Shown piece after piece: positions 1 to 33,057 of a stretch of DNA of 33,057 nucleotides. Made by a program: the position numbers and the translations under genes. The stretch is from Trinickia mobilis. GTDB lineage: Bacteria; Pseudomonadota; Gammaproteobacteria; Burkholderiales; Burkholderiaceae. Below the pieces are notes generated by a model. The model had not been told where the DNA came from. It was given only the letters and a program-made list of their open reading frames with translations, and did not search any database. The stretch is from contig NZ_JAFLRF010000055.1 of the NCBI RefSeq assembly GCF_017315705.1, forward strand, positions 1-33,057, in the 5' to 3' direction. How positions within the stretch are numbered: position 1 is the first letter of the stretch; each line of letters begins with the position of its first letter.

Positions 1-461
1 CAGGCGTGCATGCGCTGGGCGGCGGCATCGGCCAGGGCATGCAGATGGCGATCGGCGCGGCGCTCGCCGGATCGGCCGCGAAGACGGTTTGCCTCGTCGG
101 CGACGGCGGCTTGATGGTCAACGTCGGCGAGCTCGCGACGGCGGTGCAGGAAAACGCCGACGTGATGATCGTGCTGATGAACGACCAGTGCTACGGCGTG
201 ATCCGCAACATCCAGGACGCGCAGTACGGCGGGCGCCGCTACTACGTCGATCTGCACCAGCCGGACTTCGCGCAGTTCTGCGCGAGCCTTGGCCTCACGC
301 ACTATCGCATTTCGTCGCTCGATGCGGCCGATGCGGTCATCCGCGAAGGTCTCGCGAAAGAGGGGCCGGTGCTCGTCGAAGTCGACATGCTCTCGATCGG
401 CCAGTTCGCGACGGCGTTCGCCGGCCCGCCGGTGAAGACCGAGGAGCCTGAACATGCGTGA
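1..461 (+). CDS. Thiamine-diphosphate-dependent enzyme, C-terminal part (acetolactate synthase/decarboxylase family)
   Basis: Only the C-terminal domain is present; the reading frame is open from base 3 and the gene begins outside the window. The visible 152 or so residues carry the ThDP-binding signature, GDGG followed about 25 residues later by the ND pair (LMNDQCYGVIR), as in acetolactate synthase, benzoylformate decarboxylase and 2-oxoacid decarboxylases. The enzyme would use ThDP and Mg2+ to decarboxylate or condense a 2-oxoacid in the cytoplasm; the substrate cannot be read from this piece. The stop overlaps an ATG at 454 that opens the nadX remnant, so this was the upstream gene of an operon with aspartate dehydrogenase and aldehyde dehydrogenase, both now destroyed. 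That context hints at amino-acid or 2-oxoacid catabolism rather than branched-chain synthesis (inference). Confidence 0.85.
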   Translation, partial: GVHALGGGIGQGMQMAIGAALAGSAAKTVCLVGDGGLMVNVGELATAVQENADVMIVLMNDQCYGVIRNIQDAQYGGRRYYVDLHQPDFAQFCASLGLTHYRISSLDAADAVIREGLAKEGPVLVEVDMLSIGQFATAFAGPPVKTEEPEHA

Positions 462-562
462 CCGTCTGCAGGACGAGCATCGCCGTGGGCATCTCGCGCC
501 GATCGATGTCGCGATGATCGGCATTCAGCGCGATCCGTGCGCTGCGTGATTTGACGTGTAGG
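454..562 (+). pseudogene. nadX: Aspartate dehydrogenase (nadX) remnant: the two gene ends joined
   Basis: The frame opening at ATG 454 reads a start that ends in APIDVAMIG, matching the N-terminal NAD-binding strand of Burkholderia L-aspartate dehydrogenases as I remember them (APVDVAMIGFGAIG). Just before the glycine-rich loop the similarity jumps frame: from 521 the frame AFSAIRALRDLT matches the usual C-terminus of the same enzyme. About 240 codons appear to be missing, and the junction is out of frame, stopping at 549. The gene cannot make an enzyme. It lies between the ThDP enzyme and an aldehyde dehydrogenase start, an operon order I associate with Burkholderia. Identification rests on two short stretches, so it needs an alignment. 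Confidence 0.6.
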
Positions 563-610
563 GCGCAAGGAAGCGTGACCTGTGCGCAACCGGAAAGACG
601 GACGACACAC

Positions 611-713
611 ATGGCTGATTTCGATTCCAGTTTCGTTTCGACGGGGCGACATCCTGATCAGCGGCGAATGGCGGCAAGGCCGCGGCAAGGTCGGGCGCAA
701 GCCGATCAGTTAG
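611..713 (+). pseudogene. Aldehyde dehydrogenase N-terminal fragment, frameshifted and truncated
   Basis: An ATG at 611 opens MADFDSSFVSTG; shifting by one base near 645-648 continues as DILISGEWRQGRGKVG, the typical N-terminal strand of NAD-dependent aldehyde dehydrogenases (the 'ISGEW' segment). That second frame stops at 711-713. Nothing of the catalytic domain (Cys/Glu active site) follows. The homology ends close to 705-715, where base composition becomes more AT-rich and inverted repeats begin, so this is probably the left boundary of the inserted ATPase/TPR cassette. The first frame stays open into the ATPase gene, but the ATPase has its own start and ribosome site. Confidence 0.5.
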
Positions 714-714
714 G

Positions 715-779
715 TGGCGCCTATTTGGGCGCCAGCAATACTGCTAGTATTTCGTATCTAACAGTATTGCCCGTTCAGT
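715..779 (+). promoter_or_regulatory. Inverted repeats upstream of the ATPase/TPR cassette
   Basis: Two perfect inverted repeats lie side by side: TGGCGCC (715-721) with GGCGCCA (728-734), and CAATACTG (736-743) with CAGTATTG (772-779). They fall in the AT-richer stretch between the aldehyde dehydrogenase fragment and the ATPase start at 878. They could be an operator/promoter region of the cassette or mark the insertion end. No clear -35/-10 pair was identified. Confidence 0.35.
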
Positions 780-877
780 TCGGCATATTGGTAATTGGCC
801 CGTGGGCGGGTAAAGCGACGGCTGCTCCATCTTTGCCGTTTGACGATTGCCGAACGTACGCTCCGGAGATTCAAACC

Positions 878-2200
878 ATGCCGCTCGCCCCTGCCACACG
901 GGATGAACTGAAAAAGCTCTATAACGCGCTTAAGGATCGAATCCTCGAGCCCGATGATCCCGTCTACGTGGAGGAGATCAATCAAGGCATTGCCAACCAC
1001 GTCGTTGTGGATCCAGTCGAAGAGATGGCCACTGAAATCGACTGGCAGGAGGGTGGCGGCGTATGCCTGTTCACCGGGCAACGCGGCACGGGCAAGAGCA
1101 CGGAGCTGCAGCGGCTCAAGCGGCGTTTGGAGGATCTCGGGGCCGAAGTGTTCTATGCCGATCTCTCTGAATTCTTGCTGTTGACCAAGGAAGTCGAGAT
1201 CAGCGACTTTCTGATCGCCGTTGCCGGTGCCATGTCGGAACAGATGAAGGATCGTTACGGCGGGTCTCCGGGAGACCGCAGCTATTGGGATCGCATCTCC
1301 GCGTTTCTTCAAACCAAGGTTGAAATCAAGGACCTGGGCTTCAAGGTCGCCGGTGTCGACATTAAGGCCGCACTCAAGGACGATCCCGATTTCAAGCGGC
1401 GAGTGCAGGAGGCGGCGCGCGGCCATGTTGCGCAGCTCGTGCGGGATGCGCACGACTTTCTCGCCGAAGGGGTCCAATACGTTCGAGAGCAGCGCGGTGA
1501 TCCGGAGTGCAAAGTGGTGCTCCTGATCGATTCCGTCGAGCGTATTCGCGGTGTCGGCAGCGAAGCGATGGCGGTGTACGAGAGCGTGCGCAATTTGTTC
1601 TTTGGTCATGCCGAGCATCTGAAGGTTCCGGTGCTGCACATGGTGTACACCATTCCGCCCTATCTCTCGGTGCTTGCCGCCGGTGCCGGGGCGCTGATGG
1701 GGGGAGCCGTCACGCGGCGCCTCGTCAGTACGCACATCTTCAAGGATCGCAGCCGCGAACCGGACCGTGCTGGTCTGGAGAGGCTGCGTACCGTTATTGC
1801 CAAACGCTACCCCGACTGGAAGAAGATCTTCGAGCCTGCTGCGTTGGACGAGTTGGCGCTGAATTCGGGCGGCGACCTGCGTGAGTTCTTTCGGCTTATC
1901 AGGCTTTGTCTTCCCTCAGTGCGCGACGATGCTCAGTTGCCGCTCAACGTCGAGGCTATCAAGCAGGCCAACAATGCTGCGCGCGGCGAGATGTTGCCGA
2001 TTCCGGAAGACCATCTGGGCTGGCTCAAACGGATATCACAGACCCATGACACCTGTTTGGAGAAGGATGCCGACTTGCCTACGCTGGCGCATTTTCTCGA
2101 CAACCGGCTGGTCCTCAATTATCGCAACGGCAGCGATTGGTATGACGTCCATCCGTTGTTGCGGGACGTGGTAGACGCTTATGTCAGCGCTGACGCTTGA
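878..2200 (+). CDS. STAND/AAA-like P-loop ATPase, probable defence or signalling switch
   Basis: The frame is open from further upstream, but ATG 878 is chosen because GGAG lies about 10 bases before it and protein-like sequence starts there. The 440-residue product has a Walker A GQRGTGKST (67-75), a Walker B VVLLIDS (213-219), a later strand VYTIPP (257-261), an SGGDLREFFRLIR segment (330-342) like the helical lid of STAND/Orc-type ATPases, and a C-terminal winged-helix-like part (about 400-435). No membrane segment is evident. It overlaps the TPR gene by 20 bases, so the two are translationally coupled; the pair resembles nucleotide-switch ATPase plus repeat-sensor systems that act in anti-phage conflict. 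That role is inference. It could instead be a signalling ATPase. The cassette interrupts a decayed metabolic operon, which suggests horizontal arrival. Confidence 0.72.
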   Translation: MPLAPATRDELKKLYNALKDRILEPDDPVYVEEINQGIANHVVVDPVEEMATEIDWQEGGGVCLFTGQRGTGKSTELQRLKRRLEDLGAEVFYADLSEFLLLTKEVEISDFLIAVAGAMSEQMKDRYGGSPGDRSYWDRISAFLQTKVEIKDLGFKVAGVDIKAALKDDPDFKRRVQEAARGHVAQLVRDAHDFLAEGVQYVREQRGDPECKVVLLIDSVERIRGVGSEAMAVYESVRNLFFGHAEHLKVPVLHMVYTIPPYLSVLAAGAGALMGGAVTRRLVSTHIFKDRSREPDRAGLERLRTVIAKRYPDWKKIFEPAALDELALNSGGDLREFFRLIRLCLPSVRDDAQLPLNVEAIKQANNAARGEMLPIPEDHLGWLKRISQTHDTCLEKDADLPTLAHFLDNRLVLNYRNGSDWYDVHPLLRDVVDAYVSADA

Positions 2201-4658
2201 TGCGGTTACGGAACGCGTAGCGGTCAATATCCTGCGCCATCTTGAGTGGCAGCCGGATGACTTTTCGCTAGTGTTTCTCTTTGCTGACGTTGGGCCGTCG
2301 CTGCAATTGGCGGATTGGATCGATCAGCGATTGGTACTGCAAGACCGGGCATTGCAGCGGCGGGAAGTGAAGGACGATTTCGTGCGCGATCCGGCTGCGC
2401 TCGTGGACACGCTCATCGCCGAGCTTGCCGCGTATTCCAAGCAAAAAGGCGCGTTATGGTTCGGGTTGCAGCGCTATCCCAGCGACAAGCGGTGGAATGT
2501 TGCTCGTAAAGAGTTTTTGGCTCGGCTTAACGAAAGACGTTTTTTGCTTGAGCGAGACTTGGTCCGTCCGTTGGTGCTGGTCTTGCCTGCGGGCTTCCGG
2601 GCGGAAACGCGCGGCATCGCGCCCGATATCTGGCACGTGCGGGCGCTGAGCGAGGAGTTGCGTGCAGCGGTGCCGGTTTTTGTTCCGGCGCAGGGCGAAC
2701 GCGCAACGGCGCCGGTCGTTCAGGCTAAAAGAGGCGCTGCCTTATCTGCATATCTCGAGTGGCAGCGTATCCACGAAAGCGGTCCGTCCCAACGAATTTT
2801 TTTACCTACAGCTTGGCGTGCGTGCCGTGAATTGTTGTCGGCGGGGAGGCCGGCCGACGCGGAGCAGGTGGCGTTAGACGCAGTATTTCTAGCACGGCGA
2901 CATTATAGTGAGGCGCGAGATGACGCGTCTCTGAGCAACCTTTCTGTGTCGCTCGATATGATTGGCGAAGTCGCGCGCACGCAGGGCGCTTGGGGACAAG
3001 CAGTTGCCGCGTATCGCGAGAGCCTTGAAATAAGCCGTCAACGGGTTGAGAACTTGGGTGCCACGCCCGAAGTGCTGCGTGATCTCTCGGTCTCGCTGAA
3101 CAATTTTGGCAGCGTTGTACGTCCGCAAGGTGACCAGGCGCAAGCGGAGGCCGTGTATCGCGAAAGCTTGCAAATCCGCCGCCAACTCGTCGAGCGCTCG
3201 GGGCGGACCCCCGAGTCGCTGCACGATCTCTTGGTCTCGCTGGACAACGTTGGCGAAGTCGCGTTGATGCAGGGCGATTGGGCGCAAGCGGAAGCCGTAT
3301 GTCAAGAAGGCCTGCAAATTTCTCGCCAGCTGGTCGAGCGCCAAGGGGGCACGCCTGAATCGCTGCGCGATCTCTCGGTGGCGCTCAACAACGTTGGCGA
3401 AGTCGCGCGTACGCAAGGGGACCTGACGCAGGCAGAAGTCGCATATCGAGAAAGCCTTGAAATTGGCCGTCAACTCGTCGATCGCCTGGGCGGTACGCCC
3501 AAGACGCTGCGCGATCTCTCGGTCGCGCTGGACAGTGTTGGGGGCGTTGCGCGAGTGCAGGGTGACTGGGCGCAAGCGGAAGCAACGTATCGAGAAAGCC
3601 TGGACATTCGCCGCCAATTGGTCGAGCACTTGGGGGGCACAACTGAATCGCTGCGCGATCTCTCGATCTCACTGAACAATTTTGGCAGCGTTGTACGTAC
3701 ACAAGGTGACTGGGCGCAAGCGGAGGCTGTGTATCGCGAAAGCTTGCAAATCCGCCGCCAACTTGTCGAGCGCTCGGGGCGGACCCCCGAATCGCTACGG
3801 GATCTCTCGGTCTCGCTGGAAAATGTCGGAGGTATATCGAGAGCGCGGGGAGACTGGGCGCAAGCGGAGGCAGCCTACCGAGAAAGCTTGGAAATCCGCC
3901 GCCAGCTGGTCGAGCGCCAAGGGGGCACGCCTGAATCGCTGCGCGATCTCTCGGTGGCGCTCGACAACGTTGGCGAAGTCGCGCGTACGCAAGGGGACCT
4001 GATGCAGGCAGAAGTTGCATATCGAGAAAGCCTTGAAATAGACCGTCAACTCGTCGATCGCCTGGGTGGTACGCCCGAATCGCTACGCGATCTCTCGGTA
4101 TCGCTTGACCACGTCGGCGACGCTGCATGTGTACAGGGCGACTGGGCAAAAGCGCAATCCGTATATGGAGAAAGCCTGGCAATTTGCCGCCAGCTGGTTG
4201 AGCGCCTAGGGGGCACGCCCGAATCGCTGCGCGATCTCTCGGTCTCACTAAACAAGGTAGGCGATGTTGCGCGAGCGCGGAGCGAAGTAGCGAAAGTGGA
4301 ATCTGCATATAGAGAAAGCTTGGAGATCCGCCGCCGGCTGGTCGAGCGCCTGGGTGGCACGCCTGAATCGCTGCGCGATCTCTCAATCTCGCTGAACAAG
4401 GTAGGCGACGTTGCGCGCGCACGGGAAGACTGGCAGCAGGCAGAAGCCGTGTATGGAGAAAGCCTGGCGATTCGCCGCCAACTGGTCGAGCGCCTGGGGG
4501 GCACGCCCGTAGCACTGCTCGACCTGTCGGTTTCGCTGCAGAACATAGGCGATGTCTTCCAAGCACGGGGCGACAATGAACGGGCCGAAGCCTCATACAG
4601 CGAAAGTTCGGATCTGCGTCACCAACTGTCCGAGCACCGAGACGGTTCGCCCGAGTGA
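2181..4658 (+). CDS. Large TPR-like repeat protein with twelve 48-residue repeats, partner of the ATPase
   Basis: 825 residues. Residues 1-200 form a separate alpha/beta domain (VFLFADVG, then a PLVLVLPAGFR...APDIWHVRALS stretch) that resembles N-terminal regions of some STAND-associated TPR proteins; I cannot name the family. Residues about 205-250 form a first helical hairpin. From about 250 to the end there are twelve repeats of exactly 48 residues, each built on DLSVSLxNVGxVARxxGDWAQAEAxYRESLxIRRQLVERxGGTP (broken here for length), the DLS element recurring at 253, 301, 349 and so on to 781. This is a TPR-type superhelix for binding peptides or proteins. No signal peptide. Start overlaps the ATPase stop. 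Units 2-4 are nearly copied as units 6-8. The partner or ligand is unknown. Confidence 0.78.
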   Translation: MSALTLDAVTERVAVNILRHLEWQPDDFSLVFLFADVGPSLQLADWIDQRLVLQDRALQRREVKDDFVRDPAALVDTLIAELAAYSKQKGALWFGLQRYPSDKRWNVARKEFLARLNERRFLLERDLVRPLVLVLPAGFRAETRGIAPDIWHVRALSEELRAAVPVFVPAQGERATAPVVQAKRGAALSAYLEWQRIHESGPSQRIFLPTAWRACRELLSAGRPADAEQVALDAVFLARRHYSEARDDASLSNLSVSLDMIGEVARTQGAWGQAVAAYRESLEISRQRVENLGATPEVLRDLSVSLNNFGSVVRPQGDQAQAEAVYRESLQIRRQLVERSGRTPESLHDLLVSLDNVGEVALMQGDWAQAEAVCQEGLQISRQLVERQGGTPESLRDLSVALNNVGEVARTQGDLTQAEVAYRESLEIGRQLVDRLGGTPKTLRDLSVALDSVGGVARVQGDWAQAEATYRESLDIRRQLVEHLGGTTESLRDLSISLNNFGSVVRTQGDWAQAEAVYRESLQIRRQLVERSGRTPESLRDLSVSLENVGGISRARGDWAQAEAAYRESLEIRRQLVERQGGTPESLRDLSVALDNVGEVARTQGDLMQAEVAYRESLEIDRQLVDRLGGTPESLRDLSVSLDHVGDAACVQGDWAKAQSVYGESLAICRQLVERLGGTPESLRDLSVSLNKVGDVARARSEVAKVESAYRESLEIRRRLVERLGGTPESLRDLSISLNKVGDVARAREDWQQAEAVYGESLAIRRQLVERLGGTPVALLDLSVSLQNIGDVFQARGDNERAEASYSESSDLRHQLSEHRDGSPE
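2937..4650 (+). repeat. Twelve tandem 144-bp coding repeats with a 576-bp higher-order duplication
   Basis: The repeat region of the TPR gene has an exact 144-bp period with no indels. Superimposed is a longer duplication: the segment with CAATTTTGGC at 3101 recurs at 3677, 576 bp (four units) later, and units 2-4 match units 6-8 better than their neighbours (same GSVVR, RSGRTPES and RQGGTPES variants). This points to recent unequal exchange. Copy number may vary among strains. Confidence 0.9.
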
Positions 4659-4898
4659 TAGCGTGACTTGGACTCGTAGTGTGCTTACGAAAGGACAGGC
4701 GTTCGAGCGGCTCGAAGCGTAGCAGGCGGGCGGCTCGGCAGCAGGCAGCGCGACGCCGTTCGCCTCCGCCCTCATGGAAATCCCGTACGGAAGGTGCATC
4801 TTCGTGAAAGCATGAAGAAGGGTTCGCGCCACTAGAATCCCGCCATCGATAGAGATAGTCGGCATTGGGCCGGCTCCCGACAATAACGGAGACAATCG

Positions 4899-5912
4899 AT
4901 GCGACCCACCTTCCGCACGTTTCGCCATATCGCTCTCGCTTCCAGCCTGCTGTTCGGCATTGCATCGCAACATGCGATGGCCGACGACTCGGGAAAAATC
5001 ACGATCATGGTCGGCGGAATCACGAAGCTGATCTATTTGCCGGCGCGCCTCACCGAGCAGCTCGGCTATTTCAAGGACGAAGGGCTCGACGTCGAGCTGC
5101 TGTCGCAGCCGGCCGGCGTCGACGCCGAAAACGAACTGCTTGCCGGCGCTGTGCAGGGCGTCGTCGGCTTCTACGATCACACCATCGATCTGCAGACCAA
5201 GGGCAAGGAAGTCAAGGCGATCGTCGTGTTCGGACAGGTGCCGGGCGAAGTCGAGATGGTGTCGACGAAATCGGCCGAGGCGATCAAGTCGATGGCCGAC
5301 GTCAAGGGCAAGACGCTCGGCGTGACGGGCCTCGGCTCGTCGACGAGCTTCCTCACGCAATACCTCGCCGGCCAGCACGGCATCCAGTCGACCGAATACA
5401 CGATGCTGCCCGTCGGCGCCGACGCGAGCTTCATCGCCGCGATCAAGCAAGGCCGCATCGACGCGGGCATGACCACCGAGCCCACCGTTTCCGCGCTGCA
5501 GAAATCGGGCGAGGCGAGGGTGCTAGTCGACATGCGCTCGGTCGACGGCACGAGGGCCGCGCTCGGCGGCACCTACCCGGCGTCGAGCCTCTACGTGCAG
5601 GCCGCGTGGGCCGACTCGCACAAGGCGCAGGCCGCGAAGCTCGCGCATGCGTTCGTGCGCACGATGCAGTTCATCCACACGCATAGCGCGGAAGAAATCG
5701 CCGCGAAGATGCCTGACGACTACCAGAAAGACAAAACGCTCTACGTGAGCGCGCTGAAGGCCTCGCTGCCGATGTACACGCCGGACGGCAAGATGCCCGC
5801 CGACGGCCCGGCCACGGTGCTGAAGGTGCTTGCGGCTTTCAACCCGTCGGTCAAGGGCAAGCACGTGGACCTGTCCAAGACCTACACGAACGATTTCGTC
5901 AGCGCCAAATAA
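4899..5912 (+). CDS. ABC transporter periplasmic substrate-binding protein (NMT1/TauA/SsuA type)
   Basis: 337 residues with a clear signal peptide: basic start MRPTFRTFRH, hydrophobic core, cleavage probably after AMA (about residue 28). The mature protein follows the NMT1/SsuA-like two-lobe fold: an early strand KITIMVGG, the LGYFKDEGLDVEL motif, GAVQGVVGFYD, a GKTLGVTGLGSSTSFL hinge region and a DAGMTTEP segment. Binding proteins of this class capture sulfonates, nitrate, pyrimidine precursors or aromatic acids in the periplasm; the ligand cannot be told from sequence. The ribosome site is AACGGAGAC just upstream. It is the first gene of a binding protein-ATPase-permease operon and is followed by hairpins that may favour its own mRNA level over the downstream genes. 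Confidence 0.88.
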   Translation: MRPTFRTFRHIALASSLLFGIASQHAMADDSGKITIMVGGITKLIYLPARLTEQLGYFKDEGLDVELLSQPAGVDAENELLAGAVQGVVGFYDHTIDLQTKGKEVKAIVVFGQVPGEVEMVSTKSAEAIKSMADVKGKTLGVTGLGSSTSFLTQYLAGQHGIQSTEYTMLPVGADASFIAAIKQGRIDAGMTTEPTVSALQKSGEARVLVDMRSVDGTRAALGGTYPASSLYVQAAWADSHKAQAAKLAHAFVRTMQFIHTHSAEEIAAKMPDDYQKDKTLYVSALKASLPMYTPDGKMPADGPATVLKVLAAFNPSVKGKHVDLSKTYTNDFVSAK

Positions 5913-5999
5913 ATCGGCTTCAGCCGATCGCGTTTGTGCGTCAGGCGCCGCCTGACTTCATTGCGCCTCGGGAGCCGCTTCGCGCGGCCCGGGTTTTTT
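5913..5999 (+). promoter_or_regulatory. Cluster of three intergenic hairpins after the binding-protein gene
   Basis: Three consecutive stems lie between the binding protein and the ATPase genes: ATCGGCT/AGCCGAT (5913-5928), GTCAGGC/GCCTGAC (5940-5956) and GCCGC/GCGGC with extra flanking pairs (about 5970-5993) followed by TTTTTT (5994-5999). The last resembles a weak Rho-independent attenuator. Such hairpins commonly stabilise the abundant binding-protein message and reduce read-through; that role is inferred. Confidence 0.45.
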
Positions 6000-6014
6000 C
6001 CAGGAAGGTCCCCG

Positions 6015-6812
6015 ATGAACCCAGTTCCACCCAAAGACGCACCGGTTATCGAATTCCGCTCCGTGTCGTGCCGCTTCATTTCTCCCGACGGCAAGGCAAC
6101 CGTCGCATTGCGCGATTTCAGCATGTCTGTCGCGCAGGGCGAATTCATCGCGATCGTCGGCCCCACGGGCTGCGGTAAATCCACCACGCTCAGCATGATC
6201 ACGGGGCTCTTGAAGCCCACCGCCGGCGAGGTGCGCGTGATGGGCTCGCCCGTCGACGGCATCGATCCGCGCATCGGCTTCGTGTTCCAGGCGGACGCGG
6301 TGTTCCCGTGGCGCTCGGTGCTCGACAACGTGGCGGCCGGCCCGCTTTTTCGCGGCCGCTCGAAATCGGCGGCCTACGACGAGGCGAACCAGTGGCTGCG
6401 CCGCGTCGGTCTCGAGAAGTTCGGCAAGCACTATCCGCATCAATTGTCGGGCGGCATGAGAAAGCGTGTCGCGCTCGCGCAGACCTTCATCAACAAGCCC
6501 GAAATCCTGCTGATGGACGAGCCGTTCTCGGCGCTCGACATGCAGACCCGCACGCTGATGCAGGACGAGCTGCTGCAGCTGTGGTCGGCGAACGCGGGGT
6601 CGGTGGTGTTCGTCACGCACGACCTCGAAGAGGCGATCGCGCTTGCCGACCGCGTGTTCGTGCTGACGGCGCGCCCGGCGACGCTCAAGAAGGTGTATGA
6701 GATCGACCTGCCGCGTCCGCGGGTCACATCGGAGATTCGCTACGATCCGCACTTCATCGACATTTCGCGCGACATCTGGCGCGACTTGCGCGAGGAAGTG
6801 CAAATTGCTTAA
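6015..6812 (+). CDS. ABC transporter ATP-binding protein (nitrate/sulfonate/taurine type)
   Basis: 265 residues from ATG 6015, chosen over an earlier in-frame GTG because AGGAAGG sits 6-7 bases before it. All ABC motifs are intact: Walker A GPTGCGKST, Q-loop FVFQADAVFPW, signature LSGGMRKR, Walker B ILLMDEPFSALD, and the H-switch VTHDLEEA. The 'FPWRSVLDNV' segment is typical of the TauB/SsuB/NrtD family. As the cytoplasmic motor it would couple ATP hydrolysis to import of the ligand delivered by the upstream binding protein through the permease downstream. The permease start follows 25 bases after the stop, consistent with one transcript. Confidence 0.93.
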   Translation: MNPVPPKDAPVIEFRSVSCRFISPDGKATVALRDFSMSVAQGEFIAIVGPTGCGKSTTLSMITGLLKPTAGEVRVMGSPVDGIDPRIGFVFQADAVFPWRSVLDNVAAGPLFRGRSKSAAYDEANQWLRRVGLEKFGKHYPHQLSGGMRKRVALAQTFINKPEILLMDEPFSALDMQTRTLMQDELLQLWSANAGSVVFVTHDLEEAIALADRVFVLTARPATLKKVYEIDLPRPRVTSEIRYDPHFIDISRDIWRDLREEVQIA

Positions 6813-6837
6813 CACGACGGCACAACGGAATACACTC

Positions 6838-7698
6838 ATGGCATCTCGTGATAGCTCAATGAAGATGGCGTTCGACGGCGAATCGGCCGCCAAGGTCGAA
6901 CTGATCGCCCAACGCAAGATGCGGCAGCGGCACGCCTTGATCATCGCACTGCGGATCCTCGTGCTCGTGGCTGTGCTCGGCGGCTGGGAACTCGCCGGAC
7001 GCCTCAAATGGATCGACCCGTTCTTTTTCTCGATGCCGTCGCTGATCTTTTTGCAGATCGTCGACTGGTTCCAGAACGGCACGTCGCAGGGGCCGTTGCT
7101 CGTGCAGGTGTGGGTCACGCTCGAAGAGACCTTGCTCGGCTTTCTGATCGGCTCGGCAGGGGGCATCGTGTGCGGGGTCGTGCTGGGCCGCAACAAGCTG
7201 CTCTCCGATGTCTTCAGCATTTACATCAAGATCGCCAACTCGATTCCGCGCGTGGTGCTCGGCTCCATATTCGTGATTGCGCTCGGCCTCGGGATGGCCT
7301 CCAAGGTGGCGCTCGCCGTGGTCATGGTATTTTTCGTCGTGTTCGGCAATGCCTTCCAGGGCGTGCGCGAAGCCGACCGCTACATGATCGCGAACGCGCA
7401 GATCCTGGGCGCCTCGAAGCGCCAGTTGACGACGTCTGTCGTGATTCCGTCTGCGCTGTCGTGGATTCTCGCGAGCCTGCACGTGAGCTTCGGCTTCGCG
7501 CTGGTCGGCGCGGTGGTCGGCGAATTCCTCGGCTCCAAGCAGGGCATTGGCCTGCTGATTTCCACCGCACAGGGGGCGTTCAACGCGAGCGGCGTATTCG
7601 CGGCGATGATCGTGCTGGCCGTGGTCGCGCTCGCTACGGACTATCTGCTGACCACGTTGGAAAAGCGCTTGCTGAAGTGGCGGCCCGCCGCATTCTGA
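6838..7698 (+). CDS. ABC transporter permease (SsuC/TauC family)
   Basis: 286 residues from ATG 6838; an ATG at 6859 is an alternative and the ribosome site is weak for both. A basic cytoplasmic N-terminus leads into about six membrane segments (IIALRILVLVAVLGGWELAG first, FAAMIVLAVVALATDYLL last). The EAA loop that docks on the ATPase is recognisable as NAQILGASKRQLTTSVVIPSAL. It belongs to the BPD_transp_1 superfamily of inner-membrane permeases, usually acting as a homodimer. It completes the three-gene importer. The two-component genes begin about 90 bases downstream on the same strand. Confidence 0.92.
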   Translation: MASRDSSMKMAFDGESAAKVELIAQRKMRQRHALIIALRILVLVAVLGGWELAGRLKWIDPFFFSMPSLIFLQIVDWFQNGTSQGPLLVQVWVTLEETLLGFLIGSAGGIVCGVVLGRNKLLSDVFSIYIKIANSIPRVVLGSIFVIALGLGMASKVALAVVMVFFVVFGNAFQGVREADRYMIANAQILGASKRQLTTSVVIPSALSWILASLHVSFGFALVGAVVGEFLGSKQGIGLLISTAQGAFNASGVFAAMIVLAVVALATDYLLTTLEKRLLKWRPAAF

Positions 7699-7791
7699 GG
7701 CTTGATTGTCAAAGACAACCGTCCTTGCCGGCACAGGCAAGGGCGATGTTGCATTTTGCCGGCCCGGCCGGATCATGTTGGAGAATGTGCA

Positions 7792-9174
7792 ATGTTGCTT
7801 AGCTTGCGTGCGCGTCTGCTGTTGTGGCTGCTGCTGCCGCTCGCGCTCTTTGTCTTCGTGACCGGCAGGATGTCGTACGATGCGGCGCGTCAGACCGCCG
7901 ATCTGCTGCAAGACAACGCATTGCTGTCTTCCGCACGAACCATCATCGAAGATGTCGACTGGGAGAACGGCGCATTGACGGCGAACATCCCGCCTGCCGC
8001 GCTCGAGATCTTCGCGTCGCCTTATCAGGATCAGGTGTTCTATAAAGTGGTCGTCGGCCGCGACCGGCTGCTGGGCGGCAGTCCCGATCTCGCACTGCCC
8101 GCGGGCAGCACCCGGTTCCCGGTGTTCTACGACACCAAGCTCGGCGATCTCCCGATTCATGCCGTCGCCTACGAGCGGCAGCTGTACGACTCGGGCACGG
8201 CCCAGCAGGTCACCGTGATCGTCGCCAAGACGCAGGCGTCGCGGCAAGCCATGCTGGAAGATTTGTGGCGTCCGCAATTGGTTCGCCAGTGGTTGATGCT
8301 GGCTTTGGTCGTGGTGCTCGTGCCGTTCGGCCTGACCATGGAATTGCGGCCGCTGATGAAGCTCAAGGACGACGTCGCAGACCGCGAGCCGATGGAGCTC
8401 GAACCGATCCGCGTGCATCACCTGCCGTCGGAGCTGCGGCCGATCGTCGATGCGATCAACCAATGCATCGCGCGCCTGAAGCTGCACACGACGACGCAGC
8501 GTCAGTTCATCGCCGACGCGGCGCATCAATTGCGCACGCCGTTGACGCTGCTCGACACGCAGGTGCAATGCGCAAGCCAGTGCGATCTGCGCGATCCGGC
8601 GTTGTCGGAGGCCCTGACGGGCATCCGCCGCACGAGCCGGAAGATGGCCGATATGACGAGCCAATTGCTGCTGCTTGCCCAGGCCGAGTCGGTATCGATG
8701 CCGCGCATGCAGGCCAAGCTGGATCTGGCGGCGGTGGTGTCGTCGGTGCTGGAGGAAGCCGTGGTGGCCGCCCAGCGGCGCCAGCTCGATCTTGGCGCCG
8801 AACTGGACGACGGCGTCCATGTGGCGGGCAGCGAGAGCCTGCTCGCGGCGCTCGTAGCGAATCTCGTCGACAACGCCATCCGCTATACGCACGAAGGGGG
8901 GAGCGTCACCGCGATTTGCCGGCGTGACGGCGACGAGGTGATGCTGCAAGTGGTGGACAACGGTCCCGGCATTCCGGCCGAAGCGCGCGCGCATGTGTTC
9001 GAGCGCTTCTACCGGGTGGCGAGCGATGTCGAGGGCTCCGGGCTGGGGCTCGCGATCGTCCATCAGATTGCGCTGTCGCACGGCGGCACGGTTGCCCTGA
9101 CGCCCGGTGCGGGGCGCGTCGGGCTCGTCGTGACGGTCCGCTTGCCCATGTGGAGGACTGAGGAAAAAGAATGA
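7792..9174 (+). CDS. Sensor histidine kinase, TctE/QseC-like
   Basis: 460 residues from ATG 7792, chosen for the GGAG about 9 bases upstream; an in-frame TTG at 7702 is less likely. The first membrane segment is at about 8-25, followed by a periplasmic sensor of about 140 residues of the 2CSK_N type seen in TctE-like kinases, and a second membrane segment at about 165-182. The H-box is ADAAHQLRTPL with phosphoacceptor His245. The N-box (LVDNAIRYTHEGG), G1 (DNGPGIP), F-box (FERFYR) and G2 (GSGLGLAIV) follow. It would autophosphorylate on sensing a periplasmic ligand, possibly a carboxylate, and pass the phosphate to the regulator whose start overlaps its stop (ATGA). Its place between an importer and a porin suggests it controls their uptake regulon. 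Confidence 0.9.
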   Translation: MLLSLRARLLLWLLLPLALFVFVTGRMSYDAARQTADLLQDNALLSSARTIIEDVDWENGALTANIPPAALEIFASPYQDQVFYKVVVGRDRLLGGSPDLALPAGSTRFPVFYDTKLGDLPIHAVAYERQLYDSGTAQQVTVIVAKTQASRQAMLEDLWRPQLVRQWLMLALVVVLVPFGLTMELRPLMKLKDDVADREPMELEPIRVHHLPSELRPIVDAINQCIARLKLHTTTQRQFIADAAHQLRTPLTLLDTQVQCASQCDLRDPALSEALTGIRRTSRKMADMTSQLLLLAQAESVSMPRMQAKLDLAAVVSSVLEEAVVAAQRRQLDLGAELDDGVHVAGSESLLAALVANLVDNAIRYTHEGGSVTAICRRDGDEVMLQVVDNGPGIPAEARAHVFERFYRVASDVEGSGLGLAIVHQIALSHGGTVALTPGAGRVGLVVTVRLPMWRTEEKE

Positions 9175-9845
9175 AGCTGCTGCTCGTCGAAGACAATGCC
9201 GAACTTTCGCGTTGGATCGTCAACCTGCTGCGTGCGGAGAATTTTGCCGTCGATTGCGTTCCCGACGGCGAAGCCGCGGATTCCGTGTTGACGACCCAGC
9301 GCTACGACGTCGTGCTGCTCGACATGCGTCTGCCGCGCATGAGCGGCAAGGATGTGCTCGCCCGTCTGCGCCGCCGGCGCGACAACGTGCCGGTGCTGAT
9401 GCTGACCGCGCACGGCTCGATCGACGACAAGGTCGACTGCTTCAGCGCGGGCGCGGACGATTACGTCGTCAAGCCGTTCGACGGCCGCGAACTGGTGGCG
9501 CGCATCAAGGCGCTGATCCGCCGGCAGTCGAGCGACAAGTCGGGCTGGCTCATGTGCGGCGACCTGCAGTACATCTCCGACACGCGGGAGTTCCGCCACA
9601 ACGACGCGCCGCTTAACCTGCGGCGCCGCGAGCATGCGATCCTGGAAACGCTGATGCTGCGGCAGGGCAAGACGGTCTCGAAGACCACGCTGATGGACAG
9701 CGTGTTCGGCTTCGACGACGAGCCGAGCGTGGACGCCATCGACATCTACATTCACCGGTTGCGCAAGCACCTTGCGAGCTCGAGCGCACAGATCATGACG
9801 CTGCGCGGCCTCGGCTACATCCTTCGCGCCAGGGATGCGTCGTAA
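9171..9845 (+). CDS. OmpR/PhoB-family response regulator, TctD-like
   Basis: 224 residues. The receiver domain has the acidic pair ED at 7-8, phosphoacceptor Asp51 (VVLLDMRLP), Thr79 in MLTAHG and Lys101 in VVKPFDGREL. A C-terminal winged helix (about 125-222) ends with the IDIYIHRLRKHL recognition helix and the GLGYIL wing. It overlaps the kinase gene by four bases, so the two form a coupled pair with kinase first, the reverse of the usual tctD-tctE order. The palindromes at 9857-9887 directly downstream, ahead of the porin, are likely targets (inference). Confidence 0.93.
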   Translation: MKLLLVEDNAELSRWIVNLLRAENFAVDCVPDGEAADSVLTTQRYDVVLLDMRLPRMSGKDVLARLRRRRDNVPVLMLTAHGSIDDKVDCFSAGADDYVVKPFDGRELVARIKALIRRQSSDKSGWLMCGDLQYISDTREFRHNDAPLNLRRREHAILETLMLRQGKTVSKTTLMDSVFGFDDEPSVDAIDIYIHRLRKHLASSSAQIMTLRGLGYILRARDAS

Positions 9846-9856
9846 TGTATGCAGGA

Positions 9857-9887
9857 CTTAGTGTCCTGTATCAGTGATATCACTAAG
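9857..9887. promoter_or_regulatory. Nested palindromes upstream of the porin, candidate operator
   Basis: The 12-bp perfect palindrome AGTGATATCACT (9873-9884) lies inside a wider inverted repeat, CTTAGTG (9857-9863) with CACTAAG (9881-9887). It begins right after the regulator's stop and about 150 bases before the porin start. The repeated AGTG/CACT half-sites suggest a dimeric regulator, the neighbouring response regulator being the obvious candidate. Confidence 0.5.
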
Positions 9888-10037
9888 TTGTACGAATGAG
9901 ACACGAAAGGAGCGTGAAGGATTGAGGTAACTAGGATTCGTCTCATCCGTTGTTCGTCGTAGCGACCGGGCAACCGGCAGGCAGCAACCGACAGCGGAAA
10001 AATCAGAAATTCAACGCAGCAATCTGAGGAGACAGTC

Positions 10038-11165
10038 TTGAAGCAACAGTACCTCGCGTTCGCCGTTGCAGCCGGCGCACTCGCAGCGAGTAACGCTCAC
10101 GCGCAATCCAGCGTGCAGCTTTACGGCCTCATCGACCTGAGCGTGCCCACGTATCAATCCCACGCCGACGCGGCCGGCAATCACGTGATCGGCATGGGCA
10201 TCGGCGGCGAGCCGTGGTTCAGCGGCAGCCGCTGGGGCGTGAAGGGCGCCGAAGACATCGGCAACGGCACGAAGATCATCTTCCGCTTGGAAAGCGAATA
10301 CCGGGTGAGCGACGGAAATATGGAAGACCCGAACCAGATCTTCGACCGCGACGCCTGGGTCGGTGTCCAGAACGACACGATCGGCAAGTTCACGGCGGGC
10401 TTCCAGAACACGATCGCGCGCGACGCGGCAGCGATCTACGGCGACCCGTACGGCACCGCGCAGCTCACGACCGAAGAAGGCGGCTGGACCAACGCCAACA
10501 ACTTCAAGCAGATGATCTTCTACGCGGCGAGCGCCACGGGCACGCGTTACAGCAACGGCCTCGCGTGGAAGAAGCTGTTCAACAACGGCATCTTCGCGAG
10601 CGCGGGCTACGCGTTCGGCAACTCGACGAGCTTCGGCAGCAACGCCAACTACCAGTTCGCCCTCGGCTACAACGGCGGCCCGTTCAACGCGTCGACGTTC
10701 TACAACCACGTGAACCGCGACGGCTTCACGAACCAGGCGTATTCGGTCGGCGGCAACTATACGTTCGGCATCCTGCGTGCCAACGCCGGCTACTTCCGTT
10801 ATTGGGGCAACCAGGGCGCGCTAGGCCAGCGCCAGGACAACGCATGGACGGTGTCGTTCAAGCTGGCGCCGAAGGGCGCGCTCGATTACGAGCTCGGCTA
10901 CCAGCAGATGCGCGTGCATAACGCTGCGTACAACAGCGACGGGGACATCCCGAACGCGAACCTCGGCGCCTTCGATCCGACCCAGGGCACGCACAACGGC
11001 TACAAGGAAACGCTGTACGGCTCGATCTTCTATCACCTCTCGAAGCGCACGGAAGTCTATCTGGCTGCCGACTATATGAGACTGCATGGCGGCTACACGG
11101 TTGGGACCACCTTTGGTGCGACCAACCAGGTCGAGGCGACCACGGGTATCCGTACGCGCTTCTGA
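10038..11165 (+). CDS. Outer-membrane porin, Burkholderia general/specific porin family
   Basis: 375 residues beginning at a TTG codon with GAGGAG eight or so bases upstream; no ATG gives the signal peptide. The leader MKQQYLAFAVAAGALAASNAHA is cleaved before QSSVQLYGLIDLS, the classic first beta strand of betaproteobacterial trimeric porins (Gram-negative porin family). The body shows alternating amphipathic strands, a GSRWGVKGAEDIGNG stretch and a C-terminal phenylalanine (GIRTRF) required for Bam-assisted insertion. It would form a 16-stranded channel in the outer membrane. Its position after the importer and two-component genes suggests it admits the importer's substrate. Confidence 0.93.
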   Translation: MKQQYLAFAVAAGALAASNAHAQSSVQLYGLIDLSVPTYQSHADAAGNHVIGMGIGGEPWFSGSRWGVKGAEDIGNGTKIIFRLESEYRVSDGNMEDPNQIFDRDAWVGVQNDTIGKFTAGFQNTIARDAAAIYGDPYGTAQLTTEEGGWTNANNFKQMIFYAASATGTRYSNGLAWKKLFNNGIFASAGYAFGNSTSFGSNANYQFALGYNGGPFNASTFYNHVNRDGFTNQAYSVGGNYTFGILRANAGYFRYWGNQGALGQRQDNAWTVSFKLAPKGALDYELGYQQMRVHNAAYNSDGDIPNANLGAFDPTQGTHNGYKETLYGSIFYHLSKRTEVYLAADYMRLHGGYTVGTTFGATNQVEATTGIRTRF

Positions 11166-11275
11166 TTCCGGGATCCTCTCCTCGCAGTACCAACCTCGCC
11201 AAAGAAGCTCCGAATTGCGGCGGCGGACTTGTCCGCTCGCCGCTTTCTTCTGGTCTTTGCATCAAGAGGGCAACC

Positions 11276-12086
11276 ATGTTCAGGAACGCTACCGTCCGCG
11301 TGGCGCTGACGATGACGATCGCGGGCTTTACGGCGGCGCTGATGCTCGTGATCGCGGCGTCGATTGCCGGCTTGCAAAGCGCCAATCACGCGCTCGAAAG
11401 GATGTACGCCGAAGAGACCGCCGCGCTGCGCTACCTGACGTCGAGCAGCGAAGCGTTGCAGCAAGTGCGGGTCGATCTCGGCGCGTACGAAACGCTCGTC
11501 GCGCAAGGCAAGCCGACGGCGCCCGTGCTCGCGCGAGTGCATGCCGAATGGGCCGGCAGCAATCGGGAGCTTGCCGGTTACACGGCGCTGCAACGCTCGA
11601 GCGACGCGGAGAAGGCGCTCGTCGATACGTTGCGTGCGAAGCGCGATCGTCTATTGAACGAGAGCTTGACGCCCGAAATCGCGGCGCTCGATCAGGACGA
11701 TTTCATGACCTTCCGCACGACGGAGCGACAGGCGCCGGACGCCGTGTTCACCGACTTCAAGCAAGCGGCGCTCGCGCTCGAAGACTTTCAGGTGCAGCAC
11801 CAAAAGGCGCGCTTCGAAGCAGCGCAACAGCGCTTCACATTGCTGCTTGGGCTCTTCGGGGCGGTCGCGTGCGCGGCCATCGCGCTTGGCCTTTTTGCCC
11901 GCTTCGAGCATGGAAGAGCTGACCGCAACGGTCAGACAAAACGCCGATAACGCCCGGCACGCGAACGAGCTCGCCGAAAACGCCGCGCGGATCGCGGCGC
12001 GCGGCGGCGAGGTGGTCGGGCAGATCGTCTAGGTGATCGCGGACATGTCGTCGGGTTCGAACCGCATCGTCGCCGAGCACGCCTGA
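11276..12086 (+). pseudogene. Methyl-accepting chemotaxis receptor, decayed by internal deletion
   Basis: Residues 1-190 of the first frame (start ATG 11276) give a normal receptor start: a membrane helix (VALTMTIAGFTAALMLVIAASIAGL), a four-helix periplasmic sensor and a second membrane helix ([24 protein letters not shown]). At about 11905-11910 the sequence jumps, one frame over, to [27 protein letters not shown], a part of the cytoplasmic methylation/signalling region. HAMP and much of the linker are missing. The second frame then stops at 12032 and a further short remnant ends at 12086. The signalling tip is absent. The first frame would make a 224-residue membrane fragment. This is a host gene in decay, not island cargo. 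Confidence 0.8.
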
Positions 12087-12169
12087 GGCTGCGCGCCGTT
12101 CGCGCGCAACCGTTGCCCGCTCGCGGCAGTCGAAACCATTAGCTTGGCTTTGCGAAAAGGAGGCCTGCA

Positions 12170-12334
12170 ATGGACAAGCTATCGATCGTCTGCTGGCTTT
12201 GCACGGCGTTGTGCCTCGGCGTCCTGACGAGCGTCGCGGGATGCGACGCGCTGAGCGGGCCGCCCGCCCTCGAATGGCCCGGCCCGCACGCGCCGTATCC
12301 GTTCCCGGACGATGTTCCGCACCGCACCTCGTAA
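12170..12334 (+). CDS. Small lipoprotein, 54 residues
   Basis: ATG 12170 has a near-perfect ribosome site (AAAAGGAGG, 6-7 bases upstream). The product has a hydrophobic leader (VCWLCTALCLGVLTSVAGC) ending in a plausible lipobox VAGC at residues 22-25, then a short Pro-rich tail ending DDVPHRTS. It would be acylated on Cys25 and anchored in the envelope. No known family recognised. Function unknown. Confidence 0.6.
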   Translation: MDKLSIVCWLCTALCLGVLTSVAGCDALSGPPALEWPGPHAPYPFPDDVPHRTS

Positions 12335-12370
12335 TTGCCTCGAACGCCGGACGGCGCGACGCGGTCAGCC

Positions 12371-12673
12371 TCAGCCGGCGCTCGAGCAGGTGACGGTCGG
12401 CGCCGTGTAGGGCGACGGATAGTCGGACGCCGGGCCGCTCAGGAGGCGCAGGCGCTGAGTCGCGAGGACGTCGGCTTGCGTTTGCTCGCGGCGGGTGAGG
12501 GCAGCGGGGGCGTCGCCTGTCGGCAGCGGCTCGTTGACGCCGCATTGCAGCGTCTTGCCGCCGGCAAGCTGCACTGTCGTTTGATAGGCGTAAGCGGGTT
12601 GCGCGGCCATGCTGTCGGCCGCCCAGAAGGCGGCGACACCGAGCAGCGCACAAGCGAGGTGTCGAATCTTCAT
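12371..12673 (-). CDS. Small exported protein of unknown function
   Basis: 100 residues on the minus strand from ATG 12673, with AAGGAG 6 bases upstream; the longer open frame beyond that is not needed. The N-terminus MKIRHLACALLGVAAFWAADSMA is a Sec signal peptide, probably cleaved near SMA-AQ. The mature part has two cysteines (LQCGVNEP and the C-terminal TVTCSSAG) that could form a disulfide in the periplasm, and a charged middle (RREQTQADVLATQRLRLL). I recognise no domain. It is the last host gene before the tRNA that carries the island. Confidence 0.65.
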   Translation of the reverse strand: MKIRHLACALLGVAAFWAADSMAAQPAYAYQTTVQLAGGKTLQCGVNEPLPTGDAPAALTRREQTQADVLATQRLRLLSGPASDYPSPYTAPTVTCSSAG

Positions 12674-12887
12674 GACGTGCTCCTTAAGGGTCGTCTTTGC
12701 CATTTGACAGCGGCGGAAGCTTTTTAGATAGGGCGCAACGTGAAAATCTTTTTTTCCGGAAATGCGCTTTGTCGTAGGGAGACGCCGATCTGCGAGGATG
12801 TATTCCCGAAGCACGCGCCAAGGGAAATCGGCTGACATCGGTAGGAGGAAATGGACTGCGCCGAAACGCGTTTGCGGCTAAAAAAGC

Positions 12888-12918
12888 AAAAACCCGCGAA
12901 GCCGTGCGCTATCGCGGG
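12888..12918 (-). terminator. Rho-independent terminator of the split tRNA-Leu gene
   Basis: Read on the minus strand, CCCGCGA (12912-12918) pairs with TCGCGGG (12893-12899) around a 12-base loop and is followed by a run of T (A at 12888-12892). It lies about 35 bases beyond the tRNA 3' end. Confidence 0.75.
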
Positions 12919-12952
12919 TGGATGGGGGCTGCTGGAATGCTTGGATGTTGTT

Positions 12953-13006
12953 TGGTGCCCAGGGCCGGACTCGAACCGGCACGCCTTGCGGCGGGGGATT
13001 TTGAGT
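12953..13006 (-). pseudogene. 3' half of the tRNA-Leu(CAA) gene interrupted by the island
   Basis: On the minus strand this segment starts in the anticodon loop (ACTCAAAAT), continues with the 3' anticodon stem TCCCC, a variable arm (GCCGCAAGGC), the T arm GCCGG-TTCGAGT-CCGGC, the acceptor 3' strand CCTGGGC, A73 and encoded CCA. The bases that should form the 5' anticodon stem have been replaced by island sequence (CCAAA instead of GGGGA), so the half cannot fold with what precedes it. Its true partner is at 30430-30469, on the far side of the island. Confidence 0.9.
12998..13006. other. Left attachment core (attL)
   Basis: ATTTTGAGT, identical to the copy at 30430-30438. In tRNA sense it is ACTCAAAAT, the seven-base anticodon loop CUCAAAA plus its closing pair. 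Host tRNA lies to the left, island to the right. Confidence 0.9.
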
Positions 13007-13163
13007 TTGGTGCGTCTATATAAGAGATTATGAAAACAGTTTAAATTCATACACTTATAAATTTCCCACAATAAGATTGGTGCGTCTGTATAAGTACTTG
13101 TGTGGGAAAATTTAAAGATTTGGGGGGAAGTGTGGGAAAATTGGGGGGAACCACTTTCCCACA
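13007..13163. repeat. Left-end integrase arm-type and host-like repeats
   Basis: TTGGTGCGTCTATATAAG (13007-13024) recurs with one change at 13078-13095. GTGCGTCTA matches the D-arm of the tRNA, so attP may carry partial tRNA mimicry. TGTGGGAAA elements occur at 13101 and 13131 and inverted (TTTCCCACA) at 13062 and 13155. The block TTGGGGGGAA occurs twice (13121, 13141). Spacing and orientation fit arm sites for a tyrosine integrase or a directionality factor. Confidence 0.65.
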
Positions 13164-13181
13164 AATACGCGCAGAGGCAAA

Positions 13182-14879
13182 ATGGCCGACGATGCAATCC
13201 CAAAAAAACCGCGCGCAGAATCGATAAAAGTCGACCTGTCGAGCCACACTGTCGTGGCCGGGCTCATCGAGACGAAGAAGAAGGGTGTCAATCCCGCTTG
13301 GGGCAAAACTTGGGGGGACTCGAACACCAAGGGATTCGGCCTGCGCATCTCGCCGCTGGGTCTGCCGAAGTGGGAATGGAAGTTCCGTGGCTACGGTGGT
13401 AAGCATGTCGAGGGCTCAGTGCCCTTCTTCATTGCTCCCAGGGTCAAGGGCGACGAAACAGAGTTTCCGGTGCCGCACGGGCACTACGACTACCTGATGG
13501 CCGTCGAGCATTACCGCCGCGTCCGTGTGAAGGCACTGATGAGTCCCGTGGAACGCGAGAAGGTTGCGCGACAAGGGATGACGCTTGCCGAGGCCTTTCC
13601 TAAATACCTCGAGAACAAGGTCTTGCAGTCGAGTCAGCGGAATCTGTCCGACGAGACCAAGAGCGCGTATTCCGACCAGTGGCGGTGGTTGGGTCCGCTT
13701 GCCGGAGACTGGGTGCTGAAAGACACCGATTCTTTCCAGTGGCAGCGCATGTTCGAAGAGGAGGCGTTGAAGGCTTGCATTAAGCGCGAGATTTTGCGAA
13801 GCGTGCACGAGGGATATGGTGCAGGCGCAGATATTAATGGTGCGCAAAAACTCGCTGTAATCAAAAGGCTTGAGCGTGGTCTTTCTGGAAAATGGCAAGA
13901 AGAGCCGTGGTGGACAGTCCTGGCTAAAGAGGAACGCGCAGGTGTTGAAAAGTGCCTGAATTCGGTGAAAGAGTCTGACATTAAGAAATTGGAATCGTCG
14001 CCTGTGATACAGGCAGCGAATCTCGTTTCAGGCATTTACACCTATTTTGCTGACGACAATAATCGGTTGTTCAATCCGATTAAACCGATGAAAAAGCGCT
14101 GGCGGGTTAAGAAACCTACGCGGCGTGTTCGAGCAATTCCGACGCTCAATATGCCCGATTTTTGGAAGGCGTTGCAAAACCGCAAGAAAGTCAAGGTCAG
14201 CAAGGACTGCATTACGGTTATCCTTCTGACGGGGTTCCGCAACAGCGCTGCTCGTAGGATGCGGTGGGAGCAGGTCGACTTTGAGCTTGGTATCTACACA
14301 GTCAAAGAAGGCGATGTAGGCTGGAAGGGCTACACAGGCGGCATGGCGCTGAGTGACTACGTGCTTGACCTTCTGCGTGAGCGACGCGAAGCTGACCCGC
14401 ATGGCGAGTGGGTCTTCCCCGCCCACGTCACGCGTTCATCAGGCCACCTGAGCCGTTTGGGTGACTCTGTGAAGAAGTGCTGCGAGGAAATGGGGCTGAA
14501 GACCAGTGAATACTACATCCCGCACGACCTGCGCCGGGGATTCAGTACCGCAGTGAAAACCGTGTCAGGCAGCGATTTTAAGATGGTTGCCACGTTGCTT
14601 GGCCACAAATGGGCAACTGACGATAACGATGAGACAATGCGCGAGGAGTCGGTTACGTTCGGCTATATCAGCGAGGAATTGATGGCGCGCAGGCACGTGG
14701 CTAACAGGACGGCTGAATTCCTGTTGCAGGTGAGTAGGGCCAAGGCAATGGAGAAGTGGGTCGCTGAGTTGCTTAAAAGCAGAGGCATTGACCCGAGCCA
14801 CTATCAACCTGACAAAGATTTTCCTGAGGCGGATGACGATGATGCAGACGATTCAATATCAGCCGTAGCCGCTGATTGA
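13182..14879 (+). CDS. Tyrosine recombinase / island integrase
   Basis: 565 residues, long for the family (usual about 330-450). The N-terminal ~130 residues would bind arm sites, and a core-binding helical region spans about 130-290. The catalytic domain has Arg353 (LTGFRNSA), Lys in GDVGWKGYTGG as the beta-hairpin lysine candidate (about 382), His448-xx-Arg451 (HDLRRGF), His475 (LLGHKW) and nucleophile Tyr495 (VTFGYISEEL), so it should be active. An acidic tail (about 545-560) ends the protein. It adjoins attL, reads into the island, and a strong terminator follows. It would cut the anticodon-loop core shared with the tRNA. Its codon use is visibly more AT-rich than the flanks, in keeping with transfer. 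Confidence 0.93.
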   Translation: MADDAIPKKPRAESIKVDLSSHTVVAGLIETKKKGVNPAWGKTWGDSNTKGFGLRISPLGLPKWEWKFRGYGGKHVEGSVPFFIAPRVKGDETEFPVPHGHYDYLMAVEHYRRVRVKALMSPVEREKVARQGMTLAEAFPKYLENKVLQSSQRNLSDETKSAYSDQWRWLGPLAGDWVLKDTDSFQWQRMFEEEALKACIKREILRSVHEGYGAGADINGAQKLAVIKRLERGLSGKWQEEPWWTVLAKEERAGVEKCLNSVKESDIKKLESSPVIQAANLVSGIYTYFADDNNRLFNPIKPMKKRWRVKKPTRRVRAIPTLNMPDFWKALQNRKKVKVSKDCITVILLTGFRNSAARRMRWEQVDFELGIYTVKEGDVGWKGYTGGMALSDYVLDLLRERREADPHGEWVFPAHVTRSSGHLSRLGDSVKKCCEEMGLKTSEYYIPHDLRRGFSTAVKTVSGSDFKMVATLLGHKWATDDNDETMREESVTFGYISEELMARRHVANRTAEFLLQVSRAKAMEKWVAELLKSRGIDPSHYQPDKDFPEADDDDADDSISAVAAD

Positions 14880-14886
14880 AATGAAG

Positions 14887-14910
14887 AGCCCCTCAAACGA
14901 GGGGCTTTTT
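14887..14910 (+). terminator. Rho-independent terminator after the integrase
   Basis: AGCCCCTC (14887-14894), loop AAAC, GAGGGGCT (14899-14906) and a run of five T. Perfect 8-bp stem. Confidence 0.92.
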
Positions 14911-15181
14911 GATTAGAACGGGCTCGCTCGATATTCCGGCTCCCGCCTTTGGCCTATGCTGACGATGTGTTTTTCGTCTGGCCTGTTACATATAGGCATG
15001 AACCGGTTGAGCTCCTCAGCTGTTTATTGCGACGACGCGTGGAATATCGTTACTTCTGGGGCGTCCGTCCTCCCGCGCTCGCAGCCTGTTAACATCAAGG
15101 CGCTGGACGCGCCGCATGCTGTTCGGACCAGCCGTGTGTCCCCGAGGCTCGACGCGAAAATAAAGAAAAAGGGCAACGCCA

Positions 15182-15835
15182 GTGAAACTATTAGAGGGTT
15201 GTAGCGCGCTTGTCGCCGCTTTATTGGCGATATCAGCGCAGGCCGCTGTTTCAACCAACGTCGCCGATGCCAATTTCATCGCGGAACAGTATTGCGACGA
15301 TACGTGGAGAGCGATATCGACGGTCGCGGTTGCTCCAGGTGACCCGGACATTGACCGGGCGAAGCGTATCGTTAGCCAATTGAGCGATACCTTGGGCGAC
15401 GGGGACTGGCAAGTCGTTGTTTTTTCATATCCGAGGCTCGGATGGCCGGTGATGGCGCTGATGGGCAGCCGGGTTGTGGTTTCCAAGGAATTCGTCGACG
15501 ACAGCAATGACGATGAGCTGGGATTCGTCTTTGCCCATGAGATGGGACACGTCATCTTGGGGCACCTGCAGCAACGCTACGCGGCACTGATAGCTGACGC
15601 AGGCGGCCGTGTTACTCGCTGGACACAACTGGCTCGATACGCCAGGCAGGAATGGCGTCTTTATCGAGAAGAGGAGTACCAGGCGGACAAGTTTGGTTTT
15701 GCGCTTGCGGGCAAGGCTGGGTTCGATGCTAAAGATGGCGCATACACCGCCCTCTCGCATCTGATGCCAGACCCGCAGCACCCGACACCAGATGAGCGCC
15801 TGTCGGCACTGGGGCTTAGCGCCGCCCGCAACTAG
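15182..15835 (+). CDS. M48-family zinc metallopeptidase, exported
   Basis: 217 residues from GTG 15182; the ribosome site is weak (AAAGGGC). Signal peptide about 1-22 (LVAALLAISAQAA). The zinc motif HEMGH is at 119-123 with the third ligand Glu165 in EYQADKFG, both hallmarks of M48 peptidases such as BepA/LoiP-type periplasmic proteases. There is no TPR tail. The family degrades or assists misfolded envelope proteins; here the target is unknown. The peptidase is cargo of the island, directly after the integrase terminator, and stands alone on its transcript. The 270 bases before it hold a copy-like stretch (15025-15044) resembling codons 36-42 of this gene. Confidence 0.85.
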   Translation: MKLLEGCSALVAALLAISAQAAVSTNVADANFIAEQYCDDTWRAISTVAVAPGDPDIDRAKRIVSQLSDTLGDGDWQVVVFSYPRLGWPVMALMGSRVVVSKEFVDDSNDDELGFVFAHEMGHVILGHLQQRYAALIADAGGRVTRWTQLARYARQEWRLYREEEYQADKFGFALAGKAGFDAKDGAYTALSHLMPDPQHPTPDERLSALGLSAARN

Positions 15836-15853
15836 TCCTATTGCGCGCCTCAG

Positions 15854-16429
15854 TCAGTGGTCCTGGGTGGGCCGTGTGAACGGGTCGAGGTCCAGAATGT
15901 ACGAAAGACGTGCGGTCTGTCCGTAGTCCCGCCGTGCAATCGCTTTGACGTACCGGAACCACGCTGCGGGCATGTCGGCGGTCATCGACTCGCAAAACCA
16001 CTGGTGATTTTCCAGATATTTTTTGACATAAAGGGCGCATGCGGACAGTCGAAGCCAGAGGGCATACATGGCATCGGCATCGCTAAGGGTATCGATGTCG
16101 AACCCGAATAGTCTGAAATAGGCACGGGCCTTTTCGTGTTCATCTGGGTACCAGAGATATTCGCGTCCGTCATCATCGACCACGATGTTCGTGGAGAATT
16201 CGAATTCCAGAAGCTGAAGCACTTCCTGCTTCTTGCGGCTGTCAATGGGCGCGCCGGGTTTGAAGGCCACCGGGCGCGTGAGCGCGTTCCATCGGTCGTC
16301 GGGCGACAGGCTTTTTGTTGGTGGGTGAGGCTTTGTACTGGGTTCGGACGGAGGCCGCACGGCGTAAGCAGCCTTGCGAGGAATTGCCTTTGCGCGCCTA
16401 AACGCAGCCAGTTCGATTACGGTGCCCAT
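15854..16429 (-). CDS. Hypothetical protein, 191 residues
   Basis: Minus strand, ATG 16429 with AAGGGCAAAG before it. The N-terminal ~45 residues are basic and Pro/Ser-rich, probably disordered (MGTVIELAAFRRAKAIPRK, then PPSEPSTKPHPPTKS). The rest is a mixed helical domain (about 55-185) with many aromatic residues (YLWYPDEHEKARAYFRLFGF, LENHQWFCESM). There is no signal peptide or membrane segment. I do not recognise a family. It is convergent with the M48 gene, 18 bases apart, so the two may share 3' signals. Confidence 0.6.
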   Translation of the reverse strand: MGTVIELAAFRRAKAIPRKAAYAVRPPSEPSTKPHPPTKSLSPDDRWNALTRPVAFKPGAPIDSRKKQEVLQLLEFEFSTNIVVDDDGREYLWYPDEHEKARAYFRLFGFDIDTLSDADAMYALWLRLSACALYVKKYLENHQWFCESMTADMPAAWFRYVKAIARRDYGQTARLSYILDLDPFTRPTQDH

Positions 16430-16606
16430 CTTTGCCCTTGTTGTGTTTTTGGAGCGGGGGAGGGATTTTACGCACGTTCTGGAAGTCAGTCAATGAATCA
16501 GCGGGCGTTCATCGAACCGTTCGCGGGTGGACGGGAGCTTCGCATTCGCGCCATAAATAAACTTGGTGGCTATATTTTTCATCCAAATCTGAGATGAAAG
16601 CGCGAC

Positions 16607-16960
16607 ATGAAAATGAAAGAGACACCATCCCTTTGTAACCAATTCGCCGACGCTCCCGGCGCGCAGGCCGCTCGGCGGTTATTTGAGGCATGTCATCGCG
16701 TGGGTGAAGACGCGAGGCCCATCGCTGAATTCCTCGTCAGTCTATGCACTAGCGAATGGACACGCATTGACGCGGGCTCGCTTTGCCGCCGAATCATTGA
16801 CGACGCACTTTTCACGGACATCATCGCTGTCATGACGTGGCTTCGCGAAGGTCGGCACGAAGGTTTTGACTTGCCCGATATTTTCGGTTCGTCCAACGCC
16901 GGCTACGCAGTGATTTTGGACCTGATGGACCGATTTGAAATCCATCGAATGGCGTTCTGA
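16607..16960 (+). CDS. Hypothetical protein, paralogue of the product at 20757-21155
   Basis: 117 residues. The core shares a pattern with the protein encoded at 20757: GAQAA-RLF-xC, an IA(E/A)FLV(S/G)L segment, then LCR, a short D/N-A-(L/V)F-(T/E)D(I/V) stretch and a final DxFMxRFE-type end (LDLMDRFEIH). This matches a style of small uncharacterised proteobacterial proteins, possibly the DUF7673 group, but I cannot confirm that. All helical, cytoplasmic by appearance. Ribosome site is weak. It heads a run of small plus-strand genes (16607-17998) with island-specific upstream motifs. Confidence 0.65.
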   Translation: MKMKETPSLCNQFADAPGAQAARRLFEACHRVGEDARPIAEFLVSLCTSEWTRIDAGSLCRRIIDDALFTDIIAVMTWLREGRHEGFDLPDIFGSSNAGYAVILDLMDRFEIHRMAF

Positions 16961-17032
16961 GGAGGCGCAATCCCGGACCGACCGGAAATGATGTCGGCGT
17001 GCCCTCGTCAATCAGTCTGTCAACGGCTTTCT

Positions 17033-17040
17033 CTATACGT
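17033..17040 (+). promoter_or_regulatory. CTATACGT element, candidate island promoter/operator
   Basis: CTATACGT 44 bases before the start of the small membrane protein. Close copies precede the genes at 17253, 21241, 22436 (minus) and 20409 (minus). TATACG could serve as a -10 box, but no consensus -35 is visible, so an activator site is an alternative. A perfect 8-bp hairpin (17043-17065) follows. Confidence 0.4.
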
Positions 17041-17083
17041 CAAGCGGCGGGTTACTTCCGCCGCTACGTTTAACGGAGGACTC

Positions 17084-17191
17084 ATGGTCACTTGGTCGTA
17101 CAACCAGCTGGTGTTGGTTATCCTGCTTGCGTTTGTAGCGGGCTATGCGATGGGGCGCCTGCGCGCGCTCGTGGCGGCGTCGAGGCGGTGA
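17084..17191 (+). CDS. Small single-pass membrane protein, 35 residues
   Basis: ATG 17084 preceded by AACGGAGGA, a strong ribosome site. The product MVTWSYNQLV... has one membrane helix (about 8-24, LVLVILLAFVAGYAMG) and a basic end (RLRALVAASRR), giving an N-out/C-in topology. Such miniproteins in mobile elements can be toxins, holin-like or regulators of membrane enzymes; nothing here decides. The next gene follows after 61 bases. Confidence 0.6.
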   Translation: MVTWSYNQLVLVILLAFVAGYAMGRLRALVAASRR

Positions 17192-17199
17192 CTATACGT
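17192..17199 (+). promoter_or_regulatory. CTATACGT element, second copy
   Basis: CTATACGT directly after the stop of the small membrane protein and 53 bases before ATG 17253. The context GCGGTGACTATACG is shared with the copy at 21185. Confidence 0.4.
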
Positions 17200-17252
17200 A
17201 AGGAGGGGCCGGTCTTTCCGGTCGTCGACAACCCGAAATAGGACAACTAATC

Positions 17253-17438
17253 ATGAACACGTATTTGGTAACCACGACGCACGAGGACCCGGAATATCGC
17301 GTAGTCGGCGTTCACGCCGAGTATCTCGATGACGCTATCGCGCGCCTTGTGGACATTCCCGAACTCAGAGGCCACAAGGTCCGCCTGGCGCTTGCCGTGC
17401 CACGTGACACAGTGAGCATGCTCCCCCACGTGGTCTGA
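17253..17438 (+). CDS. Hypothetical small protein, 61 residues
   Basis: ATG 17253 with AGGA 10 bases upstream. The product begins MNTYLVTTTHEDPEYRVVGVHAEYLDDAIARL and reads as a compact beta-alpha-beta fold like small ferredoxin-fold or nuclease-inhibitor proteins, though no family is recognised. An antisense frame of similar length exists but has a poorer start. A hairpin (GCGGACGT/ACGTCCGC, 17474-17498) and a terminator follow. Confidence 0.55.
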   Translation: MNTYLVTTTHEDPEYRVVGVHAEYLDDAIARLVDIPELRGHKVRLALAVPRDTVSMLPHVV

Positions 17439-17519
17439 CGCGGGTCCAGCAAACCCGAGGACAAAACCAATTTGCGGACGTTAGAGACACACGTCCGCGC
17501 GGCCTAACGCCGCCTTATT

Positions 17520-17546
17520 GCCTCCCTCCTTGGGAGGCATCTTTTT
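17520..17546 (+). terminator. Rho-independent terminator
   Basis: GCCTCCC (17520-17526), loop TCCTT, GGGAGGC (17532-17538), then ATCTTTTT. It closes the 16607-17438 small-gene run. Confidence 0.88.
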
Positions 17547-17623
17547 GGCTACGTGGCTTGCTGCAGCGTGCGACCACGCATATAGTCGACGAGACCAATT
17601 AAAAGAAAAAAGCGGAGGTCTTC

Positions 17624-17998
17624 GTGCACGTACTGCGGCGAGTAGCAATTGTGGTCGTCCTTGTCGGCGTGTTGCCGCTGCTCTGTACGATATACATAGC
17701 GTGGTACAACGACAGTCCGACGACCTTTCGCGGTTTGGTCCGGTCGGTGTTTTTTTGGCAGGGTTTCCTGTGGGCCGGGAGCCTGCTAATGGCCTATATG
17801 TTGGCGTTGACCTTCCTCGTAGCGACCGGGCGCATTGTGGTCGTGGCGGGGGAGGCGGATGAGATGCCCGATGTGGGGGAGCATGCAGTCGGGTCCGAGA
17901 TTGGGGTACATCCGGTGACCGGGAACATGACGGTCAACGGTTTTGATGTCATGACGGGCTACTCCACCGCAGACTATCCGTCTACGACGTTCGAATAG
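17624..17998 (+). CDS. Two-pass membrane protein, 124 residues
   Basis: GTG 17624 with GCGGAGGTC eight or so bases before it. Two membrane helices are clear: about 6-27 (VAIVVVLVGVLPLLCTIYIAWY) and about 43-67 (FFWQGFLWAGSLLMAYMLALTFLVA). The last 55 residues are soluble and contain a VGSEIGVHPVTGNMTVNGFDVMTG segment, a beta-rich repeat-like stretch seen in short phage/plasmid accessory proteins. No family recognised. Topology would place both termini on the same side. Confidence 0.6.
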   Translation: MHVLRRVAIVVVLVGVLPLLCTIYIAWYNDSPTTFRGLVRSVFFWQGFLWAGSLLMAYMLALTFLVATGRIVVVAGEADEMPDVGEHAVGSEIGVHPVTGNMTVNGFDVMTGYSTADYPSTTFE

Positions 17999-18050
17999 GC
18001 CGGAAGTCCGATGGCCGTCGGCCTTCAAGTGGTCCGTCAAATCGGGTTTT

Positions 18051-18578
18051 TCAAGAGGCGGATAGCAGCGATGGGCTGATGACTAACGACAGGCCCAATC
18101 CGGACGTCGCCGACTCGCCATCATGTCGCCAGAATCGTACGTCACCTTGCATTCCAACAATGATGACCTCCTCGGAGCCGCCCTCCAGGTATGCCCGGAT
18201 TTTTCGGGACGTCTCGAGGTCGTGATTGTATGGCGCTAGCACCTCAACGCAGACGTGGGGTGCAAACGGCAGCGGGTCGTCGCTTTCTCGCGCATCGCTC
18301 CATCGTTCCATTGGCATCCAGGCGACATCGGGAACCAGTATGCCAGCAGAGGTGACCACCGGCACTGACTGAACAGCTAATAATCCCAACTGAAGCGACA
18401 GCTGGGACGCGATGCTCCCCGCCACCATTTGGTGCCTGGTGGTTGGACGTGGAGTGACGACGATGTCACCCCGCTCGCTGAGTTCATACCAGTCAGTTTC
18501 GATTTCCCAATCGCCATTCTGCAGCGCCCTCCAGCGAGCAAGCAATTCGGCCGTAGCTAAGCGGTCGCCCACATGCAT
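18051..18578 (-). CDS. Uma2/DUF820-family putative restriction endonuclease-fold protein
   Basis: 175 residues on the minus strand. ATG 18578 is preferred to one at 18590 because GGAGG lies 5-6 bases upstream. The fold signature of Uma2 proteins is present: VPDVAWM (Asp84) and, after 27 residues, VCVEVLAP (Glu112), then K126 in TSRKIRAYLEGGSEEVIIV. These form a PD-(D/E)xK-type active site. The family is abundant in cyanobacteria and is often linked to mobile elements; natural substrates are unknown. It stands alone between a two-pass membrane protein and the primase-helicase, preceded by a 9-bp inverted repeat. Confidence 0.75.
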   Translation of the reverse strand: MHVGDRLATAELLARWRALQNGDWEIETDWYELSERGDIVVTPRPTTRHQMVAGSIASQLSLQLGLLAVQSVPVVTSAGILVPDVAWMPMERWSDARESDDPLPFAPHVCVEVLAPYNHDLETSRKIRAYLEGGSEEVIIVGMQGDVRFWRHDGESATSGLGLSLVISPSLLSAS

Positions 18579-18623
18579 CGCGTCCTCCATCGGCGTAGAA
18601 GATTTTGTCCGCAGTGTAGCTCG

Positions 18624-18652
18624 AACCGGTGCCCAGGTCTGGAGCACCGGTT
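18624..18652. promoter_or_regulatory. Inverted repeat upstream of the Uma2-family gene
   Basis: AACCGGTGC (18624-18632) and GCACCGGTT (18644-18652), a perfect 9-bp inverted repeat with an 11-base spacer, 46 bases before the minus-strand start at 18578. Candidate operator; could also be a hairpin. Confidence 0.4.
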
Positions 18653-18798
18653 ATCCGTACAGCTTGTCGCAGGGCTCTAGAATCCGTGCCGCTTCGGTTC
18701 TCACGAACCCGCTTTACGTGTATCCCGGCACTGAGCTTACGCGCGCAATTGTCAATGGAAACAAACAATCTGAAAGTCACCGCAAAATCGTAGCTTGA

Positions 18799-18885
18799 GC
18801 CAAGTGAGTCAGGTAAAGGCAAGGAAAAAAAGGTTGTCAATTGCAATTCGCCGGGAATGTTCGTCGGTTACCTGGCTCACTTGGC
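18799..18885. repeat. Long inverted repeat behind the primase-helicase gene
   Basis: The arm GCCAAGTGAGTCAGGTAA (18799-18816) pairs with TTACCTGGCTCACTTGGC (18868-18885): 18 bp with a single G:T-type mismatch. The 51-base loop contains a polypurine block (18817-18834) and the palindrome AATTGCAATT. No T-run follows, so it is not a plain terminator. Its place beside the 3' end of a D5 helicase suggests a cis replication site, by analogy with P4 crr (inference). Confidence 0.6.
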
Positions 18886-18934
18886 ACCGGGCTGAAGAGC
18901 GCGCTTCAGGCCGGTCCAACTACGTCCAGCGTTT

Positions 18935-20218
18935 TCACGCGCCCTTGGGCACCCACGACGCCGCGCGGGGCAGCGTCACGCCGACGCGTCTCTCCTGTTT
19001 TCCACCGGCGACGCGTGGCCGCGATGTTTCATATGGGAGGAGTCGTCCAAGACGCTTCCAGAACTGCATGGAATCCACGGGCCGCAGGAGATTGCGCTCG
19101 CACCAATGCCGATAATGCCGAAAAATTTCGTCTTTCGGCGTGTGGGCATCCACGCTGACGGTGATGTCGTTTTCGTTCTTCCACGCGCGTATGGAACAGG
19201 ACTGCAGTTTGGCTTCCTCCGTCATGGCTTCAATCGCTGCCGGTCTTATCGGGTCAAACCGTCCCCGACGCTGCAGCCGGGTCAGCCCGGCTAGCGCCCA
19301 GTTGAGCACCGCTGACAGTTCGTTTTGCGTGATGGCGTCAGCGAGCGTCGTGTCCCGGTTCGCTTCGTCGATTGTGACGTTGAACGGCACAATGTCCCAG
19401 CGCCGCCAGAAGCCGTCCGAGTCGTCGACCACTACGGGCAGATAGTTGCCGCATATCATCCATTTTGCCTCGAGCCGCGTTGAAATGGGCGTGGCGTACT
19501 TGATGTCGATGGGTATGCGTTCCCCGCCGAATAAGCTTTTCAGGCGCTTTTCATTGAGCCGCGCCTGCGGCATTTCGTCGACCACTATCAGACTTTTTCC
19601 GATGACGCCCGACAGCGCTGCTCCTTCGACGTTTTCGAGCCATGCAGCGCCCACGCCGTCGCCATGCAACGCCTGAATGATGTTGGACAGCAAACTTTTG
19701 CCGTTCGCGCCACCACCGTAAAACATCATCGTGCGCTGATGGCGCGCGTCGCCGGTCAGCGTGTAGCCTGCGTACTCCTGCACGCGTTCGCGGACCGCAG
19801 CGTCGGGGAGAACCTCCGTCAGGAAACGCTCGAAGCGGGGCGCCCGCGTTTCCCCGACCTCGAAATGACAGTTGAGTACGTGGCGAAGGCCCCGTGTCTT
19901 GTCGGGTTCGATGAGGACCGGCTTGTCGTCAACCAGCGTCACGTAGCCATTAAGGCACGGAATGCAAAGCTCGCTACCGCGCTCAGCCAGTCGTGGGGCG
20001 TCAAGCATGAGAGCGCGCGAACACCGCCGCGCGTGCTCGGCGGAAGCATGGTTCCGGTCGCGCGCTTTCAGCCACGCGTACGCGATTTCGTCGGCCTGGT
20101 CGTTCGTGAGCGTGGCCCAATGTGTTCCGGTCCACCTATACAGCACCGAATCTTCTTTGGCGAAATTCCCCGTTTTCGATTGCTTCTCGGCGTACACGGA
20201 TGGTTGGAATCGCTTCAC
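18935..20218 (-). CDS. D5-type primase-helicase / SF3 replication protein
   Basis: 427 residues from GTG 20218, chosen because this GTGA overlaps the stop of the AlpA-like gene and GAGGGCGG precedes it; longer in-frame GTG starts exist. The N-terminal ~130 residues look like the D5_N region. The helicase has Walker A GGGANGKS (168-175), Walker B LIVVDE (210-215), and the sensor block MICGNYLPVVVDDSDGFWRRW, typical of phage/satellite D5/SF3 helicases. The C-terminal part (about 320-410) resembles the winged end of P4-family primase-helicases. No polymerase/primase zinc motif is obvious, so it may need a host primase. It probably starts island replication at a structured site nearby. Confidence 0.9.
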   Translation of the reverse strand: MKRFQPSVYAEKQSKTGNFAKEDSVLYRWTGTHWATLTNDQADEIAYAWLKARDRNHASAEHARRCSRALMLDAPRLAERGSELCIPCLNGYVTLVDDKPVLIEPDKTRGLRHVLNCHFEVGETRAPRFERFLTEVLPDAAVRERVQEYAGYTLTGDARHQRTMMFYGGGANGKSLLSNIIQALHGDGVGAAWLENVEGAALSGVIGKSLIVVDEMPQARLNEKRLKSLFGGERIPIDIKYATPISTRLEAKWMICGNYLPVVVDDSDGFWRRWDIVPFNVTIDEANRDTTLADAITQNELSAVLNWALAGLTRLQRRGRFDPIRPAAIEAMTEEAKLQSCSIRAWKNENDITVSVDAHTPKDEIFRHYRHWCERNLLRPVDSMQFWKRLGRLLPYETSRPRVAGGKQERRVGVTLPRAASWVPKGA

Positions 20219-20409
20219 AGTTCCGCCCTCACGCACTCGGACAACCAGCACTCAACGTCGACGGCGCGCCAGCGTAGCAGCCGCGTTCCGGGAATGTTCA
20301 GTCTTGGCGGAACCGCGCGCGGATTCCTGCGCAGGTCTCTTTTGATGGTTTCAGGGGAGCGCTTTAGCAGCGCGGCGAGCTCGGTGATGTCGAGCAGGTT
20401 CGTGTTCAT
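20215..20409 (-). CDS. AlpA/excisionase-like helix-turn-helix regulator
   Basis: 64 residues, ATG 20409 with GGAG 6-7 bases before it. The sequence LLDITELAALLKRSPETIKRDLRRNP is a MerR/AlpA-type helix-turn-helix, followed by a PRLNIPGTRLLRWRAVDVECWL wing, the standard architecture of AlpA regulators and small excisionases. In P4-like satellites AlpA activates integrase/excision genes. The gene overlaps the primase-helicase by four bases, so the two are one transcriptional and translational unit. Confidence 0.85.
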   Translation of the reverse strand: MNTNLLDITELAALLKRSPETIKRDLRRNPRAVPPRLNIPGTRLLRWRAVDVECWLSECVRAEL

Positions 20410-20756
20410 GAGTTTCTCCGACGCCCTGTAAATGTCGCATGGGTGGAACGCGGCGCTACGAACCGGTACATGCGGCTAGACGTTGCTAGCCATATGTATA
20501 GGCACCGTTCTTCAGGCTCGGGCGACCGGGGCGGGACGCGACGGTATTGCGCCGGACGGAGTTCAGCCTTGGCTTGCGCGCAAGCGCGCCACGCAAGCGC
20601 GCCACGCAAGCGAGACCCCGGCGGGCCTGTGGCCAGGCGTGGACCGCCCTCATAGGAGTGGAAGGGGAAGAGTCCGGCTAAAAACGCTCCCTACTCTAAG
20701 AAATAGCCCCGATGCATCCGCGTCGACCTGTAACTTCTTGGAGAGGACGGACCGAA
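20410..20756. other. Intergenic region between the divergent AlpA-like and plus-strand gene runs
   Basis: About 350 bases with no gene I trust. It holds a minus-strand CTATACAT element (20494-20501) upstream of the AlpA-like gene, and a 13-bp tandem repeat, AAGCGCGCCACGC twice plus a partial copy (20582-20612). It should contain divergent promoters for replication and cargo genes. Confidence 0.5.
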
Positions 20757-21155
20757 ATGCCAGCCCATGCGAAACACAATGACATCCCGTATCACCAGAC
20801 CCTCCCACCACTGCATCCGGTGTTCGCCAACGATGAAGGGGCGCAGGCCGCCTATCGGTTGTTCGGTCTCTGTGGACGCCACATCGGTGGCAGTACGAAT
20901 GCCATCGCGGCATTCCTGGTCGGGCTGTATAACCCAAGCTATGCGCCTGGCGACCCGGCGTATTTGTGCCGCTGGTCGAACAATGCGGTGTTCGAGGATG
21001 TCGTCAAGACAATGAGATGGACTCGGGCGAAGCGTCAATACGAAATTCACCACATCTTCGCGCGCGACAGGAGCAAGACCATGGATATCTTCATGCAGCG
21101 TTTCGAATTTGGCCCCTTTAGACGTCGCGCGGAAGATTTTGACTCCCTTTCGTGA
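20757..21155 (+). CDS. Hypothetical protein, paralogue of the product at 16607-16960
   Basis: 132 residues from ATG 20757, preferred to ATG 20712 because GGAGAGGA lies about 10 bases upstream. Shared features with the earlier paralogue are GAQAAYRLFGLC, an AIAAFLVGLYN segment, LCRWSNNAVFEDVVKTMRW and a C-terminal MDIFMQRFEFG. The pattern 'FLxGLYN ... FEDxxxxMxxD/R' is that of a small uncharacterised family widespread in proteobacterial mobile elements (DUF7673 perhaps; not confirmed). Function unknown. It overlaps nothing, and the next gene starts 86 bases on. Confidence 0.68.
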   Translation: MPAHAKHNDIPYHQTLPPLHPVFANDEGAQAAYRLFGLCGRHIGGSTNAIAAFLVGLYNPSYAPGDPAYLCRWSNNAVFEDVVKTMRWTRAKRQYEIHHIFARDRSKTMDIFMQRFEFGPFRRRAEDFDSLS

Positions 21156-21184
21156 AGACCTGAATCCCCATCTCGCCGCGGTGA

Positions 21185-21192
21185 CTATACGA
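21185..21192 (+). promoter_or_regulatory. CTATACGA element, third plus-strand copy
   Basis: CTATACGA within the context GCGGTGACTATACG, which is identical to that at 17186-17197, 49 bases before ATG 21241. Confidence 0.4.
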
Positions 21193-21240
21193 ATGTGCGA
21201 CCACTTCGGTGCGCAATTCAGGACACGGGAGATTACTCAA

Positions 21241-21666
21241 ATGCAGGTCAAAACTCGCAGCGTTGTCGACGAGATGCTTTCGCTTGATTGGGCCGTGGCC
21301 GCAGAGGTCTCGCCCCTGAAGGACCAGCCAGGGACATATACCTTGGCCGGACTGTTTTTTCCGACGGCCTATGCCATGGGCGACGAGTGGGCGGGCGACT
21401 TCGGCATGGTCGAGGTCACTGGAGCAAAAATGGGCATGCCGGACGACTGGATGAAGGAGGAGGAACGCGTCTGGCGGGGCGGCCATGCCTATCCCTTCAC
21501 CGTCGAAGACCTACAATTTTGGCGCAGTAAGCAAAACGACCGCTTCTTTGTGTCGCTGGAGGTAAACGCGCGCGAACTCGCGATTGTTCGGCATATGGCT
21601 CACCTCGCTCGGCTGCTGGGACACCGGGCGCTGGTGGGTGAATTCAGTCCAACCGATGCGGGATAA
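21241..21666 (+). CDS. Hypothetical protein, 141 residues
   Basis: ATG 21241 is chosen for the GGGAG upstream and because the CTATAC element precedes it; the frame is open back to 21109, overlapping the previous gene. The product (MQVKTRSVVDEM...) is soluble, mixed alpha/beta, with a YTLAGLFFPTAYAMGDEWAGDFGMVEVTGAKMG centre and an acidic, aromatic middle (DDWMKEEERVWRGG). There is no signal peptide. I do not recognise the family. A strong terminator follows 11 bases after the stop. Confidence 0.6.
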   Translation: MQVKTRSVVDEMLSLDWAVAAEVSPLKDQPGTYTLAGLFFPTAYAMGDEWAGDFGMVEVTGAKMGMPDDWMKEEERVWRGGHAYPFTVEDLQFWRSKQNDRFFVSLEVNARELAIVRHMAHLARLLGHRALVGEFSPTDAG

Positions 21667-21677
21667 CTCATGATTCG

Positions 21678-21706
21678 AAAGGGAGCCATGCCGAATGGCT
21701 CCCTTT
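21678..21706. terminator. Bidirectional Rho-independent terminator
   Basis: AAAGGGAGCCAT (21678-21689), five-base loop, ATGGCTCCCTTT (21695-21706): a perfect 12-bp stem with A- and T-rich sides. It separates the convergent genes ending at 21666 and 21762. Confidence 0.85.
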
Positions 21707-21761
21707 GCGTTGGCGGTCCCCCTTTGCGGTGACCGTAGACCGCATTCTGACCGCCGGCCCT

Positions 21762-22436
21762 TCAGGCCACGGCTACCTTTACGCGATTGGCTGGAGCATT
21801 ACCCAGCGCCTCCGCTCTTCTTTGCACGGCGCTGACCAAGCGTGGTTCACCCACGGCCCGAAGTTTGTCGCCATATCGTTGTTTCAGAGCGCATAGCCGC
21901 CTGATTGTTGTGGGCGCGGCATTGCCTACCCTGACGATGAAGCGAACCGGCAGCAGGTCATCGCCGCGCCTGCTCGCGACGATGGCGTCTATATCGGGAT
22001 GCGCCAGCCTGAGCGCGCCGCTGCGCAGCAATCCCCGGCCCATTACAATGCCGCCGGCAATCCGCCATGCTTCCTCGAGGGCCTGCTCAATGACGATATC
22101 GAGGACCGCCGAATTGAGATACGACCGGTCGTAGCCTGGTGAGAAGCGGGCGTCGTAAATCGTTTCCGCCCATGCGCACCCGCTCTCGGTCAGGAAATAT
22201 CGGTACACGCCGTCGCCCGCGCGGGTGCGAGCGACCCAGCCTCGCTGACGCAGCCGTTTTAGCAGGCGCTGGGTGCCGACGATTGCGCTCCGCTCGGCGA
22301 CTCCATAGTTGAGCAGCGCGACTTGGCGAACGGTCATCGCGTCGACGCTGGCGATGGTCGCGACGGTCTGGTTCTCGACCTCGCGCGCCCGCTGCGTGTT
22401 TCGATTTGTCGATTTCTGGCTATTGTCATTGGACAT
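21762..22436 (-). CDS. Winged-helix protein, possibly replication-relaxation/mobilisation related
   Basis: 224 residues, ATG 22436 with AAGGAAGGGGGG upstream. After a polar N-terminal tail, residues about 28-95 form a winged helix (MTVRQVALLNYG, TQRLLKRLRQRGWVARTRAGDGVYRYFLTESGCAWA) in the style of plasmid replication-relaxation proteins. The second half (LVIEQALEEAWRIAGG..., IDAIVASRRGDDLLPVRFIVRVGNAAPTTIRR) suggests a nuclease- or ligand-like domain as in that family. Role in DNA handling is likely but specific function is uncertain. A CTATACGT element lies 19 bases before its start, and a highly structured GC-rich region lies behind that. Confidence 0.6.
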   Translation of the reverse strand: MSNDNSQKSTNRNTQRAREVENQTVATIASVDAMTVRQVALLNYGVAERSAIVGTQRLLKRLRQRGWVARTRAGDGVYRYFLTESGCAWAETIYDARFSPGYDRSYLNSAVLDIVIEQALEEAWRIAGGIVMGRGLLRSGALRLAHPDIDAIVASRRGDDLLPVRFIVRVGNAAPTTIRRLCALKQRYGDKLRAVGEPRLVSAVQRRAEALGNAPANRVKVAVA

Positions 22437-22454
22437 TGCATCCCCCCTTCCTTT

Positions 22455-22462
22455 ACGTATAG
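22455..22462 (-). promoter_or_regulatory. CTATACGT element, minus strand
   Basis: CTATACGT read on the minus strand, 19 bases before ATG 22436. Together with the copies at 17033, 17192, 21185 and 20494 it forms an island-specific set. Confidence 0.4.
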
Positions 22463-22522
22463 CAAGTCGCTACAGCAGCGGAATGCAACAGCAACGTCAA
22501 CGACCCGAAACCGGGCACTTAC

Positions 22523-22857
22523 CGGCGCTGTACGCGCCGCCGTACCCTCGGGCACTAGGGCGCCCGTTTCGAAAAGCGAGGGGCGTTCCGGCCTGCGGCC
22601 GGAGACCACCTGCCTCTCGAGCCTCCGCCTTACGCTCCGACTGCGACGCAGGTGGTCTCCGCTCCTCTGCGACGCCCGGGGCCTCGCGGCCCCCCAACTT
22701 CCGACCGGCGGCTGGGGCCGCCTTTGATGCGCTGAACGCGCCTCAATCGGGCGTCGGCCCCCCCCAAAGGGCGTCCGCCTGCGTGGGCGCAGGCGGAGCT
22801 CGCAGCTGAGCGCTGCGAGCCCCGTCGGGCGCGAAAACCATTCGCTGAGCCGGCTCA
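22523..22857. other. GC-rich non-coding region packed with perfect hairpins
   Basis: About 335 bases with no convincing gene but a dense array of stems: CCGGCC/GGCCGG (22588-22602), GGAGACCACCTGC (22601-22613) with GCAGGTGGTCTCC (22648-22660), GGGGCC/GGCCCC (22678-22693), GGCGGC/GCCGCC (22707-22722), TCCGCCTGCG/CGCAGGCGGA with loop TGGG (22774-22797), GCTCGCAGC/GCTGCGAGC (22798-22820), and GAGCCGGCTC (about 22848-22857). The 13-bp pair encloses 34 bases. It lies between the ImmA gene's 3' end and the winged-helix gene. Candidate origin, packaging site or structured RNA. Confidence 0.7.
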
Positions 22858-22967
22858 GGCGCATCCAATGGACGCGTTCCGTTTGTCGACGGATTAAATC
22901 ATCGTTATACCCGCAGGACGCGAGAGAGACCGTCAGAGGGTGGCGCGCAGCCTAACGGATGCGTGCA

Positions 22968-23819
22968 TTAGCGGAAGCGGGGTCCACTCCACTCACTGTC
23001 GCGCTCGTCATCATCAGCCGGAATATCTGCAGTGATGACCGTGAGAGTCCGGCCGTATTCACCCAAACCGATGACTTCCTCATATGCAGGTATTTCATCA
23101 TCCACATGAAACCAGAGATTCAACTCGGAATCAGCGCCGTCCTCTATCGCAGACTCGACGTTTTTCGAATTCTGGTTGAAGCCGCGAGTCAGGCTGTCGC
23201 GTGGCACGGTTGCATCTTTCTTCAGATGACGGTACCCCTTGCATCCTCTCATGGATGACGATGCGAAGCAGTAGTCGACGCTCGAGCCTCGGCTGATGAT
23301 GATGGCTACGGCCGCCTCGGACAGCTCTGCGTACCGAATGGCGGACGCCGTCAACGAAGTCTTGCATTCGTCAGCAAGTCCTCTAATGGCTTCCAACCCG
23401 TCAGGGTACCGACCGGACGCAGCCGCGAATAGATGACTCGGCATCAGTAGGCCGGCAGCAAAGTGGTCCGCCTCGAGTTCATACCGGTCGGACGACGCAA
23501 AGCCGGCACGAGACTCGTGCACTTCGCCGTTCCGGAACACTGCCTCCGGATGACCCGCTAGGAAGTAATGGCCGAGTTCGTGCGCGACACTGAATCGCTG
23601 AAAGCCTTCACTCTTGATGTGGGTCGCATAGGCGATTGCGAACTGCTCTCCCGACCGGATGAGCATGCCGGAGACGCCTTGGGCAGAAGCCGGTTTCGCA
23701 ACGACGGTTATTTCCCTGGAGGCTGCCAGTGAAAGCACATCCACTGGCAGGCTCAGACCCTCGTCTTTAACGAGCTTTTCGGCGATTTGTTCAGCGTCTC
23801 GTAGCTTGCTCTCAATCAC
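22968..23819 (-). CDS. ImmA/IrrE-family zinc metallopeptidase, antirepressor
   Basis: 283 residues from GTG 23819 with AGGAG 7 bases before it. The zinc motif is HELGH (80-84), with the third ligand in LEADHFAAGLLMP (about Glu115-117), both standard for ImmA/IrrE. The last ~100 residues (from about 180) form an extra domain with no recognised family. ImmA proteins cleave a partner XRE repressor to release lytic or excision genes; the XRE gene lies eight bases upstream in the same operon, exactly as in ICEBs1-type switches. It probably responds to DNA damage or host signals, and controls island genes (inference). Confidence 0.9.
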   Translation of the reverse strand: MIESKLRDAEQIAEKLVKDEGLSLPVDVLSLAASREITVVAKPASAQGVSGMLIRSGEQFAIAYATHIKSEGFQRFSVAHELGHYFLAGHPEAVFRNGEVHESRAGFASSDRYELEADHFAAGLLMPSHLFAAASGRYPDGLEAIRGLADECKTSLTASAIRYAELSEAAVAIIISRGSSVDYCFASSSMRGCKGYRHLKKDATVPRDSLTRGFNQNSKNVESAIEDGADSELNLWFHVDDEIPAYEEVIGLGEYGRTLTVITADIPADDDERDSEWSGPRFR

Positions 23820-23827
23820 GATTGCTC

Positions 23828-24175
23828 CTAGGAGCGGTTGCGTTCCGCCAGTTGTTTTATCAAGGTTTCCGCTATCTGCCTGTCTGCGTCACTCAATGAT
23901 TTCACGTCGCGATACAACTGCTCGTCAAGAGCGGTACTTCCATGCATATCTTCGCTTCTTCCCATGAGGTAGTCGGTTGTCACGGCCAAGGCTTTGGCCA
24001 GTGCACGCAAGTTGTCGAACGAAGGCTTGCGGGTCCCATCCTCCTTTTCGAAATGCGAAATCGAAGTTGCGGGCAGATTGCAGAGCCGACCAAGTTCGGC
24101 TTGGGTCAACTTGCGGACTTCCTCTCGGACATAACGCAGACGCTGTGCGAACAGCTTGCGGATATCTTCTTCCAT
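23828..24175 (-). CDS. XRE-family repressor
   Basis: 115 residues from ATG 24175; the frame extends to 24253 but protein-like sequence starts at MEEDIRK. The ribosome site is weak. The helix-turn-helix is LTQAELGRLCNLPATSISHFEKEDGTRKPSFDNLRALAKAL (about 24-64), followed by a YLMGRSED hinge and a C-terminal oligomerisation region. It is the expected partner and target of the ImmA protease downstream (eight-base gap). It probably binds the inverted repeat at 24234-24257 to repress both directions. Confidence 0.9.
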   Translation of the reverse strand: MEEDIRKLFAQRLRYVREEVRKLTQAELGRLCNLPATSISHFEKEDGTRKPSFDNLRALAKALAVTTDYLMGRSEDMHGSTALDEQLYRDVKSLSDADRQIAETLIKQLAERNRS

Positions 24176-24233
24176 TTGTCGATAATGCCAAGTCTGAGTT
24201 GACGAGTTTGTGATATTTCGATAAAGTAAGGCC

Positions 24234-24257
24234 GAACTTGCTAAAGTCGACAAGTTC
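24234..24257. promoter_or_regulatory. Inverted repeat operator upstream of the XRE gene
   Basis: GAACTTG (24234-24240) and CAAGTTC (24251-24257), 7-bp arms with a 10-base spacer, in the AT-rich gap between the XRE gene (minus) and the plus-strand gene at 24352. It is the natural site for XRE autoregulation. Confidence 0.6.
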
Positions 24258-24351
24258 AGTTTAGCACAGTGCCCCGTGGGCGCCCACTGGTGAGGCGTGT
24301 GCGCGAAAAGCTCTGCGCACCTTCCTCGGCAGTCTGCTTGGGAGGGATGAC

Positions 24352-25296
24352 ATGCAAGACGAAGTGCAAGACGAATTGCGTCGAATCGGACAGTTGCTCG
24401 ATGCGGCGCGCTATCCGGTTGTAAGGAATGGTGGGCTCGTTGCGCCCGGGGGGCCCATCATTTCTCCCTCGACCCTGGGCAAGGAGTCCAATCATGCCCG
24501 AACACGACAAAAAGCGTCCGGAGCATCACCAGCATCACCAGCAGCACGAACACGAGCACCCTCATGGAACGGGACACTCCCACGGCCATCACGGGCACCC
24601 GTCGGACCCGGGACGTCCCATCCCGCCGCATCGCTCGTCCGCGCAGAACTCCATCGCAAGTTCGCCAGTGAACTGGAAGCGGTAGCGCAGGCTTACCCCG
24701 GCACGCGAACTTGGCTTGATGACGACGGCATGTGGGTTGTTGCCGAGAGTTCGCTGCTGCCGGGGCTTTCGCATAAAGCGTTGTTCATTATTGGTATCCG
24801 CTTTGCGAGTGGCGTCGTTCGAGGCTGGGGTTTTTGGGGCACCGATGCCATCGGATACGAATGGATTGGGCCTCGGCACACCAACTTCCCGGACGGCTCG
24901 ATATGTGCGTTTGAGCCGACTGACGGTACCTGGACCGTATGGAGTCCGCTGGTCCTGCTGCTGGACCTCTACTCGTTGTGGGCCGTCAGGCATCTGCACC
25001 TCAGTACATTCGGACGCTGGCCGGGCCGTCAATCAGTTCGCTATCCATATGAACGGATGCTCGAATTGACTGACGACGAATACTGCGGCTGCGAGGAGTC
25101 ATCCCGGCTGTATGGACAGTGCTGCAAAGAGTCAGACCAAGCGCGAACTCAAATGGAAGAAGCAATCCGCTTCACGTTGGATATGCACGGCGGCATTCGT
25201 CGACCGCCGGCATCAATCTGTGATTTCGTCCGTGACAGACATCGAGTGCCGAGGCCGGAAGAGGTGTTCGCTTGGATTACACCGACGATGCTGTAA
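24352..25296 (+). CDS. Ubiquitin-conjugating E2-like protein with C-terminal SEC-C-type zinc motif
   Basis: The frame is open from ATG 24352 (GGGAGGG before it) for 314 residues. From about residue 97 (RAELHRKFASELE) it is clearly protein-like: GIRFASGVVRGWGFWG, then RHTNFPDGSICAF with Cys185, which mirrors the E2 active-site pattern HPNxxxxGSICL, then TWTVWSPLVLLLDLYSLW like the segment after the E2 cysteine. Cys245-Gly-Cys247 and Cys257-Cys258 (CGCEESSRLYGQCC) look like a SEC-C zinc motif. Residues 50-92 are the out-of-frame reading of a His-rich ORF and have poor wobble GC, so the real N-terminus is doubtful: no good start exists in this frame between 24494 and 24727. Either frameshifting from the His-rich ORF or a mutation is needed. 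E2 function is a hypothesis. Confidence 0.5.
   Translation: MQDEVQDELRRIGQLLDAARYPVVRNGGLVAPGGPIISPSTLGKESNHARTRQKASGASPASPAARTRAPSWNGTLPRPSRAPVGPGTSHPAASLVRAELHRKFASELEAVAQAYPGTRTWLDDDGMWVVAESSLLPGLSHKALFIIGIRFASGVVRGWGFWGTDAIGYEWIGPRHTNFPDGSICAFEPTDGTWTVWSPLVLLLDLYSLWAVRHLHLSTFGRWPGRQSVRYPYERMLELTDDEYCGCEESSRLYGQCCKESDQARTQMEEAIRFTLDMHGGIRRPPASICDFVRDRHRVPRPEEVFAWITPTML
24494..24685 (+). CDS. Histidine-rich ORF overlapping the E2-like frame
   Basis: ATG 24494 is preceded by AAGGAG with ideal spacing. It gives 63 residues: MPEHDKKRPEHHQHHQQH at the start, 15 His in the first 46 residues, then a proline-rich GRPIPPHRSS. Wobble positions are GC-rich in this frame and A-rich in the alternative, so this frame is the coding one up to about 24640. 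It then ends at 24685 inside the E2-like region, which is in the other frame. His-rich segments bind metals or serve as flexible linkers. Most likely it is the natural N-terminus of the E2-like protein, joined by a -1 shift, or a coupled small protein. Confidence 0.55.
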   Translation: MPEHDKKRPEHHQHHQQHEHEHPHGTGHSHGHHGHPSDPGRPIPPHRSSAQNSIASSPVNWKR

Positions 25297-25342
25297 CCCG
25301 CATTAAACGCAAGTTATTCCCGCCACCTCCATTGCCAGCGGT

Positions 25343-25597
25343 TCAAATCCTTAGGGCGTTCTGAGTCCCAAAGTTTCCTGCTTCTACCGTGAAGCGGAGG
25401 ACCCCGACCTGGGCGAGGAACGAGCAGAGCGTGTCCAGGTGCCGGAATGTGCGTGGGCCGCCTCGTTGAGCGAGGAGCGCTTCCTCTTCAATCCCGTTTC
25501 GCACAATGACGACAAAGCCGCCGGGCACTTGACGGGCGATGACCTCTTCGAGGGACCCGAGGCGGGCTAGCTGGCGAAGTACGGGAGTATCAATCAT
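25343..25597 (-). CDS. Hypothetical small protein divergent from the methyltransferase
   Basis: 84 residues from ATG 25597, or 89 from ATG 25612; neither has a good ribosome site. The sequence MIDTPVLRQLARLGSLEEVIARQVPGGFVVIVRNG, then AQRGGPRTFRHLDTLCSFLAQVGVLRFTVEAG, is regular alpha/beta and resembles small plasmid- or island-borne proteins I cannot name. No helix-turn-helix is evident. It is transcribed away from the methyltransferase across a 12-bp inverted repeat, which suggests that it, or the methyltransferase, is regulated from that site. Confidence 0.55.
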   Translation of the reverse strand: MIDTPVLRQLARLGSLEEVIARQVPGGFVVIVRNGIEEEALLAQRGGPRTFRHLDTLCSFLAQVGVLRFTVEAGNFGTQNALRI

Positions 25598-25605
25598 GGA
25601 ATTCT

Positions 25606-25635
25606 GACCCATCAAAAGTAATATTTTGATGGGTC
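25606..25635. promoter_or_regulatory. 12-bp perfect palindrome between the methyltransferase and its divergent gene
   Basis: GACCCATCAAAA (25606-25617), spacer GTAATA, TTTTGATGGGTC (25624-25635). It covers the alternative start at 25612 and lies 23 bases before the methyltransferase start at 25658. A controller or autoregulatory operator for the restriction-modification locus is likely. Confidence 0.65.
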
Positions 25636-25657
25636 GATTTGAAGAATTTGCAGGCAG

Positions 25658-26905
25658 ATGATAAGCTACGACGCAAACCGTCGCAACCGTCGAATCATGG
25701 CCCAAAAAAACGTTGTAGTACCGCTGCGCAAGAGCGGAAACGCCCGTAGCGTCGAGCTGTTCTCGGGGTGCGGAGGGCTTGCGCTTGGCCTTTCCGCGGC
25801 CGGGTTCAGTCATGACCTGTTGGTCGAGTGGGACGCGCACGCCTGCGCGACCGTAGCGCACAATAAAGCGAACGGGGTGCGCGCCGTCAAACACTGGCCG
25901 CTGCGTCACAGCGACGTGCGGGAAATTGACTGGTCGACTCACGCGGACCTCGACCTGGTGGCGGGTGGGCCGCCGTGCCAGCCATTCTCACTGGGTGGAA
26001 AAGGCGCCGGGGAGCAGGACAAGCGAGACATGTGGCCGGAAGCGATTCGCGCCGTTCGCGAAACGATGCCGAAGGCTTTCGTCTTCGAAAACGTGCGCGG
26101 GTTGTTGCGTCCGGCGTTTCGAGACTATGTCCGCTGGATTGTGCGATATCTGGAAAACCCGGGCTTGGTCAGGCGCGTTGGGGAATCGCACTACGACCAC
26201 CTCGCCAGGTTAGAGAAGCAGGCTAAGAAAGCCACCTACGCCGTCTCCGTGAATCCAGTGAACGCCGCTGACTACGGCGCGCCCCAGAAGCGCAACCGTG
26301 TTGTCATCGTTGGAGTTCGCAAGGATATCGCTGAGCTTGAGGACTTTCCCGCGCCGACGCACAGCCAAAGCAGACTTGTCTGGGACAAGTGGATTAGTGG
26401 CGACTACTGGAAACGCCACGACCTGCCGCAGCCCGACCAGTCACTTGTGCCCGCGTCGGAAGCGCGAATCGCCGAAGCTCTGCGGCTGCATGGTCGTCGT
26501 CCTCCTGAGCGCGCGTGGCTGACTTGTCGAGACGCCTTTGTTGGGCTCGGTGAGCCAAGCATTCGCCATGACATCGCCAATCACGTTTTTCAGCCCGGAG
26601 CCCGTTCGTACCCGGGGCATACTGGCAGTCCAATCGATGATGCGGCTAAAGCCCTTAAGGCGGGGGTTCACGGCGTGCCCGGCGGTGAAAACATGCTCGC
26701 TCGTGAAGACGGCAGCGTCCGGTATTTCAGCGTGAGAGAAGCGGCGAGGCTGCAGGGGCTACCCGACGAATATGAATTTCCAGGCAGTTGGGGGGAGTCA
26801 ATGCGGCAGATTGGCAACGCCGTGCCGGTCCAACTGGCGAGATTCGTTGGCGATTGGCTCGTTTCCTTGACGGCAGCGGCAGACGCTTCGACGAGGGTGG
26901 CCTAG
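25658..26905 (+). CDS. C5 cytosine DNA methyltransferase (Dcm family)
   Basis: 415 residues from ATG 25658; ATG 25697 is an alternative and neither has a strong ribosome site. All main motifs are present: motif I ELFSGCGGLALGL (34-46), motif IV GGPPCQPFS with catalytic Cys107, motif VI ENVRG (about 144-148), motif VIII QKRNRVVIVG, motif IX VREAARLQGLPD and motif X RQIGNAVP. The target-recognition region lies between VIII and IX. It would methylate cytosine C5 within the island's and host's target site. Together with the GIY-YIG nuclease and Vsr directly downstream it forms a complete restriction-modification-repair set; a Vsr partner implies the modified base mutates by deamination, as for Dcm-type sites. 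Confidence 0.93.
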   Translation: MISYDANRRNRRIMAQKNVVVPLRKSGNARSVELFSGCGGLALGLSAAGFSHDLLVEWDAHACATVAHNKANGVRAVKHWPLRHSDVREIDWSTHADLDLVAGGPPCQPFSLGGKGAGEQDKRDMWPEAIRAVRETMPKAFVFENVRGLLRPAFRDYVRWIVRYLENPGLVRRVGESHYDHLARLEKQAKKATYAVSVNPVNAADYGAPQKRNRVVIVGVRKDIAELEDFPAPTHSQSRLVWDKWISGDYWKRHDLPQPDQSLVPASEARIAEALRLHGRRPPERAWLTCRDAFVGLGEPSIRHDIANHVFQPGARSYPGHTGSPIDDAAKALKAGVHGVPGGENMLAREDGSVRYFSVREAARLQGLPDEYEFPGSWGESMRQIGNAVPVQLARFVGDWLVSLTAAADASTRVA

Positions 26906-26950
26906 TCGGAAAGGTTAACGAGATAATCCTTTGTGCTCGGACTCCTGCCC

Positions 26951-28216
26951 ATGAAGGTCATGAATCAATCTCGACAACTATTCGACCAAGAAAATCCAGA
27001 AGCCCAAGAGACGTCTGAAGCACTTCGGGCAGGCGAAGCACCCGAGCAAGACGACGCTGTCACTGAAGATGCGGAAACGGAAGACGTGGCCGCAAAGTTC
27101 GAGTTGGCCGACGCTCCCCGAGACTTTGCCTGGAACCCTCCCGAAAGCGACGTATCCTTCGCGATAAAAGGTAGTCTCAACCGTCCGGGTTTAGGCTCAT
27201 TTGAACTAAACCTGAATCGCAGTCTCGCCCAGCAACTTGGACCCTTCTTCGATTCGCTTGAAACAGCGCCTCTCACTCGCGATAACCTGGGAGGCATTGA
27301 TGATGGGGTGGAGGGCGTTTATGCGCTCTACATCAATGACGAGCTCTCCTATGTCGGGAAATCGGACGCCCGGAGGGGGCTGAAGGCTCGGCTGAGAAGG
27401 CATCGGCGGAAACTGTCGAACCGGGTTGGTATTTCGGTTGATTCAGTTCATTTCAAGGCGGCGCAAATCTTCTCTTTCGCCGCGCTTGACGTTGAGGCGC
27501 TACTGTTACGCCTTGCGCGCCAGCGAACGCTTGAAAGAGCCGAGGCATTACATGCCAATGAACTGTCTAAGTGGGAGTCGCAACTCCGAGAAATCGAGGA
27601 GACAAAGCCGTTGAATTCGCGGCGCGGTGAGAGTCCGCACGTCGAGTGGACCGCGCGAAAGAAGCAGCACAGGGAAATCAAACCCGTCAAGCCGACCTTC
27701 GAAAAAACCAAACCGCCGTTCCTGAACAACTCGGGCTTCGGGTCCAACGACACGGGGAAGGAGCGCGACACGCAAAAGGCGTCGGACTTCGACCTGAGAT
27801 ACTCCCTGGATATGGACTCCCACGTCGACGCCTTCGCGATAGCGGCCGAACGAATCGACGAAGGCACGGAGACGAAAAGTCAGCCGGCGAATTCCGACCT
27901 GTATTCCGCACTTCAATGGTTCGCGACGAACGTGTGCTTTACCTTTCGTGTGGAGGGCGCGTCACGCGCCGCGCTCTCCGCGGTGAACGTGGAATGCCAG
28001 TCCCTTTTCGCCGCCGGTCCTATGCGGGAGGTACTATCGCGCATTAGTGCGGCGCTTCCGGATGGTTGGCGTATCAGTCTTATGCGTGGAAAGGTGTTGG
28101 CCTACAACGACGCAAGTAAGACACTGAGGGATGTCCAGATGCACTTCATCGGGGGCGCGGAATCCGTGCCCAGTTCAATGGAAGCATCCCATGGTGGGCG
28201 ACCCGCTAACGCGTGA
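26951..28216 (+). CDS. GIY-YIG nuclease, probable restriction endonuclease
   Basis: 421 residues from ATG 26951 (ATG 26960 and GTG 26933 are alternatives). An acidic N-terminal ~50 residues (QETSEALRAGEAPEQDDAVTEDAETEDVAAK, broken for length) precedes a core. The GIY-YIG motif is GVYALYINDELSYVGKS (GVY 122-124, YVG 134-136), followed by the basic helix RRGLKARLRRHRRKL with the catalytic Arg, and Glu about 182 in ALDVEALLLRL. This arrangement resembles Eco29kI/Cfr42I-type restriction enzymes, but the protein is about twice their ~210 residues: the C-terminal ~200 residues, with a basic hinge (KPVKPTFEKTKPP), form an extra domain I do not recognise. Position between the methyltransferase and Vsr supports restriction. 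Site unknown. Confidence 0.75.
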   Translation: MKVMNQSRQLFDQENPEAQETSEALRAGEAPEQDDAVTEDAETEDVAAKFELADAPRDFAWNPPESDVSFAIKGSLNRPGLGSFELNLNRSLAQQLGPFFDSLETAPLTRDNLGGIDDGVEGVYALYINDELSYVGKSDARRGLKARLRRHRRKLSNRVGISVDSVHFKAAQIFSFAALDVEALLLRLARQRTLERAEALHANELSKWESQLREIEETKPLNSRRGESPHVEWTARKKQHREIKPVKPTFEKTKPPFLNNSGFGSNDTGKERDTQKASDFDLRYSLDMDSHVDAFAIAAERIDEGTETKSQPANSDLYSALQWFATNVCFTFRVEGASRAALSAVNVECQSLFAAGPMREVLSRISAALPDGWRISLMRGKVLAYNDASKTLRDVQMHFIGGAESVPSSMEASHGGRPANA

Positions 28217-28610
28217 GCAACGCAGCGAGCGAATGCGGCGAGTGCGTGGAAAAGACACGCAGCCAGAGCTGCTTGTTCGCCGATTACTTCACGGTTTGGG
28301 CTATCGATTCCGCATTCACAGGTCAGAGCTTCCAGGTAAGCCAGATATCGCCTTCATCCGTCGCAGGCGGCTAATCTTTGTCCACGGATGTTTCTGGCAT
28401 CAGCATGGATGCGGCCACTACAAGATGCCGCAGTCGTCGACTGACTTCTGGCACAAGAAGCTCGCCAGTAATGTTGAGCGTGACCGCCGGCATATGCAAC
28501 AGCTACACGATGACGGCTGGCAAGTATTGGTGATTTGGGAGTGCGAGCTGCGCGACCGGAGCGCACTTGCCAATCGATTGACGGCGTTCCTAGGCCCGAC
28601 GCGAATCTAA
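28191..28610 (+). CDS. vsr: Vsr very-short-patch mismatch-repair endonuclease
   Basis: 139 residues from ATG 28191, overlapping the nuclease stop by 26 bases; the longer frame is not needed. Begins LTREQRSERMRRVRGKDTQPELLVRRLLHGLGYRFRIH as in other Vsr proteins. The active-site Asp lies in KPDIAFI, and FVHGCFWHQHGC holds the catalytic His and zinc ligands, with C and H also in GCGHYK. Vsr nicks 5' to T in T:G mismatches made by deamination of 5-methylcytosine, starting repair. It protects the methyltransferase's site from C-to-T loss. Length is normal (Vsr about 135-160). Confidence 0.93.
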   Translation: MVGDPLTREQRSERMRRVRGKDTQPELLVRRLLHGLGYRFRIHRSELPGKPDIAFIRRRRLIFVHGCFWHQHGCGHYKMPQSSTDFWHKKLASNVERDRRHMQQLHDDGWQVLVIWECELRDRSALANRLTAFLGPTRI

Positions 28611-28641
28611 TTGCGCCGGCGCTCGAGCGAATGCCCCTGCC

Positions 28642-28896
28642 TTAGTTGCCATTGCCATGTCTTGATGTAAGGTCGGGGGCGCCTTTGAGAAGACCTCTAA
28701 CGCTGATGTCCTCATCTAACTCCGGCCAATGCAACCCTTCCCCCGACGCGCTGATACGGAATCGCTGTCGTTGTTCCGGCGTCGCAGCAAGCAGGGTGGG
28801 GAACCAGACCAGCGGCACTGTCAGCGCGCGGCCGTCTGTCAGATAAACGGTAAACCGGTCCGATTCGAACAAAAGGTCTTGAGCGCGGAAGGCCAT
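28642..28896 (-). CDS. DUF2442 family protein
   Basis: 84 residues, ATG 28896. The pattern FTVYLTDGRALTVPLVWFPTLLAATPEQRQRFRISASGEGLHWPELDEDISVRGLLKG (broken for length here) is typical of DUF2442, with the conserved 'LSDGR.l.vPl.wfP.L..A' and 'ihWp.lDeDIsv.gLL' elements. These small proteins often accompany toxin-antitoxin genes (DUF4160) and may act as antitoxin-like partners; none is obvious here, so it may be a solitary copy. It faces the R-M cluster convergently. Confidence 0.7.
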   Translation of the reverse strand: MAFRAQDLLFESDRFTVYLTDGRALTVPLVWFPTLLAATPEQRQRFRISASGEGLHWPELDEDISVRGLLKGAPDLTSRHGNGN

Positions 28897-29011
28897 GGGT
28901 CAACCTATGACGTGTAGCGGCAGGCTTGAAGGTTATCTCATGTCTTTGTCGAGTATGTTGGGGGTTAGCAACCGTTAGGACACTTTGAGACAGAAAAGCA
29001 CAGAGAACTGC

Positions 29012-29215
29012 TTACTGCCTTCGTTTGGTCGGCTTGGTCGTGCTCGAAGCGACCGGCGTAGTGCTCGAAGAGGCGCCGCGCTTCTGAGTAGCGACGGTTT
29101 CCTGGCCTGCGTTCTGCTTCAGCATGTCGGGTCGCAGTCGTTTGATGCCCTCCATGCTGTCGCCGACCATTGCCCAGCTCGACCCTTTTCCCTGCTTCTT
29201 GCTATCGTTGGCCAT
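29012..29215 (-). CDS. Small polar protein with GIKRLRP motif (third gene of the GIxxLRP cassette)
   Basis: 67 residues, ATG 29215, one base after the stop of the preceding gene (TGA-C-ATG), with GAAGGTGAA as ribosome site. MANDSKKQGKGSSWAMVGDS leads to MEGIKRLRPDMLKQN, then a Ser/Thr/Pro tail (ASSSTTPVASSTTKPTKRRQ). The motif GI(K/A)xLRP is shared with both upstream genes. Predicted to be disordered and hydrophilic with no signal or membrane segment. Function unknown; the shared motif suggests a common binding partner. Confidence 0.6.
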   Translation of the reverse strand: MANDSKKQGKGSSWAMVGDSMEGIKRLRPDMLKQNAGQETVATQKRGASSSTTPVASSTTKPTKRRQ

Positions 29216-29216
29216 G

Positions 29217-29435
29217 TCATTTCACCTTCGGACTCGAGGTCGTTGTCGGTGCCGTGGGAGTTGTGTTGGCCGTGTGCGCAGTCGGGGCAGTAGATTGTGT
29301 CCCGGTTGCCGCAGGGCGCAGTTGGCTCACACCCACAAACGACTTTTGGCCGGGCCTGAGCTTCGCAATGCCATCGAAACTCTCGAAGTTCGGGGTTAAG
29401 CCCGAAACGTCCGGCTTGTCGTTGTCGTTTGCCAT
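29217..29435 (-). CDS. Small polar protein with two LRP motifs (second gene of the GIxxLRP cassette)
   Basis: 72 residues, ATG 29435, one base after the upstream stop (TGA-A-ATG). MANDNDKPDVSGLTPNFES, then FDGIAKLRPGQKSFVGVSQLRP, then a Thr/Ala/Pro-rich tail. It matches the C-terminal region of the membrane protein upstream (SVQGIKNLRPDVLQKSF...GKLRP), including the KSF between the two LRP motifs, and shares MAND(S/N) with the gene downstream. The tail is low-complexity, like a linker. Translational coupling is strongly indicated by spacing and overlap. Confidence 0.6.
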   Translation of the reverse strand: MANDNDKPDVSGLTPNFESFDGIAKLRPGQKSFVGVSQLRPAATGTQSTAPTAHTANTTPTAPTTTSSPKVK

Positions 29436-29436
29436 T

Positions 29437-30114
29437 TCACTTCCCTTTGCCAGATGGATTGGAGGTTGGGTTAGTCGGAGCAGCGCCGGATGCTTGAGGC
29501 GTCGATGCAGCAGGCTTTGCCGTCGCAGGTGCGGAAGCGCCGGTACTCGCCTGCGGGCGAAGCTTGCCAGCGTCGATGAAAGATTTTTGCAGAACGTCGG
29601 GGCGCAAATTCTTTATGCCCTGCACGCTGTCGTTACGAACTATCGGCGCGCTGGGTTTCTTGTTGTCAGTCATGGCCTTCACCTTCGTATTGTAAGAGTC
29701 GGTCGCGGCAAGCACCCCGACGACTGCGGCGCAGATGATGCCGACGCCGAAAACAATCATCGAAGCTGTCTCGATGATTCTGAGCTGCCGGGTACTCAGT
29801 TCATCGTTGCCGCCAACGACAGCAATGATATGTGATTTATTGAGTCGGAAAATCCACAGCAACAGGACTAGGGTGACTGTGAAGGCCACGATTCCGACGA
29901 GGTAAGCGACCAGCTCGATTCGGGACGTTAGACCAACGGTCGTGAGGAGGGTGACCAGCAGGCCGAGACCGCCGGCTGCTAGAGTGAAGATGCCCTTGTC
30001 GTATTCAAGCGACGTGGTGTAGAACGCGTCCAGGGCGGCAGCATAGAAGGCAACCTCACGTTCGTTGTCGACCGGAGCTTCTTGCTGGTTTTCTTGTTGT
30101 TGCACGTCCGCCAT
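29437..30114 (-). CDS. Three-pass membrane protein with GIxxLRP tail (first gene of the cassette; SLATT-like)
   Basis: 225 residues from ATG 30114, with GAGAAG before it; a TTG 36 bases upstream is less likely. The soluble start (MADVQQQENQQEAPVDNEREVAFYAAALDAFYTT, broken for length) leads to membrane segments at about 48-70 (GIFTLAAGGLGLLVTLLTTVGL), 75-98 (LVAYLVGIVAFTVTLVLLLWIF) and 120-142 (ASMIVFGVGIICAAVVGVLAA). The helix pair after a charged N-terminus recalls SLATT-type membrane effectors of conflict systems, but I cannot confirm that. The tail contains SVQGIKNLRPDVLQKSFIDAGKLRP followed by an Ala/Thr/Pro-rich end, and an internal MTDNKKP resembles the starts of the two downstream genes. 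It is the first gene of a coupled operon. Confidence 0.65.
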   Translation of the reverse strand: MADVQQQENQQEAPVDNEREVAFYAAALDAFYTTSLEYDKGIFTLAAGGLGLLVTLLTTVGLTSRIELVAYLVGIVAFTVTLVLLLWIFRLNKSHIIAVVGGNDELSTRQLRIIETASMIVFGVGIICAAVVGVLAATDSYNTKVKAMTDNKKPSAPIVRNDSVQGIKNLRPDVLQKSFIDAGKLRPQASTGASAPATAKPAASTPQASGAAPTNPTSNPSGKGK

Positions 30115-30136
30115 CGGCTTCTCGCATGCTGAATGC

Positions 30137-30161
30137 AAAAAGCCGCCCAAAATGAGCGGCT
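30137..30161 (-). terminator. Terminator of the island tRNA-Leu
   Basis: On the minus strand AGCCGC (30156-30161) pairs with GCGGCT (30141-30146) and T's follow (A at 30137-30140). It lies 20 bases beyond the tRNA 3' end, between it and the membrane-protein gene. Confidence 0.7.
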
Positions 30162-30180
30162 CTGCGATACTTTAACTAGT

Positions 30181-30264
30181 TGGTACCCGGGGTCGGACTC
30201 GAACCGACACGTCTCGCGACAGAAGATTTTGAGTCTTCCGTGTCTACCATTTCACCACCCGGGC
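30181..30264 (-). tRNA. tRNA-Leu (anticodon CAA), complete, carried by the island
   Basis: 84 bases with encoded CCA. Minus-strand acceptor GCCCGGG pairs with CCCGGGT (one G:U), D arm GGTGAAATGGTAGACAC, anticodon stem GAAGA/TCTTC around loop CTCAAAA (anticodon CAA), a long variable arm (GTCGCGAGAC), T arm GTCGG-TTCGAGT-CCGAC, A73 and CCA. Leucine identity features (A73, long variable arm) are present. It lies inside the island, 166 bases from the right attachment core, and probably supplies the leucine UUG tRNA whose host gene is split. Confidence 0.95.
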
Positions 30265-30270
30265 ATTGAC

Positions 30271-30348
30271 CACCGGGGAAATTCCCCGAAAAGTGGTTCA
30301 GTGCGTCTAGCGAAAAATCTAAATTTTGTGGGGAAATTGGGGGGGACC
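30271..30348. repeat. Right-end arm-type repeats of the island
   Basis: CGGGGAAATTCCCCG is a 15-bp palindrome at 30274-30288; GTGCGTCTAG at 30301 resembles the left-end GTGCGTCTA; TGTGGGGAAATTGGGGGG at 30327 matches the left-end repeat at 13131 with one change within these 18 bases, and the match continues into ACC. Mirror-like sites at both ends fit integrase arm or Xis binding. Confidence 0.6.
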
Positions 30349-30429
30349 AAAATCCTGCCAACTTTCGTACCTGCCGCAAACCCTTGATAGACAAGGCTCA
30401 CAGCCTACCACAGTTTTTTGCCGCACGAA

Positions 30430-30438
30430 ATTTTGAGT
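30430..30438. other. Right attachment core (attR)
   Basis: ATTTTGAGT, the copy paired with 12998-13006. Island to the left (CACGAA), host tRNA 5' half to the right (CCCCTGCG). Confidence 0.9.
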
Positions 30439-30469
30439 CCCCTGCGTCTACCTGTTTCACCACCTGGGC
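30430..30469 (-). pseudogene. 5' half of the tRNA-Leu(CAA) gene interrupted by the island
   Basis: Minus strand: GCCCAGG acceptor 5' strand, D arm (TGGTGAAACAGGTAGACGCA), anticodon stem GGGGA and loop ACTCAAAAT at the core. It pairs perfectly with the half at 12953-13006: GCCCAGG/CCTGGGC and GGGGA/TCCCC. Here the loop runs straight into island sequence (TTCGTGCGG), which cannot fold as the missing half. Confidence 0.92.
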
Positions 30470-30501
30470 CGTGTTGTCTTGTATCGTCTTGCTTCTTGGC
30501 G

Positions 30502-30527
30502 CGTCACGCGCGCGGTCGCGCGTGACG
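30502..30527. promoter_or_regulatory. Perfect 11-bp hairpin upstream of the host tRNA 5' half
   Basis: CGTCACGCGCG (30502-30512), loop CGGT, CGCGCGTGACG (30517-30527), 33 bases before the tRNA 5' end and between it and the binding-protein gene's stop. It could be that gene's terminator stem (no T-run) or part of the tRNA promoter region. Confidence 0.45.
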
Positions 30528-30622
30528 GAAGACGGCGATTATGGCGGAAAACGGCGAAACGAGCAAGTTCGCCGGTTCCGCCCCGCGTTCATCCCCCGGC
30601 CCAGGGCCGCGAGCTCGGCCGC

Positions 30623-31780
30623 TCACTGGCTCAAGTAGACAAACGTTCCGTTCTTGATGACACCCATCACGCTCGCGCGCTGATCGAGCCCGACATGATC
30701 TTTCGCGCTCGAATTGACGACCCCGTTCGGCACCACGAGCTCATGCGCGTGCTCGAGTTCGTCGCGCAACGCGATGCGAAACGCCGGCGTCCCGGGCTGC
30801 GCCGTCTTCAGCGCCCGCGCGACGGCGTCCTGAAGGCGCGGATAGACCCCCGCCGCGTCGCCGGCGAACTGCGTTACCGTGCCCGGCCCGTACTTCGCCT
30901 CATAGGCATTCACGAACGCAAGCGCCGCCTTCTTCGCCGGATGATCGGCCGGGAGCGTGCGCGCGACGACGACGGGCTGCGTCGGAAACAAGGTCCCTTC
31001 GACATCCTTGCCGCCCAGCTTGATGAACTCGGGCGTCGCGATGCCGTGCGTCTGGTAGATCGGCCCCTTGAAGCCGCGCTCGACGAGCGTGCGCTGCGGC
31101 AGCACAGCGGGCGTGCCCGCACCGGCGACCAGGATCGCATCGGGCTTCGCCGCCATCAGCTTGAGCGCTTGGCCCGTCACGCTCGTATCGGTGCGGTTGA
31201 AGCGCTCGGTCGCGACGATCTTGATGTGCCGCAACTCCGCGAACTTCGAAAACTCGTTGAGCCAGCTATCGCCGTAACTGTCGGCGAAGCCGATGAAGCC
31301 CACCGTCTTCACGTTGTGATTCGCCATGTAGCGCGTCATCACGTCGGCCATTGCGCTGTCGGTCTGCGCCATCTTGAACGCCCACACGCGCTTGCCTTCT
31401 TGCGGCTCGACCGCCGACGCCGAGCCGATCAGCGTGATCATCGGCGTCTGGTACTCGGACACCGGGTCGAGCGCCGCGAGTGCCGCCGGCGTCACGTTCG
31501 GCCCGACGATCACGTCGACCTTGTCCTCGGAGACGAACTTGCGGATGTTGCGCACGGCGGCGCCCGGGTCCGAGCCGTCGTCGAGGATGAGGTATTGCGC
31601 GTTCTGGCCGGCGATCGTCTTCGGCCACATCAGCATCGCGTTCTTGCTCGTGATGCCGATCGTGGCGGCGGGGCCGGTCGTGGACAGGTCGATGCCGACT
31701 TTGATATCGGCGTGCGCCGCGGTGCCGAACGCGAGCGCGGCCAGCGCGAGCGCACGTAACTGGGCGTGGGGGCGGTTCAT
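30623..31780 (-). CDS. Branched-chain amino-acid/amide-type periplasmic binding protein (LivK family)
   Basis: 385 residues, ATG 31780 with GGAGAATGAT upstream. Signal peptide 1-24 (AQLRALALAALAFGTAAHA) then DIKVGIDLSTTGPAATIG, the conserved N-terminal strand and loop of Peripla_BP_6 proteins. Further marks are DDGSDPGAAVRNIRKFV, VIVGPNVTPAALA and a GFADSYGDSWLNEF segment. It would capture an amino acid or related ligand for an ABC importer encoded elsewhere; no LivF/G/H/M genes lie in the window. It starts 14 bases after cysB, same strand, so cotranscription is possible. Confidence 0.9.
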   Translation of the reverse strand: MNRPHAQLRALALAALAFGTAAHADIKVGIDLSTTGPAATIGITSKNAMLMWPKTIAGQNAQYLILDDGSDPGAAVRNIRKFVSEDKVDVIVGPNVTPAALAALDPVSEYQTPMITLIGSASAVEPQEGKRVWAFKMAQTDSAMADVMTRYMANHNVKTVGFIGFADSYGDSWLNEFSKFAELRHIKIVATERFNRTDTSVTGQALKLMAAKPDAILVAGAGTPAVLPQRTLVERGFKGPIYQTHGIATPEFIKLGGKDVEGTLFPTQPVVVARTLPADHPAKKAALAFVNAYEAKYGPGTVTQFAGDAAGVYPRLQDAVARALKTAQPGTPAFRIALRDELEHAHELVVPNGVVNSSAKDHVGLDQRASVMGVIKNGTFVYLSQ

Positions 31781-31794
31781 ATCATTCTCCGTAC

Positions 31795-32736
31795 TCAGAG
31801 TTCGTAGCTTTCGTGCTCGCCCTTCAACGCCTGTTCAATCAGCTTGCGATTGAGGGTCGGCGACAGCAGTTCGACGAGCGTATACACATAGCTGCGCAGA
31901 TACGCGCCCTGCTTGAGCGCGACGCGCGTCACGTTGCTGCCGAACAGGTGGCCGACCGGCATCGCCCGCAGGTGCCGGTCGCGCTCGCTGTTGAACGCGA
32001 TGTCGGCCATGATGCCGACGCCGAGCCCCAGCTCGACATAGGTCTTGATCACGTCGGCGTCGATCGCCTCCAGCACGATGTCCGGCACGAGGCTGCGCAG
32101 CTGGAACGCGTGGTTGATCTTGGTGCGGCCGGCGAACGCGTTGTCGTAGGTAATCAGCGGATATTGCGCGAGGTCGTTCAAGGACAGCAGCTTGCGCTCG
32201 AGCAGCGGGTGATCGGCGGGCATGACCGCCACGTGGTGCCACTGAAAGCAAGGCAGCGACACCAGCTCCTTATAGCCGGCGATCGCCTCGGTCGCGATCG
32301 CGAGATCGGCCTGGTCGTGCATGACCATTTCGGCAACCTGCGTCGGGCTGCCTTGCAGAATCGAAAGGTGCACTTTCGGGAAGCGCTTCTTGAATTCGGC
32401 GATCGCGGCGGGCAGCGAGTAGCGCGCCTGCGTGTGCGTGGCGGCGATGACTAGGTTGCCCTGGTCCTGCGCGGCGAAGTCCTTGCCGACGCGTTTCAGG
32501 CTTTCAACCTCCTGAAGAATGCGCTCGACCGACGCCAGGATGAGCCGCCCCGGCTCCGTCAGCGCCCGGACGCGCTTGCCGTGGCGCGTGAAAATTTCGA
32601 CGCCCAGCTCGTCCTCGAGCTCGATGATCGCTTTCGACACCCCCGGCTGCGACGTATACAGCGCCTTGGCCGCTTCGGTCAGGTTGAAGTTCTGGCGGAC
32701 GGCCTCGCGTACGAAGCGAAACTGGTGCAGGTTCAT
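31795..32736 (-). CDS. cysB: CysB, LysR-type regulator of sulfur assimilation
   Basis: 313 residues, the normal CysB/Cbl length. The N-terminal winged helix (MNLHQFRFVREAVRQNFNLTEAAKALYTSQPGVSKAIIELEDELG, broken for length) is typical CysB, and TQARYSLP and GSPTQVAEMV in the effector domain match the sulfate/N-acetylserine-binding region. It activates cysteine biosynthetic genes on sulfur limitation, with inducer O/N-acetylserine. It is divergent from cysI across about 210 AT-rich bases, its probable site of action. The gene is intact. Confidence 0.95.
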   Translation of the reverse strand: MNLHQFRFVREAVRQNFNLTEAAKALYTSQPGVSKAIIELEDELGVEIFTRHGKRVRALTEPGRLILASVERILQEVESLKRVGKDFAAQDQGNLVIAATHTQARYSLPAAIAEFKKRFPKVHLSILQGSPTQVAEMVMHDQADLAIATEAIAGYKELVSLPCFQWHHVAVMPADHPLLERKLLSLNDLAQYPLITYDNAFAGRTKINHAFQLRSLVPDIVLEAIDADVIKTYVELGLGVGIMADIAFNSERDRHLRAMPVGHLFGSNVTRVALKQGAYLRSYVYTLVELLSPTLNRKLIEQALKGEHESYEL

Positions 32737-32950
32737 TTATAACCCTTCCGCATATGGAAACAATTTTTTAGTCGTTTGAAATATAAGGCCAGTTTATTAC
32801 GATCACCCCAGGTTTTTCAATATCGATAGCTGTATTTGTCATTAGCAAATGAGCAGACGGTCTTAACGGCCGGCGCTTGTGCGAATCGACTGCTGTTTCG
32901 GACGTTGCGTGGCTAGGACGCAACGAGGCACATCACACTGGGGTCCCCGA
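32737..32950. promoter_or_regulatory. Divergent cysB-cysI promoter region
   Basis: 214 bases, distinctly AT-rich in the left part (TTTATAACC, ATTTTTTAG, TTTATTACG) and including the palindrome TATCGATA (32821-32828). It lies between divergent cysB and cysI, so CysB sites are expected; no specific box is assigned. Confidence 0.6.
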
Positions 32951-33057
32951 ATGTACCAATACGATCAGTACGACCAGACACTCGTCGACGAGCGCGTCGC
33001 GCAGTACCGCGACCAGGTTCGCCGCCGCCTGTCCGGCGAATTGAGCGAGGAAGAGTT
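32951..33057 (+). CDS. cysI: Sulfite reductase haemoprotein subunit CysI (start only)
   Basis: ATG 32951 opens MYQYDQYDQTLVDERVAQYR followed by QVRRRLSGELSEEE, the standard N-terminus of Burkholderia nitrite/sulfite reductase haemoproteins. The gene runs off the window. It reduces sulfite to sulfide with sirohaem and a 4Fe-4S cluster, and is expected to be under CysB control from the adjacent divergent gene. Identification rests on the N-terminal 35 residues and the cysB neighbour. Confidence 0.85.
   Translation, partial: MYQYDQYDQTLVDERVAQYRDQVRRRLSGELSEEE

Follow-up and report, generated by a model that had tools for sequence, protein, structure and literature searches.

The window, a stretch of 33,057 nucleotides from the Trinickia mobilis draft genome, contains the only native tRNA-Leu(CAA) gene that we found in this genome, and this gene is cut by a 17.4-kb island at a 9-bp core in its anticodon loop. 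It is well supported that the island both breaks the tRNA gene and brings a spare with the same anticodon. We propose that it works like tRNA-dependent lysogeny: the target is broken, a protected spare stands behind the host promoter, and precise excision gives back the host gene, an explanation to which, taken as a whole, we assign a probability of about 0.85. The island would enter at the anticodon-loop core and bring a complete, diverged tRNA-Leu(CAA), oriented like the host gene and 165 bp from one island end. The insertion is defined by three features:

12953..13006, minus strand: 3' half of the split host tRNA-Leu(CAA), including the core at 12998-13006; junction next to the integrase
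13007..30429, no strand: island, 17,423 bp without the core copies, between the two cores; missing at this locus in congeners G013 and G034
30430..30469, minus strand: 5' half of the split host tRNA-Leu(CAA), including the core at 30430-30438; 40/40 bases equal the native gene

The core ATTTTGAGT is present at both junctions, and a third copy lies at 30226, within the spare tRNA. When the flanks were joined at the core, ARAGORN recognised an 85-nt tRNA-Leu(CAA) that is identical, at 85/85 bases, to the intact gene at the same locus of congener G013. In both congeners compared (G013 and G034), the gene is intact, the island is absent and the neighbouring genes are the same (Peripla_BP and LysR). 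The initial annotation had proposed a tRNA-Leu(CAA) gene split in its anticodon loop, which the cores at both ends and the joined flanks bear out. It also held that island loss restores the host gene; given the joined flanks and the intact genes of both congeners, it is well supported at the sequence level that precise loss would do so. Its statement that neither island end restores the missing half is likewise correct: ARAGORN found no tRNA at either junction, and the target is rebuilt by neither end because the core is so short.

The spare and its surroundings comprise the following elements:

30135..30165, minus strand: U-run hairpin downstream of the spare tRNA (fold -18.9 kcal/mol, z -4.31)
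30181..30264, minus strand: spare tRNA-Leu(CAA), 84 nt (ARAGORN; RF00005, 56.1 bits)
30265..30429, minus strand: 165-bp spacer from the broken 5' half to the spare, with TGCGTCTA at 30302
30538..30566, minus strand: promoter-like site (TTGCTC-17-CATAAT) of the host tRNA gene, kept in both congeners

The spare was the single tRNA that ARAGORN found in the window. It is 80% identical to the native tRNA-Leu(CAA), lies on the same strand as the host gene and stands in line downstream of its still-present promoter-like site. An intact spare with the same anticodon had been described before, at 166 bp from attR; the spare is indeed intact and a tRNA-Leu(CAA), and the distance is corrected to 165 bp. 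The initial annotation mentioned neither that the spare follows the host promoter in line nor that this layout recurs in other islands. In the layout observed, transcription from the host tRNA promoter could read across the severed 5' half and on into the spare. A stricter consensus scan of 30050-30650 called neither promoter nor terminator, and so flagged neither the promoter-like site nor the U-run hairpin. The changed anticodon stem should stop the spare from serving as a target itself. Selection for recoding could not be demonstrated in the window's spare and, since differences from the native gene run along its whole length, the changed stem may simply be donor-derived.

We then considered the other tRNA genes of the draft genome. 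An RF00005 search gave 52 matches, the 10 longest of which (at least 81 bases, class II) were taken as possible Leu genes: nine were typed as Leu TAG, Leu CAG (two), Leu GAG, Ser (four) and Tyr, and the tenth was the window's spare. In a DNA search of the genome with the spare as query, the only matches were the spare itself and the 3' half of the split gene. No second intact tRNA-Leu(CAA) was thus found by either search. An intron-bearing tRNA-Leu(UAA) is present on contig C47 and was missed by RF00005; an intron-bearing CAA gene elsewhere could therefore escape RF00005 likewise; a separate DNA search showed none among the matches listed. By the wobble rules, tRNA-Leu(UAA) may also read UUG.

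Since no CAA gene other than the spare was found in the draft genome, it might be retained chiefly because island loss becomes costly, as the initial annotation had suggested, and in a mycobacteriophage, according to PMC10865867, the phage tRNA is needed for viable lysogens. Precise excision, however, would restore the host gene and leave loss of the whole island unpunished, so that the spare punishes only its own loss; moreover, the tRNA-Leu(UAA) may cover UUG. We therefore regard such addiction as unlikely, and retain a spare that makes good the broken gene.

To see how far the layout recurs, one genome per species was scanned with a pattern for intron-bearing tRNA-Leu(CAA), which gave 49 resembling loci. 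At 32 of them the locus is preceded, on its own strand, by the 5' half of a broken host gene, with a spacing of 180-198 bp in 28 of these 32; such a half occupies one of the other three placements (other strand or downstream) at 0/49. A spacing of 49 bp sets one of the 32 (L152) apart, and it may belong to another kind of locus. The intron of these spares interrupts the integration core. An integrase distant from that of the window adjoins the broken 3' half in 16 of the 17 3' ends fetched. Another genome (G276) shows the same layout with an intronless spare, in the same order on a single contig. Among the matches listed, 11 of 22 genomes that were searched again also had this order on a single contig, and none of these 22 genomes, all with the layout, had a full-length native match of at least 90%. 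Against the proposed explanation, three genomes (G445, G446 and G448) carry an intron-bearing locus and still have a native match of full length (94%). At 17 of the 49 loci no 5' half was recognisable; four of these (L147, L177, L181 and L190) still retain the ACTCAAAA core together with a similar spacer, at the distance typical of the others. We also considered whether 36 genomes with weak native matches all had split genes. This was rejected: 24 of 30 loci, all from genus g20, were typed as intact intronless tRNA-Leu(CAA), and the three of them that were checked had no 5' half upstream. Islands of this design are taken to be present in Burkholderiales and, apparently, Xanthomonadales.

These data bear on two further explanations. 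The spare might be left over from an earlier insertion, or be an artefact of assembly joining, and lie outside this element; the draft is in 123 contigs and the spare is diverged (80%), but both gene halves and the spare sit on one single contig, and the recurrence of their order elsewhere (11/22 and G276) makes this highly improbable. Slightly less remote, though still very doubtful, is incidental cargo, for example against host anticodon nucleases (a role for phage tRNAs discussed in the accessible text of PMC10865867), with the broken gene as a tolerated side effect. The recurring spares, however, match the broken gene in isotype and occupy a near-constant site by its 5' half (28/32, at 180-198 bp).

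In many of the other islands, the anticodon-loop intron should protect the spare from being targeted, and in our reading of these sequences intron-bearing spares would be spares that cannot be recut. The 17 loci lacking a 5' half count against this reading; they also mean that confinement of CAA introns to spares is not absolute, and confinement of introns in general was rejected for UAA, since the window host's tRNA-Leu(UAA) has one. At the gathering score, RF00028 (group I intron) matched none of nine spare-intron sources; at an E-value threshold, among three sources, it gave 31.9 bits (E 5.6e-5) for G099 and 23.9 bits (E 0.014) for G306, both below 50, and none for G178. The intron pattern had no match in IMG/VR, and a 601-base spare region matched plasmids and phages only partially, no match covering 80%. 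At a Gordonia phage locus, the spare was missed by ARAGORN without intron mode; annotation lacking this mode overlooks intron-bearing spares.

The genes of the island, with a candidate integrase-binding repeat, are:

13004..13024, plus strand: direct repeat with TGCGTCTA, putative integrase-binding site; second copy at 13074-13094, 90% identical
13182..14879, plus strand: tyrosine integrase, 565 aa (PF00589, E 7.2e-13; phrog_1 integrase)
15182..15835, plus strand: M48-type peptidase (PF01435, E 1e-12)
18935..20251, minus strand: P4-family primase, C-terminal part (TIGR01613, 158.9 bits, cut-off 108.7; PF19263)
20215..20409, minus strand: small helix-turn-helix protein, read as AlpA-like (HTH models, below cut-off)
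22968-23819, minus strand: M78 peptidase (PADLOC capP model)
23828-24253, minus strand: Cro/C1-type regulator, beside the M78 peptidase (pair 22968..24253)
25658-26905, plus strand: C5 DNA methyltransferase (group 25658..28610)
26933-28216, plus strand: 427-aa ORF between methyltransferase and Vsr; no family matched
28131-28610, plus strand: Vsr endonuclease

The island combines a P4-family primase (TIGR01613 above cut-off) with an integrase (PF00589), a trait of P4-like satellites. Phage structural families were absent from the 10 island ORFs scanned with PHROGs and from the subset scanned with Pfam; among these ORFs, the island thus lacks the temperate-phage character of tRNA-dependent lysogeny, and we class it as resembling that system in its working, not as belonging to it. 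Relatives of the window integrase were found only by a family genome search: tblastn detected none in phages or plasmids, and back-translated patterns gave eight stretches in genome contigs, none confirmed, and none confirmed in viral contigs. Two relatives (G231 and G254) look like canonical tRNA-restoring islands.

A broader view, for which we consider the odds even, is that of a widespread island class that breaks tRNA-Leu(CAA) and carries an uncuttable spare (self-splicing intron in the core or recoded stem), placed to inherit the host promoter; distant integrase families, in apparently two orders, and perhaps a tRNA-Lys actinophage would have arrived at this design. If so, such islands would act as vehicles for bacterial tRNA introns and as a way for foreign tRNA genes to replace those of the host, showing how a foreign tRNA gene could end as a lineage's sole copy. 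This suggests a possible role for bacterial tRNA-gene introns, keeping the spare beyond the integrase's reach. The layout itself is searchable: a broken 5' half and then, mostly 165-198 bp on, a same-strand spare.

In the literature searched, which mostly excludes subscription papers, we recognised no description of intron-bearing replacement tRNAs or host-promoter capture. Canonical tRNA-gene islands (Islander, PMC4383910, accessible text) share a tyrosine integrase by one junction and the anticodon-loop crossover, but they bring the missing part and rebuild the tRNA, whereas the window's island does not. The break-and-replace strategy is not without precedent (PMC10865867, PMC11476347, accessible text). 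In Sinorhizobium prophages, a tRNA gene inactivated by integration is replaced by the element's same-isoacceptor tRNA, which stems from another lineage; these are alphaproteobacterial phage-related sequences, and the accessible text mentions neither spare introns nor a host promoter (PMC11476347). Closest is tRNA-dependent lysogeny, described in the accessible text for actinobacteriophages, including a tRNA-Leu-CAA phage with an 8-bp core (Guerrero-Bustamante & Hatfull 2024, PMC10865867): a tyrosine integrase acts at a core of ~8-17 bp inside a host tRNA gene that is not rebuilt. The window's island likewise has its integrase beside att in a tRNA gene, a 9-bp core without rebuilding, and its own tRNA-Leu(CAA) at 30181-30264. 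The published systems, as far as that text goes, are actinobacterial temperate phages with a proven need for the tRNA, whereas ours is a non-phage-like island; the published Fionnbharth tRNA overlaps with a second gene and comes with a promoter of its own, which has been tested, whereas the window's spare follows the host promoter in line; and the intron-bearing spares of other islands are a further difference from those phages. The principle is thus already published, and the window presents a variant of it, in an island whose scanned ORFs include no phage structural gene, which extends the 2024 phage discovery to islands of Burkholderiales and apparently Xanthomonadales.

The initial annotation had proposed that an island splits a tRNA-Leu(CAA) gene and carries an intact tRNA-Leu with the same anticodon, and this observation is right:

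13007-30429, island of 17,423 bp, flanked on each side by the 9-bp core ATTTTGAGT
12998-13006 and 30430-30438, the 9-bp core ATTTTGAGT at the island junctions
30430-30469, minus strand, 5' half of the broken tRNA-Leu(CAA)
12953-13006, minus strand, 3' half of the broken tRNA-Leu(CAA)
30181-30264, minus strand (that of the broken gene), spare tRNA-Leu(CAA) found by ARAGORN

ARAGORN reported no tRNA at either junction, in agreement with the proposal that the island ends do not restore the missing half, and one tRNA when the flanks were joined without the island. The joined gene is identical to the intact gene of the congener G013 (85/85 bases); indeed, both congeners (G013 and G034) carry an intact gene with the same Peripla_BP and LysR neighbours and lack the island at this locus. 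Neither tRNA half has decayed, thus the insertion is probably recent or the island still mobile.

A tyrosine integrase adjoins the 3' half of the broken tRNA. The island also encodes a C5 methyltransferase, a Vsr endonuclease, a P4-family primase and an M78 peptidase accompanied by a Cro/C1-type regulator, besides some ORFs without any family; no phage structural family was found in the subset of island ORFs scanned. Two DUF7673-like proteins (16607-16960 and 20712-21155) were also present, one of them just below the cut-off. The sequence TGCGTCTA occurs at 13011, 30302 and 30443 (inside the broken tRNA) and once more in the window, at 2875 on the minus strand, with 0.25 copies per strand expected in the island from composition; these copies are candidate integrase sites.

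The spare sits 165 bp behind the broken 5' half, is followed by a hairpin and a U run, and is 80% identical to the native tRNA. Its closest match outside its own genome, in 61 genomes searched, reaches 87% and belongs to another family of the same order. RF00005 and DNA searches of the draft genome found no CAA tRNA gene beyond the spare, but an intron-bearing one could escape RF00005. The host's own tRNA-Leu(UAA) (G000 contig C47:254386-254762; L192, L193) was missed by RF00005 because of a ~290-nt intron in its anticodon loop. Upstream of the broken tRNA lies a promoter-like TTGCTC-17-CATAAT, shared by both congeners as TTGCTC or TTGATC, 54-68 bp from the tRNA; by eye, CATAAT also precedes the broken halves in the family genomes G276, G099 and G194. 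A stricter consensus scan of 30050-30650 detected neither promoter nor terminator and missed even the hairpin, so it says little on terminators between promoter and spare. We infer that transcription reads through from the host promoter into the spare.

In 398 family genomes, the window integrase has five relatives besides its own genome at E <= 1e-20 (33-38% identity), all five with tRNA-Leu(CAA) sequence within about 4 kb of the match; the integrase frame is fragmented in G254 and G281. G231 and G254 show the canonical layout on a single contig, with a complete tRNA plus a displaced 3' half; in G281 the same parts are spread over two contigs. In G326, a full tRNA adjoins the integrase and a 5' fragment lies 17.7 kb away, so that here the 5' half seems to come from the island. 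In G178, a 3' half adjoins the integrase and an intron-bearing tRNA is on a different contig. From these differing layouts, a single integrase family thus shows both tRNA rebuilding and sparing.

The native tRNA was searched in the 398 genomes with two candidates scored in each, and, among the matches listed, 36 genomes with a weak best match were chosen and re-searched, yielding 30 loci. In G276, an intronless spare follows a 5' half at 187 bp, and the 3' half lies at a distance of 131 kb. An intron-bearing tRNA-Leu(CAA) is preceded by a 5' half, at 179-191 bp, in G099, G194, G306 and G164; in G178, G350 and G052 such a gene is present, and no 5' half was found. That a weak match marks a split gene was ruled out for 24 of the 30 loci, which hold an ordinary intact tRNA. 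These 24 loci, of genus g20, carry a tRNA-Leu(CAA) ~83% identical to the type of the remaining family (for example L133, L134 and L136, which do not adjoin the window's neighbour genes), and other g20 genomes carry the common type. The g20 type, which the G276 spare closely resembles, is possibly an old gene replacement.

An exon-intron start pattern run on genome_contigs matched 53 stretches, of which four with an exon not tRNA-like (L150, L167, L169, L183) were dropped. By their record titles, the 49 kept belong to Burkholderiales and Xanthomonadales, save one assembly labelled Mycobacterium and a few with loose names. They overlap the family set (L155 = G099, L180 = G194, L160 = G164, L179 = G306 and, without a 5' half, L154 = G178, L146 = G350, L170 = G052). 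A broken 5' half lies upstream on the same strand in 32/49 (alignment score 21-36, with no score above 15 among 200 shuffles for each). When 600 bp on every side were searched, scores of at least 20 occurred in 32/49 for this placement and in 0/49 for each of the other three. The spacing to the spare is 188 bp in 16/32 and 180-198 bp in 28/32, the remainder being 252-254 bp (three loci) and 49 bp (one).

The native tRNA was searched again in 27 of the 49 genomes, 22 with and five without a 5' half. Among the matches listed, 21 of the 22 have a 3' half, none a full-length native match of at least 90%, and five an untyped full-length match at 74-78%; 5' half, spare and 3' half follow in order on a single contig in 11/22 (the G438 5' half coming from a separate analysis). 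Of the five without a 5' half, a full-length match is listed for G445, G446 and G448 (94%) and for G444 (85%); in G447, a 3' half and two intron-bearing copies are present. Five of the single-contig spans, those of Bordetella ansorpii, two Variovorax, Pseudorhodoferax and Diaphorobacter, measure 66,897-66,920 bp, which looks like a single element moving between genera. In 16 of the 17 3' ends fetched from the 22, the 3' half is adjoined by an integrase sharing 65-96% identity with the G099 enzyme; G442 has no integrase there. G099-type and window integrases have no mutual match at 1e-5, and the G276 integrase matches both weakly; the two are distant lineages of one superfamily. Separately, 33 plasmid records partially match a 601-base spare region, including Bradyrhizobium (9) and Cupriavidus (2), L220 and L221 among them.

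All seven ARAGORN-typed CAA spares carry the intron within the anticodon loop, where it interrupts the ACTCAAAAT core, and the exon-intron pattern matches begin at the same point. An intron-bearing gene of this kind offers no intact target arm, and we infer that the intron is there because it hides this arm from the integrase. The introns look like group I introns: with an E-value threshold, RF00028 matched G099 (E 5.6e-5) and G306 (E 0.014) among three sources, both under the gathering score, which 0/9 intron sources reached. They share 75-84% identity with the UAA-gene introns in G350 and G393 and 59-67% with those in the window's host and G309, which makes a common origin likely. The intron-bearing gene of G178 is located ~50 bp behind Peripla_BP, at the position expected of the native gene; the native copy could plausibly be replaced in this way. 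G350 also carries an intron-bearing tRNA-Leu(UAA) (C33:18812-19122; L127:2813-3123), preceded at 159 bp by a UAA-type 5' half: tRNA-Leu(UAA) genes may occur in this arrangement too.

Gordonia phage Daredevil (NC_048021.1, L217:2172-2184 and 2340-2651) has an intron-bearing tRNA-Lys(TTT), found only in ARAGORN intron mode, 155 bp behind the single GGACTTTTAATCC; both are on one strand, and the locus lies between gp53 and the integrase. According to PMC10865867, Daredevil forms clear plaques and targets tRNA-Lys-TTT without rebuilding it and without a tRNA of its own. Since its intron had no RF00028 match at E <= 0.1 and its T loop is unusual, this tRNA may not work.

The window island is a variation on a principle already known. 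PMC10865867 defines tRNA-dependent lysogeny, with tRNA-Leu-CAA among the cases, and states that prevalence beyond actinophages needs study. As far as the accessible parts of each paper go, Sinorhizobium prophages with replacement tRNAs were noted in PMC11476347, another set had none (PMC12429752), and PMC4383910 states the canonical island rule. Neither intron-bearing spares nor host-promoter capture were described in the accessible portions of the literature searched; the intron-bearing islands are the more novel part, and the shielding role of their introns is a proposal. For phages, too, PMC10865867 reports both rebuilding and sparing in a single integrase family, like that of the window integrase here.
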